From contig CAIIXF020000011.1 in the NCBI GenBank assembly GCA_903813345.2, positions 14,801,754 through 14,865,753 on the forward strand: DNA of 64,000 nucleotides. The letters are read 5' to 3'. The position numbers were made by a program, and so were the translations under genes. The notes beneath the pieces were generated by a model that saw only the letters and a program-made list of their open reading frames with translations, did no database searches and had not been told where the DNA came from. This stretch comes from Owenia fusiformis (Eukaryota; Annelida; Polychaeta; Sabellida; Oweniidae). Positions 1 to 64,000 of the stretch are shown here, one piece after another (position 1 is the stretch's first letter; each line of letters opens with the position of its first letter).

Positions 1-284
1 GGACTTTTTCAAGCAAAAGTAAAGCAGTGCTATATAACCATAATATGGGATAAGCCATTTGATAAGCATAAGATTTCGTACGAGACTATCATATACTTTT
101 ACAGTGTATTACAAAGTTTTTGCCAAAATATAAGAGTTATTTTTACTAAAATGATGAAATTGTTCAAAATATAAATAAAACATAGCATATAGGCTATAGG
201 TCTATTGTAGAATTAACTCATCAACAACATGTATTGTTTTCTGACTTACTAGTATTAAGTGTTCAATATAGTGCACTGAACAAT

Positions 285-535
285 GAAAATACCCCCCCCC
301 CCCCCCGACCAACAAAATCCTCGAAATTTGAACACCTGCCAATTTGAACGCTTTTAGCTGGTCCCATGGGTGTTCGGATTAGACAGGTTTTACTGTAGAA
401 GCTAAACACTGTACACCAGACGCCGACCAATAAACACTGACTGCCAAATACCAAATACCAAACACTGAACACCATCCAGAAAAAAGTTAGAGACTATAAC
501 GATATGTCACCTGCGTGGTGACATAAAAACCCATA
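285..535. repeat. fragments of short DNA-element families, with poly-C run
   Basis: A 16-base poly-C run (291-306) is followed by text such as TTTGAACACCTGCCAATTTG and CAGGTTTTACTGTAG, which recurs in related form near 37080-37260 and 60470-60640. The part ending GGTGACATAAAA (about 517-532) matches the ends of repeats at 10229-10348, 32486-32515 and 56035-56200. I read it as two degraded non-autonomous DNA elements lying side by side. Confidence 0.45.
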
Positions 536-2185
536 AAATAACTAAAATGTAAATGTAGCAAAGTTGTAAGAAAAAACAATCCAAAAAATCACATTTTCTC
601 ATGAACACTTTTTTACAAATTTACAATTATAATTTCCATCACCTTAGAACTAAAGAAAATCACTTTCACTCCGTAAAATGTGATTTTTCAACAAAATAAT
701 CACATTGTCAAGTCATTCTAGGAAAATAAATTACACAATTGTTTATGAAATTTGTAAAATACACAAATATTTACATCAGTCTTTTCCAAGAGAATGATTT
801 GCACCCCAGGACACTAAATAAAAAATATTCTGATAAAATTAGCTTATTTCGCAAAACTCTGTCAGAAATTCCCACCTTATTTAATAACAACTTACTTTTC
901 AAAGTCATTGTTATCTTTCAAAACTATTGTGACCTTAATATTCATTAATGAGTTGATTTCTAAATAAGGTAATACCTCTGACATAAAGCAACTACAATCA
1001 TAATGCTGGTAAATTACATTCAGGGTATTACAGTTTCACTCTCATGGATATTGAACTCCAAATTCCAAATCATTGTGAATTAAACATTTATTGTATCATC
1101 CATGAAAGTAAAAATATTTTAGAGTCTCAAAGCCTGTCCTCCAATACAACAAAGTTATGTTTTCACAAAAAAAAATTATAATATACCTTTTACAGTTACC
1201 TTTCAAGCATATTTCAAGTGAAAAATTCTCAATTCATTTTCTATTTTGTTTAAAATGTGCCGATATATATTTCATAATTTTGACAGGGTGTTAACAGATT
1301 TTCACCAGAATGGTTAAATTTCGATAGCACACCAACCAATTACTCTAATGGTAAGCTGAGGAGGTCACTGCTATACAGGTATATACAATGACATTATATA
1401 TTACATATCTGGTAATTTTTGAAAAGGATATTAATACACTGGCTACATTCAATGTGAGCCAGCAAAAATGATGTTCTCTAGAATTAGTTGTTCTAGGTAA
1501 TAGTGAATTACCCACAGTTCCAAACTAAAGAAGGAGGAAACAATCCAGAAATTAACTGCCGTTGATGGATTGCAATGGGTCTATCCAACGTGATTAAGCT
1601 TCTATGTGTAAATGTTGTAAACCAAAGTACCCCAAACATAATACAATCGCTGATTAGTTCCTCAGGTTTTTAAAGCGATTGACAAGAATATCAACCATTT
1701 TCCGAGTTAATATTGAAGAAATATTCAGAAGTGAAATTTTGTTGTGATTGTAAGAGAGACTTGGAGAATATATAGGGTAGCGCAGTTTAAATCAAAGTGA
1801 AGCAATAATATATAATGTATGTCTATCTACTACAGTATCCTGCTGCATTTTTACCTGCTCAGTGCTGGGGTTCTGGAATAAAATATCAATTTTATTTCTT
1901 CCATTCATATCAATTGTGTTAGTTTAGCTACAAAGTCCTCATGTAACCTCCTTCACATCTCATCAATAAAATTGATTTAAAACTACACACAATTTCACTT
2001 TCATACATTCATAGCAGCACTTGAAGGCAGATAAAGAATTAAATTCAAAGGGCCCCCCACCCAGTGGTACTGTGTCCTTTTCTAAACAACCACCATTAAA
2101 GGTGGGGTATACAAATTGAGTTAGTTTCGCTTATATTAATTAACTTTAGTTAAGTGACCAACTCCCCCAATTCAAGTGGTCTCTT

Positions 2186-2369
2186 AGCTTATATTCACGA
2201 ATGCAACTAACGGCTAGTGGCTACCAGATTAACCTACTATTTTATGAGCTACTCATTTAAATATGAATATTACCTGCAACTATTCCATTCACATGTAAAT
2301 GAGTTGGTCATAAAATGGTAAGTCAATCCAGTAGCCACTAGCCTTTAGTTACATTTGCGAATACAAGCT
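2186..2369. repeat. fold-back (inverted repeat) element, 184 bp
   Basis: The left end AGCTTATATTCACGAATG and the reverse complement of the right end, AGCTTGTATTCGCAAATG, pair. Both arms continue through a shared GGCTAGTGGCTAC block and an ATTTTATGA block, giving arms of roughly 70-80 bases with mismatches. No coding capacity. Best read as an inverted-repeat MITE in a DOP1 intron. Confidence 0.7.
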
Positions 2370-2617
2370 TAGTCTATCACTGCCTGTACAATAAGGTCTG
2401 CACAATAATCGGGCAAGTAAAAATAACCTAATGTTAATATTGTGTGCAGAAAGTCCTAACAACTCTAACCACTTAGTCTAATTACATATGTATACATTAA
2501 ACTGAGAAATCAAAATATGTTGCTATAGTTACAGTGGTGTTAACACTTACACTTTTCCTACTATACCACCATTTCCTCTGAAAGTTCATTACAATTGGAC
2601 AATGAACACAGCAACTA

Positions 2618-2935
2618 TAAGGTAATTTTGTGTTACCATATAAGATAATTGTGTGTTACCATATCAGGTAATTTTGTTTGACCCTATAAGGAAATTGTGT
2701 GTGACCATATAAGGTAATTGTGTGTGACCATATAAGGTAATCATGTGACCATATAAGGTAATAGTGTGTTACCATATAAGGTACATGTAATTCTGTGTTA
2801 ACATATAAGGTAAACTGTTACCATATTAGGTCATTGCATGATACCTTTGTAAGGTACATGAATGTAACTATCAATGGTAATAGTATGTTACTATAAATGA
2901 TATCTACATGTTACCATGTGTGGTAATTATACATT
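2618..2935. repeat. minisatellite, ~23-bp unit
   Basis: At least ten degenerate head-to-tail units built on ACCATATAAGGTAATTGTGT, decaying toward the right end. It lies inside the DOP1 intron and has no similarity to a neighbouring exon, unlike the junction-derived arrays elsewhere in this gene. Confidence 0.8.
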
Positions 2936-3290
2936 TTCATATCCTAGTGTAAATTAGATGATTATGCATACATTTATGTGGCGAACATACATCAGAAATC
3001 AGAAATAGCTGTAGCTATCAGACATCATCATATATTTCAAGTACACATACAAATTGACCCAATATACAAATCCTGCAGTCTTCTATATTCAAAATGATGA
3101 TTGTTTCAAAACATTTATTTAAGGACATTCATATTCCAACCATTACCATATTTTTCACTAATTTATTGAAGATCCATTTTACATTGAGATTTTGAGGTGC
3201 TGCATTCTGTATTGAAATATTCATATCAGACTTTGAATGAAACATTCTAATAAAAATCATCAATGGCTATAATTACAACACATAAAGTAC

Positions 3291-6200
3291 CTTATTGTGG
3301 TCCTGGTTAGTGGGAGGGGGTTGCTTGATCACTGACTTAACAGTCTGCATTAGCGTATCAGTGGGTAGCACTTTGATAGCTCCTACTAGATCCACCAGCA
3401 GTAGTTGGTCTTCACATGTGGATGGTATCACCTACAAGTTATATAGGATTATCATTTATCTTCATTCTTATACTTCCTTTCATTTGGTCGCAACTTTTAT
3501 GTAATAATAACATGTCCACCAATACCACATTAACCTACTAAGAAGGAGGAATATCCTCCCTGATAGTACCATATCTTCATGTTAATATGAACTTCTATTT
3601 TATTGACTTATATAAGTCTTATGGCAATCATGACTTAACATCATCGCTGAGATTGGTTGAAAAAACATTTATTCATCACATTGCTAAGCATATTATGAAA
3701 ATATAAGAAAGACATTATGAGATTACCCTTTTTCCTTTGTAGCTATTCTTCTTTCTCCTGTCATTCCACACCACAGCAAAGGCCCCAAGTAGGTTGACCC
3801 CATGGTGCAGGGATATGGGACTCAGAAACTCCAATATGTATTGGCGCACAGTCTGCAAGGTAACACAGTGATCTGACTATCTTGTAGGAAGAAAACAAAA
3901 CCAGTAGAAAGTTGGGAGAACTCTAATTAGCACTGATAAGATATTTCCTGAATGATAATTACTTTTTAAGGATGGACAAAGTTGAAACTGCCCTTTGATT
4001 TTTGATATTCAATATAAAGTATATCCTATAACTCAGAGTGTCTGTGAGTTTAAGAAAAAGCTCTTAATGCACATACCCTTGGTGTTCCAATCATCCAACA
4101 AGGTTCAGTTTCACCATCTTGCACTCTTTCCTCAGATATCTCTACAGCCCTCCAAAGTGTAGTGAAACTGGCGATGATTCTGGGGAGATTGCTCAACAGT
4201 CTTCTCCTGGCCTCCATCACAGGGGAGACTCCTCCAACTGCATCCTTAGGAGGACTCGGCTCCTAAATGTATGGAGTAAAATGTATTTGATTAAATTAAG
4301 CAACAGTCTTCTCCTGGCCTCCATAAAAGGTGAGACTCCCGGGGTGAGACTCCTCCAACTGCATCCTTAGGGGGACTTGGCTCCTAAATGTATGGATTAA
4401 ATGTATTTGATTAAATTAAGCAACAGTCTTCTCCTGGCCTCCATAAAAGGTGAGACTCCCGGGGTGAGACTCCTCCAACTGCATCCTTAGGGGGACTTGG
4501 CTCCTAAATGTATGGATTAAATGTATTTGATAAAATTAAGCAACGGTCTTCTCCTGGCCTCCATTACAGGTGAGACTCGTCCAACTGCATCCTTGGGGGG
4601 ACTCGGCTCCTAAATTGATGGATTAAATGTATTTGATTAAATTAAGCAATAGTCTTCTCCTGGCCTCCATTACAGGTGAGACTCCTCCAACTGCATCCTT
4701 AGGGGGACTCGGCTCCTAAATGTATGGATTAAATGTATTTGATTAAATTAAGCAACAGTCTTCTCCTGGCCTTCATTACAGGTGAGACTCCTACAACTGC
4801 ATCCTTAGGGGGACTCGGCTCCTAAATGTATTGATTAAATGTATTTGATTAAATTAAGCAACAGTCATCTCCTGGTTTTCTGATGACACTATAAACAGGC
4901 AAACCCCTACTGCTTCACTAGGGGGACTCAATCCAAAATGTATGTGATAAATTTTTTCCATTTCTAATTTTGGTGTATTTTTGTAGCATGTTGTTGCTTT
5001 GTATAAGATTAATTTTGTGTGTTTGCTGTTCTTAAACATCTAGAATTCTGGAATGTGTTCTTTTAAATAATTCTTAATACCCTACTTGAGGTATGTCTTA
5101 CCCTTGCGCCTCCTATAGGGTTGAACACATGTATAAGGTTGCCTATGATTTGCGTAGCAGAACTTCCTGAGGTGATGATGCTGCCTATGTCAGTAGGCAT
5201 TGGAGTACCTGGAAAACATTCAACCTGACCTTTTAGAGATTTGGATTAAATAGTTTTAAATGAAAGCAATTGGAATATAAACAACCTTTCTGTGTGGCCA
5301 TATATTGGAAGGTCAAGTGAGAAGTGATTATGCTGGATATTGATATTTGTCAACAATGTAAAGACACATTTTAGGAAATGTTATTTGATTTATAATTGTA
5401 AATATATATTACCTATTGAAACCCTCTGAGTGCTGTCCAGTATGCAATAATGACATATTATGGTCAGGTTCTCCAACATTGTAGCCACATGGTCTGCAGG
5501 GACTTTCTCTAACTCAGTTGATCTGTAAATGTAAGTACATGTATACAGTACAAAGCATGTATCAGTATCCCATATTGTGTAAGTTCCTTTATGATCATAT
5601 AAGGATCATAAACTAAGGAATTTTTACACAATATGGTCATATAAGGATCATTCAATAAATTGTCAAATGGATGAAAGGGTTTAAGTTTACCATAATTATT
5701 TTGAAAATGTTAAATTGGACTCACCCTGAAAAGCTGCCTTGGTCTGAGTAGAGACTGGCCAACTGCTCTATGTTACGACATAACTGGCTCACGATCGTCA
5801 ACACAATATGAGGAAGCGATCTCCCCATATATGGTAATGCTGATATCACTATGGCAACCCAATGATGATGCATATGCGACATATGAGGTTGTTTTAAGGC
5901 ACTTAGTAATGCAGATATGAACATCCCTTGGTAGATGATTGGTTGATCCGATGTAAATTTCACTGACGTTAAAGTGGGCTTAAAATGGACCAATGGATGA
6001 TCCCAATTTGTATCCAATCCAGGAGTTACTTCTCCTGGTTCTGATTTCAACCCCTTTAAATGATACTCCAGGACCACTAACACCAACAAAAGTTTAAGCA
6101 TTTTCACTTGGAATGTTTCATTGCTATGAGCGTCCATATTGTCATCATTAAAGTTGATGATCGCCTCGGTCACGTGACCTTTGAACTGGTCATCTGTGTC

Positions 6201-9200
6201 TGTGCGTCTCCGATTGTTATATACAGATGCCAACACACAGTGTAACACAGACTTCTGGACTTTGCATTTTGAGAGTAGATCTAGGATGAATGAGCTGAAC
6301 TGTTTGCCGCTGTCTTTAGAGAGAGTAACAAGCTCTGAACACAGGAATGTGAGGATCTCGGTGCTTTGTATTTGGACCTCTTTGTTCCCAATGAGTTCCT
6401 CTTGGGTGAGTGAACTCATCATAAGGTTGGGGTAGTAGCTTCTGATGAAATACAAACACACCGAGATGATGATTTCAACGAACATGCTGGTCCTGTATGA
6501 AGCAAGGATTTCATTGGATAGCTCACTGTGGAAGTTCTTCCCAAAGACAGATCTCCGTTGTCTTGCTAGTAACATCTGGAGCTGAGCTAAATGAGGCGTC
6601 TGGACATTGCTGATGTTTGTTGTGGCCACTGCGCATGTAACAAGCCTCGGATTGGCCAACAGTATGGATTTCAGTATCCCTAATGCATAAAGCGTTCTCC
6701 TAAAGTCATACTTCTGTGTATATAGAAGTATGTGAGTGTGAAGTGGATGTACTCCAGTGAGTGTGTTATGATTTGTGTCATTTCCACCATCTGCTTCACT
6801 GCACGTGTCAATCTCTGAATTCTTTGTATCAATACAATTGAGAATATCTTCATCTCCCATTGCGCTTTCTCTAGAGTTCATACTGATTGTTCTGGATTTG
6901 AATTTATCCCTTGGGTTTTGAGTCTGGAAAACTTCATCAGGAGGAGCCTGTCGCTTAATTACACCATCCAGGATTTCATTAATGATATCAGTGACTATTT
7001 CAGTAACAGTGCATTCCTGATCTTGTGTTTCACTTTTTGTATCTTCTTCGATGTTTGAAAAATTGATTCCTTCTTTTTTACAAGTCTCTGCATCCAGTCG
7101 TTTAGCATTTGTGATTTTAGACAAAGAAATATCAAATCCATCAAACAGCAAGCTTTTATCTAAAGATGAATTTGAACCAAAAGGATTCAATCTCAAGTTA
7201 ACTTGGTTGACATCAACTTTATCGAACGAGAATTCATTTTCTGAAAACCGACTATTTGAGCCAACTGTCTGCATTCCTTTGTTACCTAAAGATGTCAGTG
7301 TGGTAGATCTGACCTGTTCATCTGCTGTTTTCTTTCTGATGACTGGCTTAGCACCCTTTGGGTTAACATGATAGATAACATTACCCCCTTCGCTTGAAAT
7401 TGCATAAATTCTGGCCTCAGTGACGACCATTTCTTCATCACTTGAAGATATGGAAAGTTTCACATTTTTGGGTTGATGGATGTTCACATGTTGGATCGAT
7501 ATCCTGGAAAACAAGTATGAAAAGTTTAAATAATTTCACATTTTATCAAACTGTGAAGCTGGGAAAATGAGTGAACTTTCTATATGTATTTATTGCTATA
7601 ACACTTTAAATTCGTGCAGGTCCATAGCCAGGGGGTGGGGAGTTCGAACAAACTTTCAAGTACTTTTGGGCCAAAGTTGTCAAATGTAAAGCCACTTGGC
7701 AAAAGTTAGCTGTGGGCCTTTCATGTTTGAGATTTGAAAGGACATATTTCCTGTTTATTTACTGAAGCACATTTAACATGTATTGGTGTTTTTGAAAATG
7801 TTTGAGGATGTCAGATTCTAAAAATTTCAAATACCACCACCATTTTCGAATTTATGAATAACCATTTCCAAATAAATTATAAAATAAACAATATACAAAA
7901 TTGAAGAATTCAAAAATAGTTCCACCACTATCCCCATCTACAACTGCTTCATTAGGTAATATGTAAATGTCAGATATGTGTGTGGATGGACTTTAAATTG
8001 ATATAAAAATAAAATAAAATATAACGTAAAACTACATTAAGTTTGTCCACCACCAGATTTAAGTCATAAATCTACTTACGTCCTATGAGCAATCATAATA
8101 TTGAAAATTGACAGTTATTCAACATTTTAAAATTATAAACAATTTGCAATTTGCTATATCCATTCAAGACTTCCAAGACATTTTCACTGTTTTTATTTAC
8201 TGGTTGCGTCAGCAATCAAAGCTTATATTTATATATATATATAAATGTACTTGAATTATTCAACAAAATTGTTACTGAATGGCAGACACTTTCTAATCAT
8301 CCTTCTAGAAAATGAGTCATAAAACGAATCATAAAAAGTGATGTTCGTGATTGTGTAATTCTTGAGACAGATAGCGTTCCCAGCCTATATTCTCCCAGTA
8401 TAATGACTTACAGTTTAATTTAAATGACGTCTCAACAAATTCTGAAAGTATGCATGAACCAAATTCACTTTTATCTATATACAAGCATACCTTGCAGTAT
8501 CTGGATGGAGTAATAGTAACAGGACAGGCTCTAAAACACGGGCAATATCTCCCCTCTGTATGGCATGTGTCAGCCAGGTCTCTGTGAAACATTTGGCTGG
8601 GTTGTTACCAGACTGTAGGCTGTCAAGCATTGTGAACATTGACCTGTAAAACATACAACACATGCTATATCTCCCCTCTGTATGGCATGGGTCAGCCAGG
8701 TCTCTGTGAAACATTTGGCTGGGTTGTTACCAGACTGTAGGCTGTCAAGCATTGTGAACATTGACCTGTAAAACATACAACACGTGCTATATCTCCCCTC
8801 TGTATGGCATGGGTCAGCCAGGTCTCAGTGAAACATTTGGCTGGGTTGTTACCAGACTGTAGACAGCAGTGAACATTGACCTGTAAAACATGGCACGTGG
8901 CATGGGTCAGCCAGGTCTCAGTGAAACATTTGGCTGGGTTGTTACCAGACTGTAGGCTGTCAAGCATTGTGAACATTGACCTGTAAAACATACAACACGT
9001 GCTATATCCCCCCTCTGTATGGCATGGGTCAGCCAGGTCTCAGTGAAACACTTGGCTTGGTTGTTACCAGACTGTAGGCTGTCAAGCATTGTGAACATTG
9101 ACCTGAAAAACATACAACACATGCTATATCTCCCCTCTGTATGGCATGGGTCAGCCAGGTCTCAGTGAAACATTTGGCTGGGTTGTTACCAGACTGTAGG

Positions 9201-12200
9201 CTGTCAAGCATTGTGAACATTGACCTGTAAAACATACAACACGTGCTATATCCCCCCCCCCCCTCTGTATGGCATGGGTCAGCCAGGTCTCTGTGAAACA
9301 CTTGGCTGGGTTGTTACCAGACTGTAGGCTGTCAAGCATTGTGAACATTGACCTGTAAAACATACAACACGTGCTATATCCCCCCTCTGTATGGCATGGG
9401 TCAGCCAGGTCTCTGTGAAACACTTGGCTTGGTTGTTACCAGACTGTAGGCTGTCAAGCATTGTGAACATTGACCTGTAAAACATACAACACGTGCTATA
9501 TCCCCCCTCTGTATGGCATGGGTCAGCCAGGTCTCTGTGAAACACTTGGCTGGGTTGTTACCAGACTGTAAGCTGTCAAGCATTGTGAACATTGACCTGT
9601 AAAACATACAACACGTGCTATATCCCCCCTCTGTATGGCATGGGTCAGCCAGGTCTCAGTGAAACATTTGGCTGGGTTGTTACCAGACTGTAGGCTGTCA
9701 AGCATTGTGAACATTGACCTGAAAAACATGCACATTTTTCTTTTAATTAAAGGTATAAGTTTCACATACCACACTCTGATAGCACTGGGTAAGACTTTAT
9801 CATTATAAGCCAAAGTGGTTTAAAACTTTATATGGAACTTTTAATCAAATTTTTTTTTCATAGATTTAATAAGTGATACTGTAAGTACATAGGATTGAAA
9901 CAAATCTTCCCCTCACTAAAATATATGATAAAAGATAGCAATAGAAAAACTATTCTCTGTTTAGACAAATACAAAATAATTCTGTTGAATGGAAATGAGT
10001 ACATGTACATTGAAAAATGTTCATCTGACAATGTGAAGAAAGAATGTGGGCTGCAAATTATATTAGTTTTGTTCATGACACATTGTCAAATACATGTATT
10101 TTTATAATCTAAAACCTAAATAAAAAGTTGATTATCTATACAGTATAGGCTGCATTCAAGACATGGCTTTATAACTGTAACATTATTTTTGAATGATTTG
10201 ATAACTCTGTCATTTATAAACAAGAGAAATGTCACCACATGTTACAGATACCAAACTCTGAAGGCCGAGCTCCAAATGCCAACTGGTGGACACTGTCCAC
10301 AAAAAATGTAGAGACTATAACAATATGTTTCCACTTGTGTGGTGACATAAAATGGCGAGCAGAAAAAGTGAATTGACTTATAATTGTCAAAAGGAAGGTG
10401 ATTTTACTCATGTGATTGTATCAAAGGTTACCTATCAAATGTCCTTGTGTTGCCATGAGGGGCCTTGGTTGTAATGTCTCTGGTCAGATGCCACAGTATA
10501 GCAAAAGCCAGATGGTATTACTCATATGATTGTATTTCAAAGGTTACCTGTCAAATGTCCTTGTGTTGCCATGGGGGGCCTTGGTTGTAATGTCTCTGGT
10601 CAGATGCCACAGTATAGCAAACTTCTGATGGCCTTCAAGTGTCTGAAGCTGGAAAAAGACATACAAGTACAATATATTACATCTACTTTGAATACAAAAC
10701 AATACTCTGAAAACATCAATTTCAAGTCTTCCATTGATGTTTTTGAATGAACCCTTATGGACCTTATACAAGCTAGGAATGTCTTTTCCACATCATTCCA
10801 TACACGTGTTGAAAATGCAAATTTTTATAAAAAAACAATACATTCAATACATACATACTTTTAATTAAGAAATACGTGGGTTGTCCCAGAAGTAATGCAC
10901 TATATGCTCTAACTTTCTTGAATATGCTTCAATTCAGCTGAAATTTTGTGTATATTTCAATTAAAGTGTTATCTATTATATCCTGAAGTTTCAGCATCAG
11001 ATGTTAATGTTAAGTCTAAAAATGGTTGCTATAGCAACACAGGGAAAGGGGTGGGCGGGGCAGGTACTCTTGTACACACGTGTTGGCGCTACACGTTGTG
11101 AACCCAAAACAAGTCGTTGGTGGACATGAAAGCCAGATCGAATCTCAACAAGATTGTTTTGACCACCTGTGAAAATCATTGCGTGTGCATATCAACATGT
11201 TACGTAATGTCTTCAATTCAACTTTTCAATTGATCCTCTCTCTTGGCGAGGCAAGAAAATAGAATATAGAAGCGAGTACGTATACGAGACCGAAGAGCAG
11301 GGCTACTAGTTTCAATACACCCCGCAGGGTCTAGGCACAAACATTTTCTGTAAACGAAATTTCTCCCTGCCATTTTGAATTTTGCAGACGAGAGGGAGAT
11401 GCGAAAAGAACTGAATGGCCTAAACTGACCAATATAAGTGCACTGAACGAAACACTTAGTACAGAGCCAGGGAATTGATCTTGAATATAACCCAGCTGAA
11501 GCATTGACTTTGTTCACAGTTTATAGAAGGCATGAATACAGTCATGTTCGAATTAGTAATATGCCTCTTCACCATCCACCCTCTAAACAAAACCAAATGC
11601 ATGTATAATTTAGTGTGGTCGTTTTTGTGGCACCAGGGCATTAGGAATACATGTATAAATAGGTAGGGGGGGGGGTTCTTACCTCTACATCCCTGCTCAG
11701 TGCAGTGCCAATTACATCCTCACAAACCCATGCACTTGGGGCAGCCTGGTGTAAAGCATAGAGTAGCTCTACACTCCTCTTGTGGTACTGGGGCGTTACT
11801 TCATCCAGCCGCTGCCACAAGTCTAAAGCTATGATCTGAAAATGCAGTATCAATGTAGAGAAATTCAGGATGTCCTATTAACAACTATGTGTTCAATATG
11901 ACTGACCTTCCAGTGAATTAACTTCAGATATTTATAAATACTTGTAAATGAACTGGAATAAAATAAGCTGTTTTGTTATATCTGGAGCACCCTGTAATAT
12001 TCTTAAGTACAAAGACAAACATACCTTGTAAAAATCAGTCCTTTTATTCAGGTAAGACAAATGTCTAGCAGATAAAGTTGGTCTGATCACCACAGCAACT
12101 GTGCCCTCATGTGCTGACTGTCGTCTGCCATTTTCTGTGACCTTGACCTTGGTTTCATCAAGCACTGACTGAGTTAGGCTGATCAGTTCCAAAATGGTAG

Positions 12201-15200
12201 AGACACTGGCAGTCTGAATTTCAAAGTCCTCCACATAGCAGGCACAGACTATCATCCCCTGTAGCCAGTCTGGGAATGTAACATCACCTGAAAAACACAC
12301 ACAGCATTCAACAATAAAATGGTCACTTTCAATTTATTGTGGCCAACTTTTGAAAAATGAAATACCATTTCAGGAAATTATCATTTAAATGTATATTTTA
12401 TGTCATTTGATATATATTAATTACCTAGCAAGCACAACACAAACTTTTGCGCTAACTTTACCTTTTTTGAAAGAGTCCCCCAGTGCCTGTTTGTGGTCAG
12501 TGCAATACATAGGGAAGCTAGAGAACTCAATGAGCAGTTGACAGGCACTTGTGAACGCTGCACACAGACTAGATGAGACTGGGAGTGTCTCAAGGTTAAA
12601 TACATCTGCAAAATAAATAATATACATTATTCTTAGCAGTTATGTCCCTATCATTGAATATATGCCTGAGGTCTGTCATCAATATAGCCCGAGCTTGCGA
12701 GGGCTATATTACGACAGACCGAAGGCATATATTCTATGATACGGACATAATTGTTGTATTACATACCTAAAGTACATTTACATAACATTTCATGAAGATA
12801 ATATGTAGAAATGCGCGAAAAAAGACCAAAGTTTTACACGATTCCAGTCAAAATAACTTTGTCTGTATGTTATGACGTCATAAAATTGTCATGGTAATAA
12901 AGTTTGGCGGCTATACAGGAATATATAGCCGACCTTCCGCTCCATTGACTTCCATACAAATGCTTCGCTAGGTATGTAATACATTATCATAATGCCACTA
13001 AACTTATCCACAACCATGGTTCTATGCTCATAAGGCATAAACCTGTAAAGTTTAAATTAAATCGGCTATCCAGTTTTAGAGTTATTGCCCAGGCAGCAAT
13101 AATGACACAAAGATGTACTGATGATCAGACAGATGGACCAGCTGCTCTCAAACTTCATTGGGCGGTATATCAAGAATCTTTTCAATATTTGAAACATTTT
13201 TATGTATCATACTCACCCTGAGGATTGTTTTCAGTTTCCTCTGCTGTTTTCTTCTTTATTGCTTTCATACAGTCAGCTAACAAAGAGCCATCCCCAATTA
13301 CACGATTCTTGACTAGCGTGATGAAAAAGTTCTGGAACACTTGGACGCAAGACTGCATCGTTGTTGTAATCTCATCAACTGCAATTTCAACTGGTGGTGC
13401 ACTTGGTTTATCAGCTGAATTTTCAATGGCACCATTTCTATCATCGGATTCATTATACTGCACAAACTCGGCAAATGATTCACTTTTTGGTCTTGTTTCA
13501 AAAGTTTCTGATTGTACTGATTTTTCAGATTCATTCTGGCAGTTGGATTTCACGGGAGAATTTTGAAGATGTTCACTATCAAAATCACTTTCAGCGCTCA
13601 CAAAATTATCACTTTCTGTATCCTTCCCTAAGCTTGGCCTCCTCTCAGTATTATATGAGTACCAATGTTTCACAGGGGAACTCTCTACAGTGCTCAGGCC
13701 ACCATAGGCGTCACTGTCTCCCTCAGGCCCCGAGGGACTCATCATTGGTTGAGTTTTAGCCAAGATCTTTGACGACAGTTTTAAACCAAGTTTGAGCTCA
13801 TCGTCACTGAGTACTGTGCAGTGATTGGTCAGTGATATAGTGACTTGACGAAGCAGTTCTGGAAGATGCTGAGTCTGGGTCTCAACATAAGTCTCCTGGA
13901 ACCACACAAAAGTACACAAACATAACTTACATGTCTAGCTTATTAACATGTTCAACATAATAGCATGTTCATTACAATAAGATATTTAACAAAATAACAT
14001 CTTCAACACAATAAAATATTTCACATAATAACATGTTCAACACAATAACATATTTCACACAATAACAGTTATTCATCATTGTGTCTTGTCATAAAAGTTG
14101 AAATTAAGATAGAAGTGAACCTAAAGGAAGAGAATGCACCACCTTGGATTGCATGTTTGGTCAATTGCATTCTTAAGAATGTTATGATTTAATTATATTT
14201 AAGAATTTCAGACTAGTTACATGCAACAAAGAATTATACTTACAAGAGAAACAATATCAAGGAGGAAGTCCACAATATCACACAGCTCAGACACAGTAAG
14301 AATCCCTTCATCTGCATGACCGCTTCCTTTATTTGGCTGCTCCAATAAGGCAGCACACTCCTCAAATTTTCCAGAAATAAAATCCCACATAAAATAAGGC
14401 TCAAATGCACCAAATAAAAGATTCGCTGTTTTAATCAGTTCCACGTTTGATGATTTTTGGTCTGATTTTTTATTCTCCCTACTGCGCCTATGATTCACCC
14501 TAGCAGTAGCGCCACCTATCTTATAATATTCAGAGCTATCAACTTTAGAGCTTTTATTGCACTCACGATAGAGAAACCTAAAGATGTCTATCAAAACATC
14601 TTCCAGGATTGTTGCACCGATTTCTGGCTTATCAAGAAAGCTGATCAAGATCCTAAATGGTCTCAAATTCAGGGGTTTCCCGTCAATGCTTGCCTCTGTT
14701 TCTGAATTCTCATGTAGCGTACTTTTCATGGCCTCTATAAGAATTGCCTTAGAATATGTGTTGAAGTATATCAATTCATTTTCTCCACTACATGTTGAGG
14801 AGTCTAAGTCAGGTCTAGGGCTGGAGACCATAGGCACAGGGACATTACTCAAAGGCACTCCGTTGGCATCTGTTCCTAGCACCCAAGCATATAATCTGTA
14901 AACAAACAACATTGATGATTCTAAACAAATATGCAGTGCAATAATTTGTGTCTATTTTCTATAATCTAGATTTATTAAAATTGGTCCTCAACAAATTGTG
15001 TCTTTCAAACATGAAAATTTTCACTAAACAAGATACCACTTTACATGGACACCTCTTTAATTTGAACACACATGTACTAAGCTACATTTTATGAAATCGT
15101 CATCGTTTGATGAAAATGTTCAGTTATAAAGCTTACCTCCGATTCAGGGACATATCACGTCTGAGTACAACATTAATGGTTGCCTTGGTGATTTTCAGCA

Positions 15201-17227
15201 TGTCAGGTCTGGTGAGCTGATTATTGTACATTGGGAAACAAAGGAGGAGAAAGTCCAGCATGCTTCGTTGCACCAAAACACTAGAGTCTTGCACCCCAGC
15301 ACACATTGCCTGTACCTGGAGACAATTTCAGAAAAATACAAGAAAGTACTCTCTAATATTTAAAGGTCTTGTGAAATGCTAAAAATATACTTTTTGGGAA
15401 TTAAAATATTATTTCCTGTGACTATAGAGATATTTTAATTTTAGCATTTTACAGCTGTGTGATGTCACACAGAAAAGCTGTATTGCCACAAATTTTCCTT
15501 TTTGCCTTATGTCACTCAATTTGTGTAAAATTTCAATTTACTAACCATTAGATCTATATTGGTGCCAATGAAGTAGAGCTGATCCTCCATAGTATGTCGC
15601 CTGTTAAAGTGGCTGAGAGCGTAAGTGGCGGCAGGTAGACGAATACTTGGACACGTCAACACACATTCCCACAGGCACCCATAGAAGAATATAGGATCAG
15701 CTGCTTCACAGAATTCCTCTAACAATGCATTTGTCCTGGAAAAATAGTTAAATTCATTTTTATCATTTTTTAATCATTCTATTTAGCCTAGGGTTAAATA
15801 TTGCATTTGTCCTGGAAAAATAGTTACATTCATTTTTATCATTTTTTTTTATTTCTATTTAGCCTAGGGTTAAATATTGCATTTGTCCTGGAAAAATAGA
15901 TACATTCATTTTATCATTTTTTAATCATTCTATTTAGCCTAGGGTTAAATAATGCATTTGTCCTGGAAAAATAGTTACATTCATTTTTATTTTTCATTCA
16001 TGTTTTTAATCATTCTATAAACTATGGTTTACAGTTTTTACACTAATATACCCACTTGGAGTCTACATGTTATTTAGGACTACATCTACAGTAGAACCTG
16101 TATAAGTGGAATGTCTTTTGGGACAATAAAAGTGTTCCACTTGTGAGACGTTCCACTTCCAAAGGTTAATTAACATGAAGACAATGGGCCACAGGACTTT
16201 AAAAACCTGTTCCAATTGTGAGATGTTCCATTTAGCAGTTTCTACTTTCTACTGTATATTTAACCCTTTCACGACGATCTTTTTGGCACCACTATTTTTA
16301 TTTACATACATCAATGAAATGGCAATATCTCCACTTCTATCCAGTATTTTAACACCAAATTTTGGCAAGTATTTGACATGTGATAATGCATATCATCATG
16401 AGGATACCTTACCTATCATGAGGATACGTTACCCATCATGAGGATATGTTACCTATCATGAGGATATGTATAAAAATAAAATAAAAGGCAATACCTATCA
16501 TAATGCTCAGAACCTTCCTCTAGACCTGGTAGTAAGCCCAACAGTAATCCAGTCAGCCCAGGTTTGATATACTTTCCCAGCGCAACAAAATGATTCTCAT
16601 ATATGGATAACAGCATTGGTCTCACATTCATCGCAGAGAACCCTAGTAGTGGGAACAGCCCAGCACTGTATGTGAACATGTCCTGAGCTAGACGTGATGT
16701 GCCAATGCATTTGAAGATGATGTCATAGGTCTCAAGAGCTTTCAGGTGTACGCCACTGGGTAAAGCAGGGTGAAGACATTGAGCTAGACGTTTGCCGATC
16801 GTCACACGTTTTGGTAAGACTGGGTACTTCATGTGAGCCAACAGGACCTATATAGTTTTAATAATAAGGAACATTTTTCAATCGATTTTTACAATGATTT
16901 CAACAACATAGAAGTGACAATGAAGTAATTAAGAATTACCATATTAGTTGTCTTCATATGAATCTCATTTCTCATTTTATTAAAAAAGAATCAACGAAAT
17001 AATTGATTTTGATCTTTACAAAAAAAGTCTACAAATTCCATGGTCTGTAGGTTTGGATTATAAAATAAATACACATGTACCTTGTTCAACTTTTGTAGAG
17101 CTGAAATAAGATCAGCCCATTCGCTGGTATATTCAAAACTTTTGAGCGCCTTTTCTGTCTGTGAGACATAGGCGCGATACTTGGAGTCTGCCAGCAGCTC
17201 GCACTCTTCCACAGTTAAAGTTGCCAT
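3291..17227 (-). CDS. DOP1: Dopey family protein DOP1, 17 coding exons, C-terminus beyond the left edge
   Basis: Dopey proteins are large cytosolic, membrane-associated proteins that work with MON2 in Golgi/endosome recycling and transport (family knowledge). Exons on the minus strand: 17081-17227, 16495-16847, 15546-15735, 15137-15315, 14244-14895, 13217-13895, 12462-12605, 12025-12287, 11683-11835, 10548-10642, 8491-8643, 5725-7503, 5413-5522, 5102-5208, 4077-4244, 3727-3852, 3291-3431. All have AG/GT borders and join without a phase break into 1813 codons. Recognised family segments: [15 protein letters not shown] near residue 40, [19 protein letters not shown] in exon 2, [16 protein letters not shown] across exons 4-5, [10 protein letters not shown] in exon 10, [11 protein letters not shown] in exon 11, [14 protein letters not shown] in exon 16. 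The ATG at 17227 is chosen because [12 protein letters not shown] aligns with the vertebrate N-terminus; the reading frame stays open upstream into a 5' exon part that begins at 17273. Vertebrate DOP1 has about 2,460 residues, so roughly 600 are missing to the left. No disabling change seen. Confidence 0.95.
4187..4935 (-). repeat. tandem array of DOP1 exon 15 acceptor plus 5' exon part
   Basis: Exon 15 (4077-4244) starts after CTCCTAAG with GATGCAGTTGGAGGAGTC. The same acceptor plus about 55-60 bases of exon, ending AGGAGAAGACTGTTG, recurs upstream in the transcript with acceptors near 4365, 4485, 4592, 4697 and 4805, and a degenerate copy near 4912. Spacing is 106-120 bp; two units carry an extra 14-bp piece. 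Intronic filler (TTAATTTAATCAAATAC) replaces the rest of the exon in each copy, and none has the exon's 3' part or donor. Reading on from a decoy acceptor reaches an in-frame TAA at the filler. Confidence 0.85.
5571..5640. repeat. short hairpin-forming inverted repeat
   Basis: ATATTGTGTAAGTTCC and the later GGAATTTTTACACAATAT are near-perfect reverse complements around a GATCATATAAGGATCAT core. It sits in the intron between DOP1 exons 12 and 13. Too small to assign to a family. Confidence 0.6.
7615..7700. repeat. fragment of the CCATAGCCAGG MITE family
   Basis: GTCCATAGCCAGGGGGTGGG followed by GAGTTCGAAC matches the left end of the complete element at 43556-43765. No right end was found, so this is a truncated copy in a DOP1 intron. 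Confidence 0.5.
8551..9735 (-). repeat. tandem array of DOP1 exon 11 acceptor plus 5' exon part
   Basis: Ten head-to-tail copies, period about 122 bp (one shortened). Each holds the acceptor TATGTTTTACAG, then GTCAATGTTCACAATGC and some 110 bases of exon 11 up to GATATAGCACGTGTT. The copy nearest 8491 is the real exon 11 (8491-8643), the only one that continues into [11 protein letters not shown] and a GTATG donor. The other nine lie upstream in the transcript, the farthest acceptor at 9719-9720. Each decoy encodes [18 protein letters not shown], runs into the next unit out of frame (122 is not a multiple of 3) and stops. Confidence 0.92.
10229..10348. repeat. inverted-repeat element, ATGTCACCAC ends
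   Basis: Begins ATGTCACCACATG and ends GTGTGGTGACAT, 120 bp, no coding capacity. The same ends occur at 32486-32515 and 56035-56200 and as a fragment at 517-532, so it is a small dispersed family in this genome. Confidence 0.55.
10405..10620 (-). repeat. 113-bp tandem duplication of the donor side of DOP1 exon 10
   Basis: Exon 10 is 10548-10642. Its last ~73 bases, its GTAAC donor and the following intron bases are repeated at about 10405-10506. The copy keeps the donor (GATAGGTAACC in place of GACAGGTAACC) but lacks the exon's 5' part and acceptor. Offset between equivalent points is about 113 bp. This is the mirror image of the acceptor-side arrays in the same gene. Confidence 0.85.
10876..11190. 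mobile_element. possible mariner-like remnant (left end only)
   Basis: GTGGGTTGTCCCAGAAGTAATG resembles a mariner-type terminal repeat. I found neither a matching inverted right end nor a transposase frame with the expected D,D motif between here and 11680. The boundary at 11190 is arbitrary. It lies in the intron between DOP1 exons 9 and 10. Confidence 0.3.
12640..12751. repeat. long near-perfect hairpin
   Basis: Arms of about 50 bases, TTATGTCCCTATCATTGAAT... against its inverted copy ending ATAGAATA/ACGGACATAA, meet at a 10-base loop near 12690. It lies in the intron between DOP1 exons 6 and 7. Together with the adjoining element at 12754-12982 it probably derives from an inverted-repeat transposon. 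Confidence 0.75.
12754..12982. repeat. 229-bp element with GTATTACATACCTA inverted ends
   Basis: The left end GTATTACATACCTA (about 12755-12768) is mirrored by TAGGTATGTAATAC at about 12969-12982. No open frame of note. Non-autonomous DNA element in a DOP1 intron, directly beside the hairpin at 12640-12751. Confidence 0.6.
13935..14070. repeat. degenerate AT-rich minisatellite
   Basis: Repeated ACATGTTCAACACAATAACA-type units of about 25-30 bp in the intron between DOP1 exons 5 and 6. There is no resemblance to either flanking exon. Confidence 0.6.
15722..15985 (-). repeat. tandem array of DOP1 exon 3 acceptor
   Basis: The acceptor CTATTTTTCCAG and the first ten or so bases of exon 3 (GACAAATGCA) recur with a period of about 75 bp. 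Three extra copies lie upstream in the transcript of the real exon (15546-15735). Each unit is filled with an intronic block ATTTAACCCTAGGCTAAATA. Reading on from a decoy reaches an in-frame TGA within about 16 codons. Here almost only the splice site itself, not the exon body, was multiplied. Confidence 0.85.
16089..16254. repeat. 166-bp MITE with TA target duplication
   Basis: Starts CAGTAGAACCTGTATAAG, ends TTTCTACTTTCTACTG, and is flanked by TA on both sides, as expected for Tc1/mariner/pogo-type elements. The internal GTGTTCCACTT motif recurs at 47628-47925 and 62945-63140, marking a dispersed family. It lies in the intron between DOP1 exons 2 and 3. Confidence 0.65.
16394..16470 (-). 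repeat. 20-bp minisatellite resembling the DOP1 exon 2 donor
   Basis: About four units of TATCCTCATGATAGGTAA (minus strand) lie just inside the intron after exon 2. The real donor at 16495/16494 reads TTATGATAG|GTATTG, so ATGATAGGTA is shared. The match is short and could be chance; it may be a donor-side example of the junction-derived arrays. Confidence 0.5.
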
Positions 17228-18329
17228 CACCAAGGTCTGGTGATCAACAGTGTTTGTTAGCGCCTCAAATTTACTGAAAATATAAAGGTTTTTATTGATT
17301 TGATTTCAATGAATGGTTTCTATAGTCCAGCAATAATTGTTGATACATGTTAAGCTCCAAATTGTGACTGATGATCACATGATGTCAAAACTTTGTGTTG
17401 TATGTTAATATATGTATTCTTGCTGCTCATGGGGTTACTTATGGTCACATGATGTGAAACTTATTCCCTGGAAAGTCCTTATTACTGCTAGCAAGGAAGG
17501 AGGAAAGTACTAATGACTCATTAGGTCATGTGTCCATAGAACTAGACTACATTTAAAGTAAGAATTAGTGTTCTTAAGAACTGATCCCCTCTCCAGTAGA
17601 TCATACAATGACCTAATAAACACTTCATCTTATGACCACATCAGTGTAGACGAAAAAATTATTGATGAACAGAAAAGTCTATTGCATACATTGCTATCAA
17701 CAAATAATTGATTTGTCTTCAAAATACATTGTCAAGTCATTGTCAAACAATATATAAAAAATGACATTTACACCATACAAGCTTCAGCATTTATTAATGA
17801 CATGATTTTCCTAGAAGAGGGTTCAGTGATTATTATTACAGCAAATCAAATTCAATCTTCTGACAAACCATGAAATATTTTAAAAGTGGATTTTCTCCTT
17901 ACACAGTAGATGCCCTGCAGTGCAGCTTGTACAGGAATTATTCAGTAATTTCTTATTTTGAAGACACAATTATAAATGCAGATGTGAAACCATTTGTTCA
18001 GATTAGAATTGTGAGTTTTCAGATAGGCATGTACAGTGCTGGTATATATTAATTGATCAGTCGTTTAATTGGCATATTTTCTTGGATTTTAACCTTTAGT
18101 GTCCCAAACTCCCACAAACTGCAGAAAAGTATACCCCATAAATCATATTTACCAAAATGAGTGTCTCCAAGGCTTCACACCAGCGTATGCATAATGCATT
18201 TGTCACGAGTTTGAGCTGAAATTTCGCCAAAATGAAGTAGGCTAAGGGTAGTCTCTGCCAGGTTTGTTTATTGTGGTAAGCTTGTAAGTGCTCAGAAGCA
18301 AATAATTCACGTGCGCAAAATAATCAAAT

Positions 18330-18468
18330 AATCTAATTGGTCTAAACTTTGCTGCACATGCGCAAAATGTGTGCCATGTTTTTTTCTAGTGATTTCGTTT
18401 CGTTTCATGGAGTTTGCGTTTCAGTGTAACTTCCGCAAAAATGGCGGACCATGGACAGAATTAACAGG
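18330..18468 (+). promoter_or_regulatory. candidate promoter and 5' untranslated exon
   Basis: AAAATGGCGGAC at about 18437 resembles the YY1 element common at animal start sites. It is preceded by ATTGG (18336) and TGCGC-type motifs and followed 27 bases later by AACAG|GTAAAATC, a good donor. Ankyrin gene A starts its coding exon after an acceptor at 20472, so it needs an upstream untranslated exon, and this is the best candidate on the plus strand. The ATG here would give only seven residues. It could equally serve a bidirectional promoter shared with DOP1. Confidence 0.35.
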
Positions 18469-18764
18469 TAAAATCATTTCGAAATTTCAAGAGAACTTTT
18501 TACCTATAATAGCAAAACTTTTGTTTTATTTGTGCATTCTATCTATCAGATAAGAGTTTCAGGGGTATGTAGGCAAATTCATTTTAGTAGGAACACTCTG
18601 TTTAGTTTGAAAACGCACCCTATATTATTATATATCAGCACTGTACCAATGAGTGATTCCAGGAACCGGACAAGTCACGAGTGACATTGACAGCTCTTGG
18701 GTTTCATTTGATTTTGGACTTAGTTCAGATAATAGAGACCCGTTGCCAAAACTGTCAAAAAGCT

Positions 18765-18838
18765 CCCCCCCCCCTTGGCAAAAGCTCCCCTTGGTAAAAC
18801 CGCTCACCCCAGGTAAATCCTGGCTATACATGTAGGCC
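18765..18838. repeat. fragment of the CCATAGCCAGG MITE family (inverted)
   Basis: A C-rich run followed by TTGGCAAAAG, and the end AAATCCTGGCTATACATGTA, are the reverse complement of the left part of the element at 43556-43765. Both ends are incomplete. Confidence 0.5.
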
Positions 18839-19870
18839 TATAAAATAATGGGCATTATTGGAAATTCATACTCAGTAAGTTCTAGAAAGATACATATGAC
18901 ATCCAAACACAGAACATGATCATGTGATGACTGATGATGTCTTGTAAATAAAACAGAGGGATGGCAAATCCAGAAATTTTATTTTGCATGTCACAACTGA
19001 CAAAAGCCGGTAAAATCTATGTAAAATGCGATGGGTATTATGCAGCTAAAGTAATAATTGCTCGAAATGGCTCACCTATTTAGTCGATACTCAGATACTT
19101 GTGCAAATACGATCCATTTCTGGTTTCGTGTACTTTTCAGATATTTTTATTTTGAGAATTTCAATCTGTGAACCTATTATTGGCGAAGGTTAATTCGAAC
19201 AAAATCAACAGTTTTCATCAAAATATATACCAAGTTTGATTTGAAATGCATAATTCATATATTTGGGGATTTGATGGAACTCATGAAATCGCAAATTGAA
19301 GGAATACCTTTCAAAATATGTGAAATTATTGGCGAGGTACAGACATTTAATTTTCAAGATGGCAGCGCCCATAAAAATTGTTTGAAAAAGTTAATTTTTT
19401 GACATATTTCCTCGAATATGAACCAATTTTAACATTGTTTTTGTAGTTACAGCAATAGAGATCTATTAAAAATTAGCGTGATAATAGGTGAGTAGATAAA
19501 TGTTGCACAATAACTCAAAAACCTGTCAAAATATTTATTATTTTTGGTTCAAGTGAAAATCTAGACTAAGGCATGAAGGGGTCAAATCAATCAATCTGCA
19601 TCTCTAAGATGAAATTGTACAAATGATGCTAAAAATAATTTTGACGTTTTATTGTGTGCATTTACACAATCACAGGCACAGGACGGGAACAGATGAAAGT
19701 GTAAATGTAGGTGTAAATATTTTCGAAACAAATGCATGATATATACAGTGGGGAACATAAAGAATTACAATAGCTATGAAAAATACATGCTGTCGCACAT
19801 GTAATAAATTCTTACCTCAGTGTATTTAGCGCTCTATTTTCTCCATCCTAGTAAGTCCAAATATTGTGGA

Positions 19871-19975
19871 AGGAGGATTGGCTCCCAGAATGCAACATGA
19901 CACGTGACAGGTTTCAAAATGGGGGAACGGTAAATAAAATTAACTGATGTTGCATTCTGGGAGTCAATACTCCTT
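19871..19975. repeat. small fold-back element
   Basis: GGAGGATTGGCTCCCAGAAT at the left and ATTCTGGGAGTCAATACTCC at the right are reverse complements apart from two changes, over 105 bp in all. No coding capacity; intergenic. Confidence 0.65.
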
Positions 19976-20503
19976 GGATCACAAACATGTTGATTCATGA
20001 AAACATTCTTCGATTTGGTAGGAATTTATCCATCATTTGCAAGTATGAAGCTTTGGATTCATTTATTGTGCTACTTAAAGTGAGCTGGAATTATTTTTCT
20101 ACCGCTTGGGAGAGTTTGAGACCCGAAACTTAGAATTTAGCTCATTGTGACAACTTTTGATGGTTGAGGTTTATTAATGTCTCTGACTTTACACATATTT
20201 CTGACCGAATGCTTGACATAAACGGCAATCGAGTGCGAAAACTGAACAGAATGCTTTCGCTTTTTTCTAGCAAATGCGTGACAATCACACCTACTGCGTG
20301 AGGGCTGAGTATGCAAAGTGTGTCTAAAATGCAGAATCATAAGAAGTCTGAATGACAATACATGCACACATGCATGCCTGGCCCCAAACAGGATGTTGGT
20401 AACTTATTTATTTATACGCATGTTGCTGCTTTATACATTTGTCTATTGAATTGTTTTGTATTCCATCTCCAGCCTACCTAGCTTATACATGATAGTGTGG
20501 ACC

Positions 20504-23500
20504 ATGTCACGCTCAGAGAACCATATTGAAGATGAATCCAAAGTAGAGAATAAGGAGGATGATATCGAAGTACCTGCACCAGATGTAGGCTTTGTTGCAG
20601 GAGGCAGTATCCCACCACCACCTATTGGTGAACCACCAAAATTCATTCAGCATCCACATAAACCTACGGGTGAAGGTGAGTACATTCTCCTTTCATACAG
20701 GTATATTTTTTAATGTTCACTCTACATGGACATACCTTATGTACAAAACAGTCTGTGTAGTACAGAAGATGCATGGGCATAACAAAAACAGCATTGCTTC
20801 AGATGACATTATTAAATATTGTAGTATTATATTCTCATTGTGTTTGAGAGAAATGTGAATTGTGAATACTGAACCAGAAGCCTAGACTAAAATGGCCAAG
20901 GTTTCTTAACAATTAATAACAATTTTATCCCTGGATCCCAAAATATTCATATTTGGTATGGGAATACTTTAAGCATTGCACACTGTCTAATGACACTTTT
21001 AGTAGAAGGTGGCATTTTTTTAGATGAATGCAACATAAAATCATTCATAATGTTGAAGTGGTATGTTTATTTTGTGTAGGTGTACATGAAACACCATATT
21101 GTGTATTGTCAGTCCATTGGAGTTTTTTAATATTTTCAGCCCCAATTGGAAGGATTGAGAGAGAATTTCTTCTTCACAGGAGTATAAATCGTGGTGATAT
21201 CACAGAAGTGAAAAAGCTAGTGTTGCAAGACATCAACATTAACTACAAGCTCTATTATAACACCCCTTTGACCCTGGCAGCCAGGTTAGGTCATGTTGAC
21301 ATTCTGAAAGTCCTCATTGAAGCAAATGCTGATGTTGATAGAGTTGGATGTGCAAATAAACTATGTACTCCATTGATATATGCTGCAAGTAAGTGTGATA
21401 TACAATATGATTTCTTTTTAAAATACTTATTCATAAATCTTGGGGTGACCCAATGTTTTCTAAGCCTTTTTAGCACTCCATAACTTGTTTATATCATTTG
21501 TAAAAAGTCAGTCTGAAAACTAAACTAACCTACTACTGCAAAAAGCCTTAATGAGTTTACCTTCGTCTAAAAAAATACCCTCTCATTCATGCTGTTACAC
21601 CCATTCCAGAGGGTGAGTAACCCCAGAGTTCAAAGATGACATACACTGATAATGTAAACCTGTATTGAGATGACATACATCACTGATTGATCAAAAATTA
21701 ACAAATAAATGAAGTCATCAATGGAGGCTTCCAAATTTTCAAAAATATGCTTTGAATAATATTATGTTTATTTCTGGCATATTAACCAGTCTCATATAGC
21801 TTGTTATTTCAAATCAAGAGAACACAATGTGTACGGAATATGCCTTAACATGAATTAAAATATCACATCGAAGTGTAGTATTTGGAAACTTAGGCAAAAG
21901 ATGTAAATATGTCTGTTATCTCTAAAGCTCAGGTGCCTTCCCTCCTCTTTATCCACCCTGCATATACCAAGGGTGAAAAGTAAACTTTATCATTGACTTT
22001 TTGTCGGCATGTAAGCAGTAGGAAAAAGGCTATCACAATTTCACAAAAGATGGAAAGTGTTTTCACATTTGATTTTAGAATATCATGAGAATACATCTAC
22101 AGCTGCTGAGATGATTGCTATGTTGCTATAATGGACTGTTTTCACATCTGATTGTAGAATATCATGAGAATACATCTACAGCTGCTGAGATGATTGCTAT
22201 ATTGTTATAATGGAATGTTTTCACATCTGATTGTAGAATATCATGAGAATACATCTACAGCTGCTGAGATGATTGCTATAATGCAACAATGGAATGTTTT
22301 CACATCTGGTTCTAGAATATCATGAGAATACATCTACAGCTGCTGAGATGATTGCTATATTGTTATAATGGACTGTTTTTTCATCTGATTGTAGAATATC
22401 ATGAGAATACATCTTCAGCTGCTGAGATGATTGCTATATTGTTATAATGGACTGTTTTCACATGTGATTGTAGAATATCATGAGAATACATCTACAGCTG
22501 CTGAGATGATTCCTATATTGTTATAATGGACTGTTTTCACATGTGATTGTAGAATATCATGAGAATACATCTACAGCTGCTGAGATGATTGCTATAATGC
22601 AATAATGGACTGTTTTCACATCTGATTGTAGAATATCATGAGAATACATCTACAGCTGCTGAGATGATTGCTATGTTGCTATAATGGACTGTTTTCACAT
22701 CTGATTGTAGAATATCATGGGAATACATCTACAGCTGCTGAGATGATTGCTATATTGTTATAATGGACTGTTTTCACATCTGATTGTAGAATATCATGAG
22801 AATACATCTACAGCTGCTGAGATGATTGCTATATTGTTATAATGGACTGATTTCACATCTGATTGTAGAATATCATGAGAATACATCTACAGCTGCTGAG
22901 ATGATTGCTATATTGTTATAATGGACTGTTTTCTCATCTGATTTTATAATATCATGAGAATACATCTACAGCTGCTGAGATGATTGCTATTTTTTATAAT
23001 GGAATGTTTTCACATCTGATTGTGGAATATCATGAGAATACATCTACAGCTGCTGAGATGATTGCTATAATGCAATAATGGAATGTTTTCACATCTGATT
23101 CAAGAATGTCATGAGAATACATCTACAGCTGCTGAGATGATTGCTATATTGTTATAATGGACTGTTTTCACATCTGATTGTAGAATATCATGAGAATACA
23201 TCTACAGCTGCTGAGATGATTGCTATATAGCCATAATGGACTGTTTTCACATCTTATTGTAGAATATCATGAGAATACATCTACAGCTGCTGAGATGATT
23301 GCTTTATTGTTATAATGGACTGTTTTCACATCTGACTTTATAATATGAGAATACATCTACAGCTGCTGAGATGATTGCTATATTGTTATAATGTAATGTT
23401 TTCACATCTTATCTCACATCTGATTGTAGAATCTCATGAGAATACATCTTCAGCTGCTGAGATGATTGCTATATTGTTATAATGGACTGTTTTCACATCT

Positions 23501-25341
23501 GATTGTAGAATATCATGAGAATACATCTACAGCTACTGAGATGATTGCTATATTGCTTGAAGCTGATGCTGATATAAACAAAGCAGATATCTTGAGACGT
23601 ACACCTCTACACTGGGCAGCATTTATAGGTAGACCTTTGCATTTATGTTTATTATTAAAAATAAAATTGAAACTGCAGATTAAAGGAATTTTGTAATATA
23701 TTTTTTATCGCAAAAGTACTATATTGTTATTGCCTTGTGTAGGCAGTTGGGTATCACATAAATCTAGTGGCAATATAAATCCAGGAAAGTTTTTTTATAA
23801 ATCCTGTCAAGTGTCAAGATCTGAATCAGTCCGTCCATCCAGAAGATAACTTTAACACTAATCTACAGATTTTCTTCATGTTTGGTGAAAAGATGTACAT
23901 AGGTGAATAGTTTTATGCAAAAATTATTTTCAAGATGGCCACCGCTTTGAAAATGGCAGAATTTTTAAATGCAAAAAATTTATATTTTGAATAAGTAGAA
24001 GTATATTTCTCCATTGTTTTGTTTGTGTTTCAAGGTAATCTAGAGGGAGTGAAGCATCTGTCAAGATGGCCACTGAAATTCAAAATGGCCACCATTTTTC
24101 AGCATTTATATTATTCAATGTTTTGTTTGTGTTTCTAGGTAATCTAGAGGGAGTGAAGCGTCTGGTAAATGCAGGTGCTGATGTTAACATAGTGGACACA
24201 CATGAGAGAACTGCCTTACATAGAGCAGTAGAGAATACAACTGCTAACAGAAGTGATATTATAAGGTAAAACTTAAAATCAATTTCAATGTGAGAGTGGA
24301 CATTAAGATATGTGGAACAACTGAATGGGATATGCCTAATATATGTAATTACGTGTACCTCATAAATGGAAAGAGCTTTTGAAATATGACTCATGGGTGA
24401 TCTATCATATTAGAATAATAAATTACCTTTATGACCTTAAATCTTTTGCCAGAGATCTCAGTTGCTTTACAAATTTGGTCTTTTCACAAAGAACTGAAAA
24501 TCTATACATACTACTGTATATCATACATTCACTGATTTATTCACGGACTGACAGTTCTTGGTGTTACTTTTCCAATTATTTTATTTTAATGGACCAGATG
24601 TGTTTGGTTCAAGTTCATTTTCTACCACTGTATTTCTATAATGAATGTCAACTCAATGATATGTGTCTTTTCAGGTATCTAGTCAATAATGGATCTAACA
24701 TTGATGCAAAGGATATGGAAGGTTGGACTCCTCTTACTATATCTGTCATAATGGGTAACCTTGACAACATATCTGAACTCCTATCTTTAGGGTCAAATGT
24801 CAATTTGAAGGACAATTTCAAAAGACCCCTTATAATGATAGCACAGGACCCCATAAACCAACCAAAAATTGCAGAGCAGTTAATAGCAACTCGGATGATT
24901 AACCCAGATAAAGGATTTATGTATATTTTCCCAGCAAGGGATAACATTAGTAAACAGAAGGCTTGTGACATCAGTTATGATGTCATGAAGCTATTACTAA
25001 ATTACGGAGCAGACCCTCACTGTTTCGGTTCACTTGGAGGTCATGGATTTTTCCCGTCAGCATTTTACCATGCAGTTATGCATCTCGATATATCATGTGC
25101 TATGCTCCTTATAGATGCTGGTGGTGATTTGAGACTACACAATTTTGCTCATTTTCAACTCAGTGACAACAACAATAAAATGGTGTGTGATGTTAAATTT
25201 GTACTGGAGCAGAGGGGTTTAATGGAACTATGCAAGTTAGTTATAAGACAGCACATCAGTGGAAACAAAGAGAAAACTGCTTATATGTTGAATCTCCCTA
25301 TGCCTTTAGCTAAGTTTGTAGCTAATGTAGGTCCAAAGTAA
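20504..25341 (+). CDS. ankyrin-repeat SOCS-box protein A (ASB-like), 5 exons, 444 aa
   Basis: Exons: 20473-20675 (ATG at 20504), 21140-21388, 23509-23628, 24139-24265, 24675-25341. They join in phase to 444 residues. Residues 1-60 are acidic and proline-rich. At least six ankyrin repeats follow (e.g. NTPLTLAARLGHVDILKVL, RRTPLHWAAF, ERTALHRAVE), then weaker ones. The C-terminus looks like a SOCS box: a BC-box at about 404-413 (GLMELCKLVI: Leu, three residues, Cys, then hydrophobic) and a Cul5-type LPMP at 430-433. ASB proteins recruit Elongin B/C and Cullin-5 and present substrates for ubiquitination; by analogy so should this one, with unknown substrate. The start lies just after an acceptor, so the 5'UTR is spliced. 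It has a tandem paralogue at 29696-33378. Poly(A) signal at 25413. Exon 3 follows a long decoy array and exon 4 a single decoy. Confidence 0.88.
22079..23508 (+). repeat. 79-bp tandem array of ankyrin A exon 3 acceptor plus 5' exon part
   Basis: About eighteen copies precede the real exon 3 (23509-23628). Each holds TTTTCACATCTGATTGTAG, then AATATCATGAGAATACATCT and on to ATTGCTATATTG, i.e. the acceptor and first ~46 exon bases. It then breaks into TTATAATGGACTG instead of CTTGAAGCTGATG. The period is close to 79 bp, with a few shortened or lengthened units near 23340-23430. A decoy acceptor joined to exon 2 would read KYHENTSTAAEMIAILL and then TAA. Copies differ by scattered single bases, so the array is not brand new. 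Confidence 0.93.
24035..24138 (+). repeat. single duplicated acceptor of ankyrin A exon 4
   Basis: GTTTGTGTTTCAAG|GTAATCTAGAGGG at 24035 repeats GTTTGTGTTTCTAG|GTAATCTAGAGGG at 24139. The decoy keeps about 30 exon bases (to GTGAAGCATCTG) and continues in sequence (CAAGATGGCCACTG) that also precedes exon 4 in gene B. Gene B has no such second acceptor, so the duplication is younger than the gene duplication, or B lost it. Confidence 0.8.
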
Positions 25342-25412
25342 AAGTGCAATCTGATAATAGTTGTTAATGTTTATTTTTTTCATACCAATACAAAATAATT
25401 ACGTGTGAATTA

Positions 25413-25418
25413 AATAAA
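25413..25418 (+). terminator. poly(A) signal of ankyrin gene A
   Basis: AATAAA lies about 70 bases after the stop codon at 25341. The equivalent position after gene B also carries AATAAA (33439). Confidence 0.6.
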
Positions 25419-25758
25419 TGTATGATTTTGAACAAAATATGATACAGTAAGATTTAGATCTATATGACACAGAAGGTATTTCTAATCTTAGCAGTCCCAT
25501 AGCCAGATTTGAGCGAGCCAAAAACAGCAAAAGTCTCTTTAAAAATAATGCAGTTTCTTTCAATATTTTGAGCATTTCTCAAGTGATTTTGGGCCAACCT
25601 TGTCGAATTTGAACATCCCTTGGAATTTTTATAGTTCTCATTTTGTTGTAAAAATGGAATGATATGATGTAAGCCTATTAAGGGAGACTCTTGTATGACA
25701 AATTCAATCTGAGCAAAGTTCAGCAAACATTATGTTGAGATCATATATATTTTAACTA

Positions 25759-26183
25759 CAGGGTTTTTCATATGTGTGCACCCTCCTCTACTCTTACATG
25801 TACCATTGCAACCCTTTAATGTTATATATCATTTTGTTCCTTATGGAAAGTCACATGAGATTGCAGTTTCAAAATCCAGGGATGTCCCTGAATAAAGATA
25901 CAATACATCAAAGTATGTGGGTACAGGATCAGTTAGAGGGCAAGGAACCATAGTACTACCTTTATTACTAAAAATGAGCAGACAAAATGAACAAACCATT
26001 TAGTGAATCCAAAGATTCATAAAAATGCTTATAAATGACCTCATACCCACATACTTTGGTGTATTGCATCATTTTTCAGGGACAACAGTTTGTTATGGAA
26101 TTTTGCAATCCTATTTAACTTTCCATAAATGACATATAACATGGTATGGTGGCAATGCTACATGTATGAGTTTAAACATCCTG
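25759..26183. mobile_element. 425-bp fold-back DNA element with TA target duplication
   Basis: Starts CAGGGTTTTTCATATG, ends AAACATCCTG, flanked by TA on both sides. The arms are about 160 bases long and imperfect. Shared inverted blocks include ATTGCA/TGCAAT and CAAAGTATGTGGGTA against TACCCACATACTTTG near the centre. No transposase. A Tc1/mariner-type non-autonomous element fits the TA duplication. Confidence 0.75.
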
Positions 26184-27411
26184 TATAATAATCTGAAATA
26201 ATAGTGATAATTAATTATTTGAGCTTTAAGATGATAGACGACCCTATATTCAGAATCCAAATAAGTAATTGTAAACAGTCTTATAAAACTTGACCATTAT
26301 ACATATACCAGCATGTTAAAACATGCATTTCATGATTGGATGTTATTAGCTTGTAACGTATGAATTATTACGGATTATTACAGTCACCCACAAACATAAG
26401 TGTACATATCAGGAATATTTACAAGCCCAAATCTTGAATGAAACAAAAGAAACAGAAGACAATGTAAGTATCCCCTTTAAAATAGGGGTGTTTTAGGGGG
26501 TAATCAGTTATTTCTCTTTAAATTTTATTTTCATATTTATTTGATAAACTGCAGTCTGTTTCTATAATAGTCTAAAATAAAGTAGAATATAAATATACGC
26601 ATGGTGATAAGAAGTGGAAAAATCAATTAGAAAGCAAAGATATGATGATGATGATGATGGAACAAAATTATATGCAATTAGTTATTATATTTTTTCTTAA
26701 AAAATGATATAGCGATGGGCATATAGGATTGCTAATCTCCAACAAAATTTTCAAGCCCAAGTCTGAAATGAAACATAAGTTTCGCAAGATTTAAAATAGG
26801 GTGTTTTAGGGGCTAATCAATAGACTAGATGCGAGTAGAAATAATCTTGATTTACGTCATTAAATATTGAAAATCCAGTCAAAGTGATGTCATATTTGAA
26901 ATCTGCATGTAAAAGTACATCCAGAAACATGGTTTCGAAAATCTTCTATCAACTTTGAAAATTTAATTTTTTTTTTGAAAATGTGACTTCTTGTTCGGGT
27001 TGATTTCCCATAGACCCCATGTTACAAAATCACAAAAAAAGTGAATTATCTTCTCTTGTATTGGACAGATAACATTTTCTTTTACTGGACATATTTTAAT
27101 TTGCATAACTAAGGGATGAAAATTGAACCACGCAAATAGATGTAATTTAAGTTAAAGGGAACTTTCTACTATACTTGCCATGCTATCTGACCCGAACGAG
27201 CCACCTGGTGGTGAATCTGGTAACTACCTACCCGCATCTGCGTTATTATTATTATTCAAATTTTATTTATTTTATAAGAATTCTAGTCTGTTTCCCTCTG
27301 GTATATGTGCTTAAATATATTTATATTGACATATGTTCTTGTGACAGGTTCATAATCTATTTTAAAACCCTGTTAGGATATTTAGGTAGCTAATTTCAGA
27401 CCCTGCTTGGA

Positions 27412-28407
27412 CAGTGGAGGCGATTAGGTCGTTTAACGTTTATTCCGACAATCAACGTCATTGTGCGTTAATTGCCAGGTATCTGTTAATTGACGTACTT
27501 CAAATTCAAATTGATTTAGGCGTTATTTTCGTTGCATTTCATTTCAGAAAAATACTTTTTTGGTGATATTTACATACAGGTATTGTAAGCTTAATTTTTT
27601 TATTATTTAGCATACAGAAGAACATGACTTTACTTCTTTCTGTTTCAACCAGGTTTTTAGACACAGAAACACAATAGTATAATCATTTGAACAACTGACG
27701 ACCGAATATCAGGATTGCTTATTTTGCGGTAAACACCCACGAGGGAGGCATCTTGGACATGTTTATTACAAATTGGGCAACATGTTTTTACTTTTATTCG
27801 AAGTATTGGATAAATATCTTCAACTTCCATTTCTATGATGCAATTTTTTTTTATAATAATAATTTTTTTTTTTTTTTAATAATATTTTTTTTAAGCAATA
27901 ATGAAGACGTTGTCGAAATATGGAGTCGCATCTCCGTTAAAAAGTCGCAATGACTCTATTGCTCATTGCTTCGCCAATGAATTTCAATTACAGACAAATA
28001 GTGTTGGTATATTTTATTGACGAAATTAAATACAACATTTTGAATGTTTCATCCTAGAACGGGCCCGTATTTCCGATATATCCGCATGAGTGCATCTGAC
28101 TAAAATAAAGTCCATTTCAGAATTTTAACGAAATATCACAATTAGAACAAAAAAATATGTTCTTCATATTTATAATGACAAGAACATCTTTTTCCATGTC
28201 CTTGAACAATTTTATTGATTGTTTCTTTACATTTAATATGAAATATAAATTTTAAATTAGTAATTGCTGAATATACGCCCGGGAATATACGTAACAATGC
28301 GAGTCGGATCCAATATTCACAACTTATGCTAATGATATGAAGGTTAAAAGTCAGTAGGTCAGACTATTAATAATTAACGTTAAATGACCTAATCGTCATC
28401 TCCACTG
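27412..28407. mobile_element. 996-bp non-autonomous DNA transposon with 5-bp target duplication
   Basis: Left end CAGTGGAGGCGATTAGGTCG, right end (reverse complement) CAGTGGAGATGACGATTAGG; the inverted similarity continues through TTTAACGTT. Flanks are TTGGA at 27407-27411 and TTGGA at 28408-28412. The longest frame inside is about 66 residues without a recognisable motif, so it cannot move by itself. I could not assign the superfamily. A 5-bp duplication excludes Tc1/mariner (TA) and piggyBac (TTAA). Confidence 0.85.
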
Positions 28408-28724
28408 TTGGAGAGCAATTTTAAGCTTCAGTGAACTGTGAATGAAGCTATTTTAATCACTTTTGAATTGTGTTAGCCCAGGTATTGAAACTGTCAAGAC
28501 AAGGTAAATATTTCTCCATATTTTCAAGATAACTGTAATATATTTTATAGATAGCTAGATACTTGTATTATCTCAAAGAACTATTTTTAAGCTTCATTTT
28601 GATATAAAATATTTTAATATTGAAACTGTAATTTTGGAAATATTAGATAGTTTATGGATCAATTTAACCACTGACAAATTGATATTTTATGCAGTCATTT
28701 AAGTCAATTAATTGTTAAGATTGT

Positions 28725-28870
28725 TTAGGTGATTTAGATCATTTTCGTGATTTAGATCATTTTGATCATTTATGTCATTAGATCATTTTGATCATTTATG
28801 TCATTTAGATCATTATGTCATTTAGATCATTTATGTCATTTAGATCATCTATGCCATTTAGATCATTTTG
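28725..28870. repeat. GATCATTT-type minisatellite
   Basis: Units of about 17 bp (TTTAGATCATTTATGTCA and variants) repeated some eight times upstream of ankyrin gene B. Intergenic, no coding potential. Confidence 0.7.
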
Positions 28871-29695
28871 ATCATTTGGTTAGTAGTCAGTTAAGGTCAT
28901 TTTATACAGATTGATAATTAGACTTTTTCTATATTCATTACAACATTAAGGAAGTTGAACACTGATAGGAATGAACCTGTCAAGAAGCACTATTGGTTGA
29001 ATTAGATTTTATATCATAATAAACGTGTTTATTAATTTTAGAGGTTTTGTATGTTATATGTTATGAATGTATAATTCCCACGGATCACATTCTTCTCAAA
29101 CGTTTTGTATGGTAAGTATAGACATACATATATAAGGTCATTAAAATGGTATAATTTTTCAACCACATCAAAGACGTGATAATGAAATGTTTCATGTTTA
29201 AACCTTCTTTATTACTCAATTTCATATTATATTAATTATGTTACAAGTTGCTATATGTATTTATTAGGATGCTCACCTTTCTATGGGATCTTATTCATTC
29301 TATTGGCCATTCTATTTTTATGCGAAGACATTTGCTTTATTCTCTGATTTCGAGACGACATTTTTGCATTTCTTATAACTTCTGGAATTTTATAAGCATG
29401 ACAAAATAATTGGAATCTACATGTATATTATGAATGTATGAATATACAAATTGCTGAATCATATTTTTCTTTTGGATGTTTTGTTGTATGCGAACATGAG
29501 GCTCAATTAATATTCTCGAGCCACTATCTTTGTGTGGAACTAGTTAGGCCTATTGAGTTAAGACAAAATTAAGCATGTTTCTTCTGACTCCCTGTTTTGT
29601 TACTTCCTGCTAACTACATTGAGACCTTAATTGTCTTTTGCATTGTTTTGTATTCCACCTCAAGCCTACCTATCTTATACTTGTTAGCGTGGACC

Positions 29696-32600
29696 ATGTC
29701 ATGTTCAGAAAACCATACTTTAGATGAAGTAGAGAATAAGGAGGATGATAATGAAGTTCCTGTACCTGATGAAAGCTTTGTGGCAGGAGGCAGTATCCCA
29801 CCACTACCTCTTAGCGAACCGCCAATATCCACAAACCATCCACATAAAGCTACGGGTGAAGGTGATTATACATTCTATTTTCTTAAACCTCACTGAGGCA
29901 GCTACGCAAAAGAATCAATGTAGTTTATTTTAAAGCATATACAGCCTTACTAAACACCAAAGAAGTATGCATTCTTTTTGCGTTTTTTTGAAGAAATTGA
30001 CACTGGCAAGCTATCTAAAACCAATGTGGGACATTGACATAAGACGATTGACTGTCACGTGCAGTGCACTAAAACTGAAATAATTTTACCTTATTCACTC
30101 CATTCAATAATTGAATATTGTTTATTGTTAACACAAAAGAAATCAAATTTTTAACTGTACCTGGCCAGTTACACTCACTCACTTTTCAATACATTTACCT
30201 CATAGTCAATACAAAAGAAATCAAATTTTTCTAGAATTGGATCATGTACCATTTACCTTTCATAAGAGTCGATGTTTGGTTAAAGTTAGGTAAACCATTG
30301 GTACTTGTTTTCAGGGGAACTAATGGCCTCAGGGTAAGGCCCTCAGCTATTATTTATCCTAAAATCCAATACTCATAGTTTATCCCTAACACAAAGTTAT
30401 ATTTTGTCTTGTTCACTATATAGATATGTATTTTGTTTAAATCAGTCTATGTAGGACAGTTCATGATACTTGGGCATTGAAGTACATTTGTGCATTACAA
30501 AAACATTGCTTTGACATTATTTAATTTTATGATTTAAGCCTTGGACTCAGTGTTTTGTTTGCTGAATCATACCATGAAGGTGTTGTTATTGTACCAAAAG
30601 CAAGATTAAAATGGCCAAGGTTTAAGCCATATAATAACAATTTCATCCCTTGATCCCAAAAATATATGTGTATATGAAACATATCGCCATGTGTGTCTTT
30701 TCAGTCCATGAGAGTTTTAACTATTTTCAGCCCCAATTGGAAGAATCGAGAGAGAATTCAATCTTCACAAGAGTATAAATTGTGGTGACATCACAGAAGT
30801 GAAAAAGCTTGTGGTGCAAGACATCAACATTAACTACGAACTCTATTATAACACCCCTTTGACCTTGGCAGCCAGGTTAGGTCATGTTGACATTCTGAAA
30901 GTCCTCATTGAAGCAGATGCTGATGTTGATAAAGCTGGGTGTGCATATAAACAATGTACTCCATTAATATACGCTGCAAGTAAGTGTGCTTTATAATATG
31001 ATTTCTTTTTATGTAGTTATAAAATGACATGGCAGTGTGTTTCTATATCGAGATTCTTCGAGAAAAGACACATGAATCTAGGCTTTTGCTCGTTCACATC
31101 CGGGCAAGTCGCGAAACCTCATCTACAATTCGCCTCCGACCCAATCAGAAGTTTCCAATTTGAATGACATTGCATATTAATTCTTAAGTCTCGGAACATA
31201 TATTTATATATACGTCAATAACTTGGGATGACCCAATGCTAAGCCTACCCCCCTGAATGTGTTTTGAAAATTCAACCCCACATTTATGGGTTATCTAATA
31301 TCAGCCTATTTAGCACTCAACAACTTTTGACATCCCACAGAGAAGCCCCTGAGTCATGCTGTCACTACCCCCCCCCCCCACAGAGAACTAGTATTTACAT
31401 ATAAGATTTGTATCCTTAATAATGTGTATACACATTAAAAACGATACAAATCATATGCAAATCGTTCACTGCAACTTAGAATATCATGAAAATACATATA
31501 CACTCTACAGCTGCTGAGATGATTTTTGTATTGTTATAATGGACTGTTTTCACATCTGATTGTAGAATATTACGAGAATACATCTACAGCTGCTGAGATG
31601 ATTAGTATATGCATTGCAACAATGGAATATTTTTACATCTGATTGTAGAATATCATTAGAATACATCTACAGCTGCATAGATGATTGCTATATTGCTATA
31701 ATGGAATGTTTCCACATCTGATTCTAGAATATCATGACGATATATCTTCTGCTGCTGAGATGATTGCTATATTGCTATAATAGAGTGTTTTCACATCTGA
31801 TTGTAGAATATCATGAGAATATATCTTCTGCTGCTGAGATGATTGCTATATTGCTTGAAGCTGGCGCTGATGTAAACAAAGCAGATATCTTGAGACATCG
31901 TACACCTCTTCACTGGGCAGCATTTATAGGTAGTGTGTCTATTCTATTTAAAATAAACTTGAAACTGCCCAATTAAGGAATACTATGCTATATTTTTCAT
32001 TCTATGTACAAAATGTATATGCATCTTTTAGGTGGTGACATAAAAATTGACGTCATTCTTCGTAAAAGAACGTAGTCTTTCATAACTCAAATACCAGTTG
32101 ACTGATTTAATTGAAATTTTATGTGACAATGCCTCGAGACAAAGGAGCTTTGCTCAAGGAAACATTGTCAAGATGGCCACTGAAATTCAAAATGGCCACC
32201 ATTTTTCGACATTTATATTATTCAATGTTTTCTTTGTGTTTCTAGGTAATCTAGAGGGAGTGAAGCATCTGGTAAATGCTGGTGCAGATGTTAACACAAT
32301 GGACACACATGAGAGAACTGCCTTACATAGAGCTGTAGAGAATACAACTGCTAACAGGAGTGATATTATAAGGTGAAATAATATCATGTGATGAAGCATA
32401 TCAAAATATATGGAAATGAATAGAGTAAGACTATATAAATCTGGAGTAGAAATAATCCTGTTTTACGACGAAGGTCTCTTCTGTTTTTATGTCACCACCA
32501 AAAGTGGTGACATATTGTTATGGTCTCCGTTTTTTTGCGACGGTGGTTGGTGGTTGGAGGTTGGCATCCGGCGGTTGGTGGTTGGAGGTTGGCGTCCTGC

Positions 32601-33378
32601 GTCTGTAACAATTTCTTACAACTTCCTATAACTTAACAAATACTGTTTAGACTGACTTCAATTTTTTTTCCTATTATGACATACAGCTCAATGTTTGTTT
32701 ATATTTTTCAGGTATCTAGTCAATAATGGATCTAACATTGATGCTAAAGATGTGGATGGTTGGACTCCCCTTACTATATCTGTCATAATGGGTAACCTTG
32801 ACAACATATCTGAACTCCTATCTTTAGGGTCAAAGGTCAATTTGAAGGACAATTTCAAAAGACCCCTTATAATGATAGCACAGGACCCCATGAATCAAGC
32901 AGTAATTGCAGCACAGTTAATTGCTAATCGGATGATTAACCCAGATAAAGGATTCAGGTATATTTATCCAGCGAGGGATAACATAAGTAAACAAAAAGCT
33001 TGTGACATCAGTTATGATGTCATGATGCTGTTACTAAATTACGGAGCAGACCCGCACTGTTTCGGTTCACACATAAGTCATGGATATTTCCCGTCAGCGT
33101 TTTACCATGCAGTAATGCATCTCGATATATCGTGTGCTATGCTCCTTATAGACGCTGGTGGTGATTTGAGACTACACAATTTTGCTCATTTTCAACTCGG
33201 TGACAACAACAATAAAATGGTGTGTGATGTTAAATTTGTACTGGAGCAGAGGGGTTTAATGGAACTATGCAAGTTGGTTATAAGACAGCACATCAGTGGG
33301 AACAAAGAGAAAACTGCTTATATGTTGAATCTTCCTATGCCTTTGGCTAAGTTTGTGGCTAATATAGGTCCAAAGTAA
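29696..33378 (+). CDS. ankyrin-repeat SOCS-box protein B (ASB-like), 5 exons, 443 aa
   Basis: Exons: 29665-29861 (ATG at 29696), 30731-30979, 31807-31929, 32246-32372, 32712-33378, in phase throughout. This is a tandem paralogue of gene A with identical exon borders and phases; exons 2 and 5 differ at only scattered residues. Differences include a shorter and divergent N-terminal region (MSCSENHTLDEVENKEDDNE), an extra His in exon 3 (ILRHRTPLHW) and several changes around residues 300-350. The ankyrin repeats, the BC-box (LMELCKLVI) and LPMP of the SOCS box are all kept, so both copies look functional as Cullin-5 receptors. Some intron sequence is also shared (e.g. AAAATGGCCAAGGTTT before exon 2), so the duplication took in whole genes, roughly 20448-25490 and 29642-33545. 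AATAAA follows at 33439. Exon 3 has its own decoy array. Confidence 0.88.
31480..31806 (+). repeat. short tandem array of ankyrin B exon 3 acceptor
   Basis: Four decoy copies (starting near 31480, 31567, 31648 and 31727) precede the real exon 3 at 31807, with a period of about 80 bp. The nearest decoy shares gene-B-specific bases with the true exon (ATATCTTCTGCTGCTGAG), whereas the distal ones keep the ACATCTACAGCTGC form. The youngest copy therefore came from gene B's own exon after the gene duplication. Confidence 0.88.
32486..32600. repeat. partial ATGTCACCAC-family element with GGTTGG repeats
   Basis: TTTATGTCACCACC and AAGTGGTGACATA form a short palindrome, followed by a GGTGGTTGGAGGTTGGC direct repeat. 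Similar ends occur at 10229-10348 and 56035-56200. It lies in intron 4 of ankyrin gene B and is absent from gene A. Confidence 0.5.
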
Positions 33379-33438
33379 AAGTGCAATTTGATGTTTGTTA
33401 TTAAATTATTTTATATCAATACAAAATATTTATGTGCG

Positions 33439-33444
33439 AATAAA
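33439..33444 (+). terminator. poly(A) signal of ankyrin gene B
   Basis: AATAAA lies about 60 bases after the stop codon, at the same relative place as in gene A. Confidence 0.6.
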
Positions 33445-34176
33445 TCAATTTATAATTTTGAACACAACAATAAAATAAGAAAAAAAAATACTGTAAGATT
33501 TAGATTCATGTACTATATTGCACAGAAGGTATTTTTACTCTGAGCATAGATCTCCTCAAGTACTATAATATCTTGTATTCTAAAATCCTCTCCTTGTATT
33601 CTACTTGTTTAATATTTATAATTGAATTGGTATTCAACTGTATCCACCTAAACACCATCCAATATTTACTTTATCCAAAAGTGAAATGTACAACATCTTT
33701 TAGGAAAAGAAATTGATCTCTCATTTAAAGGGGCAACAAGGATTGTAGAGAGAAAATTCTAAAAAAATTATTTTTTCTGAGCTGTCAGGGCAACATTTGG
33801 CTTAACATCTTCTTTGACATACTTTTTTCTATCAATTTCAATATTAAGAAGTGTAAATTCAGTTCAAAGCTTCTATAAAGGGAGTCCCACTTATAGATTT
33901 TTAAGATCCACAGACTTTTCAAGTGGAATATCAGCTGAAATAATGTTCATCCTGGGGGTTTCTTTGTAGATCATAAAAATATATGTTAGTCTGGATGAAA
34001 TTTCTAAACTTAAATATATTTTGACACTGGTCCATGATCGTGGAAAATGACTAGTGTTAGGATATATAAAATATGAGACGTAAATTTGTAATCAGTCTGA
34101 TCAATATCTTAAGATTATTTACAAAGCTTTCACCAGATCCTATTTTGATGAGAAACAGAATATACAGGGTACTATA

Positions 34177-34246
34177 CAAGGTGTCCATAAAGTTTCATTA
34201 CTATAACAATACAAAGTCTGTGTAATGAGACTTTTTGGCCACCGTG
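34177..34246. repeat. 70-bp mariner-type mini-MITE
   Basis: CAAGGTGTCCATAAAGTTTC and the inverted right end CACGGTGGCCAAAAAGTCTC pair, with TA on both sides. It is essentially two terminal repeats back to back. Confidence 0.65.
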
Positions 34247-34710
34247 TATTTCAGAATTGACTTTAGAATTTGAAGCTTATTGTGGTAGTATTAGTTTATT
34301 CAAAATGAATTATACATATTAAGTAGATTGTATTTTCTCATATGACTAACAAAGATACAGCCATCTTTACCCCATGCAAGATATTGCCATCTTTCATCCT
34401 AAAAAGTCACACGTGCAAGATGAGATTTACTTGTGACATCACTAGTCTATAAACATCAACAACATAGCAATGGATACACCGTTACTATGAGTATCCATGC
34501 TCATTCTACAATCCTAAGCTGGGACGTCATAACAATGGAGCTTTGTTGCCTCATGTATCCATGTATTTTCTACAATATTGTTATGACGTCATAACAATTG
34601 AAATATGAAGTTCCATTAATCTGAAGCTATTTTTCACCCAGTTTTATCATAAAAACGTGAAAATAAAGCATAATACAGAGTCATATGAGAAAAACTTTCT
34701 CATGTCCTCG

Positions 34711-34827
34711 TACCTGTGCAATATCGTCCATTCTTGACTCGCTTTGATAATATTTCTTTATCTCGTCTGCGACTCGATAAAGAAGAATTATCAAAGCTCA
34801 TCAAGAATGGACGATCTTGCACAGGTA
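34711..34827. repeat. long hairpin, ~50-base arms
   Basis: TACCTGTGCAATATCGTCCA at the left matches the reverse complement of TGGACGATCTTGCACAGGTA at the right. The pairing continues through TTCTTGA and CTTTGATAAT to a short centre near 34768. Intergenic, no coding capacity. Confidence 0.75.
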
Positions 34828-35698
34828 CTCATATAAGAACCTCTATATAATTTATTGTTTGATCTGTAAAATAAAGCCCTCTGATTGGTCAGTTTTTGTG
34901 CTGTACTAATCTGTATAGCTACTGAGATTGTCCCCTTTGATCATTTCTGGAGCAATACAGAAAAAAACGTGTGACCGTAGATTACTTCCACGAAATCGCT
35001 AAATTCGTAAGGCAACTGTAGAATCTACGGTCGTTTTAACGCCTCGGTACGAATTAAGTATCCAATTTTTGTACAGACCGTAGAGCCACCGTATAACTAT
35101 TATAATACAGAATTTCTCGAGCATATTATATCCTGTATTCTGGTATTTTTAAAATATTTATTGATTTATAGCGAGTAGACAAATGTTTTTTATGATGAAT
35201 TCCAGACAATTCTGATTCTGAGCCAGCCTTAATATGAATCTTTAGATTTTTTAGAACAATTAATCGCTGTCCTTGCTTTTACTAATATTTATTACATTAA
35301 TTTACTAATATTCTATGTACAGATGATCTGCTTGCATTCATGAATATCATTATATATTACTCTTATATACGCAGGAAGCTAGTCAAAATGTTTACTTCTT
35401 GTTAAAAGGCATACCATTTTCAAATAGATTGTAATAGAACTGTTATGTAGTTTAAAGTTAAATATAGTTTATTTTGGTGTAATCATTATAAACCCAGAGA
35501 TTGTGTCAGAAATTACATTAGAGACCATTTCTTGAACATATAAAAAGTGTGATTAAAGAGCACTTGACATATTAAGCTTTAGTGTCATTGAAAAATATTT
35601 GAGCTGAGTATTCCTTTAACAATTATTTACATTTTAGTTGTGATATGTGGTATCAGCCACCATGTTACCTGACCATAGGGTATTGTAATAAAAATCAC

Positions 35699-35706
35699 TA
35701 TAAATA
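35699..35706 (+). promoter_or_regulatory. possible TATA box of the Ly6/chitin-binding gene
   Basis: TATAAATA lies 106 bases before the start codon at 35812, a suitable distance for a short untranslated leader. In DNA this AT-rich such words are common, so this is only suggestive. Confidence 0.3.
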
Positions 35707-35811
35707 TGGTTTGAAATAGAAATAAATATGTACTATTATGAAATCAATTCTGAATACAACAATACAAAGATGTTAATTCTTCTATGAAAAATATTTGATT
35801 TTTTTCTAATA

Positions 35812-38800
35812 ATGGATCAACATTCTGGATTGTTCTTCTTGTCATCAATCTATGTCTTATTATGCAGTCTGGTGTCTTTGGTTCATGGAGATGGCTATGC
35901 AAAAAGTAAGTGGTTTACATTGGGTTACAAGGGGTATGAGTAATAGCTTGTCATTTAAAAAACGAAGGCCATTGCCTTGATGGTAAGGTATTTAAATGAA
36001 TTAAGAGTGGCAAATTCAATTGATTATCATCTTTGTCCATCACCGTCTTTCTTTGCCATGAAATATGTTACATGTACAGGGTGTCCCAAAAACGTATACC
36101 CATATTAGAATAGAATAACTGTTTTCTTTTATCGAAAAAAACTTCTCAGGATGTTCAATTAGAAGTTAGAAAATCATAGAGATGTTGCATTACTTCCTGA
36201 GAATTTCATCTTGATACACAAGATTTTAGTTGCTCCAACTTGTGTTATAACAACTTGGAAGTCGAAGGTGAGAAATTTGACACTCTAAATAAACTCAATC
36301 ATCCAATGGATGCAAAAATGATTGCGATTTCATACATTGAAAAATGGGTGATGGCACTTAAACAAACTTTCCTCAAAAAATAGAAATAGTTACATGATGA
36401 AACTGTATAAATAAATCATAGAAGTTGATAATCGTGAGTATCATCGAAAAATGTGTGCAACCATCAACATTTGCGTATAACAGTAAATCACTAAATGTGT
36501 TTAACAATCGGCAAAGTGTCCAGTCAATAAACATATACATCAATTAACACTCCTTAACTAACTAGGGTGTATAACAGTATAATGTATATGGATCGTCAGT
36601 CAAAAGTCATCTTAATGAAAAAATAATCAATTAGAGGTTAAAAATTATAGAAATTTTGCATTACTTCCTGAGGACGCTCTAAATAGACTCCATCATTGAA
36701 TCTAGCAATCAACATACATGGAACATTGCATAAATCAACATTTGAAAATTGTACAATAAATGTGAAATCATGTATACCAATTGCAAACAGCAGTTATGTG
36801 TACCATGGGCCCATGTGTGTACCAATCAACAAAAACGTGTATTGGACAACACACGTGTAACAAGCAAAGCAACAAATCTTTTAGCAACAATTGTTTTATG
36901 ATCAAAAATATTAATTTATGTTCATTGGTGTTAACGACACAGGTGATGCTATTAAAAGTAATTGCTTAGTTGATTGACCTGTGTTTTGCTTATGATGTAC
37001 ACTTGTGAGCTTGTTGTCATTAAGGGTCTGTTAGACTTCCAGCACCTTGGGCTATGTTCTTGTGAAATATTCAAATATACAGTAAAACTGCCTAAAACGA
37101 CACTTGAATCGTTTAAAAGTTTTCGGGTAAACAGGTGTTCACATTTCGTGCTTTTTAACATAGAAGTCTAAAATATGTAACCGAAAAAGCGTTCACATAG
37201 AGAGGTGTCTACCTAGATTACATTAGAGAGATTTTCCGACATGTACAGGTTTTGCCATACTCGTTTCCCAGTTTGATTTTCAATCTACATGATCTATGAA
37301 CACATCATACCTTGCCGAAATCCAAGATGAGGTTTTGCCACCAGTTGGTGAATTGCCGTGACATCGAACAGCATTATTACATGTTTTGACATTTGCTATT
37401 CTAACCATTTTATTTCCCACTCTATGTAGCGAGGTGCTTCAGTTGTAACTACAATCCAAGCAAGTACGGCTATCACGTCAAGTCCTACTGGCGAGCTGTC
37501 CAGAAGGACGCCGGCTTCACGGCCTGTGCTCTCATGAGTTACTCCGATATGGACGCAATCGACAAGTGGAAATGTGGGAGTGGAATGTGCTTCATAAGAA
37601 AAGAAAAGAATGGTTGTACGTATTTGATGCATTATTTACACTATTCGCTGTTTTTAGATTTCGTACTTGTAGCTCCATGCTTTCAAAAAGAATTGTACGG
37701 GAACGTGTAAAATTATGGTTATCTGGGGATTTTCTTATTTATTTCAGGTTAATATATTTTAATATGCAATAAATAGACTGTCAAAGCTAAAAAACGTAAC
37801 TTGGCAGTTTTAAGAATCTCAATGATTCGTTCTCCATTTCGTAGTATTTACTTGTCCAATTGAGCATAATTGTCAGAAAAATATAATTGGGCCCCGGAAA
37901 GTACAAACATTTGGTTATCCCTCATATTGTTGCGAAGAGTTACTTGAATAGTATTAATTGAAGTCACTATCTTGGACGGTGAGTTTACGATTTATCACGA
38001 TCGTCGTCCAATACAATGACTTGACCGATCTCTTTTACTTCCAGTTATCTACAGAGGTTGTGCCGACCAGAACAACCTACCGTTTGGCGTGACCCCATAC
38101 ACGCGCTGTAACTACAAAGATGGGTCTCTATGGGAGTTTTGCCAGGGAGACTTGTGTAACAAAGGCCAGATTAAAGATGATAAAAAATGTGGGGCTCACA
38201 AACAAGACGACTACTCAGCATCTTCAGGTTATGGTACGTACTGGTGAACACATAAAAGCAAGTATAATACCCACTTAGGGGGTTTCCTACTATTCTTGTA
38301 TGGCGTTGGCAAAAGTATGATATAGGATTGTTCCTTGCATTTTGTTCGAGTATTAGTGTATTAGATCATTCCATTATCAATGTGAATTCGAGCGGTTGTT
38401 TTCCTTTAGTTGATATAAGTTACTAGTTAGTTGCCGTCCCGTCACATTTTAGCTATTTATTTCTTGATCAAATGATCAAAGGGACTACTGTATATGTATT
38501 TTGGGGGAACGTATGTATACACTGATCGTTCCACTGTAGTGTTTTTACAGAAACTCGAGAGGTTGTTCGGGTTGTTCCACATTCCGATGGTATTTAAGGG
38601 AGATCCAGAGGAGTTAACCTGTTTGTTCCACTTTTTGGATCTTATGGGAGTTCTAGAGGTTGTTCCAAATATTGTGTTTTCCATCGAAGAATTGCAGTGG
38701 TTGTCCAATGTTCTTCTTTGAAAAACAAATCGCATTGTTTTCACGATCAATGAGACTAAATATTACAATCGTGGCCAGTTTACTTTCTTGTACATTTTCA

Positions 38801-39589
38801 GACCCGTGTGATGGAAAGTGTTACGGGAATCCAAGTGGCTTATTCGCCAATCCGTACGACGCCGGTGGTTACATCCAATGTGGTTGTGATTTTGTATACG
38901 GGAAGGCCTGTCAGTGTTGTAGGGCATTCTATATGAAATGTCCATATGGTGCGACTTATGACGATTATACGAAGGGTTGTAGCCAGAAGTATCCCGTAAA
39001 ACACCAGCCCGTTTATAAATCTGTTTCGTATTACAAACACCAAACTACTTATCAGTACGATACAAGCTACAAACAGCCAAAACAGTCATACCCTCAACCA
39101 AAACACATGCCCTCATATCCCCAACCAAAACATATGCCCTCATATCCCCAACCAAAGCATATGCCATCGTATCCCCAACCAAAACATATGCCCTCGTATC
39201 CCCAACCAAAACATATGCCCTCGTATCCCCAACCAAAACATATGCCCTCGTATTCCAAACCAAAGCATATGCCCTCGTATCCCCAACCAAAACCCATGAC
39301 ATACGAACAGCCCAAACAAGTAACTTACGTTGTTTATCCAAAACCTATGACATATGAATATAAAGAACCCTCTTATGAAAAACCAAAGCCGCAATCAACT
39401 AGCTATTATCATGACCAGCCACTGCATGATGAGCCCGCGGCTGTTAGTGAAGAACTCGAGGAGGATGAGCGTGAAGAATTCAATGATGACAATACTGCGC
39501 GAGAAAGTAAAGACGATATAGAACTTGCGAGTAAATATTTTAGCGCAAGAAGATCAAAGAGAAAATTTTATAGATCATTTGGGTATTAA
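35812..39589 (+). CDS. secreted Ly6/uPAR plus chitin-binding protein with Pro/Tyr/His repeats, 418 aa
   Basis: Exons 35812-35905, 37430-37615, 38045-38233, 38802-39589 join in phase to 418 residues. Residues 1-27 are a signal peptide (LFFLSSIYVLLCSLVSLVHG). Exons 2-3 encode a Ly6/uPAR three-finger domain: RCFSC opens it, GCADQ lies mid-way, and FCQGDLCNKG closes it with the family's terminal Cys-Asn. Exon 4 starts with a cysteine-rich CBM14/peritrophin-like domain (GLFANPYDAGGYIQCGC, later MKCPYGATYDDYTKGC). Then come eight 9-residue repeats, SYPQPKHMP and variants (DNA 39087-39298), a Tyr/Pro/Lys linker and an acidic stretch (EELEEDEREE) before a basic C-terminus. Signal peptide, chitin binding and low-complexity repeats fit an extracellular matrix protein such as shell, periostracum or cuticle; that role is inferred. 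No GPI-type hydrophobic tail is seen, unlike many Ly6 proteins. AATAAA at 39685. Confidence 0.88.
36077..36720. repeat. mariner-type end and duplicated block in intron 1 of the Ly6 gene
   Basis: CAGGGTGTCCCAAAAACG at about 36078 looks like a mariner-type terminal repeat. The block around 36150-36205 (GTTGCATTACTTCCTGAG) recurs as TTTGCATTACTTCCTGAG near 36655. No transposase frame and no clear right end, so the limits are uncertain. Confidence 0.4.
37080..37258. repeat. pogo/mariner-type MITE, degraded
   Basis: ACAGTAAAACTGCC at the left and GTACAGGTTTTGCC at the right resemble the CAGTAAAACC ends of the element at 58743-59594, with GTGTTCACAT motifs inside. The right end is decayed. It lies in intron 1 of the Ly6 gene. 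Confidence 0.45.
39087..39298 (+). repeat. in-frame 27-bp coding minisatellite (8 units)
   Basis: Eight units encoding SYPQPKHMP: six exact at protein level, one SYSKPKHMP and a last SYPQPKPMT. At DNA level units differ mostly at third positions (TCA/TCG, AAA/AAG). That pattern suggests protein-level constraint on an expanding repeat. The minus strand is open over the same span, but only as a shadow. Confidence 0.92.
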
Positions 39590-39684
39590 CAAGTATATGG
39601 ATTGTAAAGGTTATCTTCAATTAATATTATGTAGAATATGTGTTAGTTTTCTACCACTATAGTATCATTTGTATATACAATTCA

Positions 39685-39690
39685 AATAAA
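39685..39690 (+). terminator. poly(A) signal of the Ly6/chitin-binding gene
   Basis: AATAAA about 95 bases after the stop codon at 39589. Confidence 0.6.
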
Positions 39691-41145
39691 TGCATTTTGC
39701 TTCTGACACACAACACACTATTCTTTTGTTTTTGGCCATCCCGTAATCGGAATCCTCGAGACGATATCGCAATTCATGAAATTAAAATTGTTAGATCGAC
39801 AAAATCATGTCCAGTATGAGATTAAATCATTGCATGTCAAAATAAATTATTGAGACACAGAGATTAGTTTCATTTATGAAATATTCAAGAAACACGAAAA
39901 AAACATTTCCGTACACACTTAGGAGTGTTCTAAGTATAACATTGAAGCTCGATCATCCTCAATGAGATTTTATATGCAAGCTTAACCTCCCTGCTGTGTT
40001 AGCTGAACACCTCATACACACATCGAGTGACCAATAAGAGCTGAGCAGAATGGACATGATACGCTAAATAACACTAATTTTGGTGTGCTGGATGTGTGAC
40101 CTGGGGAGAATGTACACGTCGTATGTTTAGTTGCATCAGTAGCAAGTGACATACAAAGAGGTTGATAAATTAAATTGAATAAAACAGCGTAGCATTGCAG
40201 TTGTAATTGTGTTGCATTCCAGCGAAAAAATGAAAATCCGTTTTCCTCGTAAAATATTCAAATGTTGATAATATATATTCAAGTGATGAAATTACACCCA
40301 GAAATATGATTTTAAAAACTGTATATCAACTTTGAAATGTGTCTTCTTAGCATAGAACCCCCCCCCCCCCCCTTATAAAATGATGAAAGGTGAAATATTC
40401 TTTCTTGTATTAAAGACAAAGGCCAAGAGTATTTTCAAGTGTTTTCAACTCCCACCACTTTCTTTTTGATGACATCCATACAGGTGTAAAAGGGTAGAAG
40501 GTCCTTTTAATTTATGGTCCTACTCTCCATTGATTTATATGGTGACCTCTTTGTGCTCTTTCCCTTATTATCGTATACACAATCAGGGCCAGTAAGGTCC
40601 TTTAAAAGGGGGACCATAATCCCTGGGGGACCATAATTTCTTTCACACCGGTGTGACCTAAATACAACTCTTTCCCTTATTATCGTATCCACAATCAGGG
40701 CCAGTAAGGGTCTTTAAGACAGGGGCCATAATCCCCAGGGGACCATAATTTCTTTTACACCGATATCCTTTCAGATAAATTCCAATTACAAGTACCCATG
40801 TACATGAATAAATAAAACTAAATAGATTACATTGTGAACGCCTACCCTCTAGATTATTTGTGTAACGTTGATACCCGGGTGAACTTATCATTCACTGAGG
40901 ATTACTACCCAAATTATATATATGCTTCAAATGAGTTTAAATTAGGCCTAGTAGTTGCAAAGAGGGTAGCACTTGCTTAGTAAACAAAATTTTGATTGGG
41001 GACTAATCATTTATACCTTGATTTTATTATACATCAACTTTTTTATAATTTCAACATGATGGTCAGGCTTTTACGAATTAATGGCCATTAAACTTATCGA
41101 TCCTTCGATTTCATGAAATTTCAACGTATATCTGATTTCCACAAA
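39691..41145. other. intergenic, one tandem duplication
   Basis: No gene recognised. It contains a poly-C run near 40360, in sequence related to 26880-27060, and a duplicated block at 40545-40790. Confidence 0.6.
40545..40790. repeat. ~122-bp tandem duplication
   Basis: CTCTTTCCCTTATTATCGTA and the following CACAATCAGGGCCAGTAAGG, then GGGACCATAATTTC and CACCG, occur twice head to tail. The second copy starts near 40670. A few base changes separate the copies. Confidence 0.75.
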
Positions 41146-41149
41146 TAAA

Positions 41150-41157
41150 TATAAAAG
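41150..41157 (+). promoter_or_regulatory. TATA box candidate of MAN1A
   Basis: TATAAAAG lies 96 bases upstream of the chosen ATG (41246), predicting a start site near 41180 and a leader of about 65 bases. The word is a strong TATA match, but mannosidase genes often lack TATA boxes. Confidence 0.4.
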
Positions 41158-41245
41158 GTTCAATCATAATGATCTGCAATTAAAATTGTGGCGTGTCACG
41201 ACCTACTTTCCACATCATCTTCACTCCGTATTGTTTAGAAATAAT

Positions 41246-41803
41246 ATGGCAGCAAGTGGAGTTTTGCCCACGTATCAGCGGTACGTTAACGGTGTCCCTG
41301 TTACCCCTGGGCGCAGGACATTACGTTTAAGAGAAAAGTATATTATTTTACTAGTGTTTGTAACATTTGGCACGGTTTGTTTTGGTGCATTTTTCTTCTT
41401 ACCTGACTTACGAGAACGAGTGAGTGTTGACGAATTTCGTCGCCAACTGGCCGATGGAGTAATACCAGAGGGAGGGGGGCCTGGAGGAAAAATACTGAAA
41501 CATGGGGTTCAAGGAGTGGACCCTCATAAAATAGATGATAAAATGAGACTTGATAGAAAGATAGAGCAACATAAACACCAGCTTCCTTTACCGCCTGTCT
41601 CAATACCCAAGGATCTCAAAGACGATATTGAAAAACAAAAACAACAAGTTCTTGAAAAACAAAAGGAGGAAGAAGAAAAGCGTAAAGCTGAAGAAAAGGC
41701 TAAGTTATTAGATGGGGAAAAAGATCATGAGGGTGGCATTGGAGTTCAAGGTGGTGAACCCAGTGATCCAGAGGCAAAAGAACGTAGGGATAAAGTACGA
41801 GAT
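41246..41803 (+). CDS. MAN1A: Golgi alpha-1,2-mannosidase IA type, first coding exon (186 aa)
   Basis: Class I (GH47) mannosidases trim Man9 toward Man5 N-glycans in the Golgi as type II membrane proteins. This exon encodes the cytosolic tail, the membrane anchor and the stem. Residues 1-31 are cytosolic (MAASGVLPTYQRYVNG, then TLRLREK); the anchor is about 32-52 and ends CFGAFFFLPD, the signature of vertebrate MAN1A1/MAN1A2. A Lys/Glu-rich coiled-coil stem lies at about 135-170. It ends GGEPSDPEAKERRDKVRD, again matching MAN1A just before its MMKHAW motif. The donor GTAAGT follows in phase 0 at 41804. The ATG at 41246 is preferred over in-frame non-ATG codons upstream. None of the catalytic GH47 exons were found in the rest of the window, so they lie beyond the right edge. 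Confidence 0.92.
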
Positions 41804-41924
41804 GTAAGTGTATTAATCTTCTTCACTTTGATGTCTAGAATTATTTGATTTCCATAGCATTAGAAATAACACTACAAAATGGTATATATTTATTTTTGAG
41901 TGTTGTTTCTCTCTAGCACTCGAT

Positions 41925-42133
41925 GACATAGGGGTAATCTCGGACATGGGGCATTGTCGGATGATCTTCAATAGTTCTTTGTTTTATATTGTTTCTTTTT
42001 TGAAACGTCTTATTAGATACATCATATTATCAATGTGGTGCTATATATTGTAAAAGGTCTAACAATGCCCTGGATTAAACCTGATACTAAGGGTTTGTCC
42101 GGGAATGCCCCGTCGCTGTCAATGTCCCTATCT
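41925..42133. repeat. ~209-bp MITE
   Basis: ATAGGGGTAATCTCGGACAT with ATGGGGCATTGTC at the left faces GGGAATGCCCCGTCGCTGTC with AATGTCCCTAT at the right, an imperfect inverted pair. No coding capacity. Confidence 0.6.
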
Positions 42134-43555
42134 CCTCTCGTTTCTATTGTCTGAAGAAGTACCGGAGATGTACATCTACAGGATAAGCCATTTATGCTAG
42201 TTGATGATTTTAAATTGGTCTCTTCATACAGTATGTACATGTTTCTATGTTTCACCTGGAAACCATAAAAACACTTGTGTATGTGAAGAAATATGATATT
42301 GCCGAACACTCACCCCTCCCACATTTAGTAGCCTAATTCTCATCATATTTACAATTAACCTATGATATCACTGTGTTATCAAGTGTAAGACAAACTGTAG
42401 AGATAAGATTATGAGAAGTTATATCCCGTTACATTAGGGTATTGGAGACATTTTGACCATGTCATATGCCTTATTATTCCCTTGGAGTATAACCAGTTTT
42501 CGAATTGGTATACATTTCCAAATCAATGAATGATAGACAGTTAAAAAGGTGACATTGGATTTTTTTTACCTGCGAGTATCATTTTATTGCTGTGACCCAG
42601 CGATTATCTGTTTCGTTACGTAACATGTCGTGTCAACCATTCTCCCGGTAATGAAATCGTCTACTACTTCGGCTCTGCTGATACTAACTCGTCTGTATCA
42701 CGTTCAATAAGAACATTTCAACCAATCAGCCCAAAGAACAACTTTGCTGCCCTCAATCGATACATGTACTACATTATTCCATGGGGTGTTTCGTATAAAT
42801 CTTCATAGTGTCAATTTGTTACGAAAATAAGTTAGGCTGCTTATATGAAGCTAGTATGAATAACATTGTGGAATATACGTTTTTAGAATCTACTTTTACC
42901 ACCTAAACTTATTGTCTAGAAAAATAACTTCATGAAGAATGAAAATTCTATAATTCGAAACTTTGGCCACGACTTCGGCTCCCTAGCTCTGTCTGTTACA
43001 TAGCAAATTTTACCAGAATTTTAAAAACAACTCCACCAAAAAGGTAATATTTTACATTTTATACTTGAGAAGCGACATAAAGTAAGATCCGACTCCATAT
43101 CGCATGATATGGTCAGGAAAACGATACTTTAGAATGTTCTGCATCGATTGAAGTAGGGTAAATGTTCCAAGATTTCTTACATTTTTGTAAAAGACCTTAA
43201 ACATGGGCTGGGAATATCAACATATGCATAGCCATCTATCTAAAGATGGCTATGTGCAAATATAGTAAGTTTAAGTGTTCATAAAAGTGTTATGAACAGA
43301 TCTACATTTAGAGTTTTTAACATAGTCATCTTTGTTAAAAAGTCATTTGAGATTTAAGTAGTAAATGTGAAAAGATCATTCTTCAATAAGGATCCAGACA
43401 ACATCTCAATTAAGCATCAGTAGAGAAGAGAATTAATTTCAAGTATATCAGAGATTTATAATTAATCTGACGTTTAGTCCATTCCAGACTACAGCTTGTA
43501 CCAATCATTGATGACAGTATTAGTATCTGTCTAGCAAATTATAATATTGATGAAA

Positions 43556-43765
43556 CAGGTCCATAGCCAGGATTTGCCAAGGGGGGGGGGGTCACTTTTT
43601 TTTGAAAATTGCCAGGGGGGGTTTACTTTTGACAATTTTGGTCCAAAAATGACCAAATCACTTAAAATGTGCTCAGAATGATGAAAAACTGCATGATTTT
43701 GAAAGAATTTTTGGCCAGGAGAGGGTTCGCTCGAACCCATCGAACCCCCCCTGGCTACGGGCCTG
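43556..43765. mobile_element. 210-bp MITE (CCATAGCCAGG family) with 5-bp target duplication
   Basis: Left end CAGGTCCATAGCCAGG, right end inverted CAGGCCCGTAGCCAGG, with G/C homopolymer runs just inside both ends. Flanks TGAAA at 43551-43555 and TGAAA at 43766-43770. Related copies or fragments lie at 7615, 18765, 25495 and 52105. No coding capacity. Confidence 0.85.
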
Positions 43766-44226
43766 TGAAATGATAATTGATTTCATTATCAGATGCTTGG
43801 TGACACTTCATTTATATTGACACATCAGGTCAATACAAATGGAAGCATATTTATATATCAGGAAGATTAAATATTAAAACTTATCGACAGATTAATATTA
43901 GGAATTGTAATCAACGTGGGATTAAATTATATGTACATATTACATCGACACATCCATGGCTTCTATAGGCTCTATCATTCTACTTTCTCAGACCTTCCAT
44001 ATTACATTTATATTATTGAACATATAGAATTTCCAAGGTTTTGATATTCTTCCACATGTACATATAGATGCGGGGTAAAGCTCATTTGATGGTATTACAA
44101 TATGTAACTGATATAGTTGGGTTTGTTATCAGATATGATATGGTTTGTAGGGCATTGAATTTTATTTTTAAAATGTTACCTTCTATGCCCTTGAAAATTG
44201 AATATTTTGTCTGGTTACGTATAATG

Positions 44227-45125
44227 ATCAGTGTTCGCGTTGACGCCGTTTTTTGCCATTTTTACGGAAATTTCACAAGGTTGGACGTAAAAATCAAAAT
44301 CAACTTACGTCCCTAGGACGCAAAAATTATAAACTGCTTCAAGATAACTTTTACTGCAGCACAGTAGCGGTGAAACATGATTTTCATCAAGATTTTCAGA
44401 CTCACTACCTTGATATACGAGCAATGATCCAGGTATATTTATATCGACAAATCTGATTGGCTATCATGACTACCGAAGATTAACAGGGTTTCCAGTATGA
44501 GACATGGATTTTGATTGGTTCCGATATATTCCGGAAAATGCCGCAATCGAAATGGAAGATCAAATCATACAATATTGCAGAAATCCCCTGTGGTTCCCCA
44601 CAAATTGAAACGATTGTTTTTCACGATTTTCTTTATTATTTCCACTAGAAACCATTATATATCGATCTAATGTACATCAAGATAATTGTTTCATGATAGA
44701 TCGAGGTCTTTCATCTAAAAGTCTTCAGAATAAGGAGAAATGTTAATAAAAAGAAGTAAAAGTTCACGACCTTGACATGACCTTCAAGATCGCAAGTTTT
44801 AAAATGTGAAAACAAAACTCTTAATTTGAGCATTTCCTTTATTCAAATCTGACTATTTTGGTATAACATTACTTAAGAATTGTTTGATAAGGACCCAGTG
44901 ATAGATGTTTATCGGGAGGATGCATCAAATTACAATGTATGTCATTTTTATCCCATTTAAGTGTAAGCACTCTATTATCGCCCACTTTATTTTCACTTTC
45001 ACAATATTTTCTTGAACTTTGTGAAGAAATAAGAGGGACGCAAAAAAATTAGATGGGGACTCAAATTTTTCAAATAGGTTGCGTCTCTGGGACTCAGAAA
45101 TTTTAATGGCTAGCGCGAACACTGA
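44227..45125. mobile_element. 899-bp non-autonomous DNA transposon, ends ATCAGTGTTCGCG
   Basis: Left end CAGTGTTCGCGTTGACG and inverted right end CAGTGTTCGCGCTAGCC. The flanking word ATAATG stands on both sides (44221-44226 and 45126-45131). Subterminal GGACGTAAAAAT and GGACGCAAAAA blocks recur in both orientations. No transposase frame found. Confidence 0.8.
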
Positions 45126-45164
45126 ATAATGTGTACCTTTTCATAACTATGATGCTTGTTTTTT

Positions 45165-45345
45165 TAAATTAAATGCAGGAGTTCATTAGCAGCAGCCAAC
45201 AGGCAATTTTCACTGGTTGTTTTCACAAAATCGCCAGTTGTTTTTAGGGACTTTTCCATGTTAAACTTATGATTTCCATTGATTTTGCCTGTTGTTTTCG
45301 TTTAATTAGCCTGTTGTGAGAAATTCTAGTGAAACCCCTGAAATG
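45165..45345. repeat. dispersed repeat, TTTCACTAGAATT end
   Basis: A block running from CAACAGGCAATTTTCACTGG to AATTCTAGTGAAACCCCTGA, with CCATGTTAAACTTATGATTT inside. Related copies lie at about 51955-52040 and 57780-57945. The ends are a weak inverted pair, so a MITE is likely. Confidence 0.55.
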
Positions 45346-45843
45346 TTTATTTTGTTGATTACAACTGATGATAAGCATGATGTGTAAGAAAGTAAGATTA
45401 ATCTCAAAGTTACTAATGAAATGTGATACAGCAGAACATGTATCTTCTTGTACCAGTTGAAACCTACCAATATTCTAAACATAAACCCCAAATTAGAAAA
45501 TCTGATCTTTTGATTGAGATTTAATGAGCGATTATCACTTACCTGAAAAAGTCAGCATTTTACATTGGATCATAACATACTGTTACTGTGAACATGATGT
45601 TTTACCAAATTAGGCAGTGGAACTGAGTGGTATGGTTTCATATTTACATATCAGATTTATTTTACTGTTTTAAGAGATTTGTTGAAAGGGAAACCCAGTT
45701 GTTTTGACCACAAGTAGCAGTAAAATTAGAGTTGAGATTGATAACTGTGATCATATGTTCAGACATTAATTGGTTTCTATGTTCTCTTGTGGTTACACCA
45801 AATTTGAGCTGTATTTTGATATCATACCTAAAATGTAACAAAA

Positions 45844-46049
45844 CTGTGATCTCCCCAGGATTTTTTCTCAGGTGGGTGCAAAATTCGCATTTTCACAATT
45901 CAGACCAAAATTGGTCAAATTATGCCAATTTTTCATGATTTTTCTCATTTTCAAGTGGGTGCAAAGGGATTTTCAGGTGGGTGCAAGTCTGTTTTCAAAA
46001 TCTCAGGTGGGTGCTGCACCTACTTGCTTTTAGGGTAGGGAGATCACTG
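45844..46049. mobile_element. 206-bp MITE, GTGATCTCCC ends, copy 1
   Basis: Starts CTGTGATCTCCCCAGGA, ends TAGGGAGATCACTG; flanked by CAAAA at 45839-45843 and CAAAA at 46050-46054. The interior has several AGGTGGGTGCAA words. A second copy is at 47672-47871. Confidence 0.8.
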
Positions 46050-46901
46050 CAAAATGTTCCATTTCCACTTATTTGATTTTACTTCTTAAAAGAGAGCTTC
46101 ATCTACCTAGTAACATTTGATATAAGTAAACACATTTGTGTTGTTTGTTAATGGGACATGTTTTAATCTTTTATTCACATCCTTGTTGTTTTTCTGTGTA
46201 AAAAGGTTGATATGACACCATTGGATTCATGCTCAGAATGTTTCTTTTTTTCAATTTTAATTCATAACAGGCAAAACGATTGAAAACAGCAGGCACACTT
46301 TATTGAACATTCACTTTAATATAAAAATTGCAGAGTTGCTCAAAACAGTAGATATTTCTGGTGAAAAAAACAACCAGAAAAATATACTTGCTGTCACTGT
46401 ACTATAAAGTCATGCAACGTTTAATCTGTATTATGCAAATATCCAAATGTCAATGGGATGTAATAATCATCATTTAACAAGTATTGGCATCTGAAATTTG
46501 GATCAATTTCTACGATTATTGATCCCAGAAGGATAAGAAGACATGCAAACATGATGTGATGATGTAGGCGATCACCATTAGAGCATCTTTTGAATTACAA
46601 CATTGTCATATTATATGGTTTTGTTGGTATTATCAATGAAATATCTTCGAGACTCTAATAGTTTCAATTCTTGAACCAAACTGTAAGTCAGAAAGTCTCA
46701 TTCAAACTCTCATAAAGGTCACAGAAAGTATTATTGAGATTGTTAAGATCTTGTCAAGATTAGATTAGATTAGATTGTCTCTTCAAATTAAAGGGTGGTG
46801 TAGTTACACAGTATTGAGGTTGCATTATCATTCTGATCTTTCTGAGTTCCTCTTGTTGTTCACTTCAGGAGATAGTCCAGTTAATGCATGTAGATCCCAT
46901 A

Positions 46902-47085
46902 ACACTGGCGGATCCAGCCCCCCCCCTTTTTGTTGAGCAAGAAAAAAATTTTAGGGCCCCAAAAATTTGTAGGGCCTCAAAAAATGGCATTTTTGGCATT
47001 TTTAGGCCAAATTATCCTGAAATTTTTTCCAGACTCAAACTTTGGGCTGCTTTGTTGGCCTTCGGATCTGTCAATGCCTAATGTT
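46902..47085. repeat. MITE with CACTGGCGGATCCAG end
   Basis: ACACTGGCGGATCCAGCCCC at the left and, inverted, CATTGACAGATCCGAAGGC at the right form an imperfect pair. Between them lies GGCATTTTTGGCATTTTTAG-type low-complexity sequence. No coding capacity. Confidence 0.6.
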
Positions 47086-47627
47086 GCATTATAAATATAT
47101 TCCAAACTTTGTTTAAATCCATATTAATTGCAGAAATTCAATTTGTAGTTATCTAATTAGTATCAGTCATGTTTGGGATTGGGAAGCTCCCACCCTTTTC
47201 AATAATTAGATCTCATTTTAAAAGAGAGTTTAATCTACATAGTAACTAATTACTACCAGGCTCAGGGTAGAAGTCTCCAGGAACATCCTACAGAACATAA
47301 CATGAGACCACCAGAAAATCCTTTTTACCATTAATTTTAAAAAGGGCACAGTCAAGTGTGATATGAAGTCATAAATATGTTGTACCAGGAATAGAGGCTT
47401 TGCTGTAATTAGTGTTTTAGAATCCCCTCAAGATTAACATTCTGTTCCCTGTTGCAGAAAACCCACTGATAAGTTATCACTAGGACGTAGATTTATGTTC
47501 ATTACAATCTGCTCTAATGTGAAAATTCTCCAGAAATCTCATGGGATACCAGGGGTTTTGTTGTAATTATTTTATCACTGTATGTAACATGTGTTGTTCT
47601 GTTGAGATAAGAGCATGATAGGAAGTA

Positions 47628-47925
47628 TAGTAAAAAGTGTCAAGTGGAACGCTTCTATAAGTGGAACACTTCAGTGATCTCCCCAGGATTTTTTCTCAGG
47701 TGGGTGCAAGATTCTCATTTTCATAATTCAGACCAAAATTGGTCAAAACATGCCAATTTTTCATGTTTTTCTCATTTTCAAGTGGGTGCAAATAGATTTT
47801 CAGGTGGGTGCAAGCCTGTTTTCAAAATCTCAGGTAGGTGCGGCGTCCACTTGCTGCTAGAGAGATCACTGGGAGGAATAGTAAAAAGTGTCAAGTGGAA
47901 CACTTCTATAAGTGGAACACTTAAT
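47628..47925. repeat. MITE copy 2 between two copies of a 40-bp flank
   Basis: GTGATCTCCC element copy 2 occupies 47672-47871. On both sides stands the block AGTGTCAAGTGGAAC..CTTCTATAAGTGGAACACTT (about 47636-47671 and 47890-47925). There is no simple 5-bp duplication here, unlike copy 1. The element therefore lies inside, or between copies of, a tandemly repeated piece of the AGTGTTCCACTT family. Confidence 0.65.
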
Positions 47926-50900
47926 GCAGCACCCTGAATGCATCTAGTCTAGTTGCAAAATACCCTAGATAGACCCATTATGATACTCATCGCATCTTTC
48001 TGTTTCACTAGACACATGCCTAAAAGAAATGAGATGTCATGGTTTATCATGATGAGACGAAACTCTCTTTTAGGAGGGGAAGTCAACCTAATGCAAAGGT
48101 TATCCTCACAAATGATTGCATTTTTAGAGTTGCCTGACCTATTGCCTGAACATACAGTAATTCCCCTGTAAGTGGAATACTTCAAAGAGTACTTCACTGT
48201 GCTCCCAAGAGGGTTCTGCTGTGCAGATTTTATATTTATCTCGTTCGGAGGGATATAGGGAACGCCTCCGTCTGTCTGTACGTACGTAAGCATGGCACTA
48301 TGCTAATGACACTTTTGGTAAAGGCGGCCATTTTGAAAAGTGGCTGCCATTTTTGCTATATACTTTGTTTGTAAAAATGCCATCCATGGCTGTTCGATGG
48401 GATTCGCTACGCTTTGGCGTTGCTGTTGTTCTGGTTTGTTACAAAATCTTTACTTTTCCAATGACAAAATGATTACTTAAAGAATGATGACCTCATAACC
48501 TTTTAGGGGATATCTGAATCAATGTGATTACACGTACATCAGAGAGTGGATTATCATCCTATCTAATACTGTTGATTTCTCTACTTCCTGAAACCTTCAT
48601 TTAGAATCTGTCATGGGAAATTACACAATTTCCTATTTTTCAAAAGGTTTAATTGTACGATCTCTCCCATTTTTGCTTAAAAAGAACATCTGCCTTCACC
48701 ATTCTTGGATTTCCAAGGCTTGAGATTTTCATATGAATTTTAATTGTAAGTCAAATTGGCAAGTGATGGCATCTTCCTTTAACCTCCCTTTGAAAGATCT
48801 TAAAAAAATTCAAAGTCATGTTTGTTATGCTATCTGAAGCAAATGGTACTTCAAACCTATGTCATGTCACATAGGTAGAACAGGTAGATCTGCAGATGTT
48901 AACCTCAAATATATTTGGTTTTTAGACACGATTTTTGATTGTAGATTTAAATCTAGATTACAGAGAGGTTTTTGGACATGATTTTTGATTCATATCTATG
49001 TAATACCTTTCAAGCAGGGTGAGATCATTCTTATTTAAGTGAATTACAGACATAAACATTGTTGAGATAACATTTCTATCTTTTGTACTATTTACTCCTT
49101 GGAAGTTTGACAGTCAACCTCAAGAGAGGGCAATAATAATTATTCACCTGTTTAAAGTGGACCCTATTGGGGCCATGCAAACATGTATAGTATATACATA
49201 ATATGATGTTTGCAATAGAATGATAAGCATATACAGGTTTTACTGTAGTTTGATGGTAAAAAAAGATGCTAGAATCAAAACACAACCTGTGAAAATACAT
49301 TCAAAACATTCCAAAATAGAAGACGTTCAGCCTACTTCTTACATTATTACTTTATTACATTAAGCTGTTATGACCATATTGACCAACCCTCAGCAAGGCT
49401 AGAACAGAAAGAAATAATTTGATTTATGTCTTAAGTGCTCTTGGCAATTATTTTCATTATTCTGAGTTGTGATTATATCCCATTGATTAACTAACAGGAA
49501 TTCCATTGAAGAAACAGATGGATGTCAGTGTGTTTATCCACAGGAGGATGAGCTCCCATAATTCTTATAAGCATTGACACAGATAATTACAAAGGAGGTC
49601 AATTTGCTTCTCAGGACTGTGATTTGGTAAATAACAGACCATGAGAATCATATCTGAGAAAAACCACGAAGCTGATGAATGGAGCAAACAAATACCCCAG
49701 GACTTAGTATTATCCGAAGCGTTTGAAAGGGTAAAATGCAACCTTTCAAAAGATTTTGGTACATTTGGTGCAACTCATTTTATTAGCACATTTACCTCAA
49801 CATGAACTTCCTTTAGCAAAGGATTAATAAGTTATCAACATTTTTACCATCAGGTGGCCAAGTTTGTTAAAAGAACATATTTGTGATATTAAAATATTTC
49901 TTTGTGTCAAAAGTTTAGTCACATGCATTTATTAGGTTAATGAGGAATTAATCAGACTGAAAATTTTATTCAGATTTTTATTGTTAAATTGTACAGAAAT
50001 CAGCTGGAAAATTCTTCATTTGTTAAGAGATTCTCATAATGTAAACCAAAGTTTAAGAGCCTGGTAATTAGTGATATGGTACATATACTCTCTTGCAAAA
50101 TCAACTATTACAAAGAGCAATGAAAAAATAATAGAACATAAGATTTAATAGTTCCATGTTTCACATATACATCTAGTATGTTAGGATATTTAAAAGCAGC
50201 ACCCACCTAGATGGTATTTAGTACAACCCTTTAACACAGTGAGATCTTGTTGTATATCTTGACAGTTTGAAAATACTATGGAGGTTTCTCTATTCTGAAT
50301 ATGGCACAAATCAGTCAAACCAAAAAGTATGCTGTTTATTAAATGAGGTTAATGCATGTGAAAGGGAAAATATGGTACTTCATTTCAAAGAGTATCCATG
50401 AGTTCCCACTGTTCTAATGGTCAATATATCAGCCGTAACAAGATAGCACTTTAAGGACAAAGGCTATGTGGAATAACAATATTTCTGACTTATGGTTGAT
50501 TTAGTGATTCACTTAATTAACTAATGGTGTTTTTTCAGTATTGCATCTTAGTTTGTAAATTAACTTCAGACTTAATTTTCCCTGCATGATACGTGGCCTA
50601 CTTTTTCTTGGGACATATTTTCATTTCTTACGAAGGAACACATAACAAACAGTTTCAACTACTTGTGATAGAAACCCTTGATTCTATCATTTCCAAAGGC
50701 AGCACTTTGTGACTATGAAAATAAGGGAGGGGGGGCAGACTTTGAGATACTTTGGGTGTAATAGTAATTGCATAAGTATGTAATAGAATTCAGGCAGTTA
50801 TAAGGGTAGTAACTGATAGCAGGATACCAACATAAAAAATATCAGGAAATTGTTGAAAGACTCCCTGCTTAAGTTGACTTCTTAATTTTCAATTCTTGTG

Positions 50901-51044
50901 AAGAAAAAAAGAAATTGAGTAGTACTGTATTATTCAAGTACTCCTGTTTGTATTTTACAGATTTTGAAGTTGAAATAAAGTGTAGATTGTCATTGTATTA
51001 ATAGTTTTCGAAGAATTAAACAAATCTCTCAAATTTCATTCTAA

Positions 51045-51176
51045 AAAATAAAGATACAAGACAGCCTGAATTCATAGAAATGCCATCACAGCCAGATCAT
51101 ACAGGGTTTGTTGTATCTGAAAACAGTTTCCATTTTTTAAGATAAATGCTTGTATCTTTACAGCTTGAGTGAAATT
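51045..51176. repeat. 132-bp repeat R, copy 1
   Basis: Nearly identical (one-base indel in an A run) to 52410-52540. The ends AAAGATACAAG and CTTGTATCTTT are inverted, and ATTTCATTC just outside the left end pairs with GAGTGAAAT at the right, so R itself looks like a small MITE. Confidence 0.75.
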
Positions 51177-52409
51177 AGGTCCTTGAAAAAGCAATTGTGA
51201 GGGAGACAGTTATCTCCAGGGGGGGGGGGGGAGGGGCACTGGAGTTCTTAATATTATACATTCACAATTTCACATATAAGTTCTTTTAAAATTGTATAGC
51301 TTAACCCTCCTTATAATCTTGATAAAAACATGCTACTACAGTGTGATGTATTGGGTCTTTAGGAGAGTTAATCAACTCATTTGGGATTACAGTCAAGATG
51401 CCAATTGTCAACACAATTCTCTGAGGCAGAATATCTCACAAGACAATATTGCTTGCTTTATAATTCAATAATGGATGTCCAGAAATTAATAAGTAAAGAG
51501 TCTGTGCTAAAATGTCAGTTCTGATTAATTTTCTTTGCTTGAAGAAAATCTTGATTTTTGTTACTGGTTCTGGATTTTAAGAAAGGTATAAATAATGCTA
51601 CATGTAATATCTTAAAACAGGGTATAGAATTACCAATTACTTTGCCATTTTTTCTTTCTCTGTAAAAAATGCCCGAAGCAACTTTTCAGTGCATGCATCC
51701 AGCTAGTTCTTATAACAAATGGTTTTCTTCATCAAACTGTAGCATTGGGAGATTCTACTTAAGCTACAGTTTCCTTGTGAATATTTTTTATATTTGACCA
51801 TGTTATTTTCATAGGGCAAGGCAACTGATATAATACCCTTTGCATTCATTCGACTTCACTTCTTAAAAGAGAGCTTCATCTTCAGTAATTTGTAACTAGA
51901 CTCTGCGGAGGGTAGGCACCTTAAGAATTTTAGCTTAAGAACTTTAGACTTTAGCTTTTCCATGTTAAATTGATGATTTCCATTAATTTTGCCTGTTGTT
52001 ATTCATTTATTTAGCCTGTTTGGTAGTGAAACCCCTGCTGAAGGGTGTGAAGGGAGGGCTTGGGCAATGGGTCACAAAAATGGTTGAAGCAAGACTAAAA
52101 TGCTCAGGCCCATACCCAGGGGGGGGGGGTTCGGGCAAATGCCCCCCTGGCCAAAATTTCTTTCAAAATCCTGCAGTTTTTCACCATTCTAAGCACTTTT
52201 TAAGTCTCAAGTGAACCCCCCCTGGAATTTTTCAAAAAGTGAACCCCCTTTGGCAAATCCTGGCTATGAACCCGATGCTCCCACAATATATCCAAGTCAT
52301 GAACATATTTGTGTCAAGTTTCAAACAAGGAAATAGTTTGATGAAATATGTCAAGGATGGATTTCTTTATTAAACATTGAACATTTAATTTTTTTATAAA
52401 CAATTTCCC
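51177..52409. repeat. 1.2-kb duplicated segment, copy 1 (with nested MITE)
   Basis: From TTAGGTCCTTGAAAAAG to the ATAAACAATTTCCCA region, this repeats 56871-58128 in the same orientation, with internal differences. It includes a poly-G run, the CTTCTTAAAAGAGAGCTTCA motif and TTGATGAAATATGTCAAGGA. Copy 1 carries an extra 170-bp element at 52105-52274. Confidence 0.8.
52105..52274. mobile_element. 170-bp MITE (CCATAGCCAGG family), empty site known
   Basis: Starts CAGGCCCATACCCAGGGG; the right end, inverted, reads CGGGTTCATAGCCAGG. Flanked by ATGCT at 52100-52104 and ATGCT at 52275-52279. The paralogous segment has a single ATGCT at 58000-58004 with no insert, so the ends and the 5-bp duplication are confirmed by an empty site within the window. 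Confidence 0.9.
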
Positions 52410-52540
52410 AAAATAAAGATACAAGACAGCCTGAATTCATAGAAATGCCATCACAGCCAGATCATACAGGGTTTGTTGTATCTGAAAACAGTTTCCATTT
52501 TTTAAGATAAATGCTTGTATCTTTACAGCTTGAGTGAAAT
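52410..52540. repeat. 132-bp repeat R, copy 2
   Basis: Second copy of the sequence at 51045-51176, same orientation, directly after the 1.2-kb segment. Its outer left inverted end is replaced by segment sequence (TTTCCCA). Confidence 0.75.
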
Positions 52541-52924
52541 TTTTCCAAATTTTATCTGTGTTATCTTTATACTTCAAAGGGGGAGTCTGTTATTCAGTAT
52601 CGCCTTATAAATATTTGTAATGGTTTTAATGTACAAGTCTGTGTTTTAAAGATAGAGTACAAATTAAGATTTATGTTTCTGAAATATTTTGATATTGAAC
52701 TTTGGCTCTTGAAAGCAATTTTGGTGAAATTAAAGTCCTGTTTAAGTATTGGTTCTATTTCAATACATGTACATGGATCTTCTCACGCTCACACAGTGAT
52801 CCTATGGGGTCGACTAGGTGATGTAGGCATCCGTCTGTCCTGTGTCCATCCGTCTATCCGTCCATTCGTCCATTGTTTGTTCATGATGAGGAATTGAGAA
52901 AACAGAGTTGTGTCTTCTGGGGCT

Positions 52925-53130
52925 ATTTATCAGAGTGAGGTATCTATTTGAGTGAGCTTTTTACCTGAGTAAGATGTTATTTGAGTGAGATGTTTATATG
53001 AGTGAGGTATCATTTGAATGAGAAATTTATTTGAGTAGATTCTTTATTATTATTTGAGTATTTTATTATTATTTGAGTATGATGTTTAGTACTGTTCACT
53101 CAAGTGATTATCTTATTTGAGTAAGGTATT
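52925..53130. repeat. degenerate GAGTGAG-type satellite
   Basis: Repeated TATTTGAGTGAGATGTTTAT-like units of about 20-25 bp with many changes. Intronic. Confidence 0.55.
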
Positions 53131-54386
53131 CATAGATAATTGCACTCACTGAGTGGAATACATTATTAATGATTGTATTTTTCTGGAGAGGTATTAAGTT
53201 GCAGAGATGTTCGTTTGAGCTGCTTTTAAATCTCCTAACATTTGATTCTGTTCAGTTAGATTGTGTTTGCAATGCAATTATCAGGCTTCCTACTCAAGAA
53301 GGCTTGTAAGATTCCCTTTTCCCACTTAAGATCATATCATCTGCAACTGTAAATGATATGGCAGCATTCAAAGCATTTAATTTTTACCATTGCGATCTGG
53401 TAATTACAAAAAATCGTGACTTTTGTCAATAAGTGGAATAAGGGGATCCTCAAGTAAAAAATCAATTGCTTTTTGAATATTTAACATTCCTGGCTTGGTT
53501 CAATAAAGAATATCAAGGAAATTTAGACCACTTGTCTTCTAGCTTGTAAAAAAGAGAAATCACTTTCAGGCCATGAAGCTTTCGTGTGAGCAGCCAGGTA
53601 TATTGAGTAACTTTCTACAAGATTTGTTGAGGGTAGTATGTATCTTGTACTGCATGTTTATCAAGTAAACAGATTTGTTACATGTCATAAACATTGAGTC
53701 TAAACAGATGTGGGGAAGAACTTTTTTTGCTTTTTTAACCATATAAATTCACCCTTGCCACCCATTTTATATATGTGTTTCAATCAAGTTCTCTTGTTAA
53801 TACATTTTTATCATTGACTTCCATATGAGCAACTGCCTGATTATAAACAGAAAAGCTTTTGATAGATAATGATCTCTCGTAAGATTTGATTGTACTTTGT
53901 CTATAGGATGTGCATCAGAATGCTCTTTGTCTTTTTCATAATTGGTAGCCATGCAATATTTTTATTTTTTATTTATAATTGTTTTGACCTTGTGATTTCC
54001 AAAAAGATGTATCAGTATTCCAACTAGCTAGTTGGGCTTAATGTTTGCATTATTAAGAATCCTCGGCTCATCATGTTTGCTATCAATGTTGTGTATACGA
54101 CTGTCTTGATTATCAGCGTAATATTGGTTGGTCATGGTTTATAGGGCACTAAACCAGCTATAACACATTCATAAATGTCACAATATATTGTAACAACAGA
54201 GAGAGAAAATTACATCTATGGCAGAATATAGGATTTGTAATTCTTTTATTCATATTTCCTGGAATGAACATACAAGTATCTTAATCCAGGTATTTCATAT
54301 TCCGGTATTTATGTAGAACTAATGGGGATTGCATTTGATTCATGCAGTACATGCATTTATCCTAGAAAATTGCAATGTAATGAATA

Positions 54387-54679
54387 CACGGCGCGGTATC
54401 CAAACTGTGTGCATACTATGCACTGATACACTGACAAACTGCGGGCGTATCAACATTGCATCATACACGTCTTCAAATGTCATTTTGAGACATTTATTCT
54501 GCATTGTTTTATAGTTTCATACGTCCATTCGGTGGCGATTATATGATTCTACCATGTGATAGCGAAAACTATGTCCAAATGAACGTATGTTTTGAAAATA
54601 AGCAGATTAATAAAAAAATTGTCATCGGCTGTTCGATATCCGACTCATAAGTTGCATGCAGTTTGGATACCACACCATA
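54387..54679. mobile_element. 293-bp MITE, GGTATCCAAACTG ends
   Basis: CACGGCGCGGTATCCAAACT at the left faces, inverted, TATGGTGTGGTATCCAAACT at the right; GAATA stands on both sides (54382-54386 and 54680-54684). Inside, a TTTCATACGTCCATTCGG block has a rough inverted partner ATGTCCAAATGAACGTATG. No coding capacity. Confidence 0.7.
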
Positions 54680-56034
54680 GAATAACTTAAACCTTACATT
54701 TACTATTTTGATTTGTTGTAAGTGGGAATCTTATCTTTTTTGCTGTTACTTACCCTGGAAGATTACTACATGATATAGATAATTCGGACTAGAAAAAAGA
54801 GATTCTGGTCTTTTAGATTTAAGACCCGTTAATCAGAACTACTTTTTGCGCTTAAAAAGTGATATATTATGGTCGTTTTGTACTGATGGTCTCACAGGCT
54901 TCTAGACAGGCAGGAAAATCTTGTCATGAAGAAACATTCATCTGGTAAACTTAAAACAATTACAAATGCAAGAGCACCTGATGCAAGAAAGATCTTATTA
55001 GATTTTGGACATGCTTGGAAGTTAACAAGATGGTCATTTTGAATTTCAAGTGCATTGTTTGTTATGATATGTCTTGTCTAAAATGTCATTCATGTTTTTC
55101 TGGAAATGTGGAAATATGAAGATATTTTTGGAAAGTTGGTTGTTGTGTGGAAATGCTGATATTGAATAATGGCTGTGGGTTTAGAATAATATAAAGACAC
55201 AGAAAATGTTCAATATTTTCTTTCCTCATGCATCATCTACCTGGCAACAAGAAACAACAAGATATTTCCTTGCGCAACATTACTGAATAAGTTGTCCTGC
55301 AGCAAAGAAAGCTATAAATGTCTTAATATTGAGATGGTTAATGTCATGAGTGCCTCTTGTTCAATTTAATAGCAAATTTTATGGCTAAATATGTAATCCA
55401 AGTTAAGCACATCATTGAGGTCTGATCTATTATAGAGATTATAGTCATCACTCTGTTAACCTTGTCCTTTGCATTTGTTCAACTTAGCTTCTTAAAAGAG
55501 AGCTTCGTCAGCACGGTAGGACCCGGTACCGGTCGTGAGGGTGGGGCTTCTAAACTATAATATTATAGTCTAGACTAGGCAGAGGGTAGTTTATAACTAG
55601 ATTATATACAGTATGTTAACATGTAAATGTTTTTTTATATTTTATAAAGGGATATACAACAATTAAATTAAGCACTAAAACAGCAATACTTATAGTGTGT
55701 GTAGATGTGTATGGGAAAGTAACTCTGGAATTCCACAGGGTGTGGTTCTGAAATAGAAAAAACATAAATTTTAACATATTTTGAGTTTATATTGTGAAAT
55801 TTGAAATTTGGAGGAAAATGTTACACTTTTTGAATGAGGCGCTAGACTGGAATATTATATGCCTTTATCTTATGACTTATTTACCTAAGAGCATGGCAGA
55901 CACTGAAAAACAGTAAACAATGATGTCATAAGGGATGATGTTCAAATGTTCAAATTCAGTTGTTGGTTGACCTCTCCTCAGATCCTATATAACTAAATGT
56001 TAACTTTCACTTAAAAATCAACATTTTTTGTTAC

Positions 56035-56200
56035 CACCAGAAGTGGAGTTATGCACAAAAGTGGTGACAAATTATCTTAATCTTCAACTTTTTATGGACA
56101 GTATTCGGCAATTGCTTTTCCACAGTCTGCATCTGTAACAAACAGCATTTGGCCGTCAGCATCTGTATCAAATAGCAGGTGGTGACATTTTGCATGATAA
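56035..56200. repeat. ATGTCACCAC-family element, degraded
   Basis: TTACCACCAGAAGTGG at the left and GCAGGTGGTGACATTTTG at the right, about 165 bp, related to 10229-10348 and 32486. Confidence 0.45.
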
Positions 56201-56870
56201 TGTCTTGTTCACTAATGAAATGATCATTCACCCCCTTCCCCTAACAAAATTGATCTTCACAAATAAATTATTTTGGCTGTTCCATTAGTCTGCCTCTTAT
56301 TTATACCCCATGTCCCTCTTTAACTGCTAGAGACGATCCCTTATAATGATTACACGCCTAACTGTGAATGCCAGAAAGTCAGGTTGTCCATGAGAATGTG
56401 CTTTAAGCATGACCAAGGGAACATAAGAAGGTGAGAAGAAACATTATCAAACTGAAGTAGACAAGCATGTCCTTCTTATTAAGCCAAGCAGTGAGGAAAC
56501 TGTGATGTAATATGGCAGTCTTTAACAATGGTAGATCTTGGATTACCAATGTCTGAAGTTTTGGTTTGTTCAAACTGGCAAGCGAGGTGACAATGTTGCG
56601 TGTCTGAGTAATAAAACAGAATATGTCACTTTAAAGGTAGAACTTTGACTTGGGAGAATAAAGCTATTTTGTAATTTAGCCTCATGTAGACGGTATTTGT
56701 TTTGATCCAACAATGAAGTCTGGAAATTAGGTTCATAAGGAGGTTAAAGCTACAGTTTTTAAGAGAACTCCTTCGTGAACGTGTGAAATTATGGTCTTAG
56801 AGGGATTAGTTCCCCTATCTGAATATTTACTTGCCAGATTGAGTTTTGAGGCATAAGGAAAATGGCTGTA

Positions 56871-58128
56871 ATTAGGTCCTTGGAAAAAACAATTGTGAGG
56901 GAGACAGTAATCTGAGGGGGGGGGGGGGGCACTGGAGTTCTTCATATTATACATTCACTATTTCACATATAAATTCTTTTAAAATTGTATAGCTTAACCC
57001 TCCTTATAATCTTGATAAAAACATGCTACTACAGTGTGATGTATTGGGTCTTTAGGAGAGTTAATCAACTCATTTGGGATTACAGTCAAGATGCCAATTG
57101 TCAACATAATTCTCTGAGGCAGAATATCTCACAAGACAATATTGCTTGCTTTATAATTCAATAATGGAGAAATGTCCAGAAATTAATAACTAAAGAGTCT
57201 ATGCTAAAATGTCAGTTCTGATTAATTTTCTTTTCTCGAAGAAAATCTTGATTTTTGTTACTGGTTGTGGATTTTAAGAAAGGTATAAATAATGCTGCGT
57301 GTAATATTTTAAAACAGGGTATAGAATTACCAATTACTTTGCCATTTTTTCTTTCTCTGCAAAAAATGCCCAAAGCAAATTTTCAGTGCAAGCATCCTGC
57401 TAGTTCTTATAACAAATGGTTTGCTTCATCAAAATGTAGCATTGGGAGATTCTACTTAAGCTACAGTTTCCTTGTGAATATTTTTACATTTGACCAGGTT
57501 ATTGTCATAGGGCTAGGCAACTGATACCATTTGCATTAGTTCGACTTCGCTTCTTAAAAGAGAGCTTCATCTTCAGTAATTTATAACTAGACTCTGTGTG
57601 TAGGTTAGGCACTGATGAATTATAGGAACCAATAGTAAATATTCTAAATCATATCTTTCTTACTCTGTACAACATGTACAGCAAAAGCTCTTATGTAGTG
57701 AACCTTTCTTTTAGAAAAAGCAAGTTTCTCTGCCTCCTTATCTCCTGATCTATTTCACTTCAAAAGTTATGGAAGAAGCGGGTGTTTCTTTAGGCGATTT
57801 TCACGTTTTTTCCACATAATCGCCTGTTGTTTTTAGGGACTTCCAACTTTTCCATGTTAAATTTATGATTTCCATTAATTTTGCCTGTTGTCTTTCATTT
57901 ATTTAGCCTGTTTGGAAAAATTCTAGTGAAACCCCTGAAGAAGGGTGTGAAGGGAAGGCTTGGGCAATGGGTCACAAAAATGGTTGAAGCAAAGCTAAAA
58001 TGCTTCCACAATATATCTAAGTCATGAACATATTTGTGTCAAGTTTTAAACAAGGAAATAGTTTGATGAAATATGTCAAGGATGGATTTCTTTATTAAAC
58101 ATTGAATATATTGTTTTATTTATAAACA
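56871..58128. repeat. 1.2-kb duplicated segment, copy 2
   Basis: Partner of 51177-52409. It has no R repeats at its borders and no nested MITE, but holds additional sequence around 57600-57840, so it is not simply the ancestor of copy 1. A poly-G run stands near 56917. Confidence 0.8.
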
Positions 58129-58742
58129 ATATCCCATCAGAGATTAGAGTAAGAATCATGCATGTCGCTGATATAACATAGTTCTCACGAAACTCCATAT
58201 AAAGGGTAGTAGGCAAAAAATTATTCAGGGAAATTTTTGTTGAATATCAGTAGGAACCATGAAAGAAGATATTGTGTCAATTGAAAATAATTGTGTCAGA
58301 AGATCAACCAGATGTTTTTTTAGTGTACCCTCCAAGATACACAAAATCTGTTAACCGTCCTTTCTAGAAATGTTGTTACTGTATTTTGAATCTGCTTAAA
58401 AATAATATTTAATTTATAATCAATAATATCAATGGTTGTTTTAACATTTGAAACTTCTTTTGCACAATTTTTTTAGATCTAGAATTAATGATATGTAATA
58501 GCTATGGAATCCTATTGTGTTAACCATCTCATTTAAGGGCTACTTCTCCTTTCCTCTAGTTTTCTTATCGGTTTTTTGCCACTAACAGAAACTGTTGTAT
58601 GTTATGATCCATCTCTTCAAGGCCACACTCAGTTTGTATACAGTATACCCCTTAGAAATAATTTATTTTGGCAGTTTTCGCTTTTTTCCTGGGATTTGAT
58701 TCCTAGTAGAGACTCAGGTAATAGGCACAATAAATTGAAGTA

Positions 58743-59594
58743 CAGTAAAACCTGCGAACAGGGAATGCTCTTGGGACTGAAGGAAAGTTTCCTTGTTCAG
58801 AGGTTTTCCCTATAGAGAGGGGCCGCACTTTCAGCAAACTCAAACTTGCCGAATAAGCATATTTGTATATATATTGATTAATTGTACAAATGCCGGCTCC
58901 ATACTTGGTTACGTTCTCCCCATGTTGATTTTAGCTGCTGCTAGCGTCTGATGATGTCTAGTTGATGTAATTATTGATATGATGTGTAGTGCTAAGAACT
59001 GAATTTGAAGTTTCATCAACCCCATTTTATATCATTGATAATCTAGAAGTTGGACCAGTAAAAGATTTAAAGAGATTTGGCTCAACATGACCATGTACTT
59101 ACTATCTGTTATCTCCATAAAACAATTGTGTCAGTCTCTAGATTATCACAACTGATTTGATACGGTTTATGAAGGTTTTTTGAAGGGAAGAATTAGTGTC
59201 ATGATAATGAGTAACAAACAGATTAGTACTAGTTTTAAAATAAATCAGGGTAATTAACAGTGGATGGGATGCTACATCATGTAAACAATTGGCTTATCTT
59301 AATCTCAATCATATTAATCCAAGCTTTCTATATTCAGATATTGGCTTAAAACTTTCACACCTCTGAAAAATAATGGAATATACAGTGTCACCAATATTCC
59401 ATATTCCTTGTTCACAGGTGAATTTTCATAATTTGCCCCAAAATAGTGTTCCTTGTTCCCTGTTCACAGGTTTTCCCTACAGAGAGGGTCCGTTAACATG
59501 TAAGTCAATGAAAAAATATTCGGTTCTTTTGAAAATCATTCCTTGTTCATAGGTTTTCCCTACAGAGAGGTATTCCATCGGACAGGTTTTACTG
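58743..59594. mobile_element. 852-bp pogo/mariner-type non-autonomous element
   Basis: CAGTAAAACCTGCGAACAGG at the left; inverted CAGTAAAACCTGTCCGATGG at the right; TA on both sides. Near both ends CCTTGTTCA..GGTTTTCCCTA and GAGAGG words recur. No transposase frame. Tc1/mariner/pogo affiliation rests on the TA duplication and CAGTAAAACC ends. Confidence 0.8.
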
Positions 59595-60464
59595 TATATA
59601 AACACCCTAATATGTGAACTTATTTTCAGTCTCTCTTATACACCCTATTTCCATCACCATGTTATTAGAATATTTGAATATGAATACCTCCTTTAAATGT
59701 GAACACTGTCATTTCCCATGGACACTAGACATGTTTTACTAATCAGATATCAGATGGTAAAAAAGATATCAGATTGTAAAAAGCCACACAGTGAGACGAG
59801 TTTGTTTTTTGTCTCCAGTAAAGAGAAACATGATCTATCCTTTCTGGCTTGGAGCTGAATGCAAAAATCATGAAAGCAAAAATAACCCTATGGACCTTAG
59901 CTTGTATTATTTTTGAGCAGGTAAATTGGCTGTAAAAGTCAAATTGGTCTTCTTTTCTTGTACATGTACCTGGTTGCCTTGGAATAATGGTCTTGTTCCA
60001 GGTTGTTCAAGGTATGTGAACTTGAGTTCACTTTCTGGTTTGAAAATCACTCTCCTATACCTTGCATTTGGTGTTCATAAGCAACCTATTTGGCTTATTA
60101 GTAATGATTATGTTATTTGTTTTTATTTGTTTGTTCCTTATTAATGATTAATCGGTTGAAAGTTAGATGTTAATAAGGTACTTTCAAAAATATACTTAAC
60201 AATGCAATTAGACAAACAGAATACCTTATGCATTTCTACGGGTTAGGTATAGAAGAGTGAAAATGGCCAACAGCATATTTTCTCCAAATCGAAATGTTTA
60301 AAGTGCTGATGATATCTGATTTCAACACATAAAGTATTTATGTGATTTCCTTCATACCAATTTGCAACATTGCTGCAATTCCCTAACCTGAGTATGGATG
60401 CGATGCAAGTTAATTTAATACTCTTAGAATTCCTATGTCCTTATATCTGATTGTATATACAGAA

Positions 60465-60640
60465 AAACCTGTATATTTGCTCTCATCTGAAAGCATATCA
60501 ATATGAACGTTTTTTCAGTTCCATTTTTTAAAGCTGCCATAGATTTACATGTTAAAAAAATGTGAACACCTGCTAATCTGAACATTTTTGACTGGTCCCA
60601 GCATTTGGATGAGAGGTGTTTTTCTGTACAGTGCTTTTTT
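60465..60640. repeat. degraded copy of the TTTGAACACCTG family
   Basis: GTGAACACCTGCTAATCTGA, then GACTGGTCCCAGCATTTGG and AGAGGTGTTTTTCTGTACAG resemble 310-395. Probably a Tc1/mariner/pogo-type MITE; the ends are decayed. Confidence 0.45.
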
Positions 60641-61469
60641 CATCTTCACCAATTTCTGAAGTGTTTTTATGGAGAGAATATAAGTTAAAAACACATGGAC
60701 CGAACGCATGCAAAAACTATATCTTAAATTTAGTATTTTAGAAATGATGTGAAATCACACGTAAGGGTCGGAAACAATTAACTAATGTATAATATGATAT
60801 GGCTGTAATTACAACACTGCCATTGTAGCTATGACATTGATTAGATTGCTGTGTACAGAAACAAATTATAACAACGCAAATGTTATGATATTTTCTGAAT
60901 CAATCATCCCTTGGAAATGAAAATCTGGTTCTGAATTGCCGTTTGTGTAATGATTATATAACTGCAACAGCAACAGATTTGCAAGTCTACATTTGGTAAA
61001 GTCTGTGTTACCCTCCCTGTTTTCATTCTGGCTTCAAGCCTTTGTGTCATCTACCAAAACAATCACCTCGTCCCTGTGTAGTACAGTAAATGGGAGGGGG
61101 GGGGTCCAAAGACTTGTAATACAAGATTGGCTCCCAGGATTGGCTATTATTTTATATGATTGTAAAGTTTCATATTGACCTTATTCCGCCTTCTACCAAA
61201 ATGCAAATGTATGTTTGAATAGATACAAGGAGCTCATGTATCTCGAACTTCTAACCTCATGGTTATGACTTCAGCGCTTAGCTGAGTTTGTTCTGGCATT
61301 CTGGACCTGTATATGCATAGCCGTAGCCAGTAACCAATAAATATAAAATCTTGAGAAAGAAGAAGAAAAGAGCTTTAAAATACTTTTTATTTGAAGCTTC
61401 TAGCTCAATTTTGAAGGAAGTTGTATCAATTTTTGTAAAATTCAAAATAAATCTAAATTTTGGGCTTTT

Positions 61470-61560
61470 TTATGCCACAATCGCACCCCCCTGACTGAAA
61501 ACTGAATTTTTTTGGCGATTGCACCAAAACTGACTAAAAGCTGGCAACGCCCCTGATGAT
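61470..61560. repeat. fragment of a short G/C-run element
   Basis: TTATGCCACAATCGCACCCC then CTGACTGAAAACTG and GGCAACGCCCCTGATG. The right-hand words resemble, inverted, TCAGGGGCATAAGCCAG near 63607. Only partial copies of this family are in the window. Confidence 0.4.
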
Positions 61561-62111
61561 ATGTTTATGTTTCCAAGCTTATGGGTATATATAATATAGA
61601 TGTTTGTTTAGAACCAGAGATTTTATGCAAGGTTAATTAATTAACAGTATTGAAAATCATGTATGATACAGAGGCTAGGTAATTCATAGGGCCCTCCTTT
61701 ATATTTAGCTAAATGGCACCAACCTTTACGCCCGCCTTTACGGCAGCCTGATTCAAAATAAGAACTTGTACCTTAATCAAAACATAACATTCTTGTTTAG
61801 ATCTATTGAGCCATTCTATTCTTAGAACATTTGTTAAGCATATGGCTTTATCTAATCTAGTTCAGGGTCTAGTGCATACTCGCTTTAGTGCCTTGTTAAC
61901 CACTTTTTCATATTGTAAATGGCAGAAATTGATTTTCAATCTATCTCATTTTAGGTCTGATATTGACATTGTTATACATTATACTTCATCCGAAATTGAA
62001 TATAAATAGTATGCCTATGAACAGGATGGAAATGGTAATTCTGCAGTTATTCATCATTTCTATCATTGATGCCTTTATGAAGACTTGATTGCACATTAAG
62101 CATACATACAT

Positions 62112-62339
62112 CAGGGCTCTCACCAGAAAATATTTAGGGTGTGGTGCTAACATCTTCAGAATAACTGTTCAATCGTGATAAATCATATTTATGTTATGTT
62201 TTATCCTTTTTACATGCTATTATTGTATATTCAGTCAAGTTTAGACTGTGGAAACAGTCATGATTTGCCATTAGGGTGTGGAGGGAGCTAAATAGAGTGT
62301 GGTGCTGCGCCACAGTCTAAAAGCCTGGCGAGAGCCCTG
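62112..62339. mobile_element. 228-bp MITE, CAGGGCTCTC ends, 5-bp target duplication
   Basis: Left end CAGGGCTCTCACCAG, inverted right end CAGGGCTCTCGCCAGGC. TACAT stands on both sides (62107-62111 and 62340-62344). Internal TTAGGGTGTGG and GTGTGGTGCTGCG words. No coding capacity. Confidence 0.85.
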
Positions 62340-62944
62340 TACATAAAATCAAAGCTGATTTGGGGATTCAATGGTTGTTGAAAGTTCTTTAAGATGCATC
62401 TTGCTTCATCAAACTTCTGACCTGTCCCTGGAACCTAGTGATTGAGCGTGGGAACCGACAATGTTGAAGTATTACAGGTTCATCTAACATGGACATATTT
62501 GAAAAACTTACCTAAAATATTTTGTCCTGCATCCATAGGGCTTCTTCAGTTACTGTGGTGGGAAATTTGAAAATTTAGAGGGATGTCTCAAAGTTTGGTG
62601 GTATATGGGGTCCAAATACACTCCTCTGTCTCTGATCATAGATGGCGCTAATTGTTAATTGTTTGATGTTGAGATGACACCCTGTATATTCAAAATTATC
62701 TAAATCACACTTAGGCATATGTCATGAGTCTTGTCAAGTTCTATCTATTGAAGTGTGGCGTCAGGAACATGCCACTAGTACCAGAATACTGCAAAACATT
62801 TATGGTCAGAGTTTGATTAGGATTTCTGACAACTGGGAAAAAAACTCGACTTGAAACTGGTTTTGGAAAAAGAACCAGAAAAAATTGTTCATGGAAACTT
62901 TGATATTAGTCCTAATTCAGCTTTTAGTCACTATGCATTACATA

Positions 62945-63140
62945 CAGTTAAATTAATGTAGTAAAACCGTTAAAGTGTAACACCTTTGGTATCTCCTAAA
63001 AGTGTTCCACTTGGGAGGTGTTCCACTTATAGAGCTTCATTTAACATTAAATCAGTTGCACTTTGACCTCTGCAAAGTATTCTACTAACAGAGTTCATCC
63101 ACTAGAGATGTACCTTCTTAACAAGTTTCACTGTATTTCC
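62945..63140. repeat. AGTGTTCCACTT-family MITE, degraded
   Basis: TAGTAAAACCGTTAAAGTG at the left, GTTTCACTGTA at the right, AAGTGTTCCACTTGGGAGG inside. Same family as 16089-16254 and the flanks at 47628-47925. Confidence 0.5.
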
Positions 63141-63735
63141 AAATTATGATAGAGCAGATACAATAACTCATTGAGAGTACTACAATTAACATGCTGTCTA
63201 AATTCTAATTGTATCCCCCATTAAAAAGATAAATGCCTAGGCTTTATTTGAAGAATAACATTTTCAGAGAATACGATGATTGTTTTGTAGCATTTAATGG
63301 ACTGCGTGTCTCATAATTGAGATTAAACGTTAAATAATTTTATTTTCTGTCTGAACAGGGAACAAGATTTCATATGATTTGAAAACCTATGTCAATGTGG
63401 GTTATCTTTCTGGTTTATAGAACATCTTTTTAATACTTTATCTTCAGCAAAAATGGTTTATTTTATCGAGACTTTTGACCTGTTTCGACAAGTTTTGAAA
63501 ATGAATCTTGAAAAAGATGTTGGGATACAGGTAGAAAATCTCAATAAAATAAATTGTTTTCTCTGAAGAAATCTATATAAGGTTTTAAGGGAAATTAAGG
63601 TTTGTCAGGGGCATAAGCCAGTAAACGTCAGGGGGAGTGTGAATTTTTGGTTTGCATTGCTGCGTGGGAAGCAAGCCCCAAAAAGGGGGTAAGGGGTTTC
63701 ACCCGCAGAAATTGTTTATAATTTTCATTATACTT

Positions 63736-64000
63736 GGTGCATTCTAAGCATTTCAAACCATTATTTGTTTTTTATTTTTTATTTATTTATTAAAAGCATA
63801 TAAACATATATACATATCAATGATAATGACTAGTGGGTCTTATCACAAGCTAAAATATTTAAACAAATTTTACAAAACTGCTTTTTTCTTTTTTGGTGCA
63901 TTCTAAGCATTTCAAACCATTATTTGTTTTTTATTTATTTATTTTTTTATTTATTTATTAAAATCATATAAACATATCAGTGATACACCCTACTGGGTGT
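63736..64000. repeat. direct duplication reaching the right edge
   Basis: TTGGTGCATTCTAAGCATTT, then AAACCATTATTTG and a TTTATTTATTAAAA stretch with CATATAAACATAT, occur twice (about 63736-63840 and 63894-64000). Period about 158 bp; the second copy may run past the window. Confidence 0.75.

Follow-up and report, generated by a model that had tools for sequence, protein, structure and literature searches.

Tandem arrays of exon–intron boundaries resembling mirages in DOP1 and two ankyrin genes of Owenia fusiformis

Seven splice junctions in three genes of the annelid Owenia fusiformis are multiplied into local tandem arrays whose units cross an exon border. We consider it probable (roughly 0.65) that these arrays belong to an already named kind, the mirages, in which the exon/intron boundary of a gene is itself duplicated in tandem in the manner of a minisatellite. 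Mirages were reportedly named by Canestro et al. 2002 (NAR 30:2871). The first-pass annotation of this DNA, which knew of no named class for such junction satellites, needs correction on this point, as the arrays match the mirages of amphioxus described in the available parts of two reports (PMC3087553, PMC3902484). Within the window, the whole stretch of 64,000 nucleotides analyzed here, junctions are hit beyond chance and the excess is found at acceptors only; the P values are optimistic because the window was chosen for its junction pattern.

The window has a GC content of 0.348 and a GC3 of 0.398 in coding sequence, probably below the level of Branchiostoma. Exon models were derived from the sequence and verified by their open reading frames. 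Pfam searches matched DOP1 to Dopey_N (4.9e-102) and TPR_DOP1 (1.8e-120), and the paralogues ankyrin A and ankyrin B to ankyrin repeats, with a SOCS box under its cut-off. The long exon beginning at 41246 had no Pfam match, no further exon was placed between it and the end of the window, and an Rfam search over the window returned no match at gathering scores. The coordinates are collected in Table 1.

Table 1. Genes, intact exons and copied junctions, with positions counted from the first letter of the window.
Feature	Position	Strand	Details
DOP1	3291-17273	-	17 exons visible; open over 1,819 codons
DOP1 exon 15, intact copy	4077..4262	-	true acceptor 4262; open frame; acceptor copy 28/30
Six exon 15 acceptor decoys, about 66 bp of exon each	4263..4933	-	spacing 106-121; decoy exon starts 4383, 4503, 4609, 4715, 4821, 4933; AG kept in 5/6, outermost degenerate, without AG; TRF, lag search
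DOP1 exon 11, intact copy	8491..8643	-	true acceptor 8643; open frame, 30-base test
Nine exon 11 acceptor decoys, about 98 bp of exon each	8644..9729	-	unit mostly 122 bp; AG kept 9/9
Copied 3' portion and donor of exon 10, downstream	10421..10547	-	copy end 10432; lag 116
DOP1 exon 10, intact	10548..10642	-	true donor 10548
DOP1 exon 3, intact	15546..15735	-	true acceptor 15735; open frame, 30-base test
Three exon 3 acceptor decoys, only 10-12 bp of exon each	15736..15990	-	unit 75-76 bp; AG kept 3/3
20-bp array resembling exon 2 donor	16394..16469	-	doubtful donor-side case; TRF, lag search
Ankyrin A	20471-25341	+	five exons, open to single terminal stop
18 ankyrin A exon 3 acceptor decoys, about 49 bp of exon each	22058..23508	+	unit 79 bp; AG kept 15/18
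Ankyrin A exon 3, intact	23509..23628	+	open frame, 30-base test
One ankyrin A exon 4 acceptor decoy with 26 bp of exon	24015..24138	+	decoy exon start 24035; lag 104
Ankyrin A exon 4, intact	24139..24265	+	open frame, 30-base test
Ankyrin B	29663-33378	+	five exons, open to single terminal stop
Four ankyrin B exon 3 acceptor decoys	31480..31806	+	unit about 79 bp; spacings 86, 83, 79, 79; AG kept 4/4
Ankyrin B exon 3, intact	31807..31929	+	open frame, 30-base test
Secreted repeat protein gene	35812-39589		
Long first exon	41246-41803		

Repeats were detected over the window with TRF and with an independent lag search, both of which found the junction arrays save the two-copy duplication at ankyrin A exon 4, seen by the lag search only. 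Of the 17 clusters of local repeats that the lag search yielded for the window, ten fall within the annotated DOP1, ankyrin A and ankyrin B genes, seven of them across a splice junction. We also took the 30 bases centred on each of 57 junctions (28 acceptors and 29 donors) and searched up to 600 bases on either side for a copy. A local copy of 27-30 of the 30 bases exists at exactly seven junctions, the next-best junction reaching 19; the affected sites are six of the 28 acceptors (DOP1 exons 3, 11 and 15, ankyrin A exons 3 and 4, ankyrin B exon 3) and one of the 29 donors (DOP1 exon 10). These are precisely the seven that the first-pass annotation had named. It had put the affected acceptors at six of about 30, where the six stands and the denominator becomes 28, and it had rightly described the arrays as each gene's own junction repeated in units of differing length (75-122 bp). 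Its count of five junction-touching repeats among roughly seven in DOP1 is reduced to four clear cases of six within the annotated exons (of seven with the array at 2615-2783 counted, should it belong to a later DOP1 intron) and a doubtful one, the 20-bp array, in whose units 12 of 16 bases agree with the exon 2 donor, a level of agreement that 0.38% of DOP1 16-mers reach.

Unit lengths in the lag search are 106 bp at DOP1 exon 15, 122 at exon 11, 116 at the exon 10 donor and 76 at exon 3, and, in the ankyrin genes, 79 at exon 3 of both and 104 at exon 4 of ankyrin A. Copies including the true one number seven at DOP1 exon 15, ten at exon 11, four at exon 3, 19 at ankyrin A exon 3, five at ankyrin B exon 3, and two each at ankyrin A exon 4 and the DOP1 exon 10 donor; the decoy acceptors total 41 (6, 9, 3, 18, 4 and 1 at the six acceptors in the same order). 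We considered a transposon or introner and rejected it: when one unit from each of the seven loci was compared with the window by blastn, the only matches outside a unit's own locus were those between the exon 3 units of ankyrin A and B and that of ankyrin A exon 4 to the single copy in its paralogue. With no match elsewhere in the window apart from the paralogue, the earlier statement that no single transposon is involved holds within it.

The AG dinucleotide is kept in 37 of the 41 decoy acceptors, and the likeness to the true site extends well beyond it. Over 40 bases, seven of the nine decoys at DOP1 exon 11 match the true site at 39 and 17 of the 18 at ankyrin A exon 3 match at 36-40, so that local sequence cannot separate decoys from the true site in these two arrays; the corresponding figures are 33-36 in five of six at DOP1 exon 15, 32-34 in all three at DOP1 exon 3, 36-37 in three of four at ankyrin B exon 3 and 39 at ankyrin A exon 4. 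Scored with a matrix built from the 22 unaffected acceptors, 23 of the 41 decoys equal or exceed their own true site (DOP1 exon 11, 7/9; ankyrin A exon 3, 11/18; ankyrin B exon 3, 3/4; DOP1 exon 3, 1/3; DOP1 exon 15, 1/6; ankyrin A exon 4, 0/1). Translation from each of the 41 decoys as far as the true donor is cut short by a stop codon, and from the true acceptor it stays open at all six sites; the copied exon 10 donor, if used, would also lead to a stop. Weakness of the true acceptors as a cause gave a mixed result, with three of the six affected sites scoring low (DOP1 exon 15 and exon 3 of ankyrin A and B) and three high. Recursive splicing cannot be a general escape, since among the six affected exons a GT stands at the start of just two, ankyrin A exon 4 (GTAATC) and DOP1 exon 11 (GTCAAT).

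The exon 3 arrays of ankyrin A and B differ in the number of decoys (18 vs 4). They have their unit, phase and joint in common, which indicates that the array either existed before the gene was duplicated or passed by exchange from one gene to the other. Since these two arrays are of one origin, the seven cases represent six independent events; the proposal of a repeated, independent outcome is borne out as to recurrence, with the ankyrin exon 3 pair counted once. The exon 4 acceptor is duplicated in ankyrin A only and is single copy in ankyrin B. At exon 3, mean unit identity is 0.91 within ankyrin A, 0.73 within ankyrin B and 0.81 between them, and within ankyrin A the units 1, 17 and 18 show a likeness of 0.81-0.85 to the others, against 0.89-0.95 for the remaining 16. 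Adjacent and distant units hardly differ in likeness at ankyrin A exon 3 (0.911 and 0.908) and DOP1 exon 11 (0.896 and 0.888), and adjacent units are more alike at DOP1 exon 15 (0.788 and 0.671), DOP1 exon 3 (0.837 and 0.791) and ankyrin B exon 3 (0.785 and 0.689). The intact exon 3 of ankyrin B and the adjoining decoy have three changes in common, two of which occur in none of the 19 ankyrin A copies and one in two of them, pointing to exchange or re-duplication after the split of the two genes.

In the reading preferred here, a short boundary-crossing segment underwent head-to-tail duplication, probably through replication slippage or unequal exchange, after which unequal exchange and local duplication drove growth and turnover of the array. 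Varying copy number, variant units and the changes common to exon and decoy in ankyrin B show this turnover. Decoys lying inside the intron would be close to neutral, in partial agreement with the data, and would need no function. The arrays would persist because each duplication spares one whole exon: on the acceptor side one copy still runs on into the remainder of the exon, and on the donor side one copy still follows on from its beginning. Wherever tandem duplication takes in an acceptor, the final copy alone continues into the remaining exon (where it takes in a donor, the first), and the intact exon is therefore the last copy; the earlier observation that it always lies at the distal end is true of these cases and, being forced by this geometry, carries no information. 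If splicing is correct, as we assume, the exon-proximal acceptor would be the one used. The spliceosome would presumably choose it by exon definition, pairing it with the exon's donor and downstream exon sequence, an interpretation prompted by the non-discriminating local sequence in two arrays and by the transcription of the decoys ahead of the true site.

Pure chance overlap, with no excess at junctions, is a possible if doubtful reading, in which tandem duplications would land anywhere and overlap would be likely where introns are short; it concerns the excess only and is compatible with the origin preferred here. For a selection-aware null, each array was collapsed to one unit and dropped at random in the three genes, placements wholly within an exon being removed, and each long unit (at least 70 bp, a limit set post hoc) was then 27-41% likely to straddle a junction, a likelihood that favors chance, as does the selection of the window for its pattern. 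Against it, all six independent long-unit arrays straddle a junction where 2.05 are expected (P = 0.0015), and with three short-unit arrays added the figure is six of nine (P = 0.0076; three genes, the array at 2615-2783 left out). A circular shift, in which the junction set was slid along the collapsed genes, gave seven observed against 2.29 expected for all seven arrays (P = 0.0031) and six against 1.92 without ankyrin B (P = 0.0051). The excess over permuted positions that had been named as support is present within these three genes (P = 0.003, in a window chosen for the pattern). DOP1 by itself (four against 1.65 expected, P = 0.07) lends weight to chance, in line with the earlier caution that chance overlap in that gene is not negligible. 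Fisher tests, which treat neighbouring positions as independent, gave P = 0.0019 for three genes and 0.0009 for five. We set aside the P values that the selection-aware null gave for a five-gene space (5e-6 and 3.5e-5), which did not count three two-copy repeats (lag above 70) of the 41.8-64 kb intron.

Neutral retention alone predicts that purely intronic duplications are common as well, and the three genes show none with long units: all seven long-unit arrays straddle a junction. This counts against the explanation given above and favors a mutational process drawn to exon starts by some property of intron 3' ends (a chromatin step, polymerase pausing, an R-loop, or breaks in the polypyrimidine tract), of which mirages would be the footprint. 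The same process would fit the circular shift over DOP1 and ankyrin A, in which acceptors are in excess (five against 0.96 expected, P = 0.0014) and donors are not (one against 0.96, P = 0.66). Tolerance alone would predict no such asymmetry, since a duplication on either side should leave the protein equally intact; the junction excess and its restriction to acceptors are left unexplained by the tolerance reading. We nevertheless regard a mutational process as unlikely, as the events number only six in a window chosen for them, the acceptor/donor split by itself (5 vs 1) gives P = 0.22 and DOP1 taken singly falls short as well. Moreover, the exon share of the unit ranges from about 10 to about 98 bp, the mechanism is only proposed, and amphioxus mirages include donor sides in the available parts of the published accounts (PMC3087553, PMC3902484). 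In its wider form, in which exon starts are tandem-duplication hotspots here and a junction-linked process seeds mirages chiefly at acceptors, beyond cephalochordates too, the proposal is rather unlikely.

Very improbable in our view is a functional role of the decoys as poison acceptors that lower or tune gene output, with array length as the dial. Such a role would fit the retained AGs, the 23 decoys scoring no lower than the true site and the stops met from every decoy, and the 18 and 4 copies in the ankyrin paralogues would then mean different output; intronic minisatellites in C. elegans are linked to multiple alternative splicing in the accessible text of one study (PMC4039745). The number and presence of decoys nevertheless differ between close paralogues, and amphioxus mirages are reported, in the text available, not to disturb regular splicing, as RT-PCR and Adh3 data suggest (PMC3087553; likewise PMC3902484). 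Variation within the units speaks both ways. The decoy AG is no better kept than the tract and exon columns, and no faster decay of it was seen either (mismatches 4/80 vs 229/3097, P = 0.52); both the AG (4/80, P = 0.02) and the tract (58/714, P = 0.0004) are less variable than the part of the intron further upstream (75/514). These counts omit ankyrin A exon 4, where with two rows the decoy equals its own consensus and variation is zero by construction. As the upstream part of the intron contains the unit joints, where alignment is worst, the lower variation is weak evidence, and either some constraint on decoy splice signals or poor alignment at the joints accounts for it.

An assembly artefact, in which reads were collapsed or wrongly repeated, is highly improbable even though long near-identical arrays are hard to assemble and one amphioxus mirage was apparently misassembled in a draft, according to the available part of the report (PMC3087553), for here the units differ from one another, with indels and partial units, the same array occurs with different content in two paralogues, and seven loci lie at precise junctions.

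Arrays with 9 and 18 upstream acceptors are natural experiments on how the spliceosome chooses a 3' splice site: at DOP1 exon 11 and ankyrin A exon 3 the choice cannot rest on local sequence and must fall to position or exon definition. Should exon starts prove to be duplication hotspots, introns with up to 18 upstream acceptors, mostly near-identical to the one used, would become tests of exon definition. The changes common to exon 3 of ankyrin B and the adjacent decoy suggest how decoy sequence might find its way back into a coding exon. Such arrays are candidate intermediates in intron gain as well, in line with a proposal in the available part of the globin paper (PMC3087553). With 6/28 acceptors affected, this may be a genome in which mirages could be counted and explained.

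Amphioxus mirages have been described in Adh3 and the globins BflGb6 and BflGb9 (PMC3087553), to which troponin C and PGBD5 were later added (PMC3902484), with units of 10-72 bp in Adh3, 60 and 108 bp in PGBD5 and 150-160 bp in the globins; mirages have so far been described in cephalochordates and, in the available part of the first paper, their mechanism of origin is called unclear. Mirages are also characterized by concerted evolution within the cluster, edge units excepted, and by length instability, somatic or between haplotypes. There as here, the unit spans the exon/intron boundary on the acceptor or the donor side, the authentic exon is intact and in frame, and many but not all units retain splice signals. 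The Owenia arrays differ in having up to 18 decoys, three acceptor arrays in one gene and a bias toward acceptors, and they are known from sequence alone.

Intron gain by tandem duplication is said to have been treated by Rogers 1989, Zhuo 2007 and Gao and Lynch 2009. It likewise involves an internal tandem duplication that copies splice sites (compare the accessible part of PMC4974935). As an explanation of the present arrays we rejected it, for no new intron is found: the decoys lie within an existing intron and leave the true exon in one piece and in frame. Human variable internal tandem repeats in genes of segmental duplications also lie at exon-intron boundaries and differ in copy number between paralogues; according to the text available, the mean unit is 30 bp long and repeats at a boundary can give rise to novel introns and alternative splicing (PMC2812944), whereas here the frame permits one acceptor. 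In the polyubiquitin gene UBC, splice-site motifs are similarly multiplied by a tandem array, and its dual-specific splice sites are in use and mark off complete coding monomers, as far as the accessible text goes (PMC10809524), in contrast to the partly intronic, out-of-frame units described here. Among the matches listed from the open-licence literature, judged by title and the start of the abstract, we recognized no further work on such arrays. Relative to the mirages already described, what is new here is the density of the arrays, the counts of intact decoys, the comparison between paralogues and a first, biased estimate of the excess at acceptors.

The donor side of DOP1 intron 2 carries a short tandem array whose units contain the motif ATGATAG|GTAA, resembling the exon 2 donor. 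This array may represent a second donor-side mirage (a tandem duplication of a gene's own exon/intron boundary), with a much shorter unit than that at the exon 10 donor. Ankyrin B exon 3 and the adjoining decoy, an extra splice-site copy in the intron, have derived changes in common, some of which make the protein differ from ankyrin A. These changes could have passed either from the decoy to the exon or from the exon to the decoy.

Only one of the 17 clusters recovered by the lag search across the window lies entirely within an exon: the in-frame repeat of the secreted protein gene, whose unit length is a multiple of three. The intergenic duplication coincides with none of the splice junctions placed in the window. 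Large direct repeats are dispersed over two further regions, and two inverted repeats are MITE-like.

Repeats and related features in the window
Feature	Positions	Location	Description
Short array	16394-16469	DOP1 intron 2	20-bp unit
Shared derived changes	31728-31929	ankyrin B exon 3 and decoy	
Coding repeat	39086-39293	secreted protein gene, last exon	27 bp (9 residues), ~7 copies
Tandem duplication	40556-40762	intergenic	112-bp unit, two copies
Direct repeats	51045-52541, 56916-58120		253 and 300 nt, 95-98% identity, ~5.7 kb apart
Direct repeat	same regions		121 nt, 93%, ~5.7 kb apart
Direct repeat	same regions		132 nt, 100%, 1.4 kb apart
Inverted repeat, MITE-like	12637-12753	DOP1 intron	arms 41 nt, 88% complementary, spacer 35 nt
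Inverted repeat, MITE-like	34710-34828		arms 58 nt, 86% complementary, spacer 3 nt
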